Shown piece by piece: positions 1-64,000 of a stretch of DNA of 64,000 nt. The first letter of the stretch is position 1. The number at the start of each line of letters is the position of its first letter. The notes beneath the pieces were generated by a model that worked only from the letters and a program-made list of their open reading frames with translations, was not told the origin of the DNA and searched no databases. The stretch is from Schizochytrium sp. TIO01 (Eukaryota > Sar > Bigyra > Thraustochytrida > Thraustochytriidae): the NCBI GenBank assembly GCA_004764695.1, contig SMSO01000034.1:265501-329500 (forward strand). Direction: 5' to 3'. The translations under genes were made by a program, and so were the position numbers.

Positions 1-961
1 GTGCGACAGAATCTGCTTCTGTTAAATGCACGATATGTGATGCATTATGGTCTCCCTCTTCTGATAGCACTACATCGTGAACTTCCTCTCCTCGCTGCAC
101 TACGTATGATGCGTCATGGCTTGCTTCCACCAAACGCACGGCTTCGTTTGCCATATCACTTGGCTCTGCAGGATAGCTTGAATAGGCCGGCACAGACAAG
201 CGGGAATTCCGTTGAGGCGCGGGTCTCCTGTACACTGAGCTCGGTTCAAGAAAGTGTGCTGGTGATTGCTTCACATGGCCCACAGATAGTTCATTGCTTT
301 CGTATAAACTTACGTGCCTTCCAGACTTTGCAGGCCGCATTTCTTGCGATATGACGAGCTCCCTACGACTCTTTGGCAGAGTCTCAATATGCGTCGTGAT
401 GGTTTCTTTGAGTAAAGCCTTCATTCGCTTCTCGAAGGCAGAGAATTGCTCTCTCATATTTTCATCTATGATCTCTATGAAAGATTCCAAAACAGTCCCA
501 AAAGCCTTGGTGGCCAAGGCTTGGCGTTCCGCTGAACGCGATGTGACATCCTTTATTTGCTCTTGAAGACACTTCAGGCACCCCGTCAATTCCTGCCTTA
601 TAGCATCTTGAACACGAGCTGTATCTTCATCAGATTGCGTTGCTACGTCTTCGATATCAGCCCTTTTGTCGTGCTCTGCTCTTGGAACACTATTAGAAGC
701 AGGACACACACCTGACGATCTTGAAGATGTTGCTACTACAGACTCAGAGGAGTTCAAATTCATTCTTCTTCTTTTCAACTTTCTGGTGAGTTTACCAAAA
801 GGGCTGCTTTCAGAGCCCGAATCATCAGCATCATAATACAATGGTTCAAAGCGGCCATCCCTCAGATCATGCCTCTCGTGAGATGCAGACATTTCCTTGT
901 GAGTAACCTTCCCATTTTGCTTCGCAGACGCAGCAGCAGATCCCTTGATGTCCTCCGACAT
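1..961 (-). CDS. Hypothetical charged coiled-coil-like protein, 3' part outside the window
   Basis: The minus strand is open from an ATG at 961 down to base 1, giving 320 codons without a stop, so the C-terminus lies outside the window. The frame upstream of this ATG reaches a stop (TAG, 1061-1063) without another ATG. The protein starts MSEDIKGSAA. It has a basic cluster TRKLKRRR at about residues 59-66 that could be a nuclear localisation signal. A long charged helical stretch at about 112-195 could form a coiled coil. From about 270 there are two imperfect repeats rich in Val, Glu, His and the pair Ala-Ser (for example EASHDAS and GDHNAS). I see no signal peptide, membrane segment or known catalytic motif and do not recognise a family. 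Codon use resembles the other AT-richer genes. The open length and coherent composition support a real gene; the function is unknown. Confidence 0.7.
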   Translation of the reverse strand, partial: MSEDIKGSAAASAKQNGKVTHKEMSASHERHDLRDGRFEPLYYDADDSGSESSPFGKLTRKLKRRRMNLNSSESVVATSSRSSGVCPASNSVPRAEHDKRADIEDVATQSDEDTARVQDAIRQELTGCLKCLQEQIKDVTSRSAERQALATKAFGTVLESFIEIIDENMREQFSAFEKRMKALLKETITTHIETLPKSRRELVISQEMRPAKSGRHVSLYESNELSVGHVKQSPAHFLEPSSVYRRPAPQRNSRLSVPAYSSYPAEPSDMANEAVRLVEASHDASYVVQRGEEVHDVVLSEEGDHNASHIVHLTEADSVA

Positions 962-2228
962 AGGCGCAGTCAACAAAAGGGGCCAACTCCAGAAGACTCT
1001 GTGTACGATTGGGTTTTGCTTGGCGATCACAGCTTCTAGTCTCCAGCATTGCCATGGAGACTAGAACACGCCGACTAAAAGCTGGTCAACACTTGCGAGT
1101 CTAATTTACAGCTTCAAAGAGTTCTTCGAATTGCTCAATTCTTCATCAACCCTCGGAGAAAATATACTATGCTTGCAATTGCGAGAGAAAATAAATGCGC
1201 TCTCAATTCGAGTCGGTGCGCGTGATTGCAACCCACCTAGTCTCGGGGACACCAGTGGGCGCGCATGTTCTAATAAGGCTCTGCGACTAGAAGCAAAGGC
1301 GTCCGAGTCAACCTATGGAGCCTGGTTTGAAGTTCCCCAGACAACGAAGTGGGATGAACGCGAGTTGGATGTGCATGCACATCTAAAGAAGGCTGGCAGC
1401 AGCCAGATGAGGTTGAGACTAGTAACAACTCCTGTAGAGAAGAGGCATCGTAGCGCTGAGATAGCTAGGGGCGATTGTTTCCTCGTTGGATGGTTGCAAT
1501 AGTGCGCCACTTGCTGCAGTCCCGCGAGCTTGAACCTGTGTCATTTTTTATTATACTTTGTAAACATAGGAGTACCCTAAAGTAAGGTGTAAACTTCAGT
1601 CTACAAAGTGAGGCCGCTATTGAAACTACAGCACAAAAATTGATACTAATAGTCTGTCACAATCCAATGGGTCTATATAGCACGCAATAACTATCATGGA
1701 TTCCTCAAAGATAATTCCTGTTGAATTCTGCTGCTTATGGTTTCGTTCATGAAAACATCAACCAAGGAAATGAGAACCCAGATTTGACACTATGAGAGTC
1801 GAATCGAGGTTCCTTATGTTGATACCAAACAAAGTTAACATGGGAAACTTTGAATACTAATTTAGAAGTTACGAATACATTCACTGCACTTATTTATGTA
1901 TCTCAAGCAATTAAATCAGGGTACTCAACGTACGCGCAGATACTTGTCAAAGCTCTTCCTAACTCTTTTGAACTTGAGATAAAAACAAAATGTGGGTTTG
2001 CGTAGTGGCCAAGGAAGAACTAATCATAAAAAGTCGGAGCTAATCCATACCTGATTCAGAAGACGCCTTGGAGGTGATGCCATGCCAGGTTTGCGATGGA
2101 ATCGAGTAAAACATATGACGTTGGCGTTCTTAGCAAGAAGGTTGGCACTTTCAAAATTTTGAGATTGATGACGAGCTCATCATGCGGCTGAAAGTTAAAT
2201 ATAAGAAACTAAAATTACATGAGTGCAT
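962..2228. other. Intergenic region
   Basis: About 1.27 kb lies between the start of the first gene and the stop of the next; both genes are on the minus strand. It should hold the promoter of the first gene and the 3' region of the second. A 123-codon plus-strand frame at 1131-1502 has no recognisable domain, so I did not call it. From about 1,520 the sequence is AT-rich and I see no repeat or RNA gene. Confidence 0.5.
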
Positions 2229-5200
2229 TCACAATTTAGGTGCATTGCTCAGCGAGGAAAGCTCTTTGTTTTTCGGCGATGTAGGCTTTGCGGACTCAAA
2301 AGCTGCTTTTTGAGCGCGCCTTACAGCAATTTCTCGTCGCAAAGCCTCGATTTCTGCAATCTCCTCTTCACTATCAAGACTTGTCAAGTCACTGGAATAC
2401 TGTTCATCATTGTCGCTATCTGCAGAAGTGTGTCGCTGGCGTTTGGAAGGAATTGCAGACTGCGGTCGGCGAGAGGATTTTTTCGACGAAAGGCTCTTCT
2501 CCGAGGAGTTTACAGAGGAGGAAGAAGTTGAGGAGGAAAAGGATGATGAAGAGGATTTAGAAGAAGAGGAAGAAAAAGGATTTGCTGAAGCAGGTCGAGT
2601 AGTTTCGCCTTTTGCACTATTAGCTTTGCTGCTCTTCTTTCTATTCGATTTCTTATTCTTGTTTTTGTTCTTCTTTGTTGACGCCTTTGAATAATTTACA
2701 ATTTCATCATCTGCTTCGTCGCTGTCTATCGTACTTTTGCTAGTTTTGGGGATCACGCCCGCACCAGAGACATCAGCATCGCGTGACATATGTTTCTTGT
2801 TTTGCTTTTTGTCCTTCTTTTTATCCTTCTTTTTGCTTTTCCTGTCCCGTTCCTTCTTGTCCATCTCTTTCTTCGAGGCTTTTCTCTTTGACACATGAGA
2901 CTGATGGTTTAGATTATTATCGTCTTCTTCGTGGTGCGCGTTTGCCTCTGTAATGGAGGGATCGGTACGATTTGAGCTGGATGTAGAAGGAGTAGCTCCG
3001 GGCGAAAGAGGGTTCAACTTTTGTTGTTCACTGGTACGGTCTTCGTCCTCGGAGAATTCATCCTCATATTCATCCTCGTATCGATCATTCTCCTCATCGT
3101 AGTCACTGCCTTTTTTGATCGTTTGATTTTGTTGTCCCGAGCTTGAAATGTTTATAGATGCAGTGGGAAGTAGTTGCTCATTCGGAGAGGACATAGCTGT
3201 AGGAGACGAAAAGCCGAGCTCGTTAGGAACCGCTACTGGAGAGATAATGATTTCTTCAGGAGGGAACTTGAAATGTACATGACGAGCATCATCATTTTCA
3301 TCAAATTCTTCATCCTCGTATTCGTCTTCTTGCTGATCAATTAAGGCCTTTTGAATTGCATCAGCTTTCCATTGTCGAAATGCTTTTTGAATACAAGTTG
3401 AGGCTTTTTTCCGGGAATCAAGAAAGACACGAAACCTGAACCAAGTTTGCAACATTAATGCGTTGCTGCGTTGAGCATAGTAGGTCTTAGATGCCTGGTT
3501 GCAACGCTGATAGGCTTGAAGACGGCATGCTGCAAGTTCCTCGATGCCCTGTAGGAGCAATTGCTCTTTAGCGTGTGCAGCACACGGAGACTGACATCCT
3601 TCTATCGCTGAAACGTTTGTTGAAGAAGAGACCTCCCGTGCATCAACACGTAAAGAACAACCCACCTCCAGCATAGTTCGCTCTATTTGAGAATACTGGA
3701 TAGAAATCTTCATGAGTTGCGAATCAGCATGCTCTGGCACAGGGACCAATATGTGAGAAACACCACGCGGCGCAGGTAGATCCGTCCAAATATGACTCTC
3801 AAGTTTGTTTTTGTTGCTACTCATAGAAAATGTCGACCGTGAAGGGTTTGAGAGCCAGATTTCCTCACTGATAACAACAATCGTTCCTTGGCCAAGGTTT
3901 TGGCCACGCTTTGACTGCTGTTGACTGGGTTGTTGAACACAGGAACTGAAGGAATTAATAGTCTGCGCTTGATGTACGACTGGTTGCTGACTGAAATTCA
4001 TGACTGAGTCCGGACGAAAGTCTACCACAATGGTGGACAGCTCTGTCTGTTGTAAGGAAGCGCTTAGGGACTTTCGTGGAAGAACCCGGACGTATTTTCC
4101 AAGCGCAAAATAGCATGTCCAGTCGCCTTGTCTACCATCTTGACCAAAGCCAAACGTCTGAAGTGCGACACCACCACAGAATATTGTTACGGACACTTGC
4201 AAAGGCAACATATCGGCACGCATCCACTGCGTGTCGGAATCGTCGCCAATAACAAGAGCCGCTGCATGAGGCAGGTCTTGTGCAATTCCGTCTTTAAACT
4301 CAATCCATTGGTCCTGAGTATTAAAGCCAGTGAGCTCTCCAATAAAAGCACCTGTAAAGCGACGTACCTTCGCACCAATCTTTAAAGCTGGGTGGTTCTT
4401 GAGACCTTGCACAAAAATACGCAAGGTTTCGCTTCTTCTTGCACAAGTGTATCCGCACCCTGAGAATGATAATAAGCGCTGACACATGGCGCGCCAAACA
4501 TCAAGTCTTTCACTTACATGGCCTGGAGCGACTTTGTCAACAGAAACGAAGATGTTCTCTCGTGAGATAACACCACCACCAGATGAAGGAGATCCAAGTT
4601 CCAGCGGTCTGCACTGTAGCATACCTTTGGCAGAACGTCGTACAAGCTGAGCTGGCATGTCTGTTCCATCTGTTTGCCGAATAAACAGGGGCGCCCCCCG
4701 AGCCAGGGCCTGGTAGCCTAGAGTTTGGCGAAGTTTAAGTCTTTTCTCTCCTTCGCAACAACATGTGCACCAACCTTTGATTGAGGAAGACGCAGTGGTT
4801 TCGTCTTCGATGCGAACAATAACACCACCACGGGATTGGGTCTTGGTGCACATGCATATCTGCCTTTGCGTGATTGAGGGGAATACTAAAGTACACCATT
4901 TGTAGCGAGGACGCGCACTCTGAATAATAACTTCGATTGATTGATTGGCTTTCCAGTCAGTCCAAGGAGTTGCCACGAGTGGCCGCGCCTCTTTATCGTT
5001 GTTAGACTGAGCATGCTTATCTGCACGGTGATTATAATTGCCGCCGCTCTCTTTTTCATCTTCATCGCAACTATCGTATATCCAAGATTCTGCATCAAAA
5101 TTCTCGTCGTTTGCATCATTCTCAACATCCCGACATGAGCCTTCATCATCCTCGGGCTCATCGTTCTTGTGTGTTCCACTTTTTTGAGTTAGTCTTGGCA

Positions 5201-6254
5201 TTTCTGCTTTTGGGGCCACAGAGTTCTCGCGCCCCACGAAAACCTGGGTTGGTGATTTTGTAAAAGTCCAGTCATCATTATCAAGGGGTTGTACTTCTAC
5301 TAGCGTGCCCCAAAACTCCTGAAAAGAAAAGCCTCCATCCGAGTCTGTGATAAGAAGTTGAGACAATGGTGGCTGTACCTTTGGAGAGGCCAAGCCATAC
5401 GGTTTATGTTTGAGCCCACGTCGTTCGCTTGTTACTTGGACTTGTACACCTGCGCCTAATGGACAACCACTCAATGATTGTATGCGAACACTGACAAGCT
5501 CACTCCGCATGGCCACAAGATGTAGAATTGCAGGCCCACAGGTATCTACAAAAACTTCATGTGAAGGTTCTACAAGTTCCCAGCCTCCGTGGCGTACAGC
5601 GAATGCAATCGTGGATTCCTCTTCTGCCTCAACAAAGCAAATCTTGCCTTCTGGCGTGTCCTCTGAAAGAATAGAAAGTTGATAGCCAGCGCTGTCTGTG
5701 CATGTCAGGCTTGCCCCGTACTGATGCTGAAGATCGTCCGTAATAAAGATAGGACAGCCGTTAAAGGCGTCAGTCGCTATAAGAAATATTCTGTGCAAGG
5801 GTTTGTCTAGCTTCAGCCCTCCAGGCGAGGAAGTATATTTATGTAATGCTAAGTCTTCCTCAACCGCTGGAGTTTGTGGTGGAGAGGTAGTGCGCAATTC
5901 AAGGCCAAGAAGCGAGCGCACTCTTTTGACGACATAGCGTGCCGAAGGGAACCGACCACGACGAACTTTGCTAAATATGGGGTAGCGGTGTTCATTAACC
6001 ACCAGGTCAACTTCAAAGGAGCCAAGCACAACTTTTCCTTGTGGTTTTTCACGAACGACAGCGAACGACATTGGTGAAAGAGAGGTTGCATTTTCTGAAG
6101 CCTCGAGCTCTAGTGAGTTGTGAATTTCACGCCATAAACTTTCATACCTCTCAGGATTGTGCCGTGTGGAGACTTGACGTGTGTTTGTGTTGGGAACCAC
6201 AAGACCTCGCACCTCTACTTTTAGAGGCGCAAGGAGCGCCAGGGTCTCCGTCAT
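2229..6254 (-). CDS. Large hypothetical protein with IQ-like segment and low-complexity charged C-terminal half
   Basis: This is a 1,341-residue protein in one uninterrupted frame. The frame stays open to 6371, but only through a TTG, so I use the ATG at 6254 (MTETLALLAP). Residues 1 to about 390 look beta-rich, with a stretch around GGFSFQEFWG that recalls carboxypeptidase-regulatory or Cna-B-like sandwiches; this is a weak impression only. The middle (about 440-850) has Cys-containing segments I do not recognise. At about 905-975 there are helices with IQ-like spacing (LQAYQRC, LQTWFRF, IQKAFRQW), so calmodulin-type light-chain binding is possible. The rest is acidic (EDEYEDEE), then strongly Lys-rich (about 1128-1158), then Ser-rich (about 1225-1255). 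It ends in a charged helix (LDSEEEIAEIEALRREI). The tail is probably disordered and may bind nucleic acid or cytoskeleton. The function is unknown. Confidence 0.85.
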   Translation of the reverse strand: MTETLALLAPLKVEVRGLVVPNTNTRQVSTRHNPERYESLWREIHNSLELEASENATSLSPMSFAVVREKPQGKVVLGSFEVDLVVNEHRYPIFSKVRRGRFPSARYVVKRVRSLLGLELRTTSPPQTPAVEEDLALHKYTSSPGGLKLDKPLHRIFLIATDAFNGCPIFITDDLQHQYGASLTCTDSAGYQLSILSEDTPEGKICFVEAEEESTIAFAVRHGGWELVEPSHEVFVDTCGPAILHLVAMRSELVSVRIQSLSGCPLGAGVQVQVTSERRGLKHKPYGLASPKVQPPLSQLLITDSDGGFSFQEFWGTLVEVQPLDNDDWTFTKSPTQVFVGRENSVAPKAEMPRLTQKSGTHKNDEPEDDEGSCRDVENDANDENFDAESWIYDSCDEDEKESGGNYNHRADKHAQSNNDKEARPLVATPWTDWKANQSIEVIIQSARPRYKWCTLVFPSITQRQICMCTKTQSRGGVIVRIEDETTASSSIKGWCTCCCEGEKRLKLRQTLGYQALARGAPLFIRQTDGTDMPAQLVRRSAKGMLQCRPLELGSPSSGGGVISRENIFVSVDKVAPGHVSERLDVWRAMCQRLLSFSGCGYTCARRSETLRIFVQGLKNHPALKIGAKVRRFTGAFIGELTGFNTQDQWIEFKDGIAQDLPHAAALVIGDDSDTQWMRADMLPLQVSVTIFCGGVALQTFGFGQDGRQGDWTCYFALGKYVRVLPRKSLSASLQQTELSTIVVDFRPDSVMNFSQQPVVHQAQTINSFSSCVQQPSQQQSKRGQNLGQGTIVVISEEIWLSNPSRSTFSMSSNKNKLESHIWTDLPAPRGVSHILVPVPEHADSQLMKISIQYSQIERTMLEVGCSLRVDAREVSSSTNVSAIEGCQSPCAAHAKEQLLLQGIEELAACRLQAYQRCNQASKTYYAQRSNALMLQTWFRFRVFLDSRKKASTCIQKAFRQWKADAIQKALIDQQEDEYEDEEFDENDDARHVHFKFPPEEIIISPVAVPNELGFSSPTAMSSPNEQLLPTASINISSSGQQNQTIKKGSDYDEENDRYEDEYEDEFSEDEDRTSEQQKLNPLSPGATPSTSSSNRTDPSITEANAHHEEDDNNLNHQSHVSKRKASKKEMDKKERDRKSKKKDKKKDKKQNKKHMSRDADVSGAGVIPKTSKSTIDSDEADDEIVNYSKASTKKNKNKNKKSNRKKSSKANSAKGETTRPASANPFSSSSSKSSSSSFSSSTSSSSVNSSEKSLSSKKSSRRPQSAIPSKRQRHTSADSDNDEQYSSDLTSLDSEEEIAEIEALRREIAVRRAQKAAFESAKPTSPKNKELSSLSNAPKL

Positions 6255-6268
6255 AGTGTAATTCCACC

Positions 6269-6416
6269 GGTCCAGAATAATCAGAAAGAGAATGCAAGAG
6301 TCCAGAGCTGCTCTGGGGAGCTCGATAGCTCCTGTATTTCGTGGTCCAAAATAATCAGAAAGAGAATACAAGAGTCCAGAGCTGCTCTGGGGAGCTCGAT
6401 AGCTCTTGTGCTTTGT
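6269..6416. repeat. Two-copy 74-bp tandem repeat just upstream of the start codon
   Basis: Two adjacent copies, 6269-6342 and 6343-6416, differ at only a few positions. Each contains the palindrome-like cores CCAGAGCTGCTCTGG and GAGCTCGATAGCTC. The array begins 15 bp upstream of the ATG of the 1,341-residue gene. It therefore lies in that gene's 5' untranslated or promoter region and could duplicate a regulatory element. Confidence 0.9.
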
Positions 6417-6754
6417 TTAATCTGCTAACACAAATCGTACAACTTGAGTTTCCTTACAGCAAGTTCAACAACCCTAGGTGATGATAATAAGTGTTGCCAC
6501 TTGTTTGATAATAGTAGATCTCCTCCTCTTCAATCTAGGCCTCAATCATTCCGCATGAGTGAAACTGGCGCCACGCTCCTTGTTTTGGTCAACTCAGAGG
6601 ATGGATTACATAGACCCGCCATTTGTACATGCAGGATAATATAATAAATAGTGCGGTCTTTTGTTTACGTTGAGAATACCTAGCAGCCCATGAGTGTTCC
6701 ACATGTTCTATATTTAGTCTACTGCCTGCTCCTAAGGAGTACGAACTGCTTAGG
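6417..6754. other. Spacer between the large hypothetical gene and the satellite array
   Basis: About 340 bp upstream of the minus-strand gene at 2229-6254. It is AT-rich with no supported gene or RNA. It may contain that gene's promoter. Confidence 0.4.
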
Positions 6755-6867
6755 GTACATAAGTACTACTATATACTTAGTAGAGTGTATAAGAGCTATT
6801 CTGATATTCTGATATTATTATAAGAGCGCATAGGTACTCCTATACACTTAGTGGTTTGCATAAGTCT
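6755..6867. repeat. Host satellite array, left part, split by the transposon
   Basis: Units begin with the near-palindrome GTACATAAGTACTNNTAT and carry TTAGTRG downstream. Unit starts are visible at 6755 and 6828. The same repeat continues on the other side of the transposon (13,112 onward), so the array is older than the insertion. The last 8 bp (6860-6867, ATAAGTCT) are one copy of the target-site duplication. Confidence 0.8.
6860..6867. repeat. Target-site duplication, left copy
   Basis: ATAAGTCT directly abuts the left terminal inverted repeat. The identical octamer follows the right terminal repeat at 13104-13111. An 8-bp duplication fits hAT-type or KDZ (Zisupton-type) elements better than Mutator-like elements, which usually give 9-11 bp. 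Confidence 0.9.
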
Positions 6868-6923
6868 GGCTCGTCTGCCATGCTGACAAAAGTCTCTCTT
6901 CCAAAAGAGCAAAAAACTCGCGC
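6868..6923. repeat. Left terminal inverted repeat
   Basis: The outer 20 bp (6868-6887) match the complement of 13084-13103 with one difference. The inner part contains a run of A followed by CTCGCG (about 6911-6922), mirrored at the right end. Confidence 0.9.
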
Positions 6924-7032
6924 TTAGAACGCCTATGAATTAATATGGGAGACTCATTGGTGTTCTAGAACAGTGTTCTCAAGGGTGTTCTGGAACGGTG
7001 TTCTGTTCTTAGTTCTTATATATTATATGAGT

Positions 7033-10000
7033 CTAGCTAACAGTAACGGCGACTTGACTTGAAAACTCAGTCGCTGAAATCTGAGGCGCTTGAGCTTGAC
7101 TTTGACTTGACATTGCTTGGTTGGGATTTTTGATCGCAGCTAAGATTAAATTTAAATGCGTAGACCCCCTTGCGTCAGATCTGGCTGCCCAATAGACCTG
7201 TAAATATGAAATATTGTAAACCCTCCAGATTCCACGAACAATGTCCATCGCAAATGCCCTACGATAAACTTCATTCATATGTTCATCTTGAATTTCCTGG
7301 TGAGCAACTTCTTCAGCTACATCTCCACGCCATAAAGTATACATTAGAGTAGATACGTGATATCCGCAATCCACACCGTTTTTTTGGTTGCCTCGCCTAA
7401 TCTCGATCTCCCAGTCTTCAGCTCCAAAAAGACGGATGGCATCGCCAAATACTTTCATCACGTGGCTCGGTTCATGCAAGGTACTTAATGGGTCGTAAAA
7501 GACAACACGCGCTTGCCTTTGGTTAAAATAAAGAAGCTGCCAATGACTTCCTGTACAAAACGGTAGCATAACATATTCAATGACATCTGGAATATAGATT
7601 GACCTCGTTGAGGAGCTGTCCTTTTGAAAATGGCCTCTTGGTGTGGCATTTGCAATCGCATTGCATACAGACGATATAAACAAATCGTGTCGGTCATCTA
7701 CCGAACTTGTGAGGAATTGAAGTGCGGTGCTAGGTACAAATGCGGTTCCGTGACACTTCTTTCTTTCTGCAGGCTTCATAACGCGATTTTCTTCGCAGCA
7801 GGTAGCACACCATGCATCCATTGCATCCCCTTGCATCCATGATAAAGGTTCCCCGAAAGATTCGGGGTTAGTTGATTCGGAGCATGGCAAGTTCCCATGA
7901 GAGTCTAAGAACAGCCTTTGACACATGCCAAACTCTAGAAACGTATGATTCATAGTGATGTTGTTTGAATGAACAAAGTGTTTTCCACTTGTAAAAACAG
8001 AGTGCTTGGGAGAAATGGAGCTCTTCAGAAGACTGAACACCTTTGCTGAAGCTTTCCAGAACGCTGTGCATTTTGAGTTAAACGTTCGCACAGGTCCTCC
8101 TTGTCTTGGTTGCATTTTGACACCGCGTACATTTCCAACCTTGGGGACATCTACAGTATGTTCTTTAGGGGCTATCGCTTGAGCCCTTCTTTTTTCAGAC
8201 CCGAAAAAGTCTGTGGGTGGTAAACTGTCCAGGGCAGAAATTGTTGCTTCGCAGGTCTGAAGTTTGCACTCAGCGCCAAATGGCGTGGGGTGCCCTTCTC
8301 TTGGTGCATAGCAAGACTGACAGTACTTGCACTTGCTCAGATTTTCAGGAGCTCGCCAGATGCTCTTTCGTTTACTTTTCAAATGCTTGAATTGGAAAAA
8401 GGTTTGTTGAGGTGCAAGGGGGAAGTTCTTCGTCATAATTGACCTCAACTCTGCTGTGTCAAATCGTTCCAGAGAGGGATGCCGAGAGAGGAGTTCTTCG
8501 TTTATGATGTTCGCTTCCAGATTGCAACGTGTTGAATAGTCCAGCTCTCTGATACTTTCCAATAGATGCAAGGGATGCACCAAAGCACCATCTGCAGTAA
8601 CAGGTACGTCGACCAATGGCTCAGTCATGTGCTCTAACTTGGACGCTAGCATTAGTTTTCGATTTTTGGCAGAAATGCTATCTCTCTGATTCAGAAAATC
8701 TGCATATTGCCTGAGTAGGAACGCCGTCTTTGGTTTCAGATATTCCCTCAAGTCGCCCGGATGAGAGATCTGCACGGAATCAAGCTTCGGAAGGAAAAGA
8801 CCGTCAAGATCCCCTGCAGGACAAGCGTATCGATTCCACAACTGTGCAAAGCTTTCGAAGCTGTTAGACAGAATGGGCGCAGCTTTTCGATTGAAGTTTT
8901 TGGTTTTAAGAAGATATAAATAAAAGTCTTGCTCCACTTTGTCCTGCTGTTCGGGCTTACCTTTCATTTTGAATGGGCAAGGCGTGCTAGCTCCTATGAG
9001 GTCCTTGGGGCGAGGTCTGGCCCAACCAGAGCCTTTTATGCCGCAAGTTGTATAAGATGCCGACAGTACTTGCTGCTGCTTCTTCCTACATTCCACCGTT
9101 TGCTCGGCATCATCCCCACTATTTTCGCTGAGAACTCTCTCCCACGAGACGTCATCAGTCAGAGAGGTTCCAGATCGATTTGGCAAAGGATCTTCACAGA
9201 ATGCAATCCAACGGGTACGGTCAGGCCTTGCCTCTTCGGCAGGGAACAAGCCTTTTTTTACCCTTGGCGCAGAAGCAAGCTGCGCTTTTGGAAGATTTGT
9301 AATATTTTTTCGAACAGAACATCCAATGTGCAGATGAATATCAGCGTTTGAGCTACCAACCACTAATTCTGATATTGGGTCATCCTCGTGTTCAGGCGGT
9401 TCTAACTGTACGCACGATATTTTGATCCTTTCTTTAAATTCCTCAGAATCAGAGTCTGTACTTATACAATCTTCAAGAATTTCTACACAAGTTGAAAGGA
9501 CTCTCTGAACACCAATATCACCTTGAGGTTCAGGCTTGTCACCGTTCTCTCCTTTAGTGAAAAGGCTGCCGTTTACTAGTATATTCATTGCTATCAGGCG
9601 CAAGCTGATGTGGTCTTTCAATTTTTTATCGATGCCAGCCTCGTCGAGGACTGATCGATCTGTTTCGGTGGGTACCCCTCCTCCCGTTAGTTTTCGAAGA
9701 ACTTTCTGGAGGTAACTTATGGCTTTTCTTTTATGTTCTGGTCGTGCGAGAGCTTTTGCAAAGGCAAATATCACAGCAATGGCTTGCTCTACGGCATGCG
9801 CCAGTGTTGAGTTCTCCGTGCTGTCGAAGAAAATCGGCACCACAGTGGCTCGCGTCCTCATTATATGATTAGACTCCAAAACAGAACCAACACTTGGCAT
9901 CATGCTGAATCCCATATGTAAGTCATGAGAAACGCACAAAGGCAGTCGTGCATCTGGATAAGGGAGCTCATTATGCTCGATTTTACCATTGAACGCATCA

Positions 10001-12567
10001 TTGACGAGGGAGTTTATCGTGAGGTGGTGGCTGAATGGTTGGTGAATTAAATACGAAGGTAAACCTTTTATCTCAATCATTCTGGAACGATTGTATTTAG
10101 CAACCACTTTGGTGAGTAGCGCGTCAGCACGAACAATACCAATGGTAGCACTTGCAACAGCCTGGTTCAACATACGATGGAACACCTCATTTGCATTAGT
10201 ACCTCTATTTCCCACAAGATGATTTTTGCCATTGATTTTAGTCTGTAGAACGAGACCTGGAGGGTCGCTCAAGCAGCCCTTATGAACATGTTCAAAAAGG
10301 CCTGCAATATACTTGTCTAGGCCAACCCCTGTGGCGGTCTTAGATAAAAATAATCCATGCCGAAACCCATTTGGATAGGGTCCGAAATGTTCTACACAAG
10401 CGTTACCAGATCTTGGTTTGCAACGCTCTCGTACGCGATGAAGCAGGTCAGCACTGAGATCCATCTTCGAGTTCATAATATAGTGAGTCTTAAAAACTTC
10501 CATGATGCGCTTATATAGAACCTCTGGTTGTGGGATTCGGGTTTCAACAGCTTGATTGATAAGCCGATCTTTTGTGAAGTTGCTCTTACTCTTATGTTCC
10601 TGTTGAACCTGCTTCACTCGCTTGTGGTCGCGCTGAAGAACAGCGTTTGCTAATGCAGTCATGAATGCAGTACGAGGTGCTCGGCTTTCGTTGCTGCTTT
10701 TCACCATTATTTGCTCCCAACGCTTGAGCCAGTGAAACAAATCGAGCTTGATGGGGACTCCCTTGAAAATTTGTGATAGGCATTTATTTAATTTTCCACA
10801 ACATGTATCTGTCCAAATACATTCAGGCCGGTAATCCCGACCATGCATTTCCTGGCGTAGCTTGACGAATCGTCCTAAAGCTTCTCTTATTTCCCTCTCG
10901 TTCTCACTGTTCGCCAACCCACAATAGAATATAATCTGGTTGTGTTCGTTACTGATTGTGAGTAGGGCTTGATATGGCTGGTATATCCTAAAGGATTTGT
11001 CTTGGTCTTGGAATCGAAGTTTACAGCGCTCGGGAAACCGGAACGTGCAATCGATAGCGATATACCTGGCGCTGTATGACGCAATTTCGCGAAGCAAAGG
11101 TCTTGCCTCTCCTTTAAACTGGTCAATACATAATTCGTCGAGAAATTTGGAGCTTAATCGATATCCGTTGTACTCCATGTCGAAGTTGCCAAAATTTTCA
11201 GGAGCCGTGATTGATTTCTCTTGCGTTTCTTCTTCATTTGAGCACGATGCTGATTGATTTGTCTGGTCGACCTGTTTGCTCGCTTGCTCAGCTGCTTGCT
11301 CGGCAGATTCTTTATTGATCTTGTCTCGGGCAAGTCGCTCGTTGCGCTGCTGGATAACCATTCGAGCATACTCCACGCTCAGTAAGTCCTTTTCTCGGAG
11401 TATCTGGTTGATTGTAGTCTCCAAAAGTTCTTTCCAACCCTCTATAACCCTCGTTCGGTCCCTCTCACGTCGAGCAGTGCTGAGTTGCTTGATTTTCTCG
11501 CCGTTTTTTGTATCTAGGATGTTCTTAAGCTCATGGAAGACATCAACAACTGTAGAGATATTGAGAGCAGACTTTAGGATTTTAATCTTTTTTTCTCCCA
11601 AACTCTTGATTTGCTTTAAATCAAATTCCAGTAATTCACGAGCAGCCGTCTCCTTTCTCAAAACCTCAGCAGAACATTTTTCGGGCTGGAATTGAATCTT
11701 AGATTTGAGCGTATTTGTCGAGTTCACTGCTTGCTTTTGAAAAAAACTTGGGATTGTATTGGGGCCAGCTTCATCGAAGCGCCGAGTGTGTTCTCCTAAG
11801 CTTGATGCATAGTAAAAGTACTCTAGACGATTATGGTTCCGTACCTGAGCCTCATTGAAAGCATCTGCAGCCCACGCGGGACTTTTCAACCACAATTGGC
11901 TGAGACGTTGGCTAACCTCTGTTTCAATCCCGTGGCGTGGGGTTAAGGTCAGGCCAAAGCGTATCCGTACGTCAGCAGGGCACAAACGAAGAACATCCTC
12001 ACTTGTATTGCGAAACTCTTTATTGCACTTTTTACATTTATACTTTCGAGCCACGAGAAACCAATTTGCAGTCGCACCAGCAATCTCTCGGTAATTTGGT
12101 GCCCAGAAGCCATCGTCACCAGAGACGCTGACAAGAGGTTCACCCAAATGCGCTTTTTGGTTGCAGTATGGACATGGCATGCGATTGTTCATCGACGCAT
12201 ACATTTTTGCTGGATGCCATAACCCAACGCTGCGCTGGTGAAAGTACTCTGGTGCAATTTGTTGACCTCTTTTTACTTTCGGCAGTTTGGGTTTCTGGAG
12301 CCAAGTGATTGTCCCATCAGGAACAATGTCGTACAGGGACTGGCATGTTTTGATATCCATTTTATCAAGTGTGTCTTTGCAGCTGTCGATAAATTTTTGT
12401 TGGATTAAGGTGATCGTAGTCTCGCGCTTCTCCTCATCTACATTAGCGCTTTCATTTAAGCCTTCCAGATCCTTTCTGATATCCTCATGACTCAAGGATT
12501 CCTGATCATTGTCCCCGGGAGTGGCTGTCGCCTGGCGAAGCTTGCAACGTGATGAAAATTGCATCAT
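7033..12567 (-). CDS. DDE transposase fused to C-terminal Ulp1-like (C48) cysteine protease
   Basis: The protein has 1,844 residues and starts at an ATG doublet (MMQFSS). A zinc-binding head has CPYC at 132-135 and CKKC at 178-181, around a GFWAPNYREIAG stretch. It resembles zinc domains found ahead of transposases in large protist and fungal elements. A charged coiled-coil-like region (300-450) follows. The transposase core shows AIDCTF (D506), IWTDTC (D587), then LDLFHWLKRW, and RGTNANEVFHR (E794) as the likely third acidic residue. The C-terminal domain carries a protease triad: H1675 in GSHWQLL, D1692 in FYDPL, and C1734 in NGVDCGYH, with Q1728 as the oxyanion-hole residue. Such domains cleave SUMO or ubiquitin-like modifiers in their cellular relatives. 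Both activities look intact by motif. The gene lies inside matched inverted repeats and should supply transposition of this element. Confidence 0.92.
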   Translation of the reverse strand: MMQFSSRCKLRQATATPGDNDQESLSHEDIRKDLEGLNESANVDEEKRETTITLIQQKFIDSCKDTLDKMDIKTCQSLYDIVPDGTITWLQKPKLPKVKRGQQIAPEYFHQRSVGLWHPAKMYASMNNRMPCPYCNQKAHLGEPLVSVSGDDGFWAPNYREIAGATANWFLVARKYKCKKCNKEFRNTSEDVLRLCPADVRIRFGLTLTPRHGIETEVSQRLSQLWLKSPAWAADAFNEAQVRNHNRLEYFYYASSLGEHTRRFDEAGPNTIPSFFQKQAVNSTNTLKSKIQFQPEKCSAEVLRKETAARELLEFDLKQIKSLGEKKIKILKSALNISTVVDVFHELKNILDTKNGEKIKQLSTARRERDRTRVIEGWKELLETTINQILREKDLLSVEYARMVIQQRNERLARDKINKESAEQAAEQASKQVDQTNQSASCSNEEETQEKSITAPENFGNFDMEYNGYRLSSKFLDELCIDQFKGEARPLLREIASYSARYIAIDCTFRFPERCKLRFQDQDKSFRIYQPYQALLTISNEHNQIIFYCGLANSENEREIREALGRFVKLRQEMHGRDYRPECIWTDTCCGKLNKCLSQIFKGVPIKLDLFHWLKRWEQIMVKSSNESRAPRTAFMTALANAVLQRDHKRVKQVQQEHKSKSNFTKDRLINQAVETRIPQPEVLYKRIMEVFKTHYIMNSKMDLSADLLHRVRERCKPRSGNACVEHFGPYPNGFRHGLFLSKTATGVGLDKYIAGLFEHVHKGCLSDPPGLVLQTKINGKNHLVGNRGTNANEVFHRMLNQAVASATIGIVRADALLTKVVAKYNRSRMIEIKGLPSYLIHQPFSHHLTINSLVNDAFNGKIEHNELPYPDARLPLCVSHDLHMGFSMMPSVGSVLESNHIMRTRATVVPIFFDSTENSTLAHAVEQAIAVIFAFAKALARPEHKRKAISYLQKVLRKLTGGGVPTETDRSVLDEAGIDKKLKDHISLRLIAMNILVNGSLFTKGENGDKPEPQGDIGVQRVLSTCVEILEDCISTDSDSEEFKERIKISCVQLEPPEHEDDPISELVVGSSNADIHLHIGCSVRKNITNLPKAQLASAPRVKKGLFPAEEARPDRTRWIAFCEDPLPNRSGTSLTDDVSWERVLSENSGDDAEQTVECRKKQQQVLSASYTTCGIKGSGWARPRPKDLIGASTPCPFKMKGKPEQQDKVEQDFYLYLLKTKNFNRKAAPILSNSFESFAQLWNRYACPAGDLDGLFLPKLDSVQISHPGDLREYLKPKTAFLLRQYADFLNQRDSISAKNRKLMLASKLEHMTEPLVDVPVTADGALVHPLHLLESIRELDYSTRCNLEANIINEELLSRHPSLERFDTAELRSIMTKNFPLAPQQTFFQFKHLKSKRKSIWRAPENLSKCKYCQSCYAPREGHPTPFGAECKLQTCEATISALDSLPPTDFFGSEKRRAQAIAPKEHTVDVPKVGNVRGVKMQPRQGGPVRTFNSKCTAFWKASAKVFSLLKSSISPKHSVFTSGKHFVHSNNITMNHTFLEFGMCQRLFLDSHGNLPCSESTNPESFGEPLSWMQGDAMDAWCATCCEENRVMKPAERKKCHGTAFVPSTALQFLTSSVDDRHDLFISSVCNAIANATPRGHFQKDSSSTRSIYIPDVIEYVMLPFCTGSHWQLLYFNQRQARVVFYDPLSTLHEPSHVMKVFGDAIRLFGAEDWEIEIRRGNQKNGVDCGYHVSTLMYTLWRGDVAEEVAHQEIQDEHMNEVYRRAFAMDIVRGIWRVYNISYLQVYWAARSDARGSTHLNLILAAIKNPNQAMSSQSQAQAPQISATEFSSQVAVTVS

Positions 12568-13060
12568 TTTCGTGTTTGATGTTTACCTCGTTGTTGAGTT
12601 TCGCTACCTCAAAGTATCATTTAATATGCCCTGATCATCCAGTGAATATTTCCAAGTCTCTTTGCACATGTATTCGAGCCCAAGGAATACGAGCTTAACC
12701 ACCATCAAAGTCCAGTATTAAATTGCATCAGTGAAACGTCGGCGTAGTATTCGTTGAGGTGGATGTGCCAGTTTACCAGAAATATGTAACATCCTTGTGA
12801 GGAGACCCAGTGGTGATACACTTAATTATTTTCAGTGGAATTAGAGGAAGATTATCACTGAGTGTTCTTGCTAAAACCAGTAACAAAATTCATAAAGAGT
12901 TTTAAATTAAAAGCTAAATGTCATGCCGCGTCCCACAGTTAAAGCCATATATCTTATAAAATGCATATCAAAAAACTCGCCAACACAATGATTTTGTGAG
13001 GAAAAGTAGAATTTCCCCCCAGATTTTCGCCTGTTCTCTCCTATGTTCTCTCCCCCCCCC
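12568..13060. promoter_or_regulatory. Transposon 5' non-coding region, likely promoter of the transposase gene
   Basis: About 490 bp lies between the transposase ATG and the right inverted repeat. It is AT-rich with homopolymer C and T runs at its outer edge (about 13,050-13,075). No other reading frame of note. By position it must contain the promoter and 5' untranslated region; no specific element is identified. Confidence 0.5.
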
Positions 13061-13103
13061 GCGAGTTTTTTTTTTGAGCTCACGTCAGCATGGCAGATGA
13101 GCC
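13061..13103. repeat. Right terminal inverted repeat
   Basis: Complement of the left end. GCGAG plus a T run (13061-13075) mirrors the inner left part, and GTCAGCATGGCAGATGAGCC (13084-13103) mirrors the outer 20 bp. Confidence 0.9.
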
Positions 13104-13111
13104 ATAAGTCT
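13104..13111. repeat. Target-site duplication, right copy
   Basis: ATAAGTCT, identical to 6860-6867 and directly adjacent to the right inverted repeat. Confidence 0.9.
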
Positions 13112-13300
13112 TATGTGATTAGTATAGTACATAGTTATTCTTAGGCACTTAATATGGTACATAAGTACTCCTATGTACCTAGTGGTTTGCATAAGTGCTC
13201 TTATGTACTTAGTATCGTACATAGCTATTCTTATTACGTTCTTTTAAGAGTACATAAGTACTCTTATATGATTAGTAGCGTACATATCTACCTACCTACG
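13112..13300. repeat. Host satellite array, right part
   Basis: Continues the array seen at 6755-6867, with unit starts (GTACATAAGTACT) at about 13157 and 13250. With the transposon removed, the spacing between units is about 73-93 bp. The unit at about 13,180-13,215 contains AGTGGTTTGCATAAGTG followed by CTTATGTACTTAGTAT. This is the natural uninterrupted counterpart of the insertion site. Confidence 0.8.
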
Positions 13301-14520
13301 AGCAAACAGTAATGCAAGTCCGAGCCGCAAGCACTTGAAGACCGTCGAGAACATACCAGAAAATAATCTCTCAAAGAACCAGCGTGTTGAGGTTTCCCTA
13401 CCTCAAGGGTATGATTGAACTACCAATATCACAGATCCATTACTACTAAGTTCAAATAACCAGTCTTCCACAGAAAAAATAATTAATTCGAAGTACACGA
13501 CGTTTTCTTTGACCCAATACTACCTTGGTCAATCATTTCCCATGCACTGACTTTTAAAATATGAATCGGACAGGATTATGAATATCATTTGTATGCAATG
13601 CTCATCCTAGCGCCTTGGAGTACATCGAGGGATTTAGCCCAAGACTTTCAAAAACATTGGGGCTCTTCTGATGCGATAGGTCAACATTCAAGCCAAAACA
13701 TTCTTATGGTAGTATCGCTCTGCTAATCTCTGTCTGGGTGACGCCATTACTGAAGGTGGCCATCAGAAATAAGAAAACAATCAGGGCTGTGAAAATTCAT
13801 GCAATGCTCCTATCTTTCATGCTATCATGATCAATTTCGGAAATCGTGTCCGCCAGCTTTTCATATAATCTCCACATGAAATCAGGGGTAACAGAGGTCT
13901 TGGTAGTAAACATTCCACACGAACATATTTTCCTTCTTTACCAACTCCTCCTTCATCAACATCGTCGCATCCAAATATTGATCGAACAGCTAGCGACTAT
14001 GTGCAGAGAAAATCCAAGTCCCATTCCTCTCAGGCAGGCGTGATTTCACACACCATAATAATCGTCATCATCTTGATAGACCATACATGAATAATGCCTT
14101 GCCGGTATGGGAGCCCTCATCCTTGTACTACTATCCTAGCAACAGTATTATTAGTGCTACAGCCGCTATGCATTGCCAGTCATTGGCGCTAAACGGAAAG
14201 GTGTGCGTTTGCGCGGTGTGCGAACCTTGGGCTGACCAAGATTGGGATTTGCTGGAGGTGAAATTGGGGCTCACCATTATTTGGGATGAGGAAATGTAAC
14301 AAAGGCGGGAGCGACTCTATTTGGGATCAGTTGTGAGAGAGGAGTGAGGACGATGAAATTAAATTTTATTTTTTATAGTTTATTTTATTTTAGAAAGAAA
14401 GAGGACAAAGAGTAAATGTATGATTGTTTTAGATTCAAGTACTTTTAATTAAATGAGCGAGTTTCTATGTTTAAAAATTGGAGAGAGGAGCTGGAGCACG
14501 GGGTTGTGATAGGGGAGCGC
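13301..14520. other. Intergenic region without a supported gene
   Basis: About 1.2 kb of mixed composition. Short frames at 13846-14043 and 14087-14299 show no domain or coherent composition, so I did not call them. No RNA gene seen. Confidence 0.4.
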
Positions 14521-15130
14521 CGGGTTGGCAAGCACCTTCGGCATGGAGGTCAGAGATGAGTGACGATGGTATCAGCGGTAGTAGAGTTGTTCTTTTTAGT
14601 TTTTGTTCAGAAATGAGCGACTTTAAATCAATGGTAACAAGGAATGCGAGTAATAAAATCTGGCGGTAGATTGCAAATGCAAGCGCGGAAGGGATCAGGA
14701 TGGAGGGTGAGTGGATTCAAGCGCGGTTTGTTTATTTTGCAGGTCAAGAATGAGTGACGATGATGTTGGCGCAATGGATGTAGTAGGTATGTGTACGTCC
14801 AAGAGTAAAAAGAAAAGTAAAATTAAAAAGTAAATCATTTGTGGTGAATGTGGAAATCTGTCTCGCTGGTGATTGTAGGAAGGCATTGGGGTGGAAGTAA
14901 ATTGCAGGCGCGTTTGATCTGCAGGTCAAAAATGAGTGACGATGGAGTTGGTGTAATTAATTAATGTATGTGTAAAAAGAAAAGTGAAAGTAAAAAGTAA
15001 GTCATTCGTTCGTGTTGAATGTGAAAGTTTGTCTCGTCGCTGGTGATTGCAGGAAGGCATTGGGGTGGAAGTAAATTGCAGGTGCGTTTGATCTGCAGGT
15101 CAAAAATGAGTGACGATGATGGTGGAGTTG
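14521..15130. repeat. Degenerate tandem repeat, unit about 175-190 bp
   Basis: The phrase AATGAGTGACGATG (or a close variant) recurs at about 14553, 14748, 14931 and 15105. The last two units share a longer context (GGAAGGCATTGGGGTGGAAG, then GCGTTTGATCTGCAGGTCAA). Each phrase is followed by a short tract such as AAAAAGAAAAGT. This looks like a duplicated non-coding or relic exon segment; no continuous frame runs across the units. Confidence 0.75.
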
Positions 15131-15588
15131 GTTCCAAAGTAAAAGGAAAGATGAAACAAAAAAAGTCACTCGTCATGAATGGGGAAAAAAATCACCTGTG
15201 GCAAGCGATTCGAGGCTCAATAGATAGAATGGAAGGCAACACCATGTACGTTTGGTATGATCGTGATGAAGCTGGATGCTGGATGATAAAACCACGCTTC
15301 TGGGTCTTCAAGTATTTCCTGTGGCGAAAGAGAAAAATAAAGTTGGCGGGTGACAACCGACAGGCGCGATGTAACGAAATAACTTTCCAATGCGGTTGAT
15401 GCGGGAGTCAGCTTGCAGTCTCGGTTGCACTGCACATCTTGTATTCCAAGAAAGGTATTCATACCTACATCGTCACGATTGTAGTTTTCATTTCATTTCA
15501 TTTTCTGAGGCTTTCGCAAAGAGTGACGAAACGATTTATCATGAGGCATCATGCATGTGAGGGGAAAATGTTGGTTAGTACTTTCATT
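15131..15588. other. Spacer without a supported gene
   Basis: A 118-codon frame (15043-15399) starts in the last tandem unit and has no recognisable domain. Nothing else seen before the microsatellite. Confidence 0.4.
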
Positions 15589-15822
15589 AAAATAAATAAA
15601 TAAATAAATAAATAAACAAACAAACAAACAAACAAACAAACAAACAAACAAACAAACAAACAAACAAACAAACAAACAAACAAACAAACAAACAAACAAA
15701 CAAACAAACAAACAAACAAACAAACAAACAAACAAACAAACAAACAAACAAACAAACAAACAAACAAACAAACAAACAAACAAACAAACAAACAAACAAA
15801 CAAACAAACAAACAAACAAACA
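15589..15822. repeat. Long tetranucleotide microsatellite, (AAAT)n then (CAAA)n
   Basis: About 26 bp of AAAT repeats lead into roughly 205 bp of uninterrupted CAAA repeats (about 51 copies). The purity over more than 200 bp implies recent expansion. All reading frames of the complementary strand through it are repeat artefacts (Phe-Val-Cys-Leu). Confidence 0.98.
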
Positions 15823-18160
15823 TTTTTTTCTTTCACGGTCTTAAATCACAAGCTCCATTAGAGATCGGCTTCATCCCAAAGTCTTTAATTACCGCAGCAT
15901 TCCATCTCCCACAACAGCCTTTCGTCTCGCTGCCTGCGTCTCCATCACATCGTTCATCATTTTCCTATTTCCCTAGACCCTCACATTTAGCCCAGCAAAT
16001 CCGGCCAACATCTCTTCTTCGCGCTGCCAGCCGCTCGATCCTGCCTCTCTCCCGACCTCCTTCACCATCCCCAAACCCCGCTTTAGCGCAAACCAAACCT
16101 CAAAACTCCACCCACACCTCTTTCAACCGCCCGCATTTCCCTCTCCAAATCCAACTTCGTCCACATTCATCGCTCTCCCAATCAATCAATCAATCAACCA
16201 AATCAACCAAATCAAACCAAAGTCAATCTTCGATGGATATCCGCTCCTTTACCCTAATACAGCCGGGCCAGCGGGACGTCTTATGCCCGTCTCCACTGCG
16301 CCGCCTCCCATATTGCGCAATACAATGTGGGGCTCGCGAGGTCCACCCGTTCTCGGGGCCAGCTTGGCGCGGCTTCCCCGCGTGCCCTTGGAAACCACCG
16401 CACTTCCGAGTGGCGTTGGGCTCAGCACGCTTCGGCGCCGAGGCTTAATTCCAAGTGCACTCCCTCCCTCAGGGGCTGACTTTCTTGGTTTGTTTGTTTA
16501 TTTGTGTACGCATTTCTTGGTCTTCGACGAAATCGCTTAACCTGCGCTGCTTCGTTGTCGCACGTTTTCGAAAGGTACGCAAACCTGATTGAGTGATTCT
16601 CAGCTTCGTTTGAAAGAAACTGCTCATTATTACCTTTCGAAGTCTTGGGAGAAACTTTATTATTATTACTACTTTCGTTTAAAATTTTCATTTTCACACT
16701 TTTTTTTGTTGTTGGTAGTTTTTACTTTTGATAAAATATAATAAAATAAAATAACATTAAAATGAAAAAAGGAAAAAGGAGAATGGTCATCATAATGCTG
16801 AATCAGCTGAAGATCACGAACGAGACCAAGAAGAAAAAGCACATTTCAAGCCCCCGAGCCGCCGCCCAGTCAGAGCGTCTGGCGCGTAGCAGCCTGCTCT
16901 TGCCCTTCCTCCCCAAGAACCTCAGAGCCGCGCTCCTCAAAGTACCCTTCTAATAACTCCAACATCAACTCCAACTTCATCTTCAACTTCAAGTTCACGG
17001 CCATTTCCCATTGCACTGCTGCATTACATTAGTCCTACCGTTATGCCCATCTGGCCGCCTCTAGCGCACCCTCTAAATCGCTCATTTCTTGCTTGCTTGC
17101 AACCTATTTCTCAAACTATCATCGTGACGTCGAGCCAATGTCGCAGCGCGGTTGCAGTTCGTGGCAACGCAGGTGGCTATGTTCAAGTGCACCTCCTCTG
17201 CAGCGGCGCCGGAATGAGTGACTGATTGATTGACTGACTGATTGATTGATTGATTGATGGAACGAGTGCTTGAGTGTGCTGTGTCACCGCCATCGACGTC
17301 GCACTTTTTATTGTCTCCCTCACTGAGAGAGCTTCAATATGGCGAGTCATCGACTCCAACTTTTAAAACCCCATTCGCTTTCAGTTATTTTCACATAATA
17401 AATTATATTAACAAAAAACATTCTTTTATAAAGCTATTGGTTAAATTAGCAATAAAATAACAACAAACGATCAGGAACATAGAAATCACAGAAATCATTG
17501 GAAAAGGTGATCAATCATTCATTGATTCATTGATTGATTCATTCATTTCTTCTTTACCGCCTAGGACCTCCTATCACTTACTACCCAATACTCAGCCACA
17601 GCCGTTCTCTGCCTCTTTGTGTTGGCTGGCCTACAGAACCAGCGCTTCCATCAGGAACGGGCGTCTTTCCTCCTCCAGCCTGCCGCCAGGCCTCAACCGA
17701 GGGCTCTCCGCAGGCCGTCTTTATCGTTCTTCTCCCTCTGCCTCTGCCTCTCCCGCCGCCTTCGAAGCCTCCATGGCATTCCTTCATTCTCTCAGTTTCT
17801 CCAATCAATCAATCATTCATTCTGCGCTTTCTCTCTCTCTCTCTCTCTCTCTCACCTGTGAGCTAGGCGGTCCGCTAGCCAGTGCTACCCATAGCAGTCA
17901 GCTACGCCGGTATAGCCAAAGGCTGCTGCTGCTTTTATCTAAGGCCCATGAGGGCTCGAGAATTGCTCTCTGAGGCGAAGGGGTTTCCGGCGACGTTCTT
18001 GGCGATGCCTTCGTCGTCGTTGGAGTCGCTGATAGGGAGAGCAAGCGTCAGCAGAGGCGTCGTCGCGCGGCTTCGTAGGCGCCGGGACCAGAAAGCGAAG
18101 GCGAAAGTGCAGGCGGCTTGATCAATGAATCAGTCAATCAATCAATCTTGAGGGGCCTGA

Positions 18161-18200
18161 AAGAACTGGAAAGAACTGGAAAGAACTGGAGCTCATTGAG

Positions 18201-18255
<55 letters not shown>

Positions 18256-18256
18256 A
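18161..18256. repeat. Compound simple repeat: AAGAACTGGA x3 and (GAAA)n
   Basis: Three perfect 10-bp units at 18161-18190 are followed closely by about 58 bp of GAAA repeats (18198-18256). Confidence 0.95.
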
Positions 18257-20879
18257 CGATTTGCTTCGATTCTTTGGGAACTCGAAGAATTGCGCGAGCT
18301 TCGCCGTCGAACAAGCGCAGGGTACGCTCGAAAGCTTTGGTTGGCGGAACGAGTGCTCGGGGAGCGGAGTCGCGAGGCTGCCTGCCTGCCTACCTGCGTG
18401 CCTGGAGACCTTGCTTTCCCTGGGCTCGCTCCGAGTTATTGTGAGGTTCTCAATCATCGCCACCGAAGCCAGCGCGTAGGCACTGCTAGCGTTTCGCGTA
18501 ACCACTGCTATCACACCCTCTATATTTACTCTGATGAGTGAACGATTGAATGAACGAATGAATGAGTGAATGAGTGAGTGAATGAATATGAGTGATGTGA
18601 ACATTATTATTCGCTCAATGTTGTTGTTATTGCAAATGCGATGCTGTCGAATAAAAGATGGTACATGTGTTGAAGAATCGTCGAAAGAGCTTCAAGAACT
18701 TCTTACCTTCTCTGCTCTGCTCACAAAAGCAAACAGCGAAGTGTTTTTCAGGAAGGCTTTCCGCCTTGAAGACCGAGTCGTTGCTGCCTCTAAAGTTCTG
18801 CTGTTCTGCATGATTTATTATATCATCTCCAAGAAAGAATCCTTCATGATGATGAAATGATCTGATCTTCATCGCTGTACTTCGAAATAGGTATATATAT
18901 ATACTAATGCTAAGTATGCGCAGATTCGGTTCATAGATTCATTCATAGAAAGGGCTTGCTTGCTTGCTTGACCTGTTCAACTCTTGAAAGTGCTTGAGAA
19001 ATTCCTAACGAATTGCAACAACTTTTCAACGTAGAGTGAGCAGCGATTTTAATTTCGACTCCTCATAACTAGCGAGCTGTCCTGATCTTCAACTTACTTT
19101 ATCCCCAGAGGCCTTCATCAAATCACTCAGAACTTGTCAGAAATGCTAACCGCGTGCGCTTTCCTCCTCGTTCTTGGACTCCTTCACACCCGCGTGCGCC
19201 GCCAACTCGGAGCCTCCTACCCTTTACCTTAGTAAATCGCAGCTCTTCCCATGCCCTTTTTTTTTTTTTTTTTTACTACATTACGATGACGCCCGATCTA
19301 TGGAGCTGATGTTGGTCACGAGTACATAGTGTGTGTAATGTAATCTTAACAGTACGTAGCCTTGAGATGATGATGATGAATGCTGCAGAGTCATCAGTAC
19401 CTCCCTCCGCAGTGATAACGGCAGTGATTTATGTATAGGTGATGGCGAACCGATGATGCGTGTGATGATGCCGAGGAACCAGTGGTGGTGCTGTAGCGCC
19501 GCTCATGAGGAGGCGTAGCGTGACGCATCGCTGTGCTGCAGAGACTCCGACACATATTCTCGCTCGCACTTACTTCGGAGCGGTAGGGGTGTGGTAGCAG
19601 TTTATGCTAGCAAGAGGCTGTAAACACAAAGTAGCACCTTTCTTTGAATATGTTCAGAAGGCGAGAAACTTCTTCTTTTTTCTTTCTTTTTACACGTTAT
19701 AATAAAAGTAAACATAAATTGAATGTTTTTCGAAAGTCGAGTTGGAGAGGAAGTGAGGCTAGAGCATTGCAGGAGAGGCACCAAATGGATGGATGCTGTT
19801 ATTCTTGAGTGCGTTTATGAACACAACTCAAGTCAAGAAACGCGGCAGAGAATGGAGCAGACCAGGCCGGTCACGATGAATCAGTCAAGAAGCCGAAGGT
19901 TGTTGATTTCTGGCGGCGTCACGAGCGGTGACTGCCGTGAAAGAAATCAAATTTCCGTGTGCTCGGGTGTAAGGCATTTATTTTCAAAGAGCTCGAGTTG
20001 AATGGCGGATGCGGCTTCCGAGAGAGGATTTTTGGACAGTTCATAGAGAAGAAATGGCGGAATACTTTTCCTCAGCGACAGAGACGATGGTTATGAGCTG
20101 TTAGTTAATGCATACATAGCCAGGTACCCACACATCGTATCGTTGTGAGCACTAAAGACGTCCATTCATTCTATTTGTAAACCAGAGACTTCGAAGAAGT
20201 TGGACTTTAAGAGCTTTGGGTTGGTTGAAATGCTGCCTAAAAAACGACAGGAGGCAGCGTTCCGCTGTAAATAATCGCATGCTTTCCCAGAATTGATTTC
20301 CCAGAATTTGCATGATTGATTTGCTGGAGTTTATGGAGGTACCTGTAAACTTTTCGTCAAATGACGGTTGTAAGTAGCCAGGTCCCTAATTTCAATCTGC
20401 ACGAATCCTTTCGCGGAAATCTTGCCCCCAACGCTAGTGGCCACCAGCTGGACCAGGGCAGAAGTGACGCTGCTATCAGCGGTCGTGACGCTGGCGCCGA
20501 GAGCCTGCATGTACATCTCGCACCTTGATTCGTGCAGGATGGATTCTGGATTGGCCATCACAATAATAACATTATCATTAACGCATTGTGGGACCACGTG
20601 GACCATGATTACTTTGAGTAGTTTATTACTATTATTAGTCAATCTTTTGGTGGCATGTCAGCGATGACATTTCTTCGCTCTGGCCAGCTAGCTAGATTCG
20701 GCAGCGCTTCAGAGATTGCTGCAAAACAGCCATCTCTGCCTTCGAGTGCGTTTCTTGGCGCCGTTGATTTTCCTGCACCGCAGCCCCAAAGCCCTCCATC
20801 TTACCGCCACAAACCGCCCAACATTCTGCAAATGAAGCGATTCATTTCGATCGATCGATTGAGCTCACTCGTCGCCAAA

Positions 20880-20922
20880 TCTGCTCTGCTCTGCTCTGCT
20901 CTGCTCTGCTCTGCTCTGCTCT
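20880..20922. repeat. (TCTGC)n pentanucleotide microsatellite
   Basis: About eight perfect copies of CTCTG/TCTGC. Confidence 0.95.
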
Positions 20923-22646
20923 GTGCACATTACATTTCTTGGATTCATGGCCATTACACTAAATGACACAGTCACAGTTCCTTTTTATACACTTTGGGTA
21001 CTAAGAAAGAGTAGGTAGAAGGGCAACAGCTAAGAGACGAGGGGGTCTTCGCAGGCAGTCCAATTGGCGCCAACGCCACCAATATCTCGGAGCTCGAGCG
21101 AGTGACTCAGCTGCGAAATCCAGCAGCGAGCAAGACGCCGCGGCGCTCCACGAGTCGCCAGTCGGTGTTTGTTTAGTTACTTGCTTACCCATAGTTCTTC
21201 GCAGCCTCAGACATCATATCTTGAAGAATTCCATGCTCATTCTCACTCATTTACATGCCTCGATTCTTCAGTTCCCAAGGTTGACGTCAGCACCGGGAGC
21301 GCTATAGATAACGGTAGGAGGTGCTACCAGCAGCAGGGTGCACTGGTACCGCCGACCTCCGACTTCCTGCAAGTTTCTTGATTGATTTCTTGGGCCAACG
21401 ATAGAGAGCCTTGGAAGCCTTTCGACGACGACGCTGAGTCGACCTGAGCTTGGTTCCAAGCCGGCTCAGGCGTGCGTTTCGTCACCGTGATTGGCTGCCT
21501 CCCGCGTTTATTTGCTCGCCCGTCGATTGGTTGGTTGGTTGGCTGGCTGGTTTGCTGATCTTGATCTCTCGGCTTTGCAATATTAAAAAATATTAATTGC
21601 TTTTCTTTTCTTTCTTTCTTTCTTTCTTTCGTGAGAAGAAGAAGAAGAAAGACACAGCGAACGATTCCTCTCACGTTGTGTGCTTTAGCAACTCTTACAT
21701 ATTTATTAAAAAAAGAAAAAGAAAAAAGAAGTTACCTTCTGGTTGATTTCAAAGTTTATTTTCATCCAAAGTAAATAAATAAGCACTAATTAACTAAAGA
21801 GTGATAATAAACTGTTGTTTCTGATTCAGAAAGAAAAGGGATCGAAATTGCTTCCACACCGAACTTTAGAGACACTTTGTTTCTTTCCACTTTTCTTTTT
21901 CAAAGGTTGGAAGAGGAACGAAGTTTGGCGATGGAGATGATTCACGAACTCCTCTCTCTCTCTCTCTATCCGTCTCTGTCTTCTCCGCTAAGCGTAGGCC
22001 GCGTGCGTAAGCATCTCCCCCCCCTTCCCCGACTCCCCCCGACCTTTATCCACCCTCACTCCTTCGCCTTCGATGCCCAATCTCCAAGAAAACCAAGAAT
22101 ATTGCACAAAAGAAGCAAAGAAACAGAAAACCAAAAGAAGCGACACCATCGAAACATCAATCGATCAATCGATCAATCGATCAATCAATCAATCAATCAT
22201 TTACTTACAACTTTCAAAAAAACTTTAAACACAATCAATCAAAATCGCGGCTCCCGCTGCCGCCCCTACCGTTTACGCTAGCCGCCCCTACCACTGCGGT
22301 GGTAGTTACTTACTTCCTTACTTACTTACTGGAAGCGCCTGCCACTAGCACCGTCTACGCCTCCACTAGGAGCCGCCGCCTCCTCTCTTCTGTTCGAAAA
22401 GAGGAAATTGGTCGCTCTGGCGCCAGCTGCGACCTGCTAAGGTAAACTGTAGGGGTGTGCTAGCGCACGGGCGGATTGCGGGGGGCGGTCCTAGCGGCGG
22501 GTAGGTGAGTGGTAGGCGTGTGGTAGCAGAAGGAGGCGAAAGAAGAGATTTGGGCGGCGAGGGCATTCATGGCCACGACAGCAAACCCGCAACTCGAAGC
22601 CTCACTGCAATTCAATCGTAGAAACTCACATCACAAGTCAGCCAAG

Positions 22647-22922
22647 ATGTTCCGTCAGACTATCACCCGCGCTGCCCGCGTGCAGCAGGCCGGCGCCCGC
22701 AAGTTCTCCACCATGGACAAGGTGCCCCAGAAGGGTCTCTCCGAGGGCGGCCACCTCAACGTGCTCCAGCGCGACCCCCCCGTCATGGAGAAGTGGATGA
22801 ACTTCAAGGCCTCCCCCGAGATCATCCCCATCGTCGGCATCGTCGGCTTCGCCCTCTGCCTCGCCACCTACAAGACCTTCGTCGTCGACGGCATGAACAA
22901 GCCCTTCGTCAAGCGCCTCTAA
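22647..22922 (+). CDS. Small mitochondrial inner-membrane protein, NDUFA4/B12D-like
   Basis: A 91-residue protein. Residues 1-22 (MFRQTITRAARVQQAGARKF) are Arg/Ala-rich without acidic residues and end near RKFST, a typical mitochondrial targeting presequence. One hydrophobic segment follows (PEIIPIVGIVGFALCLATYK, about 52-71), and the C-terminus is short and basic. A Pro-Glu/Pro pair just before a single membrane helix, then a short Asn-Lys-Pro tail, resembles the NDUFA4/MLRQ/B12D family. Those are small subunits tied to respiratory complexes I and IV. The match is by eye and modest. An in-frame ATG at 22569 would add 26 residues. I prefer the inner ATG because it puts the presequence at the N-terminus. 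Codons are almost all C- or G-ending, typical of a highly expressed gene and unlike the genes beyond 31 kb. Confidence 0.75.
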   Translation: MFRQTITRAARVQQAGARKFSTMDKVPQKGLSEGGHLNVLQRDPPVMEKWMNFKASPEIIPIVGIVGFALCLATYKTFVVDGMNKPFVKRL

Positions 22923-24640
22923 GCGAGCGCCCGCCACGACTGACTGAGCTTTGCCTGCTTGGACCAGAACGAACTGCTGTCTGACTTCTCTACCAAACCA
23001 ACAACGCTGTCTCTCTCTCTTCAACATCCCTCGCGCCCGGCCAGCCCAGCTTTGAAGCAGCCGCGGCCTCCTCAGCTAAACCCTGCAAACACCAACTACA
23101 CTACACATCCGTATAAACTAGAACGATTGTGAAACATACCTATCCAAACCCATCCTCATCCATACTCTTGAACCGTCTCCGCCCAAGGCTTCCCGGCCTT
23201 GGCTTGGCTGCTGCTGGTTGGCCCACACCGCACAACTATATGCGAGCTCGCTGCTCGAGGAGGACCTCGAAAAGGACTTCGAAAAGGACCTCGAGAGCGC
23301 CGCCATTGACGTCGCCAGGTGTCGCAGAATCTCGGCCGCAGGGCTCCACATTGCAGGAATCTGCATCGCTCGTCGGCGTCATCATCATCATAGCGCCACA
23401 AGTGCGGGGACCTGAGAATTCGACGCTGCGCGACACAAAGAAATGAACGCGAGGACTTGCGATGCGATGCGATGCGATGCGATGCGATGCGATGCGATGC
23501 GATGCGATGCGATGCGATGCGATGCGATGCGATGCAGCGTGTGCGAGGATGGGTGGAGTGAGGGGAATACCGAAGCAGCGGCGCAGCGGAGGACCTCCAT
23601 CGTCGTGCACATGCTGAGTTGAACAAGATATTGTTTCTGGCCAGAGGAAAGAAGAAGAAGAAAAGTAATGATTAAAGGAAAAAAAAAATGATAATAAGAC
23701 TAATAGGACACTAAGTGCGACGAACGATCCGTTGTCGACCAGAGCGTGGGCGAGCACGAAGAGTGGAGGAGTAGAAAGACTTGATGATGCAGGGCACCTG
23801 CGAAGTATTTCCAATGGCGCGGCTGAAGTCGCCCTGTGGTTTGCAGGTGTTATTCATTCTCTCCGACGGGTGAAGTGGGGACTAGCTGGGACAGTCAGTC
23901 TTGGCTCAATTGAAGAAAAAGACCGTTTCGGAAGTGACAGGTGTAGAGTATAGTGATATTATGGCACAAGCAGCAGCATTGGTTAACGGAGTGGCCCAAA
24001 CCCTGTTTTGAGCGGCCACCGCATCGCTGCGAGTTTTCAAATTCTTCTGGTTGGTGGATGGTAGGACGTAGCTGAAAAATAAAATCGCTTAATGAATTGA
24101 CATGTATGAAGCTGGAGGGCGAGACGAGTTTATTCCTGGAAGTGAATCTCTCTCACGTACACCAAAGGAGTTCGCTCAACATTTATAGAGGAAATATATC
24201 TTTGCGAGCTTTTTCTACCTAAAAGAAAAATGAAGAAATACATGGGTTGCCTTCCCGGCTGCTAGAACACAAATTGTGGATTTTTTCTGTGCAAAAAGGG
24301 ACACAAAGTTGTACAAGAAAATAAGAATTCTTCTTGCATCATGCAATGCATCTCGTAATCAACTTATGCTATGTCCGTATACTTTCTGAACAAACGCATT
24401 CTTGATAAAACTTTCTATTATACGATAGGGAGGCAGGCCATTTGCTTTTGTTGTACTTATAATCCAGCAAGTTAGCTCTCCTCGTTCATGCTATCTAAAG
24501 ATGGTGTATTTATGCTGAGACTTGAGTCTACCAGCGGTGGATGACTTTTCGTTTTATAAAAATTAGATACACTTTGGATGTTTTGTTTGACGGCAACCTG
24601 GGTACTATTTTTCTCAACACTTTTGAAATATTCCTTACAA
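22923..24640. other. Intergenic region downstream of the small mitochondrial gene
   Basis: About 1.7 kb. It includes a short coding-looking frame at 23218-23415 (LLEEDLEKDFEKDLESAAID) that ends quickly and has no clear start, so it is not called. Also here are a GATGC microsatellite and several overlapping frames caused by it. No RNA gene seen. Confidence 0.4.
23461..23535. repeat. (GATGC)15 pentanucleotide microsatellite
   Basis: Fifteen perfect tandem copies of GATGC. Confidence 0.98.
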
Positions 24641-25275
24641 ATATAATCTCTTTTCAAAGAGGATTTAGAGGAACTCACTCCCAGATAAAAGTTTCTGGTC
24701 GTACATTTCTTTGGGGCTCCCTTGCAAAATATTCACTTTTCAAAGGGGATTTGTGGAAGTCGTTCCCAGAGAAAATTTTATGGTGGTACATTTCTTTGGG
24801 GCTCCCTTGCAAAATATTCACTTTTCAAAGAGGATTTCAGTGGAGGTCGTTCCCAGAGAAAAGTTGTGGGTCATACATTTCTTTTGGGCTGGCTCCCTTG
24901 CAGAATGTTCACTTTTCAAAGAGGATCTTAGTGGAACTCATTCCCAGAGAAAAGTTGTTGGTCGTACATTTCTTTTGGGCTGGCTCCCTTGCAGAATATC
25001 CACTTTTCAAAGAGGATTTCAGTGGAAGTCGTTCCCAGAGATTTTTTTTTTAAGTGGTACATTTCTTTTGGGCTGGCCCCCTTGCAGAATGTTCACTTTT
25101 CAAAGAGGGTTTTAGTGGAACTCATTCCCAGAGAAAAGTTGCATATAGTAGAGCTTTGGGGAGTACTTATTCCTTACAAAATGTTTATCTATTTTTCAGA
25201 GAGAATCTTAGCGGAAATCATTCTCAGTGAAGAATGTTTTGTAGTAGAACTTGGGGAAATAATTTTTGCTTGACG
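24640..25275. repeat. Minisatellite, about seven copies of an 85-97 bp unit
   Basis: TTTTCAAAGAGGAT or a close variant recurs at about 24651, 24737, 24822, 24913, 25004 and 25097, with a degenerate copy near 25193. Each is followed by TTCCCAGAGAAAA, then TACATTTCTTTTGGGCTGGC and CCCTTGCA. Spacings of 86, 85, 91, 91, 93 and about 97 bp are mostly not multiples of three, so the apparent frames (170 and 134 codons) switch frame between units and are not one protein. Confidence 0.93.
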
Positions 25276-26232
25276 TTGGAAAAAGTCAAAACTCTTAACA
25301 CTATTCAACGAAGTAGTTTGGGCGAGTGTATGAGGTACCAGTTAAAATAAGACAGTAGTATCGTAAATGAACATGTGGACTCTAAGGAAAGTCCGTATTC
25401 ACCTTCACCGCAAAACACCAGTTTGAAGGATCCTACATTTTACAATTAGCCGGATACTGTCTTTTAGGTCACAATTTCACATTAAAGTGTTCAAAAAGTT
25501 TACAACTCTCAAGCAGAGACAAGAGCTCGACGAAACCCCTTTTGCATGCGGAACTTGTAAACATGCAAGCTTCAATTAATCTCGGAAAGGAAAAAGAAAG
25601 AAACCACCACCTCGTAAACAATCTCTTAAAATTCCCTACCCATGGCAAAGGAGTGCGCTTGCTACATGCCAATTTTATGTAGTGTATATGATCCAAATCT
25701 GGAAAAAGCGTGGTGGGAGAAAGGAGCAAACCAGAAAGAAAGTCAAATCGTTAACGCATGTATGTATGTCTATATGTCTAAAGCATTTTTTTGTGTTTTC
25801 GTTGCAACAAAGTGATATTTTGATGCAAGCCGTGTAGGGTGGTTGATGGGTTTTGGGGTGGGGTACCATGTACCCAAGCGGAATGGGTAGGGTGCAGCCG
25901 AGCTCAAGGCGAAGTGGAATGAAATTCGCATAAAGTTTTTTTTTTTGAGCAGAATGAGGCGCTCGCGCGCGCGCAACGGTCAACCCTCATAAGCTCACGT
26001 TTGCGTGTCTTTCTTATTCTCTTATAGTAACTTTGTCTAGCCGATCAATCTGTGCACAGATGACACAGCGGGTTATAGGAACGAAGATGTTTGGTCGCGA
26101 TAATGCTTTTGCTCCCAACCTCCTGTTGGAACAACAGAATGAAGAGGAGGAGAAGCAAAACGAGGATGCAAAAAGAAGAAGATGAAGGAGTTGTTCATGT
26201 ACTACGCCTTGCATACAGACTCGACTGCCAAA
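25276..26232. other. Intergenic region between the minisatellite and the purine gene
   Basis: About 950 bp, no supported gene. It contains the 3' flank of the minus-strand amidophosphoribosyltransferase gene and a short GC dinucleotide run (about 25,963-25,975). Confidence 0.4.
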
Positions 26233-27813
26233 TCAGCACTGAGAAGGCGTGGAGCGCACACTGCGCTCGCGGTTCAGTTTCGCAACATCGTTGCGCTCGG
26301 CGGCCAGCGAGGAAAAGTACTCGAGGTCGACGTCATTGGTCACGTAGCAGCCCGAGAAAGTAGATCCCTCAAAGGTCTGGAGCTCGGGGTTGATGGCGCG
26401 GACCGAGTCCTCAAGGTCAGGGAGGTCTTGGAAGAGGACCCAGTCGCACTTGAGCTCGCTGGCGATCTCCTCGGTGGTGCGGCCGAAAGCGACAAGCTCG
26501 CTGGCCGTCGGGAGGTCAATACCATAAATGTTGGGGTGGCGAATCTCCGGAGCAGCACTGCAGAAGAACACCTTCTTGGCACCTGCATCGCGTGCCATGG
26601 ACACGAGCTGCATAGAGGTGGTTCCTCGCACGATGGAGTCGTCGACCAGAAGCACGTTCTTACCTTCGAACTCGGCCTTGACCGTGTTGAGCTTGAGACG
26701 CACGTTCTTCTTGCGCTGTGACTGCTCGGGCATGATGAAAGTACGGCCAATATACCTGTTCTTGATGAATCCCTCGCGGTACGGTTTGCCGAGTTTCTGT
26801 GCGAGCGCCAGTGCTGAAGTGCGACTGGTGTCGGGAATGGGGATCACGACGTCAATCTCGTCAACGTCATGTTCACGCTTGATCTTCTCCGCGAGCTTCT
26901 CGCCCATGAGGAGTCGCGATTCGTACACGGACACACCGTTCATGATGGTGTCCGGTCTCGCGAAGTACACGTACTCAAAGAGGCACGGCACCACAGTGTT
27001 GCCATCTCCGACAAGCTGCTTGGAGATGAGCCCAAGGTCATCACGGGGGTGGTTAGGCTTCATGGGAACTGCCAGCACGCACTCACCAGGCCTGATATCA
27101 CGGATCATCTCAAAGCCAAGGGTGTCGGAGGCAACGGACTCAGAGCTGAAGACGTAGTCGATACCTCCCTCGAGGGTCTGACTGGCGCGCTTACCCATCA
27201 TGATGGGGCGAATACCCCACGGGTCCCTGAAAGCCAAAACACCAACATCGTGAACCAGCATAACAACTGAGTATCCACCACGGCAGAGGTCCATTGTGCG
27301 CTTGACAGCCTCAAAAATGCAAGAAGGGGTAATCTTGGCCGAACGGGGTCCGCCACGGGAGTCGAGTTGGAGACGAAGCTCCTCAGCAAAGACGTTGAGG
27401 AGGGCCTCACTGTCACTCTGGGTGTTAAGGTGGCGGTGGAGGCCTCGCACGTGCTCCTGCAGTTGGCTCTTGTTCGTCAGGTTTCCGTTGTGCGCGAGCG
27501 CAAGGCCGCACGGGTAGTTGTTGTACATGGGCTGGGCCTCGTCAGCAGAAGAGGTGTGGCCAGCGGTCGGGTATCTGCAGTGACCAATACCGCAGTTGCC
27601 CTCAAGTTTCAACATCTCATCCTGGGTGAACACATCGCGCACAAGGCCGAGTGCCTTGCACTGGTTCAAGCGGGTAGAGTCTTCCGAGGTTGCAGAGGTC
27701 ACGATGCCGGCGGCATCTTGGCCACGGTGCTGGAGCACGGTAAGACCATCAAAGAGCGACTGACGGCAGTGAGCCGACTGGTCGGCAAGCAAAAGTCCGA
27801 GAATGGCGCACAT
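26233..27813 (-). CDS. Amidophosphoribosyltransferase (glutamine PRPP amidotransferase)
   Basis: This 526-residue enzyme catalyses the first committed step of de novo purine synthesis, moving the amide nitrogen of glutamine onto PRPP to give 5-phosphoribosylamine. It begins MCAILGLL, so Cys2 becomes the N-terminal nucleophile once Met is removed and no propeptide is present, as in yeast Ade4. Glutaminase-domain landmarks are LQHRGQDAAG (28-37), CGIGHCRYPTAG (74-85) and HNGNLTN (108-114). The phosphoribosyltransferase domain has PIPDTSRTSA (325-334) and the PRPP loop VLLVDDSIVRGTTS (387-400). Full-length and intronless, it has no apparent targeting signal, so it is probably cytosolic. Strong G/C-ending codon preference. 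The only purine gene in the window. The family is certain (Ade4/PurF/PPAT). Confidence 0.97.
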   Translation of the reverse strand: MCAILGLLLADQSAHCRQSLFDGLTVLQHRGQDAAGIVTSATSEDSTRLNQCKALGLVRDVFTQDEMLKLEGNCGIGHCRYPTAGHTSSADEAQPMYNNYPCGLALAHNGNLTNKSQLQEHVRGLHRHLNTQSDSEALLNVFAEELRLQLDSRGGPRSAKITPSCIFEAVKRTMDLCRGGYSVVMLVHDVGVLAFRDPWGIRPIMMGKRASQTLEGGIDYVFSSESVASDTLGFEMIRDIRPGECVLAVPMKPNHPRDDLGLISKQLVGDGNTVVPCLFEYVYFARPDTIMNGVSVYESRLLMGEKLAEKIKREHDVDEIDVVIPIPDTSRTSALALAQKLGKPYREGFIKNRYIGRTFIMPEQSQRKKNVRLKLNTVKAEFEGKNVLLVDDSIVRGTTSMQLVSMARDAGAKKVFFCSAAPEIRHPNIYGIDLPTASELVAFGRTTEEIASELKCDWVLFQDLPDLEDSVRAINPELQTFEGSTFSGCYVTNDVDLEYFSSLAAERNDVAKLNRERSVRSTPSQC

Positions 27814-30800
27814 TGCTGATTCGAGTTGAGATTATCGAATTGTCGGAATGGAATTGAATGAATGAATGAATGAATGAATGAATTCGGGGTCGTTGAGTTC
27901 GACTTGCGTGGATTCAAGAACTTGCGAAGAAGGTCTGGCCACCACGAGCTAGCGAGCTAGACGAGTATAGAAATCGGCAGCAAACACACGTCGTTGGGTC
28001 AACGACAAGCTGGCGAGCTGTTTTGGCAGTGCAGGGTTGTGCAACTAACCTGAGTTTCTTTGTGCAGCAGGGCAGACGGATGGATGGATGGAGAGATGAA
28101 CCAACCAACCAACCAACCCTGAGAGATGAACGACGGGTCGAAGCGAGTCGAGGGTGAAGATCCGGGGAGATTCACTGACGACGTATGACTTCCGCGCCAA
28201 GCCTGCTCACTCTGGCGAGCGAGCCGCGACCCGGGCCAGCCAAGCAAGCGAGCGAGGTCTGCAAGCTGCCAAAGCGAGCAAAACCAAGCTCCGCAGCCAG
28301 CCAACGAGATGCTCCGCTCGCGCTCTCTCGCCCTCCCTCCTACCATTTATCCTATCTGACTCCTACCCGTCCAACCACATTTCTTTTTCTTTCTCCTGAA
28401 AAAACAAACACAAACAAACAAAAGAAAACAAAAGAAAACCAAAGAAACCCAAAGAAAACAAACCAAACAATAAAAGAAAACCATAAAAGAAAACCAATCA
28501 AAAGAAGAACAACCGCGTTGTTAACAACAACAATAACAACAACAACAATAACAACAATAAATAACTTTTTCCAATTCAGCAATTATTAACCTAATCGGAA
28601 ACAAGCGACAAATTCTTCATATTTCTGACAAGTCAATCAGATATCCAGCCTCACTTCACTCTCGCAGAACTCGGAGGAAACCAACCCTCTGCTCCGACTC
28701 TCCAACGGCGCTGCCCTTTCATTGATTCAATCAGTCCACCAATCAGTATCAATCAATCCATCAATCAATCCACAACAAATCAATCAATCAATAAACAAAT
28801 CAATCAATCAATAAACAAATCAATCAATCAATCATCAAATCATCTTTTCATCACTCTTATCAAAACTACGGTACTTTTCCCAAACAAAACAAACTAAACT
28901 CACTAAGACACCCTTAACAGCACATAGCGCATTAAAATCGTCTGGTTATTCTTGTTCGTTCGCACTCCTACCCGTTTACGCTAGCCGCCGCTAGCCTCCC
29001 CTCGCCCGCCATCTTTGCCTTCCACTGGAGCGGAGGCCGTCTTGCAGCAACGAGCGCCGCCTCAGGGCCGAACGCCGCCCCGGGGCCGCCGCTCCTGCCT
29101 CGCCGCGGGACCCTGCCTGCCGGCTTCGATGTCAGCCGCCCCCGCTTCTCGCGAGCCGCCGCCTCGTGCTGCAATCTCCGTCGGTTTCTGGTCTTTTCCG
29201 ATTCCCGCATCGAAGGCTCGCCGCAAAGAATATGACATTTTCATCCACCGGAGAACAGGCATTTGCCTATTGGCCCTAGCACGGTACCTTTATTGAGTAG
29301 TAAGATATCCGGTGCTAGTGGATGCCTAACGACGATAAAGAAAAAGTTTAAAAGAAACACCAAACCTTCAGAAAAAAAATGCGGTGCTACCGATGTGTAG
29401 CAACTACTATGCGCTAATAATTTTTTATTTTCATTTTAAATTAGAAAACATTTGTTCTTCGTATTTTGGCACTGCTATGATATATAATTATTTATATACA
29501 GAAAATGAAAAGGCGACCTAACGACGGGCGTCTTAAAATGTGCCTCAAAGCAGAGAAGCAGTGTCCGAAAAGCGAATTTGGCGTCCTAAAATGCCCTATC
29601 CAGGACTCAGGAAGGAATTGGGGGGAACTGTGCTTTCCATGCGCGACAAAGGCTTTCAAAGAGAGGGGCAGATACAGAGGATGCATTTCTATCATGATCA
29701 CCAGCATCATCAGTAGTGCTGAGCGCAATTCGCGCAATCCCTGAAAGAAGTGCAGTGCAGGTTATCATCTTTTCTTGACTCTTCACAGTTCTACTATCCT
29801 ACTATTGCAAAAAGTCAGTTTTTGTTTATTTACGATGTTGGTTTCATCATCTCAGCAGAACCGTGCGGTTCGCACTAGCACTGTGCTAGTATTTATGGTA
29901 CCCAGGGAGGCATTTACTGCAATGTTGCCCTCTATTGTTAACGGTAGAAAGCCCCATAGGACTGAGGCCACACCACATTTTGCATTTAATACTTAATAGT
30001 AGAAAGAAAAAAGGATTATCATGAATGATACGTCAACTTTCTATTTTCTACTTTCAATCAAAAATTAAAACGAAAAATAGATGATTCTGCTTAGTTTTAT
30101 TAGGTATACTTTATAATAATAATAATAATAATTAATAATAATAATAATAATAATTATTATTATTATTATTATTATTAAAAACAAATAGACCCTATAGAAC
30201 TGGTATAGTAAAGGATAAGTGTATACATTAATTATTTTTTTAATTTTGTGTATAATGGAACAGCCATTATAAAGTATGTTAGTCCTTAAACTCTGCGAAG
30301 AATAAGCATAGCGGCGGTGGGCCTAGTTCCTGGCCGTAAGCGTTGGGCCTGGAGGGCCGCGAGAGGGACAGCCCGCACCGGCGTGGGGGGCGGCCTCACC
30401 AGCACTTCCTGCGCGGCCTCGGCACCCGTCCGTCGTTTTATTTGCCAGGACAAGCCGCCTCGAGCCCGCTCGTGAGCCTTTCTCGCAAAGCCCCATTCCA
30501 CTCCAGCGCCCACGAAGGGCTGCGAGGAGGGGGGTACACAGAGAGTTATCTATGCACATTCTGCATGGTTTATATGGTGCCAGTTCATTATGAGTTGCTA
30601 TTATAGATAAGAAAAGAGATCATATGGTGACCCCCAAGTACGGGGGCTATTTAAGGGACCTTTGAAGGGTCCAAAGTCCGGTAATGTGAACACGAACAAT
30701 GTGCTCAGTATATGAGTTCTTCCTAGGAGAACATCAATGAATCAGCTGAAGGTTATAGAATGCACCCATGGCCCTGCCGCGGAGATACTTAGTAATTAGC

Positions 30801-31410
30801 TCTATCGGGGCCTAGTCAGAGGTACGGCTAGTGCAAAACCCCATAGTTCTTCTGATGATAAGGAAAATCTCAGGTAGAGGTGTGTACCTAGCCTCATTTT
30901 CAGAGATTGATTGGGTAACACAAGTTGAAGTGCATTTGGGTCTACGAGTTGGAGATCGTGATGGCTTGGTGACACGACGGAGGCTCTTGAAAGAATGACC
31001 GTTACATTGTTTTTGTTTTTTGCTTTTTGTTTTTTGTTTTTTGTTTTTTGTTTGGGGGGGGGGTTGTCGACCGCGAATCGTCACGGAAGAGGCAATGTAC
31101 CGCATATGTTTTGTCCAAAACAAAAACTTACATGGATGCAGCAACAAAAAAACTGCTTTGCAAGGTGGGTATGGCTGCTTTTCTATGCACAGAACAAATT
31201 TGAAAACCTATGTAGTCAACCTCCTCCTTTTGATGACCTTCCTTTTTGCAAATAGGGCAACGTTATCATTAAAAATAAAGCTGTAATCAAGACAAAACAG
31301 AAACAATAGTTACGATAAATTGATTAATTGATGAATTTATGTCATGTGGCTTTCTTTTATTTGTTAAAACATCTAAAGGACAAATTTAGAAACTTGAGGA
31401 CCTGAATCGG
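27814..31410. other. Gene-poor region with simple repeats and two GC-rich islands
   Basis: No supported protein gene in about 3.6 kb. It holds the promoter of the purine gene (near 27,814), (GAAT)n at about 27849-27882, CCAA repeats near 28082-28116, A-rich AAACAAA/AAAGAAA tracts at 28400-28560, and CAAT repeats at 28728-28836. GC-rich islands lie at about 28970-29220 and 30300-30530. A 17-bp phrase, CGTTTACGCTAGCCGCC, is shared by 28974-28990 and a site near 22,270. Two adjacent short hairpins lie at about 30631-30672. A TTTTTTG repeat lies at about 31008-31053. Confidence 0.4.
30112..30177. repeat. AAT repeat running into ATT repeat (palindromic microsatellite)
   Basis: About 43 bp of AAT units are followed by about 25 bp of ATT units. 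The two halves are complementary, so one strand can fold into a long AT hairpin. Confidence 0.95.
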
Positions 31411-31983
31411 CTATGCTCTCTTGACGACGGCTCGTATTCGTGTAGCAAGTAAGCTGTCTCGCTTCCCTTCGGTAACGCATAAGCACTGTTCCAGGAATGG
31501 GCTCCGTTTCGCAAAATCCTGAGGTACATGAAAACAAAGTTTTAGTTTCTTAATTAAAAAGAATTAAAATAGACTATAACAACAAATGGTTTTCTGTGAC
31601 TCCGGTTCCAAAAAACAGAACTAGTGGAAAGTGCAAAGACCAGTCGTAGGACGATCTTGAATTGTACGCAAAATGGAGATGTTACATCTTGAAGAAAGAG
31701 AGTAGGGCACGGTCGTGCCGACAGGTGAGAAGATCCATTTCAATCTACAATTTAGCAGAGAAAATTATTACCAATGCGAAGTTGAAAATCTCGGGGCTTC
31801 CTGCATGTTTGTGCGGAGCAGGTTCTTGCACTGATGCCAACCGGAAGTTTAAGACGTTTGTGCTACTCAGAGCATATGATCCTGCATTTACATGATTTAG
31901 AAAGCCAATGAAAGGACACATGATGACTTGTGAGCAACAGATAGGAGAGAAAGAAAACAATACATGCATCAAAGAATATAAGA
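31411..31983. other. Intergenic region with a possible orphan 3' exon
   Basis: On the minus strand, 31518 down to 31411 reads as 35 codons plus TAG (PFLEQCLCVTEGKRD...). It is preceded by a plausible acceptor (CATGTACCTCAG) and has no ATG. No upstream exon was found, so no gene is called. The rest is the 3' flank of the TIR-STAND gene. Confidence 0.25.
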
Positions 31984-34900
31984 CTACTGTTCTTCAGGTC
32001 GCACCAACTGCAATCTGTGTAGGTCACCTGTACCTTGTAAAAAACAAAAGAAATGGTCTTCGGCTCCTACGTAGCAGGCCACATTTGCCTCAAATGAGAA
32101 GCTTGCCTCGAATCCTCTTTGGACGTGTGGTCCAGAAACTGACCAACCGTTCGGAAATGTGCAGTCCTCCTGACTTAAACCTAAAGGAGGCGAACCTTCA
32201 TATCTTGAAAACTCTATCTTTCCCGAGATATTCCAGTGTTGATCCTTCAAACCAACATGCAACACGACACCTTTGTTGGTAAGCGCAAACAGTCCACTTT
32301 GATCATCTATGTACAACTCTTCAATAACATCTGGGTCATGGATGATAGTTTCCGCGTATTGTTTGTTTGATCGTTTCCAAATCCGAGTGGAATGATCCAG
32401 TGACGCAGATACTATAAAATCAGTGTTTGCTACAATACATTTTATAGCACCTTCCTGAGGTGGCCCAAGACTTCCCATAAAAGTGCCATCTTTACTATTC
32501 CACATACATACGTTACCTCTCTTATCACCGCTTAAAACAAGTTCTTCATGCAGACAGATGCAGCAAACATCACCAGAGTGCCTCTGCTGATTATGTGGAG
32601 ATAAACCCCGAGTGCAATTGTGCGAAACCGAAGTGAAAGCATACTTTGTAACCAAAATATGGCCATCCTCGTAACCAGCAGCTACATATCCTTGCTCATC
32701 AAGTGCCACACTCCATACTTCCTGCTCATACTCATCATATTCTTCAATTTGGCTACCTGAGTCTATTTCCCATAATCTCGCCTTCCCATCCGCTGCCCCA
32801 CTTAAGAGCCATACGTCCCCAGAGGGCATTGTCTGACACGCTAGAGAGTGTATCATCTTCCGTCTTCTGCCCATTGGCAAGTCTTTTGCGACAACATCAG
32901 GAATGCAACCCTCTGCATCATGCCATACAACCAGAGAGCCGTTTGATGTGCCTGCGAAAATCCACTTGCCTGAAACGCAGAATGATGTGCAGCTCAACAT
33001 GCGAGGGTGTTCGTCACAGCTAAATCCTAATGAGTAGGAAAAATCAAGTGTAGCACGGTTCCACACAAGAATCCGAAATTCTTGCGTTGCTACAACGATA
33101 CTGTTTTCGTTAATTCCGCAACCAAAAATTGTTCCCTGAACAGGAAACTTATGCTCACATGTTGAGGAGTCGAGTGATCGCACACACCACGTGGAGTCGT
33201 CGCGAGAAGAGGTCAATAGCACTGTGCTGTCCATTGCCATAGAGGAAACTCTAGATTGGTTATTATGCCACTCATGTTGCTTTGCTAAAGATTTAATGTC
33301 ATATACGTGCAGAAGTGACTCACCGTTACCATCAACTGCACATGCAAACCTTGACTCATGGATTGTGAGAGATGTCAATGGCGAATCGTAAGAATCGGCC
33401 AAAACTTTACGTTCCCTTCCTGTGGCCAGCGAATAAACAACCAATGACCCATTTTCCGAAGCTGCAATCAAAGTATTGTACTTGGAGGATATTACGAGTC
33501 CAGTTATCTTACCCTCGTGCGTACTATCTCTATTTGGAATTGAGTATAATAAAGGCTGCATGGCGTGGTAATCTTCCTCTAACATTTTAAGCTGAGAATA
33601 TTCGTTCTCCATTTTTGCACCTTCAATTAGTGGATGCTCGGATTTAAAATAATGCAATATTTGAGTACATAGCTCTCGGCAATCGTATGTAAGTGCTCTA
33701 GCCGTTCGTCGGAAAAAATTACCCATCTCAGATAAACTTTGGTGGGTATTCGCGTCTGGTTTATCGAAAGCGTCCTCTAACCATCCATAAATAGGCGCCT
33801 TGAGATGAACAATTGCAGTTTTAAGCCACTGGTAGTCGAGAAGATACGTTTCAACATCTTTCAATTGTTCAGCTCTCTTGAGATGAAATAGCACATGCGC
33901 AGCACAGAAGGAGTTTTGTTTTACATTGACCCCGTGAATGCAAGCTTTGGCCAACGTCTCATGGCCTCTTTGTTCACTGCAATTTATGTAATTAAGGAGA
34001 AGTTGCTTCACCCAATGGTCGTAAAATCGAAGAGCTTGATCAGACGAACCTGCGGCAACCCACGAGAATATGCTGTCCGGGAATTCTGCGAGAATCAACT
34101 CTTCGCTTGCCAGATGTAGAATGGAGATGACAGTATCAAATGGAATCGGCTCGCGCGCAACAAGAAGCGCACAGACGAGGTTCACCCGATTTTCACAGTT
34201 TTCACAGTGTGACTGGAACAGAAAATTGTCAAGAACACTCTGGTAGTATTCAGCTGGTTCTGATGATAAGCCTTGGTTGGCCGCGTGATGTACATTTGCT
34301 AGTCTTTCAGCACGAGCCATGTTTCCTTCACTCATTTGGGTAATTTCAGTTATACCTCTGCGAAGTCTTTCTGAATTAACTACACCCTGTTGGTCGAAGA
34401 TATAGCTAACAACATTTTCGATATCCTTTATGTTGCTCTCTGAGGTGGGCATGATTGGTTTAATCAAACATACCTGATCGTTAAGCATGCTATTGGGTTC
34501 ATCGCAAGAGGCAATGACGACTAGCCAAGGTGGCATCTCTTCTTTCCATCTGTGCGTCAATATATCAAGAAGATCCTCGAAGCCTTCAATGCCTGGATAT
34601 AGATTGTCAAAGACCACAATCAAACGTGGAGAAGTATTGGCTTGGGTAGACTGAAAAGGCTTTACAAGAAGTTTCTCAAAGATCTCTTGAAGAGATGTTT
34701 CCTCTATTCCAGCATTAACAAGGGCTTCATCCGCAGCCAGGGCATCTTTGAGATATTCAGGGAACAATTGATGCAACTGCTTCGCAATGCTGAGAAGTGC
34801 AAGCTTTGCACTTCTTAGTTGAATGTCTTCAGAATCGAAAAAATGGGCAGCCGCAACGCAAAATTTGTATCTACCTCCTGAGTCAGATCTCGATAAGCTC

Positions 34901-35700
34901 ATGCTTATTCGGAGGGATTGACGCTGGCTGACCCTTTCCGAGTTCCGAGTTCGATATTTTATAGCGGCGTCAAGATCAAAAAGGTGTCCAATTTGACTTA
35001 GAGCTGCGAGAAACGTGGATTTGCCGATACCATGCTCTCCGATAATGACACACAAGCCAGGTTCATTAGATTGTACCCAAGCCTGTACATCGCTTAGCAA
35101 CCAGACCCTTGTATTGGTTACGTACTTCTTCGCTTTAGCTTTGATTAAACCCAAAAAATTTAGCTGATTGATTCTACGAAGAGCGCTATCGTTGATTGGA
35201 TCAACGCCCCAACAAGATTTTACGTGACTTATTTGATCTGCGATTGAAGTTGCTGCCTCTTGCGCTTCAATGTCAGGGCTTGAAGATCCAATTGTATGTC
35301 GATACAAATGCAGCAAATGGTTAATCATGCTGAACTTCCTCCAATAAAGAGTATTTTGAAATTCTCTGTCTTGGGCTATTGGAATAACTTGCGATGGTCT
35401 GAAGAAAGATTTCATGAGATTGAATTCAAAACGGCAATATGTAAAATCATCCACATCGAGTTTTTCTGCATACTCGCGAGTCAGGAAAATAACCACAAAG
35501 GTACATTCCTGCATCCCATTTTTGATCATATTCTCCAAGGCACCCCCAATGAGGCTAGTTTGGTCCCTCCAAACGTTGATTCCATGATCATTTTCAAGAG
35601 CTGTTTCCACGGCCTCCACAAAAGGCTGATGTTCACGGGGCTTATATTCCGAGCCCCATGCATATGAGAAGAAGACCATGTCTGGTTCATCTGACAACAT
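31984..35700 (-). CDS. TIR-NACHT/STAND-WD40 protein 1 (module 1)
   Basis: A 1,238-residue protein. The frame is open to 35739 only through a TTG; the ATG is at 35700 (MLSDEPDM). Residues 1-130 are a TIR domain: VFFSYAWG at 9-16, NVWRDQTSL near 42-50, CTFVVIFLTREY at 66-77, and CRFEF with Glu92 where TIR NADases carry their catalytic Glu. The NTPase follows, with Walker A GEHGIGKST (221-229) and Walker B IVVFDN (361-366). A winged-helix and helical arm (about 500-700) then has the LLVAREPIPFD and YLLDYQWLKTAI signatures seen in NACHT-WD proteins. From about 730 at least seven WD40-type repeats form a probable propeller (for example LSGDKRGNVCMW). There is no signal peptide, so it is cytosolic. 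The architecture is that of an oligomerising sensor: WD40 senses, NTPase assembles, TIR signals. Its role here is inferred. It lies 1.06 kb from a vWA gene on the same strand. Confidence 0.93.
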   Translation of the reverse strand: MLSDEPDMVFFSYAWGSEYKPREHQPFVEAVETALENDHGINVWRDQTSLIGGALENMIKNGMQECTFVVIFLTREYAEKLDVDDFTYCRFEFNLMKSFFRPSQVIPIAQDREFQNTLYWRKFSMINHLLHLYRHTIGSSSPDIEAQEAATSIADQISHVKSCWGVDPINDSALRRINQLNFLGLIKAKAKKYVTNTRVWLLSDVQAWVQSNEPGLCVIIGEHGIGKSTFLAALSQIGHLFDLDAAIKYRTRNSERVSQRQSLRISMSLSRSDSGGRYKFCVAAAHFFDSEDIQLRSAKLALLSIAKQLHQLFPEYLKDALAADEALVNAGIEETSLQEIFEKLLVKPFQSTQANTSPRLIVVFDNLYPGIEGFEDLLDILTHRWKEEMPPWLVVIASCDEPNSMLNDQVCLIKPIMPTSESNIKDIENVVSYIFDQQGVVNSERLRRGITEITQMSEGNMARAERLANVHHAANQGLSSEPAEYYQSVLDNFLFQSHCENCENRVNLVCALLVAREPIPFDTVISILHLASEELILAEFPDSIFSWVAAGSSDQALRFYDHWVKQLLLNYINCSEQRGHETLAKACIHGVNVKQNSFCAAHVLFHLKRAEQLKDVETYLLDYQWLKTAIVHLKAPIYGWLEDAFDKPDANTHQSLSEMGNFFRRTARALTYDCRELCTQILHYFKSEHPLIEGAKMENEYSQLKMLEEDYHAMQPLLYSIPNRDSTHEGKITGLVISSKYNTLIAASENGSLVVYSLATGRERKVLADSYDSPLTSLTIHESRFACAVDGNGESLLHVYDIKSLAKQHEWHNNQSRVSSMAMDSTVLLTSSRDDSTWCVRSLDSSTCEHKFPVQGTIFGCGINENSIVVATQEFRILVWNRATLDFSYSLGFSCDEHPRMLSCTSFCVSGKWIFAGTSNGSLVVWHDAEGCIPDVVAKDLPMGRRRKMIHSLACQTMPSGDVWLLSGAADGKARLWEIDSGSQIEEYDEYEQEVWSVALDEQGYVAAGYEDGHILVTKYAFTSVSHNCTRGLSPHNQQRHSGDVCCICLHEELVLSGDKRGNVCMWNSKDGTFMGSLGPPQEGAIKCIVANTDFIVSASLDHSTRIWKRSNKQYAETIIHDPDVIEELYIDDQSGLFALTNKGVVLHVGLKDQHWNISGKIEFSRYEGSPPLGLSQEDCTFPNGWSVSGPHVQRGFEASFSFEANVACYVGAEDHFFCFLQGTGDLHRLQLVRPEEQ

Positions 35701-36756
35701 AATCGTTGTTAGGAGAGGTGTCGGAAAGTTCTGCACCAATGCACTCTGTAGTTGAACACAGTTTGACGCGCTAAATCAAGAAGAAAACTGTTCTCTTGAC
35801 ACTCTTCTTCAACGATTTGCCTGCTGGCTTGGCGGGCGAGTACTTCGTGACGGTCGCTATTTCACTATCGCCTACAGCAGGGGAGCAGGGAGGCAAACAT
35901 AGATAGCACGAAACGTCAGGACTGTCAAATCACGTGGGGGGAGCGCGTTATGCGCAGCAAGGGAGGTATATATCTATGAGCGTCGATGACACATCAAGAA
36001 GCGTGTTTACTTTTGCCATTTTTCAGAGTTTATGATGTTGCGATTTATTATTTATTATTTATTAGTTAATTAGAAACCCATAAAATGTAAACTAAAAACT
36101 AATTACTAATTACTAAAAAGTCGAGATTAAAATAAACTTTGACCTTCAAATTTGCTAATTCAAATTTAATTCTACAAAACAAACAAATATGTATAACTTT
36201 AAAACATTAATAAAGTTATAATTTTTTAATTTTTTTACCAAGTAGGAGTAGGGAATGTCGTGCACAAAAGGAAAAGAAAAGAAGAATAGACACCACTCCT
36301 ATTGTTGGGTAGAAGATCAAATCAAGCATATTACCTAGTTGACGTAAAGCCAATCATCTAAAGTATCCAGCGTTGATAAGAAATGATGGGGATGTGTAGT
36401 TAATTTTTGTCTGCTGATCCACTGTGCGAACAAATGCGCCAACGAAGTAGTATGGCTTGTTTATTCGATAAAGAACATGATATTGGCTGTTTTAGTATCT
36501 TTTAACGATGTCATTCAATGGGAATTCAGGGATCAAGTTAAGTCATCATGGAAAGCAGCTTCGGTAATAGAATCCTCCATTTGGAAAGGTTGAGTTCTCA
36601 CTTTGCTTAACCATATAATGGAATGCCTCTATCCTTGGGGGCCGTGGCAAGTTCAAATTTGAGAATGGACTGGAAACCTTCAACATCATTATGTTTATCT
36701 CAACAACGAAGGTCCTTCTTACCAATATAATTTCTGCGACCTTGGTTTCTACTCTT
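35701..36756. other. Spacer between TIR-STAND 1 and class A vWA 1
   Basis: About 1.06 kb between two minus-strand genes. It contains the promoter of the TIR-STAND gene and the 3' end of the vWA gene. An AT-rich core lies at 36,040-36,240. No supported gene. Confidence 0.5.
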
Positions 36757-38925
36757 TTATTCCTCATCGTCAGACTCACTATCATCATCGGCGTCGTCAT
36801 CACTCCATTCCAATGGAGAATGCACAATAACATTCAAGCCATTCAATGAGTGCCTTTCTGCATTAATTGGCCGAAATGTTTGTGAGTCATGGCGCGACGG
36901 AGACGCTGATATCCCTTTGGAGCAGCTACAGTCACCGAGGCAGCCTCCTTCCTGCCCTCCACAGCTACATTGTGGATCGCACAGACACATCTCACGTTTT
37001 ATGTATTGCTCTTTAAGGCGCTTTCGCATCTCCTTCCGGAAGACAAGCTCATTCACAGCCTCATCCACATCTGATTTCTTACTTCTCACTATAGATCTGA
37101 CCCTGTCAAGCATCCAACGACTGACACCTCGCGCCTTTTCTGCATCCACTTTGTCTTCACCTTGGAGCGCTTCATTCAATGGTTGTTTTGATGTAAACGG
37201 CAAAAATCTTCTCTTAGGTTTCACGTTGCTCGAAACCGATGGCGGAAAAAAAGTAGAACTTGGAATTGCCTCGGCCAAGTCCTTAGTTAAAGTAAGGGTG
37301 TCAATCGCCTTATTTACCCTTTCTAGCAAGGCAGCAGCAGCAGCGTTGCTAAATTCCTCAATGCTTTCACGAAGGCGGCGCAAGACATATTTGATAAGTT
37401 CAATACTAACTTTCACCTCTGAGTAGCTTGCTACTTTACGATACTTTGTCGCGTGCTTCAGGGTATCTTCAAGAATTTCCACTGATGTTGCACGGGCTTC
37501 AACCATCGAACTAGAGGATTGGAGCGACCTCTGTGCCAGAAGCACACCATCCCGTACCTTTTCACGAGTTCGAATAGCACGTGTCTTTGGTGCACGATGC
37601 TTGCGCTTGGAACTAAGTGTGCGGTCTAAAACGAGATCAAGGCTAAGCTCATTAGAGCGCTCCATGTCTGCTCCCCGTCTTCTTCGAGGCCTCTCAGTGC
37701 ACAGCCTGGCTGTCAAGAAATGGTACGCAGGGGTCGGTGCTTCGCACGTTGAGTTGAGAAGAATCGGCACAGTAAACGTCCGAAGAGCGCCAAATTGTCC
37801 CTTTGGCAGAATCAGTTTGCAGGAGTCTTCATTTAAACTCTCCTTGATAAAGTCAGCCGGAAGTCTGTCCTCTAAACGCGCTTGGTCAATGGTAACCTCA
37901 TCCCTCCGTTCTTCTGGGACAATGATGTAAAGGGTGTTTAGCAAGTTGGGTCCTTTAACCTCGTCAGCATCTTCAATCTTTATATTCTCTTGGCCAGGCA
38001 CAGACATATAACCCCCCAAAACTTTTGTAAGTCTCTCAAAAAAAGCCTTTGCAAAAGTGTCACCATAAAGACCGATCGGGTATGCCCGAAGTTCAATCTG
38101 CATGAAAGTAAGGCTAGCCAAAGGGACAGGGTCACTATCCTCTTCTCCCTCTCCATCATCTTCTTCTCCGGGTGATCTGGCCGATGCATCTTCTGCTCGG
38201 GTATTTAAGTTTCGTAGATGCTTTGCCGCCAACTTCATTCTTTTGGCCGTTTGCAGGGTTTCTTCCGCGTCAAACACCTGACCATCACTCGTCACATGAA
38301 TCTCAAGCCTGGTTGAAGTGGCGATGTCGCTGTTTTTGGTCTTGTTGGTGAAGGCAACCTCTGCTTCACGAAGTTTGATGAACCCAGTGTTCATGTTGGT
38401 TCCACCGTAGATTCCTTGAGAGTTGACATTTGCGATCAATGCTTCTCTAGATGCTTTAGTAAGAAGTATAAATCCATTTGTGATATCCTCGGCCATAGAC
38501 CCAAAGCAGATTACCGCGCAGTAGATTGTTTGTTCATGCAAATCCAACGCCTCAATCCAAGTTTGAAACTGTTGCTTTGCTTGTACAGACTTTTCTCCGG
38601 CCATGCTGCCACTGAAGTCCATGATCCATGCTACAGCGTAGGAATCCCGAACGGAATATTTTGCGATTTCATAGGAGAAGCCAATCTCAAGTTCTTCTGG
38701 GCTCATTCCAGTTTGCTTGGGGTAGCTTATTTCAAACCTTGGGAATACATCATTCGAAGCATCTAGCGTGGTTTCTTTGTTACTCCTACGTGTGAATGAA
38801 TTCACTAGAGAAATCCGCCCAACCGTGCTGCGACTCATTGCGCTGGTACTACAAAGCAAATATCTACGATTGCTAAGGGTTGTTTTTTGGTTTTGCTGTA
38901 CCATCGCCTTCTCAATTTTTTTCAT
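36757..38925 (-). CDS. Class A vWA-domain protein 1, with Cys-rich and acidic tail (module 1)
   Basis: A 722-residue protein. The frame is open to 38994 only through TTG in a T-rich microsatellite, so I use the ATG at 38925 (MKKIEKAM); ATGs at 38904 and 38838 are alternatives. The von Willebrand factor A domain has all three MIDAS motifs: DFSGS at 103-107, GGTNM (Thr175) and SDG (Asp213). It also has the phrase YAVAWIMDFSGSM shared with the class A gene at 50212-52056. An acidic loop (GEEDDGEGEEDS) interrupts the domain's second half. A beta-rich region and a Lys/Arg-rich helical part follow. Near the end, seven Cys are spaced C-x-C-x3-C-x-C-x6-C-x3-C-x-C, a possible metal site, then an acidic tail. 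vWA domains bind protein partners through a metal ion. No signal peptide or membrane segment. Divergent to a class B vWA gene. Confidence 0.9.
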   Translation of the reverse strand: MKKIEKAMVQQNQKTTLSNRRYLLCSTSAMSRSTVGRISLVNSFTRRSNKETTLDASNDVFPRFEISYPKQTGMSPEELEIGFSYEIAKYSVRDSYAVAWIMDFSGSMAGEKSVQAKQQFQTWIEALDLHEQTIYCAVICFGSMAEDITNGFILLTKASREALIANVNSQGIYGGTNMNTGFIKLREAEVAFTNKTKNSDIATSTRLEIHVTSDGQVFDAEETLQTAKRMKLAAKHLRNLNTRAEDASARSPGEEDDGEGEEDSDPVPLASLTFMQIELRAYPIGLYGDTFAKAFFERLTKVLGGYMSVPGQENIKIEDADEVKGPNLLNTLYIIVPEERRDEVTIDQARLEDRLPADFIKESLNEDSCKLILPKGQFGALRTFTVPILLNSTCEAPTPAYHFLTARLCTERPRRRRGADMERSNELSLDLVLDRTLSSKRKHRAPKTRAIRTREKVRDGVLLAQRSLQSSSSMVEARATSVEILEDTLKHATKYRKVASYSEVKVSIELIKYVLRRLRESIEEFSNAAAAALLERVNKAIDTLTLTKDLAEAIPSSTFFPPSVSSNVKPKRRFLPFTSKQPLNEALQGEDKVDAEKARGVSRWMLDRVRSIVRSKKSDVDEAVNELVFRKEMRKRLKEQYIKREMCLCDPQCSCGGQEGGCLGDCSCSKGISASPSRHDSQTFRPINAERHSLNGLNVIVHSPLEWSDDDADDDSESDDEE

Positions 38926-40495
38926 TGGAAAAAGGATGCTTCGCCACAATGCTTCTTTACTTTTTTTTCTTTTTTTTTTTTCTTTTTTTTTCAAATTTTA
39001 AAGAGAGAGGATTAAAAGGCCAAAATAAAAGTTGTTTAATTAAAAATCCCATTCTTCAAAAGACATTTCAAAATCACTAATACGACTCTTTTACCTTAGC
39101 TTTTAACTTTAGTTAATTAAAATTTTTCTAAACTAAAAGATGGAGGTGTTATTTCATAGGACACGTATTATCATTCTTAAGTATTCTTTTTTTGATGAAA
39201 ATAAGAATCGTCTATAAAAAAGTGTTTCTTTCAAGAACGTTTTCTGTGAGAGCATAAAAAAGTGTTTCTTTCAAGAACGTTTTCTGTGAGAGCTCTCTAG
39301 AGGCACGTGAAAAGAGTATATGTTAGTGTACAAGGAGGAGTACACACCAAAGAGCTAGGCAAGCTCTCCAAGCCAGGAAATCTTGAAGGTTCTACAACTG
39401 CACGTATTCACGAGACATGCTTGTAAGAGAAAATCACGCAAGTTGAACTTGTTCTGGATGCGCAGGCGGCTGCGTACAACTGCGATGGCCCATTCTAAAA
39501 GAACAGTAGCGAACCCAATTGATAATAACAAACCTCTATTTACAAGAGACCAAATCCATGAGAAGATCCAAAGTGTACTTTAATTAACAAATAGTCAGTG
39601 CGCAATCAACCAAAACAACCAGGGCTCAGGTAGTGCACACCATTAGCCTTGGCTCACTAATGAGACATGTTTACTTTTCATCCTTCGACTTGGTTGGAAA
39701 CTCAGGTCAAAATAATCAGTTATTGTAGGGGCTTGGCTTCGATGAACGTGGTAATGGTAGGAGGCTTTCGCTAACTGGGTTTTGGCGGGCATTTTTAAAG
39801 GACGTAGTTACAGTAGAGGGTGGGAGTGATAAAGAAAGAACAAGTTGTGCACCATTCATCCTAAATCTCCTTTGAATTTGACACTCGCCCCAAATATACA
39901 ACCATAGGCTACTTTTGAGAATACGTTTTCGTGAGGAAGTGCAAGTCGCACATTTTGAGAGCTATCAGAATAGGACGGTAATCATATAGTAGTAGAACGG
40001 ATCAGATTATATGAAAGGTTGACGCTATTCCTTATTTGGAAATGGTTTCACATACCTAGGTATTGTTCAGCACTGCACATAAAATTCTTATTATTATATA
40101 CCAAATAAATACTTAAAAGATGTTTTCACTTCACACTTCAGAGTTTTTAATTTAAAAGTGAGTAAATATTTTTTTTAAACAAAATGTTACAAAAGAATGG
40201 AAACAACTTTACAGCTACACGTTTGAACATGAACATTGCACGTTGCTATAGCACTCTCACTAGTTATCTCTTACTAGTCCTATTTCTTGGATTAAGTAAA
40301 AGCATTTCGTTCATTGCAGCAGAGTCTCATCATATACCATAGTAAGTAAACTAATTAGATATTGGGTTGAAAAATGATTTATTTAAACCTGAAAAGATTC
40401 TTTAAAGGCTGCTCAATGATTTTTCTGCCACTGCTTCGCTGGCAAATCTAGAATACGAAACTAATACAGTTGCCTGGTTTAAAGCGCTAGGAATC
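38926..40495. promoter_or_regulatory. Divergent intergenic region between the two vWA genes of module 1
   Basis: About 1.57 kb between two genes transcribed away from each other, so it must hold both promoters. It contains a T/C-rich tract at 38960-38992 and a two-copy 40-bp repeat (39214-39293). It is otherwise AT-rich. No supported gene. Confidence 0.5.
39214..39293. repeat. Two-copy 40-bp direct repeat in the divergent vWA promoter region
   Basis: The copies at 39214-39253 and 39254-39293 appear identical. Each contains AGTGTTTCTTTCAAGAACG. The array lies about 290 bp upstream of the class A ATG. GTTCTTGAAA-type motifs (the complement) resemble heat-shock-element half sites, but I would not call it such from sight alone. 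Confidence 0.9.
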
Positions 40496-42319
40496 ATGGA
40501 GCTAGATTTCAAGCTCGAGCATGATCAGCTAACGACGAGCCCTGAAGAGTCCTTTCTCTTGGGAACTATCACCACTGGTGAAGAGAAGGTTGATGGTGCC
40601 GTTTTGCTGGTGCTTCTCGACACTAGTCGCTCGATGGACCATCGCCAACCAGAGCTCGAGACAGTGGACGACTTCTATCGAAGCAGAATTGAAGTAATCA
40701 AGGTAGCTTTGTTTGAGCTTCTTGATGAAGCAAATGAGAATGACCTGGTCGGACTCATTACCTTCGATAATGATGCCGAGACAATCTTTGAAATTGAACA
40801 TGCTACAGCAGAAAATAAAAATTATTGGAGAGAAGCCATCAATGAAAACATTGAGTTTGCCGGGCAAACAAACCTTGAAAAAGGCATCAGATCTGCCGTG
40901 AATGAGCTTGAGTACGTGGAGTCTTTTCTTCAGAAAGACTCAGCGGTGATAGTTATTATTTGTGATGGCTATATCACATCAGGGGTTGGATATCCACGTT
41001 CCAGAAATCAAGTTAACGTTGCTCACCAGAATCTTATTAGCTTGATCAGGAGACAACTAGAACAACTCGAAAACATGAATGTTTCTATTCACTCCTGTGG
41101 CATTGGAAATGAATTCGATAGACGATTCCTTCAGAGGATATCATCAGACTGTGGATCTGGGGGGCGCTTTCAAGGATTTGTTTTACCTGAAGAGCAGTTG
41201 AAGACCTCTAGTGGGTTTTTATCTACATTGCTTCAAAACGAGAGGCGGACGCTCAAGGGCAAAACCGGGGTATACTACACCCTTACTGCGGAACCCGGTA
41301 CCACATTGGCAATCCGTACAGCAACTGAAGCGTATGATCCGAGCTGCTTGGAAATTGAAGAACTTGAAACTGGCAAGTATAAGATTACACCCAAGAAGCA
41401 GTTTGTACATAGGAAGGTACTATTTACAATGGTTGTTTTGCTGGAGGAAGTAGTAACACCAAATCAAAATCATAAAGTTGCTCGATTTTACTCGAGTACA
41501 GATAGCCATACAAAATATGTTTTTGTTGATCGATGCGACACAAGAACCCAGAATACGAAGCGCAATATAAGGCGAAGAGCTGTTGAAAAGCAGAATAGTT
41601 TAGCTACTGAACTGGAAAATCTGAGCAAGCAAACAGACCAGGAACAGGTTGAAAACATCGATGAGTCGCATAGAAAGTTGATTGATTTTAAACAGAGTCT
41701 TCAAAGTGTTTTCAACCTTGCGTGTACTTTTGGTCAAGATCCACCTTCCACTAACCAGCTTCTACAGATTTCTTTGATTCTGGAAAAGGTTTTGAAAGCT
41801 GTTACAGATGCTATGAGTGAAATTCAAACAGGCATTACATCATTAAGGCAATCGGTTTTGGGGTTCCGCCTTGGATCATTATTTGCAACGTTTGCAGATA
41901 TCCTTCGAACACAGATGCCGTCCACCTTCGTTTTTGCGTACACCGAGGACAGTGAAGAGGACGTGGAAGTTAGTCTGAGGAAGCAAATATCGGATGCTGA
42001 AAAGGAGATCCAAAGATTGGAGGAGCTGGGTCGCGTTCATGGTTTCGATGAAAACCAGTTCAGTATCGCCGAATGCCATGCACGTTTAAAAAGAATCGAG
42101 GAGCGCAAAATGGAGCTTCAAAAAGAGCTAAGAGAAATTGGGCTTCTAAGAGAACCATCATCGCAAATATCCCGGAGAAGTTCTTCAGGAAGTCAACCCA
42201 GACGAAGCATCTCAAGGTTCTTTCCACGTATCTTGCGACGTCAAGAAGAGCCTTCTACAAGATCAAGTGCAGACGGCTCTTCTCGAACAAGCTCAGATTC
42301 ATTTGATGCTCAAGAATAA
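40496..42319 (+). CDS. Class B vWA-domain protein 1 (module 1)
   Basis: A 607-residue protein starting at an ATG (MELDFKLEHD). Its vWA domain begins almost at once, with all MIDAS motifs intact: DTSRS at 42-46, GQTNLEKGI with the conserved Thr, and ICDGYI with the third Asp. A beta-rich part follows (about 250-350), then helical and coiled-coil-like stretches (about 360-560). The C-terminus is Ser/Arg-rich and basic (RRSISRFFPRILRR). The same plan recurs in the three class B copies at 56-64 kb: N-terminal vWA, helical middle, basic Ser-rich tail with an amphipathic helix. The basic tail might bind membrane or an acidic partner. It is transcribed away from class A vWA 1 and toward TIR-STAND 2, whose stop lies only 95 bp beyond this stop. 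Probably a cytosolic adaptor or scaffold; the function is inferred. Confidence 0.9.
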   Translation: MELDFKLEHDQLTTSPEESFLLGTITTGEEKVDGAVLLVLLDTSRSMDHRQPELETVDDFYRSRIEVIKVALFELLDEANENDLVGLITFDNDAETIFEIEHATAENKNYWREAINENIEFAGQTNLEKGIRSAVNELEYVESFLQKDSAVIVIICDGYITSGVGYPRSRNQVNVAHQNLISLIRRQLEQLENMNVSIHSCGIGNEFDRRFLQRISSDCGSGGRFQGFVLPEEQLKTSSGFLSTLLQNERRTLKGKTGVYYTLTAEPGTTLAIRTATEAYDPSCLEIEELETGKYKITPKKQFVHRKVLFTMVVLLEEVVTPNQNHKVARFYSSTDSHTKYVFVDRCDTRTQNTKRNIRRRAVEKQNSLATELENLSKQTDQEQVENIDESHRKLIDFKQSLQSVFNLACTFGQDPPSTNQLLQISLILEKVLKAVTDAMSEIQTGITSLRQSVLGFRLGSLFATFADILRTQMPSTFVFAYTEDSEEDVEVSLRKQISDAEKEIQRLEELGRVHGFDENQFSIAECHARLKRIEERKMELQKELREIGLLREPSSQISRRSSSGSQPRRSISRFFPRILRRQEEPSTRSSADGSSRTSSDSFDAQE

Positions 42320-42414
42320 CCAAATACTAAAACTCAGTCACTGTACTTCTCTTCATCGAAGAAAGTTTGAAAACCATACTAAGCAAAACCTTGAAAAGCT
42401 AAACAAATACGAAG

Positions 42415-45400
42415 TTAATGAGAGCTGTTCTTCTCAATTTTTAACATAGATAGAGTACTACTTCCTGCAACAAAACCGTAAAAGCTTGTCTCTGATGCTG
42501 TCCAGTGGCTTATATTGTCATCAAAAGTAAAGCTTGAAGTCTCAGGATATTGCACGTGCCCGCCCTGGACTTGCCATTTTCCAGGCCGATCTCTCTTCCA
42601 ATCACATTTGGAGACTGTCGCTTGATCAATAGGTTCAATGGATTTCCTATCTTGGGCTATGTGCCAGCCACGTTTCACCCCATATTGGGTTTTTGCCAGC
42701 AAAATGTCCTCTGACAGGCAGAGATCAGTGGCTATGAAGGTCAGTTTTCGCGAAGCAAGCTCTGCAAGAGAGTTCAAATCCCATATTTTGAGGACTTTGT
42801 CACTAGATGCAGTTGCAACCCAGTCAGTCGCAACAACGATCGAGGTGATTTTGTCTTTATGAGCATCGACGATACACATCTCTGCTTTTTCTTCTCCTTT
42901 GGAACGCTCCCAGACTCGTATGCCTCCTTTGCAATCCCCACTCAAAATATACTCAGGAGCTAGTGCAAGGCACGAGGATGGTGCTGCCGCTGCATCTGGT
43001 TGTACGTGACGACTGATATTGTCATCATCTTGTTCATCTCTACCCAAGGGCAACATAGAAAGCCGTCCTACTCGAATCTGGCCATTCTCGTATCCAATAA
43101 CACTTCGCTCCTTTGGACTTAGCGTAACACTCGTTACAGCTGAGTTACTTTTTATGAGTCCAGTGCACTTGATTGCTTCAAGATCTGTAAGGTCCCAGCT
43201 GCAAACAGTTCCATCTTCTGATCCACTTAGTAGGAAAAGTTTCGTTCTAAATTTACGAATAGAGAGGGATGAAATACGACCTAAATGTAGACGCTCGCCT
43301 TCCTGTGAAATGCGATGAGCAGAAGCAGTCTGGTTCGACGATTTGCTTGAAGTATCATCACTCTGGTCCTCGATTTTCCACACAGAAATTTCTCCTTTCT
43401 CATTCCCCACAATGATTAAACTTTCACCATACATAACAAATGCAGTACACACCGCAGATACCAAATCTTGCAACACCCTTGTGCAGCATTCCGAATCACT
43501 CTGGTGAAGGTCCCAGCTAAGAATCTGAAAATCTTCGGTGGCTACAAATATCGACTTTAAAGTCAGTGCTACACCAATAATAATTTTTTTTGTATCAAAT
43601 TCTCTTCGGGGCTTGTGGTCCTCACTTGAGTGATCCCATAGAGTTACACAGCCGTCTAATGATCCACTCACCAGATATTTTGAATCCATTGCCATAGATG
43701 TGATATCCATGTCATGCCTGCTAGGAAACTCCTTCTGGTGATATTTTGAATCCATTGCCATACACGTGATATCCATGTCGTGCCTGCTAGGAAATTCCTT
43801 CTGGTCTAATTCTGTTGGTGTGTAAACACGGATTAGCCGACCTTCTTCACCGCTAAACGCACATGCAAATGCGACTTCCCCATTGCTTTCTGAAGAACAC
43901 ATAGCCAAGCATGTTGGTATCATATCGATGTCAAGGTGGAAGAGTTTCTCACCAGTGTAGATATTCCACGCATTGACCTGCTCGTCATCTTCTGATAAGG
44001 AAATAAAAAGGTTGGCCGCAGCTGCAAGACTCGTTACATCATCGTGATGCTTTCCGCTTAAAGTGTACAGAAAGAAGCCCTGGGTGGTTGAATTAACTGG
44101 CATAAGTTCATCATAGGAAAGGCTGTGCCGGCCTTCTGCACCTGTGCATAAAGGATGCTCTTTCGACAGACGACAAAGAATTTGGGTCCGAAGTTGACGA
44201 GAGTCGAAAATAAGTGCGTCAGTATTTTGCACAAGAAAATCAATTGTTGTGATCGCAGCAGATTGTTCCTTTGGAGCAACAGAGCGATATTGTTCAAGGT
44301 CTTTGTTCCACAGTGTGACATCTACACCCTGTTGCACAATCGCCCCATAGATCTTGTCATAATCTACTAGGTATCTGGCGAGATCTTCCAATCGATTTGC
44401 CTCAAGCAGATGGTATATTGCATGTTTAGCGCTAAAGAGACACTCTGATACCCTATCTTGACAAACCTCAGCTAAAAGCGCATGGCCCTTTGCCAAAATT
44501 GGCCTTAGGTCCTCCCGTAAAATACTTTTGATTCGCTCGAAGTCTCCCAATTTGACCGTCTCAAGTCTTGTGCGTTCCAAAATTCCTTGAGAGGAATCAA
44601 TAACAACTTGTATGTCTTCTGTATATGCCACATGTAGAAGAGTTTTTACAATATCAAATGGAATTGCCTCGCGTGCTACACACAAAGCACACAAGAAGTC
44701 CTTGCGCTTATTCCCGTCCGCACTGTTTTCATTTAGAAAATTATCCCTTAAACATGACTCGTAGATTTCCAGAGGTGATCGTGAATCTTCTGGTTGGTTT
44801 GGTAGAGATGTCGTATCAAAGTCATACTGAGTAACAAAGTTGCTGGCTTCACCCATGTTCCCCCCACTTTTTCGCAGTGTCAAGGCTATCCATTCGTCAA
44901 GGGGCTGGGTATTGGGATATTTCTCTTCGAGTCTAATTTTTGCGACCTGTTTGACATCTTGGTAATTGTTGGGTAATTGCGGGTCTAGAAGATGAACTAG
45001 AGAATTTGACAAGATATCTTGTCTCTGACTAGACAGAATGAGGCCGACCCATTTGGGCAGCCTTTCGTTCCAATCATTTAAAAGTCGTTGAAGATCATCT
45101 TTTCCTTCAGTGATGAAGTCAAAGCCATCAATAATGACCACAACATTGCGTTCACTTTTGACGCTTCCTAGTGGCTTAACAATAAATTCAGTGAAGATAA
45201 CATCTAGTGTGACGCTCTCTAGCTCGGAAAAGTTTGTGAATGTTTCTGATACCGCTGTTATTTGATTACAGCAAGTTTGCACAGACTTCTGTAGTTGTTT
45301 GGCAATGCTTAGCAAAACAAATTTCGCAGACTTATTTGAGGTACGCCCATGGGACTCTGCTTCTTCTGGGACAAAAAATGCTGCAGCGACTAGAATCGTT

Positions 45401-46251
45401 GATGCAGACTTTGAGAATATTCCCTTCATCTTCTGGGAGAGGCGACGTAACGATAGTCGCCTGGATGCGTGTTGGGAGTCACGTTCCCAGTTCGAAAATG
45501 CTTTTGGATCTAGACATTGCGCAATTTTGTCTGGATTGAAGAATTCGCCGATGCCGCAGAGGGCAGCCAAGAACACAGATTTCCCCATTCCTTTATCTCC
45601 CGAGATGAGTAGAGAGTTTGAAAAAGGTTTTGAAGCCCATGTTTTAACAGCATTAAAGAGCCACGTTCGAGTATCCTCGATAAATTTGTAATAAAGGTCC
45701 TTAATTCTGGCCAAGTTTTTGGATTCATCCAACCCTACCAGAAGTGAGGCTCCAGCATCACTTTTAATACCTGCTTCGCGTTCCTTCATAATTGCATCGA
45801 AAATAAATCTCGCGGCTTCTCTGGCGTTGTTTTGATTTTCCTCAGCTATAGAATGGTACAACAATGGCGCCAATCGAAGGAGCCTGAGGCCCCAATTTTT
45901 TTGATCATGCATATTCGGATTTTGCACAACAGGAAAGACGGTTTTTTGCGAGTGATGTGTCAGCATCACATCAAATTCAAATGAACAATTTTGAAAGCTA
46001 CCTTCGTCATCCAACTTTTGTTGGTATTCCGTTGTGATGAAAACTACCATGTACTCGCTGTTTACGATGCCCTTGGCAATTTGTATATCAAGGCCGCGGC
46101 CAACCATTAGGTCGTTCATATCTTGCCAAACATCAAGGTTTAGCTTGCTAAGTTCTTCATAAACCATGCAGACAAACTTCTGACGTTCCCTGTTTGGTCC
46201 CCACGCATAGGATAAGAATATGTCCTTCGCAAAGGCTTCCGTTCGTGGCAT
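42415..46251 (-). CDS. TIR-NACHT/STAND-WD40 protein 2 (module 2)
   Basis: This 1,278-residue paralogue of the protein at 31984-35700 starts at an ATG (MPRTEAFAKD). Its TIR domain (1-130) shows IFLSYAWG (11-18), DVWQDMNDL near 40-48, YMVVFITTEY (67-76), and CSFEF with Glu92 at exactly the same position as in paralogue 1. Walker A is GDKGMGKS (218-225) and Walker B VVVIIDGFD (370-378). The helical arm has CVAREAIPFD and YLVDYDKIYGAI, and WD40 repeats run from about 735 (for example LVSGSLDGCVTLWD). A 22-residue segment beginning QKEFPSRHDMDI is duplicated in tandem just before that repeat, which may distort one blade. The same sensor architecture is inferred. It converges on class B vWA 1 and precedes class A vWA 2 on its own strand. 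Confidence 0.93.
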   Translation of the reverse strand: MPRTEAFAKDIFLSYAWGPNRERQKFVCMVYEELSKLNLDVWQDMNDLMVGRGLDIQIAKGIVNSEYMVVFITTEYQQKLDDEGSFQNCSFEFDVMLTHHSQKTVFPVVQNPNMHDQKNWGLRLLRLAPLLYHSIAEENQNNAREAARFIFDAIMKEREAGIKSDAGASLLVGLDESKNLARIKDLYYKFIEDTRTWLFNAVKTWASKPFSNSLLISGDKGMGKSVFLAALCGIGEFFNPDKIAQCLDPKAFSNWERDSQHASRRLSLRRLSQKMKGIFSKSASTILVAAAFFVPEEAESHGRTSNKSAKFVLLSIAKQLQKSVQTCCNQITAVSETFTNFSELESVTLDVIFTEFIVKPLGSVKSERNVVVIIDGFDFITEGKDDLQRLLNDWNERLPKWVGLILSSQRQDILSNSLVHLLDPQLPNNYQDVKQVAKIRLEEKYPNTQPLDEWIALTLRKSGGNMGEASNFVTQYDFDTTSLPNQPEDSRSPLEIYESCLRDNFLNENSADGNKRKDFLCALCVAREAIPFDIVKTLLHVAYTEDIQVVIDSSQGILERTRLETVKLGDFERIKSILREDLRPILAKGHALLAEVCQDRVSECLFSAKHAIYHLLEANRLEDLARYLVDYDKIYGAIVQQGVDVTLWNKDLEQYRSVAPKEQSAAITTIDFLVQNTDALIFDSRQLRTQILCRLSKEHPLCTGAEGRHSLSYDELMPVNSTTQGFFLYTLSGKHHDDVTSLAAAANLFISLSEDDEQVNAWNIYTGEKLFHLDIDMIPTCLAMCSSESNGEVAFACAFSGEEGRLIRVYTPTELDQKEFPSRHDMDITCMAMDSKYHQKEFPSRHDMDITSMAMDSKYLVSGSLDGCVTLWDHSSEDHKPRREFDTKKIIIGVALTLKSIFVATEDFQILSWDLHQSDSECCTRVLQDLVSAVCTAFVMYGESLIIVGNEKGEISVWKIEDQSDDTSSKSSNQTASAHRISQEGERLHLGRISSLSIRKFRTKLFLLSGSEDGTVCSWDLTDLEAIKCTGLIKSNSAVTSVTLSPKERSVIGYENGQIRVGRLSMLPLGRDEQDDDNISRHVQPDAAAAPSSCLALAPEYILSGDCKGGIRVWERSKGEEKAEMCIVDAHKDKITSIVVATDWVATASSDKVLKIWDLNSLAELASRKLTFIATDLCLSEDILLAKTQYGVKRGWHIAQDRKSIEPIDQATVSKCDWKRDRPGKWQVQGGHVQYPETSSFTFDDNISHWTASETSFYGFVAGSSTLSMLKIEKNSSH
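43675..43806. repeat. 66-bp in-frame tandem duplication inside TIR-STAND 2
   Basis: The units at 43675-43740 and 43741-43806 are nearly identical and keep the frame (22 codons each). The duplicated peptide contains SRHDMDIT and MAMDSKY, one copy with Cys and one with Ser at the same position. It lies between two WD40 repeats. Confidence 0.95.
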
Positions 46252-49200
46252 ATTTACAGCCTTGCTTTAGCAGATATGATCTCGTCAATTCCCGGACTGG
46301 GCTCGCCTGTCTTCAAGGAGTTCTGCTGCAGCTTTGCACTTGCGTGAGGTATTTCAACCCAAGTAAAAGTTTTGACAGACTACTAATAGAATAAGTATAG
46401 AACTTTTGAAATAGCATTCAAAACGAGTAGTTAGTTTACGATATTACTGTGTAATTATAGGGTAGACACGATGGAGGAAGTCTGCAAAAGTTGTAGTGTA
46501 AAGCTGCTTTGTTGAAAAGTTGAGAACCCCAAATAGGAATAATGTTTTTGAAAAGAAAAATTATTCTTTTAAACTTAAAAAAACTCTAACTAAAATGACG
46601 AGTTTCTGAGAAGGGCCTAAGCTAGTTTTTTAAAAGAAAGTAATAGAATAGAAAGGTAAACCTTTAAAAAGAAAACAGATACTTATCTACTGATGGGTAA
46701 ACTAAGATACGTGCTTTTATCATATGGTTTTTGACTTGGCACGATTGATATTGGTAATTTCTTGGGATCGACGGCACCAAGTGATAGTAGATCAAACTAA
46801 TTGATGGTCTTAGTAACAACTGTTCTGGTTATCTTCAAATGGCGCGCGTGGTATTAAAAAAAAAATGGTTGCGCACTCTACAGATTCCCAAAATCTATGT
46901 CAATTTTGCATGACAGTGCTCTTTGTTAGCAACATTCAGGGAAACGGTCGAGCACGCACATCAGGTTACTACTAGCCTACTCTAGCACAATTTTTTTTTG
47001 TTAGAAGCTGTAATCGTTTGCAAACATAATCAATTAAAGCCACGATCTTTAGTGTTTGAAGATCTAGCTTGATCTTTTAGTTTCAGGTTTAGTCCAGATT
47101 TGATCATTCAAGTTTTTAATTTGGCTATACTAGACAGTTTGTTGATGGGGTCGATGGTTAGTCAGCAATGTAGTTATGTTGTAGCTCCTACTACCTTTTA
47201 AATTATATAATAAATTGTAAATATAAATATACAAATAATAATAATAATAGAATTTAAATCGACAGAATTTTCTAAGAGATCTAGCACAAATAAGTTAAGA
47301 AAAAGAACAAGAAATGACTTGACGACTTAAAGCATAAACATGCGTCTAGGTTCTCGACTTTTTGCAAAATCTTCAGACGCTACATTTAACGTAGTTTGGG
47401 CTTAAATAATAACTAGCTAGAGAACAAGGACATGTTGTAAGCCGGTCAATCCCGAAGTGAGGACCTGTGGAGTTTTAAACGAGCCTTAACGTGGGGAGAT
47501 GGCACTTCGTTCTTTAAATGTTCTAGGACGTATGGTGTATTTCTACCAATTCTATTCCTAACAATTATTTTGCTGGGTTAAACTCGCCTCTACAAATCGT
47601 CCATTTAGTACTCTAATAGACTCTGAATAGCGAGTATATCTTCATCCCCCACTTTCCCTCAGAACTGCGCAGAAACAACTCAGTTCCTCTTCAAATGCTT
47701 CATCATTATTATCCATGCAGTCCTTCTGCACGCGCGTGCTTGGTAGTCTGGTGCTTATTCGCAATCATAGTTTAATTTATATATTATGAGAATATGTTTT
47801 TTACTTTCTTAAAAAAGAAAAGAAAAGAATAATAATGAAGGATTGTTCAGACTCCTACATTTTAAATGCACAAAAAGCTTCTTTCTCTCAAGCATTTTCT
47901 TAACATCTTAAAATTTTAAACTTTATTCTTCTTTTTCGAAGAAAAAGGAAAGAAAAGATGAAAAACAAAATGAAAAATAAATTTACACTTTGGTTAGGAA
48001 GGGTGCACACGAAGGTTCTAGGTAGGCCAAGAAAGATCTTTGCAGCCTGGAATGAAGACCAATCTTGACGACGTTGAATGTGAGCCAGCCATGGCAGGCA
48101 CTATAGAAGAGGAAGCGACGTGATCAACGCAAAGGGATGGTGACCAAAGAAACGCTGTTTTGACGACTTTTTGCACGCCCCTCTTTAGATCGATGCCCAG
48201 TTTCTGATCGCCGAACTGCTTGCACAGGGATATTATATCTATCTTTTTAATCGAAACACTACACAAATCAATCAATTTTTTTGCTTGCATTGTATAAAGG
48301 ATGAATCATTATAGAATTCCTCAGCACTTTCCAGGAAGAAAGTAATAGAGAATGCCTTGCCCATCTTTGCAGTTGCCTATGATGAGAGAGCCATTGCCTG
48401 CGTGCCAAGTCGCCAATCAACCGAAGTCTATTCCACTCGCCCAGGCGAGAGGACTCTAAACCACCAAGGGGGGGAATCGAGACTCTTAAGTGGGCCATGG
48501 TATCATGGACATCATCATGTGCAGCTCAGGCACTGCACACCCTTGCACACACTTACCTTTTTCGGAATGAGCTCAGGTTTGATCAACCATGATCCATACC
48601 CATACCCACTTATATTAACCAACCATTTCATTTCATGCACACTTATTCATTTATTTTAAAAATAAAAAACTTAAAAACAAATCTTATGTATACCCTTAAA
48701 ATGTAAAAGTATCTTTAAGGAAAGTCAGGTTAATATTATTATTATTAGTAATCATGTTTTTAATTTTATTCTAAGGGATCTTATCTAGGTTGTTTTGATT
48801 AAGCGTGATTCCTCATTGAGAGGTCAAGTTTAATTACGTGGGAGGACCCACATTTGGTTCAATGTGATATGCGTCATTAACTCAGTCTCATGAACGAAGA
48901 AATGCAAGGCTAAAGCTCATCATGCGAAAAGCCCTTATGCCATGATATGGTGATGATGGTATTTAAGTTATATATATTGTACGTTCATTTCTTCGCCTCC
49001 AAGATACTCCAAGCAAAACTATTGCTCAACTTTTACCAAAGAAAGATAGCGTCTCATAGTATTGGATCAGTGAAGCAGCGAACTATCCACAGTGACATAT
49101 GACATTCAACTCGGTACTTCTTGTATATTTGTGTAAGCAAACCTGTGCTTTTAGGATTTAACGCAAACACTGGAAAAAAGAAAAGAAAAAAAGAGCCTTA

Positions 49201-50211
49201 CCAATGAACTAGAGAGTCATCTAGTAAAATGCCTCAATCATTTCTACCATGGTAGTTGAAGTTGGGTTTATGATCAATGGGCTCTACAAAATGCCTATTT
49301 ACAAATGTAATTCTTTATCAATGCCATCTTTTGATAATCACCTAACGGACAAATTTCATTAACCAGCGTCAATAGGTATTGGAGTTAGAAGAGATGAGAT
49401 GCGATAATCATGGATATTCACAGCACTTGATAGACTGGACTATTTAAAATGTCTCTAGTAGTACTTTCAAGTATCTCGGTACTTTTGATTAGGCTTATTA
49501 TGTACAGGTCTGTGATCCAGTTCGAGCTGCAACTGGGCTTGCAAATCATGTTATGAATCTGATTCACTCAGCAACAGATACTTTGTTAATTTAGATTCAA
49601 GTTTATATCTGGAAACGATAATCCTTACCACTATCGCATCACGTATTTGTTCATCGATCTTTTGGCGTTATAACAACGTAGTTAGATTGGCTAGATTTTG
49701 CAGTTGGTGAAATCTAAACCTTCAGCCTGAAAATAGGTACAAGATCTCTAAATTCAGCGAACTTATAGCTAGGATTGCCATTGCAACTTGAAGTTTGTGC
49801 ATAGATAGATTACGTTGAATAAAAGAGGCTCAACTTAAGAGCAAGAGAGTATATTAAATGTTCGGCATTAACACGTTTTAGGTTGAGTGAAATTAAGTCT
49901 TTGAGTATCGTGGCTTGTATTTAAAAAAAATGTATAGAATGTTGGTAAATATATATTTCTTTCTAGTATCTTTCCAAGAGCCATTTGCAGAAATAACCTG
50001 ATTTGACAATACCCGTAAAACTATATTTTTGCAACACAATTTAAGAATTAACAAGGTATTTACAGCAAACACCAATTTATTGAAATAGGCAGGAATTCAA
50101 ACAAACCACATGTAATTGAAATTAAATTTAATAATAACCGGATAGATGGCATCGTTCGGGTTATGTTTGGACAGTTGCGCATTTAAAATGTCCTGGTGCA
50201 ATTAAAAATTG
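46252..50211. other. Long gene-free spacer in module 2
   Basis: About 4 kb, AT-rich, between TIR-STAND 2 and class A vWA 2. Module 1 has only 1.06 kb here. Short frames (48018-48290, 48268-48498, 48357-48659) show no domain. Simple AT tracts are common (for example ATA repeats near 47,235). No tRNA or other RNA recognised. Confidence 0.45.
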
Positions 50212-52056
50212 CTAATTGTTTTCGTCAGCCATTTCATGCTTCCGTGCTTTCCCCATAATTGCGAGATATACACGTCTTCGCATTGATCTTCTTGCAATTT
50301 GTTGTAAAGCTGGGTCTTCCAAACCCGAAAGTGTTGGTGTGCTCATACTACTTCTGCGCACGGATCTCCGGACCAATTCGACAAGAACAACGCCAACATG
50401 CTTTCCTTTTCGGACATTTTGTAGATCAGTTTTGGACCTTCTTTCATCTCTTCCAACGTCAAAAGGAACATACCCAGCTTTTTCATCGTTTTTGCCTCCA
50501 TCGAGCTTTCTGATTTTTTGTGCAAGTTCATACGGAAGCTCTAACGTATCGACCGAAGTATACATCACAAATAGCAAACGAGATCCTTTGCTGTTAGATA
50601 CTTGATCGGCAGGTTTATCCAGTTCCTTTTGTGCATAAGTAGCAAGGTGAACTGTAATTCGGATTTCGCCGAACATCATCAAGCTTTCACTTATAGACTG
50701 CAGAAAAAGTTCGAGTGATTCTTGGACATCAATTCTGACATTCTCACTTTCATCATTGCTAAGGGCATCACTTAACTCAGAGAACAGATCTTTTGCATCG
50801 TTAACTTTGCAACTTGCTTCGACATCTTTGGGATCACTTGTGTCTGCATTTTCAACACGACGTATGGTAAGAGGGAGATTAAGAGAAGTTTTGAAACCCC
50901 CCTTCCGTCTCGAATGTCCAAACTGAGTTTCAAGACAAACATCGAGAAACGGGAAGAACTCATCAGGCTCATCTAGTGTTGTATTGAGGAGCATAGAGAT
51001 GGTTACAAAGCGTTCACGGCCTGCCTCAGCTTTAGTTAGTATGTAGGTACATGACTCTGCAGTACATTTATCTGGTACCGGGGTCCAGGGTGATGGCATA
51101 TTCTTTTTCATCTTTCTCAGATCGATTTTGACTTTGCCTCGAGACTCTGCGGGAACCTTTAAAGTCAACGTATTCTTAAAGTTCACTCCAGTCTCCTCCT
51201 CATGTACAGAACCAATGACTTTCTCATGTTCCCAGGTCGTTATAAGTGTACCAGAGGTAGCTTTTGTTAGGTCTTTAAAGAATGACACTGCTTCTGCATC
51301 GCCATCAATGCTATACGCATTAAGCTCGAAAAAGAGAAACAAGGCTTGCTCTCTTTCAGCACTGTCGCTCTCAGAATATGCGTTCTCCATGCGATACTGT
51401 GCATGTTTGACTGATTTGATGACTTCTTCTGCATCAAATACGGCACCATCGCTGGAGATGTGAACCTCGAGGCGCACAGGCCTCAAAGATGAGTCATCAT
51501 CTTTCTTTTTTTCGAGTGTCTTGAGAAACTCAGTTTCCTGTTCCCAAAGACAATCAAAACCTTTGCTCATTTGAGTTCCACCATCAATCTCAAGAGCATT
51601 TACTTTCTTTATGATCTGTGGAATATTGGATGCTGTGAGCTTTTCGAATCCCTTGGTAACACACGTTGCCTCATCGCTAAACTTGATGACTGCAAGATAT
51701 ATGCTTTTTTTTTTGGTTCTTGGCTTGACTTTATTAATCCATTCTTCGAAACGCATCTTTGCGACATCAATCCGACGAAGAGGCTTTGGTGGTTCTCGTT
51801 CTTTTTCTTCATCAAGCTTTTCAACATCTGCAGCACCGTCAACACCCAGCTTTACCTGAGAGAACATACTGCCGCTAAAATCCATGATCCACGCAACTGC
51901 ATATGCACCAGTATCAAGATCATAAAGTCGATGTTTATAGTCGAGTCGAACGTTTATCTCGTCACCAGCTTGTTCTGCTTCTTCACGATAGGACGCTCTA
52001 AAAGTAGAAAAGAAATGATTAGAATCAGCAACAACCTTATTGTTCGATTTTGCCAT
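50212..52056 (-). CDS. Class A vWA-domain protein 2 (module 2)
   Basis: A 614-residue protein starting at an ATG (MAKSNNKVVA). It shares YAVAWIMDFSGSM with class A vWA 1. The MIDAS set is complete: DFSGS at 59-63, GGTQMSKGF and SSDGAVFD. A Lys/Glu-rich insert (about 75-95) sits within the vWA fold. A beta-rich region (about 290-400), a helical part and a basic C-terminus (RRSMRRRVYLAIMGKARK) follow. The Cys-rich and acidic tail of class A vWA 1 is missing. No signal peptide or membrane segment. It lies on the same strand as TIR-STAND 2, as class A vWA 1 does with TIR-STAND 1, and diverges from the class B array. A metal-dependent protein-binding role is expected from the family; the partner is unknown. 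Confidence 0.9.
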   Translation of the reverse strand: MAKSNNKVVADSNHFFSTFRASYREEAEQAGDEINVRLDYKHRLYDLDTGAYAVAWIMDFSGSMFSQVKLGVDGAADVEKLDEEKEREPPKPLRRIDVAKMRFEEWINKVKPRTKKKSIYLAVIKFSDEATCVTKGFEKLTASNIPQIIKKVNALEIDGGTQMSKGFDCLWEQETEFLKTLEKKKDDDSSLRPVRLEVHISSDGAVFDAEEVIKSVKHAQYRMENAYSESDSAEREQALFLFFELNAYSIDGDAEAVSFFKDLTKATSGTLITTWEHEKVIGSVHEEETGVNFKNTLTLKVPAESRGKVKIDLRKMKKNMPSPWTPVPDKCTAESCTYILTKAEAGRERFVTISMLLNTTLDEPDEFFPFLDVCLETQFGHSRRKGGFKTSLNLPLTIRRVENADTSDPKDVEASCKVNDAKDLFSELSDALSNDESENVRIDVQESLELFLQSISESLMMFGEIRITVHLATYAQKELDKPADQVSNSKGSRLLFVMYTSVDTLELPYELAQKIRKLDGGKNDEKAGYVPFDVGRDERRSKTDLQNVRKGKHVGVVLVELVRRSVRRSSMSTPTLSGLEDPALQQIARRSMRRRVYLAIMGKARKHEMADENN

Positions 52057-55000
52057 TGTGCTCTATGCTGGTGTCAGTGATCTCAAAGCTTTGATTTGGG
52101 TTTGGTTTGATTCGAGTTTGGTTTGATAATTTGCCTGAAAATTAGTGACTCCTTGTTCCGACTACTTTGACCAGTGGGTTTTACAGGTCTTGCCACTAAC
52201 TGGAGCACCGCGTTGAAATGCCTCGCCAGTTCTTTAGAATTGTTAGGGGATCTCTTTCAGCTATACCTACCGTAAAGAGCATGTAAACAAACCACATTTC
52301 CAGAGTTGTAGATCTTCATGCCATGCAAAAGCAGATAAAGTTCTTGATTCATGCAGCACTGGGTAAAAATCATGTAAATATTATAGAAACTGGCTATCAC
52401 TCTCCAGGGGGCAAATATATTCTTTTTAAGAATAAAGTTAGAGATCAAGCAACCAGCTAGCTGTACCATTGCCAAGATTTGGTCTTCCGTTTGCTTGAAA
52501 ATTTAGTGATTAAATTTCAATAGCCGAAATACAATTGATGATTTCAATGTTTAAAATTAGTTTTGAAATAAAGGCTTACATACAATGTCTTTGAAAAAAA
52601 TAAATTAAGAAAAATACAGGTTTTAAAGAAATAAAAAAGCCTGAGATTCTTCAACTTAAAAAATAAAAAATAAAATTTAAAAAAAGTAGAAAACTTTTTA
52701 TGTGGAACAACTAACAAAAACTTTAACAATTGCGAGGATTGCGAAGAATCTACCTACTTTCCAGAGTCTTGTAGTCATATTTTTAAAATCAAGAGCGCTA
52801 AGAGCTCATTACGCTATTCGATAGTTCTAAAAATGAATATTTCAAGAGGCCCGAGAAAAGTCAAGATTTTCAAGACCAAACGCGTTTCGGGCTTTAGTTG
52901 ATTTCGGGCGGAAACCCTTCCATCTAGTCAATAAACAGTCGACACAAGCAGGCATGCAGCGATGTTGGCTGAGAAGTACTGGTTTCTTTTGGTCAGAAGT
53001 ATATGTAAGTTTTTGGTTTGGATCGTGTGCACCCCCCTGAGCTCGCCTAAAATCATACAAAATTTAGGCAAACGTGTGTAATGGTGTGATAATTGGAAGC
53101 ATTAGTATAGCCAAGTTCAATGTTCATTTTTCAAAATATTATTATTATTATTATTTATTGATGAATTAATAGTGTGTTTCTGGTTGGTTTTAAAAGTAAT
53201 TTCCAAACTTTACATATGAATGATCAGAAAATCGCAATCACATCCGAACCAGGCTATTGACCATATTGGAGATGCCTGCGCTTTGCACGTGTACCTCTAT
53301 TTCGACAGAAAGCTCCGAGCCCCGGAGCGGCCTTGCTTCCGGTTTGCACACCCAGCCCGCCAACCAAAAATGTAACTCGCGCAAATCTGAAAACAAGTAC
53401 AGCTTCTGAAAGCTTGGATCATGTCAGCAAGGACTGACTCAGCCAGATTTTAGCAATTCGAACCGACTTCGTTGGAATCAGCTCGTGTGCTGCAGAGCGA
53501 TATCTATGTTGATATCTGTAGTACATACTGCCCGAGGTATAGTGTAATTTAAAGGTCACTAGCATCTTATTTAGGACTCGAAAGGGAGCTACAAGACTCG
53601 CTACTGAGAAAGACGCAAAGCTACGACTTATAGCATCTTGACTTAAATATTGTGGTGGGTGACCTTTACGATTCTCTATAAATGCATAAGCTTTCACGTC
53701 GATCCTCAAAACTTATCCTTTCGTAGTCATGGGTACTACTCATCTAGCTCCACTGTACTGATGTTTTCAGTGACAAGTTAAAGTTCATTGAACAGTTGGA
53801 GTATGTAAATAGGGTTTACTAGGCGGCGGTGCGTCCGGGCCCCTGAGAGAAGCTATCACGAACCAGTGTGCTTGCGAACACCTATGCTATTTCCATAGGA
53901 CGAGGATTCACGAGGACATCAGTCTAACCTTAAGCAGCTCAGCTCGACTTGATAAAACAGAACTGTGCAGCGCGTGCCGATTCCGATTTGATGCCGCTGA
54001 CCCTTTTTGTAAGATCAGATTTCAGAGAAGAGTTTTACCTACAGACCTACTCGATTTTTTTGTTTCTTAACTGGTGGTATGTTTAAACAGGAAAATAGTA
54101 AACCTGGAGATCTCAATACAGGTTATGCGTCACCGCGAAGTACCTAATTCTATCTAAAATCAAATGTCGAGAGTAGTAATGGTGTTTCCTTGGAGCCTTG
54201 GCGAATCACATATAGGAATCTCTGTGTCTTTTCCGCTTTGAATAATCTCCTATTCTGCAGTTCTGTTGCACGCGCTGTCAGAGAAATTTCCAACTATGAT
54301 GATGAGAGAACGAACTTTAAAAAAAGAAAAAGAAAAAAAGAAAAAGAAAAAGAAAAGATATCTTTAATTTAATTTAATTTAATTTAATTTAATTTGTTCA
54401 AGTGTACTCGACCTGATCGTAAGTCTCTCGGGCCTCTTTTTTTTTTTTTTTTTTTTTTAAATTAAATTTAATAAATAAATATTCATTATTCTATTACCTT
54501 TGTTATGATTATGATTATTATTATTGTATTCAATAGATTGCCTAGCTATATATATTCATTTAAAAAGTTGTTATTTTAGTCACCAACCTTTTCACAGTAA
54601 TCAAGAATACTAAGTACTGCAAATTTTAGAATAGTAAGTGCTCTACCTACTACCGATGAATCTGGAGTCTGTGAACACCAATTGCGAGGCCTTTAGACGC
54701 AGTCCCCTATCAAAGGAAGGCCGACTGTAGGGGGTTGGGCAAGCTCGCTCATGGCTGCATTAATTACTTTTTTTAATTTGTTTTCATTTGGAGGAAAGGA
54801 GCCACCCTTGTTGCACATTCGAAGAATTAATCAACTGAACTACTCGTATACACGCGGAGCTAATCCTACAGCACTCTGGTCTAGCTAGAGCGCGAGACCA
54901 ATTTTATTTAACTGGAGGAACTCCATACCATCTTGAAGTGAGTATGCGTCGGAGAGTCGGTAATGTCGGCAAGCATCATCCTCAGCTCGCGCAACATCGA

Positions 55001-56338
55001 CGCTTAGACGGTACACACCCCTGTTTCCTTCAACAGTGCGTCCGTGAGGACCAACCATTAACATTTTACAAATTATTTATTTAAAAAACTTTCCAACAAA
55101 GCATCTTATTTTAGGAAGGACTTTGGTTAGTGTATACAGGGCCTCGCATCATCCGCAGAGTCACAAGATCCTCCTTGTCCAAGTAGGAAAGTGACACAGT
55201 AAAGAAAAATATTTGTGATTTATAGATATTCTACTAGGTGAAAAAGTAACGTGGAAACAAATTATTTCGGCAGTCAAACATAAAACTTAGCTTAATTTAA
55301 TACAAAAACGTTTTTAAATATAAATATAACTTCAAGTTAGAAGAACATAAAAACGTTTTCAAGGGGAAAATAGGAATGTCTAATCCAAGGTCTGCGGCCG
55401 GCGCAACTATGCAGAAGAATGATCACCATTCTGCTCCCTTAGACGTGCTCCTATCAATGACCTTGATTCAATAGGGAATCCACAAGTTAATACCTATCGC
55501 TATTGTAACTGACGTTGCTAGCTTGAATTTGGCAATGTGATACCTGATTAAGTTTGCGAGGAGACTCTGATCTTTAATGTATCATAAAAGGAAAAAAGAA
55601 AAGACACTTGGGATAAATACTATACTATTGAGCGATTGTTTTAACTTGAGATTTTTACCTAAGTTACTTCAACTCAGAACCGCTGACTAGTGAGGATACA
55701 TATTGTATACAATAAAAGTGCAAAAATGAAGAGTAATACAAGTAATAATTAAAGTTGCTGAAGAACACTCGATGGTATCTTCTTCGTGATTAAACCAAAT
55801 GTTTTACGGTGAGTCTTGCCATCAAGCTGAGGACCAGTCGTTGAATCATGACCCATCGTCGAACCTGAAAGCCGCAAGCGCCATCCAATTCTAAAATCGT
55901 GCGAGATCTAGGCAAGCAGGTGATGGCAGAGACCGTTTCTACCTTACCTACCTCATGAGGCTAGCAACTATTTGTAGCAACAATAAAAGAACCTTCGAAT
56001 AACTGGTATATGGAATCAAGAAGATAATTAGTATACTCTACTCTTATGTATATGGATGATAGATATAATTGATAATTAAATAAAACTAGAATATTTAGTT
56101 GAGAGAGAGAGAGACTTCTTAGGTGCAGCAAATCAGCAACTCGGCCAAGTGAAGGCATCATCTTAACTTGCTATCCCGAGGAGCTGCGAGGGATAGACTT
56201 CGGCAGACTCCGGCGTCCAAGAAAGCAAACTCTGAGAAACTTCTACGAGGCGCCAGCTTGGATTCACCATTAACCAGCCGCTGCCAACTCAGGACAGTCC
56301 AGTCTGTGCTTTCTGAATAGTTCTTCGGCTTGACTAAA
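52057..56338. promoter_or_regulatory. Divergent spacer of module 2, no gene seen
   Basis: About 4.3 kb between class A vWA 2 and the first class B copy, transcribed in opposite directions, so both promoters lie here. AT-rich, with GAAAAA repeats at about 54320-54356, AATTT repeats at about 54362-54396 and a poly-T at 54438-54459. No supported protein or RNA gene. Confidence 0.45.
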
Positions 56339-58357
56339 ATGGATTTAACCTCGCACTCGGGCAAAGCCAAAACGTCGAGTGAAGACAGTCAAACTTACCT
56401 CAAATATCAACTGTCAGATGACTCCTTCGTCACAGTTAGCATGGCCTACGAGTCAATTAAGGTTAAACGCGAAGAAGTTTCTCTCCGAGTCGTTACTGAT
56501 CCGGCACCTCCTGTTAAACACGAGATCACTAGTCAGGAATCAGGCTCTGTTCTTCTACTTGTCGTAGACACAAGTCGGTCAATGATTGATATTCAAGAGG
56601 ACCTGGCAGAGGAGTCAGGAGGCGGCTTCGCCACTCGAGGCGAGGTGGTCTTGGATGCCATTGACTCACTCATTGACGAGTGCCGCGACGAAGACGTGCT
56701 CGGTCTCGTCACCTTCGCTTACCAAAGCAAGGTCGTCTTTCCACTTGAGAACGCAAATGAAGACAATAAAAACGAATGGAAACGAAAGCTACGCGAAAAC
56801 ATCGAGTTCGCTGGAATGACAAACCTTGAAAATGGGATAATCAGTGCCGTGAGCCAACTTGAAGACCTTGATAAGGAAAGATACGCATCAGCATCAATCA
56901 TGATTATTTGTGATGGCTTTATCAACGCCGGTAAAGGCTTTGTCAATTCTATGGATGACGACAAGATCAAGGACGCCCAAAAAGAGCTCGCCGACTTCAC
57001 GAAAGAGTCATTTCAAGGAATTCAAGGAATTCAAGGTCTCAAAGTACGAGTTAGTGTCTGTGGTATTGGCGACGACTTCGACCGTGGAATGCTCCGCGAG
57101 ATGTGCAATACAGGGGCAGCAAGAGGACTGCCCTATTCTCTTGCACAGTCGAGCAAGCTCCTCGAGAAGATGAAGACAGCACTTTCGAAAACCTTGGAAC
57201 TTGAACGAATTCAACCTGCTGGACGAAGAAAGAAGAAGACCGTAGTCGCAAACGAGATGAAGATTCGAATTGAGCTACACCAAGGCGCTAGCCTGGACAT
57301 AGGAAAACATAGAAAACTATTAAGAAAAGGCAACAAGAAATCTGAGGGTATGAAAAAGATCTCATTGGACCCTTTTGACGATGGCTATCAGAGCATTACG
57401 TTCTCTCCTTTACCAGAGAAGGCAATGATCGACATACCTGTTCTGCTTGGCCCTGCTGATGGTCTTGGAGAGCGTGATGATACAGGTCAGCCTATTATGC
57501 CCCGACTTCCAAATACCAGAAACATGTACAGAATCGCTACAATCTATGCGTTATGGCCCAAGAAAGAAGAGAAAGGGCACATCGATGTAGTCCGAAAGGG
57601 GGGTGAATCAATACTAGACGAACAGATTCAAAGATTAAACAAGATTCAAGACACGATGGGCGGTCTGATCAGCACTCTGCGTAAGGTTTCAGGCATGGAT
57701 GAAATGGAGGCCGTACAAGAAGAAACCATTGTCGAAACTGAGAGCGAACTGGATTCTACGCAAGTAGATACAGTCCAAAAGTTAGAGGAGATTTTAGCAC
57801 TACATAAGTCGTTTACCAAAAAGCTGGACAATGGTAACTTTACGCAAAAGGAAGTTGACGAAGTTCTTCAGAGCAAGGAGATGCTGTCGAATTTGATAGA
57901 TATGTTTGTATCTGTGAGGAAAGCGATAAGCTATGTTTTTAATCTGAAGGAAGATCTGAAGAAAACGGACGCAGATGAGTATGTCTTAGGGTGTGATTTT
58001 GCAGGTTTCTGTGACCTTCTTTGTTCCTCTTTGGAAACAGGGCTGGGCAATACAGGTCTAGATACAGATGGTACGGGCGGCGGCGACCAGGCAGATACGA
58101 ATGATACAGATAGCAAGGGCGGCAGCGACCAGAAAGATATGAATGAGCTGTTAATGAAGGCAAAGGAAGCTCTTGGTGCTGTTATGGCAGGGCTTGAGAA
58201 TGCAATTGAAGACGGTATTGTTGAAAAGCTGCGAAGACAAATAGAAGACCAGGAAGACGAGCAAAAGAGGGGACATCCTCCACCCAAGCGATTATCTTCT
58301 AGAATTCGAGATTCCTTGAAAAGACTTTCCAGGTCTTCCAAAAGGGGGGACAGCTAA
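56339..58357 (+). CDS. Class B vWA-domain protein 2a, MIDAS intact (module 2)
   Basis: A 672-residue protein from the ATG at 56339 (MDLTSHSGKA); an apparent extension to 56330 starts with TTG. The vWA domain runs from about 70 to 270 with a full MIDAS set: DTSRS at 77-81, GMTN with Thr161, and ICDGF with Asp192. A conserved beta-rich part (about 300-400, with SITFSPLPEKAMIDIPVLLGP) follows, then helices (about 430-560) and an Asp/Gly-rich linker longer than in the sister copies. The C-terminus is basic and amphipathic (RLSSRIRDSLKRLSRSSKR). First of three tandem copies and the only one with a complete metal site, so it is the likely ancestral function. It diverges from class A vWA 2. Confidence 0.92.
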   Translation: MDLTSHSGKAKTSSEDSQTYLKYQLSDDSFVTVSMAYESIKVKREEVSLRVVTDPAPPVKHEITSQESGSVLLLVVDTSRSMIDIQEDLAEESGGGFATRGEVVLDAIDSLIDECRDEDVLGLVTFAYQSKVVFPLENANEDNKNEWKRKLRENIEFAGMTNLENGIISAVSQLEDLDKERYASASIMIICDGFINAGKGFVNSMDDDKIKDAQKELADFTKESFQGIQGIQGLKVRVSVCGIGDDFDRGMLREMCNTGAARGLPYSLAQSSKLLEKMKTALSKTLELERIQPAGRRKKKTVVANEMKIRIELHQGASLDIGKHRKLLRKGNKKSEGMKKISLDPFDDGYQSITFSPLPEKAMIDIPVLLGPADGLGERDDTGQPIMPRLPNTRNMYRIATIYALWPKKEEKGHIDVVRKGGESILDEQIQRLNKIQDTMGGLISTLRKVSGMDEMEAVQEETIVETESELDSTQVDTVQKLEEILALHKSFTKKLDNGNFTQKEVDEVLQSKEMLSNLIDMFVSVRKAISYVFNLKEDLKKTDADEYVLGCDFAGFCDLLCSSLETGLGNTGLDTDGTGGGDQADTNDTDSKGGSDQKDMNELLMKAKEALGAVMAGLENAIEDGIVEKLRRQIEDQEDEQKRGHPPPKRLSSRIRDSLKRLSRSSKRGDS

Positions 58358-59140
58358 CTTTGAGGCTGATATAATAAGGCATGTGTCGTCCAACGATTTA
58401 TCTGTACTTTCTTCATTCACTTCAGATCTGCAGGGTAGTCTATATTAATGTTTTCCAAGTAAACAAAATATGTTACTATCTCGTATCATTGATTTTTCTG
58501 TGCTATAAAAATTTGAGCGAGTGTAATGATGATTGAAAATTGTGAAGTTTAAAAGACAAATAAAATGTATTCAAAAAAATAAATTTTATTTAAAGTATTA
58601 CTCATATTCAAAAGCGAAGCTAAAAGTGATCGCAAAATCATAATTGGCTCGTGTTGTATGGTTTAATGGCGACGTCCCGCATCCTAATTTTATTTTATTT
58701 TATTGTTTCAAAATGATTCATGTAAATTAAATGAAAAGTAAGAGTCCTTATAAGGAATCTATCAAGAACGACCAAGAGTTGAACCCATGAGTCTTTTCTT
58801 CTTCTCCATACTCTTTTTTCTCTTCGAAGTTGAAAGGAAAAATAAAGAAAAGAGAAAAAGTAAAAACGTTTTCACTCCAAATTCAAAACATTTTCTACGC
58901 AGCGACAACAACAGCAACAGCAACAGCAAAACAAGCAAGTGCTCCCGCGGCAGACCAGCAATCCTGCGAATCTCAAAGTGGTACACAGATCACATCTTCG
59001 CTCCATCCGTAGCTTGTGAAGCTGCCAGGCCCGAGGCCTGGCGTTCCCAAGCATAAACTCTGCGCTTGAATACCCGCTGCAGCATACCTGATAGGCGGGA
59101 CTCACGAAGAGTCCTTCGACTTGGACGATACAAAGACAAA
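58358..59140. promoter_or_regulatory. Spacer and promoter region of copy 2b
   Basis: Nearly identical to 61142-61948. It contains an A/T-rich 3' flank, a purine-rich tract and a CAACAG-rich patch (about 58,900-58,935). The final 100 bp before the ATG (for example GATAGGCGGGACTCACGAAG) are shared with copy 2c but absent before copy 2a. A 60-codon frame in the patch lacks an ATG start. Confidence 0.6.
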
Positions 59141-61141
59141 ATGGATCTAACCTCGCGCTCGAGCAAAGCCAAAACGTCGAGTGAAGACAGTCACACTTAC
59201 CTCAAATATCAACTGTCAGATGACTCCTTCGTCACAGTTAGCATGGCCTACAAGTCAATTGATGTTGAATCCGAACAAGTTTCTCTCCGAGTCGTTACTG
59301 ATCCGGCACCTCCTGTTGTTGCACACAGGATCACTAGTCAGGAGGACGAAATAGGCGCTGTTCTTCTACTTGTCGTAGCCACAAGTCGGTCAATGGTTGA
59401 TATTCAAGAGGACCTAGCAGAGGAGTCAGGAGGCGGCTTCGCCACCCGAGGCGAGGTGGTCTTGGATGCCATTGACTCACTCATTGACGAGTGCCGCGAC
59501 GAAGACGTGCTCGGTCTCGTTACTTTTGCGAGTCGAAGCGAGGTCGTCTTTCCACTTGAGAACGCAAATAAAGACAATAAAAACGAATGGAAACGAAAGC
59601 TTCGGCGTGATATTGCGTTTGACGGGAGAGAAAATCTTGAAAAAGGGATTATCGATGCCTTGAGCCAACTTGAAGACCTTGATAAGGAAAGATACGCATC
59701 AGCATCAATCATGATTATTTGTGATGGCTTTATCAACGCCGGTAAAGGCTTTATCAATTCTATGAGGAAAGAGAAGATCAAGGCCGCCCAAAAAGAGCTC
59801 GTCGACTTCACAAAAGAGTCATTGCAAGAAATTGAAGGTCTCAAAGTACGAGTTAGTGTCTGTGGTATTGGCGACGGCTTTGACCGTGGAATGCTCCGCG
59901 AGATGTCCAAAACAGGGGCAGCAAGAGGACTGCCCTATTCTCTCGCACAGTCGAGCACGCTACTCGAGAGTATGAAGACGGCACTTTTGAATTTCTTGGA
60001 ACTTGAACGAATTCAACCTGCTGGACGAAAAAAGAAGAACAACTTAGTCGCAAACGAGATGAAGATTCGAATTGAGCTAAACCAAGGCGCTAGCCTGGAG
60101 ATGGGAAGACTTAGAAGACTATTAAGGAAAGGCAACAAAAAGAATTCTCCTGAGGGTATGAAAAAGATCTCATTGGATCCTTTTGACGATGGCTATCAGA
60201 GCATTACGTTCTCTCCTTTACCAGAGAAGGCAATGATCGACATACCTGTTCTGCTTGGCCCTGCTGATGGTTTTGGAGAGCTTGGTGAAGGGCAGGATGT
60301 TTTTATGCCCCGCCTTCCAAATACCAAGAACATGTACAGAATCGCTACAATCTATGCGTTATGGCTCAAGGATGATGAGGTAATTGAGAAAGAAGTGAAA
60401 GGGCACATCGATGTAGTCAGAAAGGGGAATCAATCGATACTAGACGAACAGATTCAAAGATTAAACGAGATTCAAGACACGATGGGCGGTCTGATCGCTA
60501 CTCTACGTGAGGTTTCAGGCATGGACGAAATGGAGGCCGATCGAGAAGAAACCATTGCCGAAACTGAGAGCGAACTGAATTCTATGCAAGTAGATACAGT
60601 CCAAAATTTAGAGGAGATCTTAGAACTACATAAGTCGCTTACCAAAAAGCTGGACAATGGCAACTTTACGCAAAGGGAAGTTGACGAAGTTCTTCAGAGC
60701 AAGGAGATGCTGTCGAATTTGATAGATATGTTTGTAGCTGGGAGGAAAGCGATAGACTATGTTTTAAAACTGAAGAAAGATCTGGAGAAAGCGGACGCAG
60801 ATGAGTATGTCTTAGGGTGTGATTTTGCAAGTTTCGTTGACCTTCTTTGTTCCTCTTTGGAAACAGGGATGGGTAATACAGGTCTAGATACAGATGGTAC
60901 GGGCGGCAGTGACCAGACAGATACGAATGAGCTGTTAATGGAGGCGAAGAAAGCCCTTGAGACTGTTACGGAAGGGCTTGGGAGTGCAATTGAAGACGGT
61001 ATTGTTGAAAAGCTGCGAAGACAAATAGAAGACCAGGAAGACGAGCAAAAGAGGGGACATCCTCCACCCAAGCGATTATCTTCTAGAATTCGAGATTCCT
61101 TGAAAAGACTTTCCAGGTCTTCCAAAAGGGGGGACAGCTAA
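59141..61141 (+). CDS. Class B vWA-domain protein 2b, MIDAS degenerate (module 2)
   Basis: A 666-residue protein from the ATG at 59141; the frame is open to 59066 only through TTG. It aligns with copy 2a along its whole length. The first MIDAS motif reads ATSRS (Ala80, codon GCC) instead of DTSRS. The second reads GREN (Glu164) where copy 2a has GMTN. The third Asp (ICDGF) remains. Two of three metal-binding motifs are therefore lost while the rest of the fold is conserved, so metal-dependent ligand binding is unlikely in its usual form. The basic C-terminal tail is identical in kind to that of copy 2a. There is no frameshift or stop, so this is probably a functional variant and not a pseudogene. 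Confidence 0.92.
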   Translation: MDLTSRSSKAKTSSEDSHTYLKYQLSDDSFVTVSMAYKSIDVESEQVSLRVVTDPAPPVVAHRITSQEDEIGAVLLLVVATSRSMVDIQEDLAEESGGGFATRGEVVLDAIDSLIDECRDEDVLGLVTFASRSEVVFPLENANKDNKNEWKRKLRRDIAFDGRENLEKGIIDALSQLEDLDKERYASASIMIICDGFINAGKGFINSMRKEKIKAAQKELVDFTKESLQEIEGLKVRVSVCGIGDGFDRGMLREMSKTGAARGLPYSLAQSSTLLESMKTALLNFLELERIQPAGRKKKNNLVANEMKIRIELNQGASLEMGRLRRLLRKGNKKNSPEGMKKISLDPFDDGYQSITFSPLPEKAMIDIPVLLGPADGFGELGEGQDVFMPRLPNTKNMYRIATIYALWLKDDEVIEKEVKGHIDVVRKGNQSILDEQIQRLNEIQDTMGGLIATLREVSGMDEMEADREETIAETESELNSMQVDTVQNLEEILELHKSLTKKLDNGNFTQREVDEVLQSKEMLSNLIDMFVAGRKAIDYVLKLKKDLEKADADEYVLGCDFASFVDLLCSSLETGMGNTGLDTDGTGGSDQTDTNELLMEAKKALETVTEGLGSAIEDGIVEKLRRQIEDQEDEQKRGHPPPKRLSSRIRDSLKRLSRSSKRGDS

Positions 61142-61948
61142 CTTTGAGGCAGATATAATAAGGCATGTGTCGTCCAACGATTTATCTGTACTTTCTTCAT
61201 TCACTTCAGATCTGCGGAGTCGTCCATTTAAATATTTTTCAAGTAGATAAGATAAAATATGTTACTATCTCGAATCATTGATTTTTCTGTGCTATAAAAA
61301 TTTGAGCGAGTGTAATGATGATTGAAAATTGTGAAATTTAAAAGACAAATAAAATGTATTCAAAAAAATAAATTTTATTTAAAGTATTACTCATATTCAA
61401 AAGCGAAGCTAAAAGAGAGATCGAATTTAAAAGTGATCGCAAAATCATAATTGGCTTTTGTTGTATGGTTTAATGGCACGTCCCGCATCCTAATTTTATT
61501 TTATTTTTTGTTTCAAAATGATTCATGTAGAAATTAAATGAAAAGTAAGAGTCCTTATAAGGAATCTATGAAGAACGACCAAGAGTTGAACCCATGAGTC
61601 TTTTCTTCTTCTCCATACTCTTTTTTTTTCTTCGAAGTTGAAAGGAAAAATAAAGAAAAGAGAAAAAGTAAAAACGTTTTCACTCCAAATTCAAAACATT
61701 TTCTACGCAGCGACAACAACAGCAACAGCAACAGCAAAACAAGCAAGTGCTCCCGCGGCAGACCAGCAATCCTGCGAATCTCAAAGTGGTACACAGATCA
61801 CATCTTCGCTCCATCCGTAGCTTGTGAAGCTGCGAGGCCCGAGGTCTGGCGTTCCCAAGCATAAACTCTGCGCTTGAATACCCGCTGCAGCATACCTGAT
61901 AGGCGGGACTCACGAAGAGTCCTTCGACTTGGACGATACAAAGACAAA
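61142..61948. promoter_or_regulatory. Spacer and promoter region of copy 2c
   Basis: Close copy of 58358-59140 with small indels, including an extra short stretch (GAGATCGAATTTAAAAG) near 61415. It should hold the promoter of copy 2c and the 3' end of copy 2b. Confidence 0.6.
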
Positions 61949-63970
61949 ATGGATCTAACCTCGCGCTCGGGCAAAGCCAAAACGTCGAGTGAAGACAGTC
62001 AAACTTACCTCAAATATCAATTGTCAGATGACTCCTTCGTCACAGTTAGCATGCCCTACGAGTCAATTGATGTTGAATCCGAACAAGTTTCTCTTCGAGT
62101 CGTTACTGATCCGGCACCTCCTGTTGTTGCACACGAGATCACTAGTCAGGAGGACGAAATAGGCTCTGTTCTTCTACTTGTCGTAGCCACAAGTCGGTCA
62201 ATGATTGATTTTCAAGAGGGCCTGGCAGAGGAGTCAGAAGACAGCTTCGCCACCCGAGGCGAGGTGGTCTTGGATGCCATTGACTCACTCATTGACGAGT
62301 GCCGCGACGAAGACGTGCTCGGTCTCGTCACGTTTGCGAGTCGAAGCAAGGTCGTCTTTCCACTTCAGAACGCAAATGAAGACAAAAAGAAAGAATGGAA
62401 ACGAAAGCTTCGGCGTGATATTGCGTTTGGCGGGAGGGAAAATCTTGAAAATGGGATAATCAGTGCCGTGAGCCAACTTGAAGACCTTGATAAGGAAAGA
62501 TACGCATCAGCATCAATCATGATTATTTGTGATGGCTTTATCAACGCCGGTAAAGGCTTTATCAATTCTTTGAATGACGACAAGATCAAGGCTGCCCAAA
62601 AAGAGCTCGTCGACTTCACAAAAGAGTCATTGCAAGGAATTCAAGGTCTCAAAGTACGAGTTAGTGTCTGTGGTATTGCCGACGACTTTGACCGTGGAAT
62701 GCTCCGCGAGATGTGCAAGACAGGGGCGGCAGGAGGACTGCCCTATTCTCTTGCACAGCCGAGCAAGCTCCTCGAGAAGATGAAGACAGCACTTTCGAAA
62801 ACCTTGGAACTTGAACGAATTCAACCTGCTGGACGAAGAAAGAAGAAGACCGTAGTCGCAAACGAGATGAAGATTCGAATTGAGCTACACCAAGGCGCTA
62901 GCCTGAGCATATTAGAACTTAGAAGACTATTAAGAAAAGGCAACAAGAAATCTGAGGGTATGAAAAAGATCTCATTGGATCCTGTTGACGATGGCGATCA
63001 GAGCATTACGTTCTCTCCTTTACCAGAGAAGGCAATGGTCGACATACCTGTTCTGCTTGGCCCTGCTGATGGTCTTGGAGAGCGTGATGATACAGGTCAG
63101 AATATTATGCCCCTCCTTCCAAATACCAAGAACATGTACAGAATCGCTACAATCTATGCATTATGGCTCAAGGATAATGAGGTAATTGAGAAAGAAGTGA
63201 AAGGGTACATCGATGTAGTCAGAAAGGGGAATCAATCGATACTAGACGAACAGATTCAAAGATTAAACGAGATTCAAGACACGATGGGCGGTCTGATCGC
63301 TACTCTACGTGAGGTTTCAGGCATGGACGAAATGGAGGCCGATCGAGAAGAAACCATTGCCGAAACTGAGAGCGAACTGAATTCTACGCAAGTAGATACA
63401 GTCCAAAATTTAGAGGAGATCTTAGAACTACATAAGTCGCTTACCAAAAAGCTGGACAATGGCAACTTTACGCAAAGGGAAGTTGACGAAGTTCTTCAGA
63501 GCAAGGAGATGCTGTCGAATTTGATAGATATGTTTGTAGCTGGGTGGAAAGCGATAGACTATGTTTTAAAACTGAAGAAAGATCTGGAGAAAGCGGACGC
63601 AGATGAGTATGTCTTAGGGTGTGATTTTGCAGGTTTTTTTGACCTTCTTTGTTCCTCTTTGGAAACAGGGCTGGGTGATACAGGTCTAGATACAGATGGT
63701 ACGGGCGGCAGCGACCAGAAAGATATGAATGAGCTGTTAAAGGAGGCGAAGAAAGCTCTTGATGCTGTTATGGCAGGGCTTGAGAATGCAATTGAAGACG
63801 GCATTGTTCAAAGTCTGGTAGCCGACTTAGAGCGGAAAGGTGCAGGCATTGAAGACCAGGAAGACGAGCAAAAGAGAGGATATCCTGCACCCAAGCGATT
63901 ATCTTCTAGAATTCGAGATTCCTTGAAGAGACTTTCCAGGTCTTCCAAAAGGGGGGACAGCCAACGTTGA
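61949..63970 (+). CDS. Class B vWA-domain protein 2c, MIDAS degenerate and mosaic (module 2)
   Basis: A 673-residue protein from the ATG at 61949. Like copy 2b it has ATSRS (Ala80) and GREN (Glu164) in place of DTSRS and GMTN, with ICDGF kept. Sequence affinity switches along its length. It matches copy 2b around both degenerate motifs and again from about residue 400 (KGNQSILDEQIQRLNEIQD). It matches copy 2a in between (ENGIISAVSQL, RRKKKTVVANEMKIRIELH, GERDDTGQ). Near the C-terminus it has its own insert (QSLVADLERKGAG). It ends RGDSQR with TGA, differing from the TAA of the others. The mosaic pattern suggests gene conversion or unequal crossing-over within the array. Confidence 0.92.
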   Translation: MDLTSRSGKAKTSSEDSQTYLKYQLSDDSFVTVSMPYESIDVESEQVSLRVVTDPAPPVVAHEITSQEDEIGSVLLLVVATSRSMIDFQEGLAEESEDSFATRGEVVLDAIDSLIDECRDEDVLGLVTFASRSKVVFPLQNANEDKKKEWKRKLRRDIAFGGRENLENGIISAVSQLEDLDKERYASASIMIICDGFINAGKGFINSLNDDKIKAAQKELVDFTKESLQGIQGLKVRVSVCGIADDFDRGMLREMCKTGAAGGLPYSLAQPSKLLEKMKTALSKTLELERIQPAGRRKKKTVVANEMKIRIELHQGASLSILELRRLLRKGNKKSEGMKKISLDPVDDGDQSITFSPLPEKAMVDIPVLLGPADGLGERDDTGQNIMPLLPNTKNMYRIATIYALWLKDNEVIEKEVKGYIDVVRKGNQSILDEQIQRLNEIQDTMGGLIATLREVSGMDEMEADREETIAETESELNSTQVDTVQNLEEILELHKSLTKKLDNGNFTQREVDEVLQSKEMLSNLIDMFVAGWKAIDYVLKLKKDLEKADADEYVLGCDFAGFFDLLCSSLETGLGDTGLDTDGTGGSDQKDMNELLKEAKKALDAVMAGLENAIEDGIVQSLVADLERKGAGIEDQEDEQKRGYPAPKRLSSRIRDSLKRLSRSSKRGDSQR

Positions 63971-64000
63971 AACTCCTGGGAAGATGAAACGAGGTAAACG

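Follow-up and report, generated by a model that had tools for sequence, protein, structure and literature searches.

The closest described systems come from fungi, bacteria and plants, and from the RNA vault. According to the passages cited here, the HNWD genes of Podospora anserina (het-e, het-d and het-r) form a paralogous receptor family, for which a separate protein is proposed as the one recognised (PMC12881547, PMC4986451). Other fungal loci, namely nwd2/het-S, HELLP/PNT1 and protease/gasdermin, are described as encoding the receptor and its partner as a cluster (PMC12881547). The bacterial MoxR-vWA ternary conflict systems (VMAP, iSTAND and iSTAND2) combine a vWA protein with a STAND-type component, and TIR effectors occur in the systems these sources describe (PMC7159879, PMC8195603, PMC10907252). 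In plants, the copine BON1 is a vWA protein possibly guarded by the TIR-NLR SNC1, and the vWA part of wheat WTK6-vWA (Lr9) has been proposed as an integrated decoy (PMC10260399, PMC6041448). TEP1 of the RNA vault unites a TIR-like NADase with NACHT and WD40 domains, and a vWA region is drawn in the same protein set (PMC13174449).

Here we describe a locus in the thraustochytrid Schizochytrium sp. TIO01 at which predicted TIR-STAND receptor genes adjoin genes of two orphan vWA families. TTA is avoided in the mitochondrial sequence, a trait that points to a thraustochytrid. Among the papers listed by a literature search that covered few subscription papers, and which is weak evidence of absence, none dealt with NLR-like receptors in thraustochytrids or with clustering of TIR-STAND and vWA genes in a eukaryote.

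Gene content and domains of the cluster

The window (the whole stretch of 64,000 nucleotides that was analysed) contains eight intact open reading frames in the order TIR1, A1, B1, TIR2, A2, B2, B3 and B4, the TIR and A genes on the minus strand and the B genes on the plus strand. The features are as follows, with the basis of each call in brackets.

31984..35700, minus strand: TIR1, predicted TIR-NACHT-WD40 STAND protein of module 1, 1238 aa (Pfam)
36757..38925, minus strand: A1, orphan vWA family A, module 1, 722 aa (sub-cut-off Pfam VWA match and motifs)
40496..42319, plus strand: B1, orphan vWA family B, module 1, 607 aa (Pfam VWA_2)
42415..46251, minus strand: TIR2, predicted TIR-NACHT-WD40 STAND protein of module 2, 1278 aa (Pfam)
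46252..48019, no strand: TIR2 upstream flank, apparently non-coding (duplicated upstream of TIR3 at 88.8% identity)
50212..52056, minus strand: A2, orphan vWA family A, module 2, 614 aa (identity to A1 and motifs)
52774..53403, no strand: stretch of the A2-B2 spacer that recurs between TIR3 and the B6 fragment (73% DNA identity)
56339..58357, plus strand: B2, vWA family B, module 2, 672 aa (Pfam and motifs)
59141..61141, plus strand: B3, vWA family B, 666 aa (Pfam and motifs)
61949..63970, plus strand: B4, vWA family B, 673 aa (Pfam and motifs)

A sequence-only reading had described two modules of the same order and orientation, with a triple B in the second, and the places and strands of the eight frames agree with it; B1 and TIR2 stand tail to tail, 95 bases separating their ends. 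It had also described 32 kb without another gene type, and this held within the reach of a search that intron-split genes escape: the three further frames of at least 150 aa between 31984 and 64000 each overlap A1, A2 or B3, and the intervals 46252-50211 and 52057-56338 contain no frame of that length and no match to the cluster proteins. Its two modules stood, but its end at 63970 was too early, as a third, decayed module lies just beyond the window. Its domain calls were upheld above Pfam cut-offs for the TIR-NACHT-WD40 proteins and family B and are weaker for family A. Nearby genes include PurF-like, membrane-protein and actin genes.

By their domains, TIR1, TIR2 and TIR3 are predicted TIR-NACHT-WD40 STAND, or NLR-like, receptors. 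In TIR1, Pfam places TIR_2 (43.1 bits, cut-off 28) and NPHP3_N (37.6 bits, cut-off 24.8), and WD40 propeller matches begin near residue 739 when residues are counted from a start codon farther upstream; in TIR2 the same two domains exceed their cut-offs and are followed by WD40 matches, and PF00400 (56.1 and 51.0 bits) is joined by other propeller models in these two proteins. NPHP3_N is a relative of NACHT, and the Pfam NACHT model itself scores below its cut-off in the receptors. Whole-genome Pfam scans recovered TIR_2 and NPHP3_N in TIR1 and found TIR_2 above cut-off at the position of TIR3 also. The receptor alignment shows an intact P-loop (GDKGMGKS and GEHGIGKS), and TIR1, TIR2 and TIR3 all keep a C-x-x-E motif, which we take to be where the catalytic glutamate is expected; the conserved glutamate is E92 in TIR2. 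Resemblance to structurally solved bacterial TIR NADases (AbTIR, 8g83; E 5.8e-5) is confined to residues 9-79 of TIR2. For TIR1 and TIR2, PADLOC returned partial matches of TIR/SEFIR type (best 5.1e-11 and 2.4e-9) together with matches of NTPase and repeat type, whereas A1, B1, A2 and B2 gave none. A repeat array of WD40 length is absent from TIR1 and TIR2 by tandem-repeat search, which detected only a 66-bp unit present twice in the WD40 region of TIR2 (43674-43805), and is absent from TIR3 by alignment.

B1 to B4 exceed the Pfam cut-offs for VWA_2 and VWA (53.2 bits for VWA_2 in B1). The metal site is intact in B1 (DTSRS / T / D) and in B2, and two of its residues are altered in B3 and B4 (D to A and T to E). 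A1 reaches 21.5 bits for VWA against a cut-off of 23.8, has intact metal-site motifs (DFSGS / GGTNM / SDG) and carries a cysteine-rich segment near its C-terminus. A2 has no Pfam match above cut-off and no Pfam vWA match at all, and is assigned to the vWA class because it is about 30% identical to A1 over 547 columns and has the motifs DFSGS / GGTQM / SDG. Profiles of A and B did not match each other, nor anything in a PDB sequence search. Within the 64-Mb genome, relatives of both families were found in the cluster only, A2 being the sole relative of A1; the protein database yielded one identical B1 protein as the sole relative of family B, and none of family A.

Block duplication and recent evolution of the copies

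The third module comprises a B relic, an intact TIR gene and a truncated B gene, located by tblastn and given here with the window numbering continued.

64527-65567, plus strand: B5 relic
66083-69826, minus strand: TIR3, intact, about 90% identical to TIR2
72200-73357, plus strand: B6 fragment

DNA alignment matched 42415-48019 to 66083-71555 at 91-94% identity, 52774-53403 to 71576-72194 at 73%, and the B genes to 72200-73358 at 81-84%. The stretch at 52774-53403 also occurs between TIR3 and the B6 fragment, which points to deletion of the A gene from module 3; by alignment this module is module 2 without its A gene, the outcome of block duplication and then birth and death. Modules 1 and 2 are diverged alike in all three families, at 30.6%, 31.6% and 27.0% identity and dN of 0.84, 0.83 and 0.89. 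Block duplication, one of the sources that had been suggested for the repeated order, is thus corroborated by the colinearity of module 3 with module 2 on DNA and by the similar identities of modules 1 and 2.

Among the recent copies, dN/dS is 0.91 for TIR2/TIR3 and 0.84, 0.70 and 1.12 for the B pairs. All frames are open: no internal stop codon was observed where a simple neutral simulation predicts 5.5 in TIR2/TIR3 (probability of none, 0.003), 4.6 in B3/B4 (0.008) and 5.3 in B2/B4 (0.004). Coding indels are all multiples of three (4/4, 6/6, 3/3 and 7/7), and outside coding sequence the proportion is 3/16 in the TIR2/TIR3 upstream flank and 1/6 in the B spacers. The open frames and dN/dS of 0.7-1.1 fit a fast-evolving recognition locus; alternatively, values near 1 can reflect relaxed constraint. 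Reference rates conflict, in that the flank of TIR2/TIR3 is more diverged than the coding sequence (0.121 against 0.037) and the B spacers are less so (0.025 against 0.069-0.091), a discrepancy which makes gene conversion at the cluster likely.

Words of 7-8 bases upstream of the genes were shared by three of the six at most. In TIR1, A2 and B2-B4 a basic motif, R-x-S-x-R, is commoner than expected from shuffled sequences, but A1 and B1 lack it and in TIR2 and TIR3 it does not reach significance; as a post hoc observation it was set aside.

Coupled locus or chance neighbours

Whole-genome Pfam scans identified 33 TIR matches, and seven genes combine TIR with NACHT. TIR1, TIR2 and TIR3 form their own group in a tree of TIR-NACHT proteins, and the four further genes, which also contain WD40 sequence, are each on a separate contig away from the cluster, so that confinement of TIR-STAND genes to the cluster was rejected. 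Three of these four are pairwise 29-32% identical, the fourth having been compared by BLAST in its WD40 part only; one, the C13 paralogue, carries similar WD40 units of 42 aa arrayed in tandem (126-bp repeat). No Pfam vWA match lies within 20 kb of the four genes, nor within 5 Mb, and a vWA partner is therefore not required by this receptor class in general. A tandem vWA array at C31 was considered as a second TIR-vWA cluster and discarded, there being no TIR-STAND match in the 30 kb that cover four of its six VWA places. The vWA genes at these four places look secreted, with hydrophobic N-terminal stretches as judged by eye.

We regard it as reasonably probable that the cluster is a block-duplicated, fast-evolving recognition locus, in which a TIR-STAND receptor and executioner is served by dedicated vWA partners; it may be a self/non-self or an anti-pathogen recognition system. 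Each module would at first have comprised a single TIR-NACHT-WD40 receptor gene together with one member of either vWA family, both families being presumed cytosolic. The WD40 propeller would keep the receptor inactive and sense the ligand, whereupon the NACHT ATPase would drive oligomerisation and the clustered TIR domains would cleave NAD+, so that the cell becomes dormant or dies. The partners would use their vWA face to contact the ligand or the WD40 part, acting as co-sensors, guardees (guarded proteins) or decoys, and those B copies whose metal site is altered could be decoys or regulators. What we infer is that the vWA proteins are cytosolic, that the TIR domains are NADases, that the receptor oligomerises and is physically coupled to the vWA proteins, and that the trigger comes from either pathogens or non-self kin. 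More speculative, and rather doubtful at present, is a fuller version: a three-part eukaryotic system, not known so far, of a TIR-STAND executioner and two orphan vWA families, whose metal-binding copies would be sensors and whose metal-dead copies would serve as decoys or as brakes; local block duplication and gene conversion would have diversified the system.

A realistic possibility is that the vWA genes are unrelated to the receptor: a neighbourhood that happened to combine a TIR-STAND gene with two vWA genes would have been duplicated as a block, and chance or low recombination would have preserved it. The probability that at least one TIR locus lies near a vWA locus by chance in this genome is 0.10 at 5 kb, 0.18 at 10 kb and 0.34 at 20 kb, so that a single chance founding juxtaposition is not improbable. 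These values and the four TIR-NACHT genes that have no Pfam vWA neighbour count against the shared function that the sequence-only reading inferred. Chance linkage is also favoured by TIR3, which is intact although module 3 has lost its A gene and most of B, and only two full modules have all three genes intact; both observations count against a coupled recognition locus, as do the lack of a widely shared upstream word and of a match between the A and B profiles. Against chance linkage, both vWA families were found only here, and the three families have diverged alike to about 30% identity and yet remained together, while TIR-NACHT paralogues of similar divergence are dispersed; furthermore, B2-B4 have expanded with their frames kept open. 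These features argue for a coupled locus, with a putative functional link between the TIR-STAND protein and the vWA proteins.

Allorecognition in place of immunity is unlikely; in that case the cluster would signal which strain a cell belongs to and, as het loci do in fungi, kill or prevent fusions between strains, the polymorphic ligands being the vWA proteins. The architecture resembles Podospora HET-NACHT-WD40, whose ligand is described as the separate polymorphic HET-C (PMC12881547). The B copies diverge fast and the C13 paralogue has its WD40 array, but TIR1 and TIR2, and TIR3 by alignment, have none. Cargo of viral or bacterial origin is very improbable: A and B have no detected outside relatives save the identical B1, the genes are single open frames and their GC3 (0.36-0.46) is below the 0.72 of the nearby PurF-like gene, but other nearby frames have similar GC3 (0.41 and 0.43; 0.39-0.42), the receptor family has its four relatives on other contigs, and no relatives were found of A or B in viral contigs or of A, the one family scanned there, in prokaryote genome contigs.

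If the coupling of receptor and vWA proteins is true, the cluster would represent a receptor-plus-partner system in a single-celled stramenopile that recalls both the het loci of fungi and the vWA/STAND conflict systems of bacteria. A and B would then be concrete candidates for the working partners of such a receptor. With its 33 TIR matches and seven genes of the TIR-NACHT type, the genome offers a ready system for studying how protists recognise viruses, bacteria or kin.

Comparison with known systems

TEP1 is alike in its set of TIR-like NADase, NACHT and WD40 domains and in the vWA region, as drawn in the source (PMC13174449). Here, in contrast, vWA is encoded in separate genes, and TIR1 and TIR2 lack TROVE and DUF4062, for which Pfam gave no match at E 0.001 or better; a vault reading was considered on account of the similar domains, and MVP_shoulder, used to look for the major vault protein, had no match in the genome, but the same search matched 0/14 controls. 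With the plant pairs BON1/SNC1 and WTK6-vWA (Lr9) the likeness lies in vWA as a possible guardee or decoy, so far as these sources describe it (PMC10260399, PMC6041448). Unlike copines, A1, A2 and B1-B4 have no C2 or Vwaint domain (Pfam on whole proteins, and at E up to 1 on A1, A2 and the C-terminal regions of B1/B2), and the likeness is one of description, homology aside. We know of no linkage of plant vWA and TIR-NLR genes.

The cluster shares with the bacterial MoxR-vWA ternary systems a vWA component (B1-B4 above cut-off, A1 just below, A2 by homology and motifs). It differs in being eukaryotic, in a STAND protein that is WD40-coupled with an intact P-loop, and in having no MoxR, AAA_3 matches in the genome occurring only at C35 (three, one 5772-aa frame) and C31 (one).

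Fungal HNWD proteins correspond in their N-terminal TIR or TIR-like domain, NACHT and C-terminal WD40, and in forming a paralogous family, by the accounts cited (PMC12881547, PMC4986451). They differ from the cluster, which has TIR_2 instead of HET and two adjoining vWA families, and whose receptors TIR1-3 lack an array of highly conserved WD40 repeats; the C13 paralogue, unlike TIR1-3, does carry a tandem WD40 array. The two- and three-gene fungal NLR and cell-death clusters are alike in encoding a partner beside the receptor (PMC12881547, in the part cited). Their partner is a pore-forming or gasdermin executioner, whereas here the neighbours are vWA proteins and TIR is already fused to the receptor. 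The cluster would be a putative NLR-plus-partner gene cluster with vWA partners as the new variation.

Gene content of the cluster and its surroundings

The host genome comprises 64.06 Mb in 37 contigs, and the window corresponds to C33:265501-329500, within a contig of 4.85 Mb that has TTAGG-type repeats at both end stretches; the telomere-like nuclear ends of this type are a 5-mer. Contig C37 (41.7 kb) is mitochondrial-looking by its frames, judged by eye, and its tRNAs. Its frames of 509, 382, 263, 259, 223 and 202 aa hold no TTA and 10-31 TTG each, and further long frames hold 1 to 16 TTA, some being possibly read-through before the start or non-genes. In NCBI table 23, the mitochondrial code of Thraustochytrium, TTA is a stop, and its avoidance in several frames of C37 therefore suggests a thraustochytrid-like host.

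The gene order of the sequence-only reading was borne out: TIR1 (-), A1 (-) and B1 (+) form module 1, and TIR2 (-), A2 (-), B2 (+), B3 (+) and B4 (+) module 2, all eight being intact open frames. Both receptor-like TIR-NACHT-WD40 proteins, TIR1 and TIR2, exceed the Pfam cut-offs for TIR_2, NPHP3_N and WD40, and B1-B4 exceed those for VWA_2 and VWA. A1 scores 21.5 bits against Pfam vWA, below the cut-off of 23.8, and the Pfam scan of A2 gave no vWA match; family A is retained as putative vWA, an assignment weaker than that of family B, because A1 and A2 are about 30% identical and share a complete metal-site pattern (DFSGS, GGT, SDG). The first Asp and the Thr of the metal site are kept in B1 and B2 and replaced by Ala and Glu, respectively, in both B3 and B4. 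In a simple hydropathy scan, no peak resembling a signal peptide or a membrane segment appeared in the nine proteins (TIR1-3, A1-2, B1-4); the N-terminal maximum, 1.53 from residue 30 in B1, coincides with the first vWA strand, and all nine are thus probably cytosolic.

Left of the cluster lie a 91-bp minisatellite (24643-25141, 5.6 copies), a long AAAC microsatellite (15590-15822, 58 copies) and a 1844-aa frame (7033-12567, -) that bears Peptidase_C48 (Ulp1) as well as DUF6729 and probably belongs to a DNA transposon. Adjoining the cluster, C33:339501-359500 (stretches L013 and L014) carries five head-to-tail paralogous frames of 377-453 aa with a Cys-rich CSYGG...C.C start and, by eye, hydrophobic stretches, three of which gave no match in a Pfam scan; an 843-aa protein at L014:2951-5482 (-) has Actin matches in three stretches and a Ser/Arg-rich tail.

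Duplication, divergence and decay

To the right of the window lies a third, decayed module.

Features of module 3 (window numbering, extended past 64,000)
64527-65567: B relic
66083-69826: TIR3, intact, about 90% identical to TIR2
72200-73357: B fragment

DNA self-comparison aligns 42415-48019 with 66083-71555, and 52774-53403 with 71576-72194, followed by B sequence; module 3 is thus module 2 without 48.0-52.8 kb (the A gene) and 53.4-56.8 kb (the B start). This colinearity bears out the block duplication that had been offered as one explanation of the repeated order, and module 3 arose by such a duplication followed by decay. DNA identity between modules 2 and 3 is unequal (TIR 91-94%, A-B spacer 73%, B 81-84%), which makes it probable that copying or conversion reached the TIR part after the other pieces.

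Between modules 1 and 2, protein identity is 30.6% for TIR1/TIR2 (bootstrap range 27.9-33.1), 31.6% for A1/A2 (27.7-35.6) and 27.0% for B1/B2 (23.5-30.6); synonymous sites are saturated, and both modules are old. The similar identities of the three families are consistent with a single founding block duplication, short of proof. The recent copies evolve fast, with dN/dS of 0.91 for TIR2/TIR3, 0.84 for B2/B3, 0.70 for B2/B4 and 1.12 for B3/B4. No internal stops were found in these copies and their frames are open; a simple neutral simulation predicts 5.5 stops for TIR2/3, 4.6 for B3/B4 and 5.3 for B2/B4 (chance of zero 0.003, 0.008 and 0.004), the B pairs being mutually non-independent here and in the dN/dS comparison. 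Indel lengths in coding sequence are all divisible by three, compared with 3/16 in the TIR2/3 upstream flank and 1/6 in the B spacers. The neutral yardsticks conflict, flank divergence at TIR2/3 being 0.121 against 0.037 in coding sequence, and spacer divergence at the B genes 0.025 against 0.069-0.091; this points to gene conversion at the locus, and we make no claim of positive selection.

Receptor and vWA genes elsewhere

Genome searches with B1, A1 and A2, which scored the best candidates alone and may miss some, returned members of this cluster only. Pfam match scans placed TIR_2 at at least 33 places genome-wide, NPHP3_N at at least 16, VWA_2 at at least 31 and VWA at at least 37. A Pfam vWA place lies within 20 kb of 3 of the 33 TIR places, namely TIR1-3, and of none of the other 30, the next nearest distance being 82 kb. 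Three TIR places lie at C33:149834-163297, about 134 kb from the cluster, and C31:3327499-3365749 holds six VWA matches in tandem in otherwise different frames; the four VWA genes fetched there look secreted and are no close relatives of families A and B.

TIR and NACHT are combined in seven genes, TIR1-3 and one each on C30, C34, C32 and C13. In the 5 kb fetched around each of these dispersed four, WD40 lies in the TIR-NACHT frame on C30, C34 and C32 and in a second, overlapping frame on C13 (an intron or a frameshift). Within 5 Mb of each of the four, its contig is free of Pfam vWA matches. A tree of the TIR-NACHT part (n=7) sets the clustered three apart from the dispersed four with support 100/100; its midpoint root serves for drawing only, and the long TIR1 branch, which drew a program warning, leaves the joins unsure. 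The C13 gene (L048, C13:7316501-7321500) carries tandem 126-bp WD40 units at 3016-5000, at least 15.7 units with 85% matches (TRF) reaching the end of the fetched stretch, and this array resembles fungal HNWD recognition genes. In six other TIR loci (3.3-kb stretches) the architecture differs: L039 and L042 are COR-TIR, L043 and, judged by eye, L041 are ankyrin-TIR, and L038 and L040 are of other kinds.

Protein searches, which rely on shared 5-residue words with at most 8000 candidates scored and may let distant relatives escape, found no relative of family A and, for family B, solely a protein identical to B1, whose source tag 'lgn' we take to denote an assembly of public sequencing reads. 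The TIR-STAND profile matched 14 proteins, with TIR_2 in at least one. Viral contigs searched with A and B, and prokaryote genomes searched with A, yielded no relatives.

Functional coupling and known systems

Merging neighbours leaves 27 TIR and 24 vWA loci, and the probability of at least one TIR-vWA pair arising by chance among them is 0.10 within 5 kb, 0.18 within 10 kb and 0.34 within 20 kb, so the founding neighbourhood alone is no evidence of function. Function is favoured by both vWA families having been found in this cluster only, by the block holding together after divergence to about 30% identity, whereas three dispersed receptor paralogues, 29-32% identical pairwise, each lie on a different contig, and by the amplification of B while frames stayed open. 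The coupling of a TIR sensor to two vWA partners, as the sequence-only reading had it, is plausible but unproven. In such a system the WD40 part would most likely act as sensor, NACHT would most likely drive receptor assembly and TIR would most likely cleave NAD+, with the vWA proteins as putative dedicated partners. A C-x-x-E motif, presumably at the expected TIR catalytic position, is retained in TIR1-3; the AbTIR match ends short of it.

The cluster falls outside the MoxR-vWA class, having no MoxR match, and outside the copine class, since a Pfam search for a C2 domain found none. Parallels are offered in fungi by the HET-NACHT-WD40 receptors of Podospora and by NLR clusters (PMC12881547; PMC4986451), in bacteria by vWA/STAND conflict systems (PMC7159879; PMC8195603; PMC10907252), in plants by vWA proteins that may be guarded or act as decoys (PMC10260399; PMC6041448), and by TEP1 (PMC13174449). 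Receptors with clustered partners are already known, and the new element here is the pair of orphan vWA families beside an NLR-like receptor.
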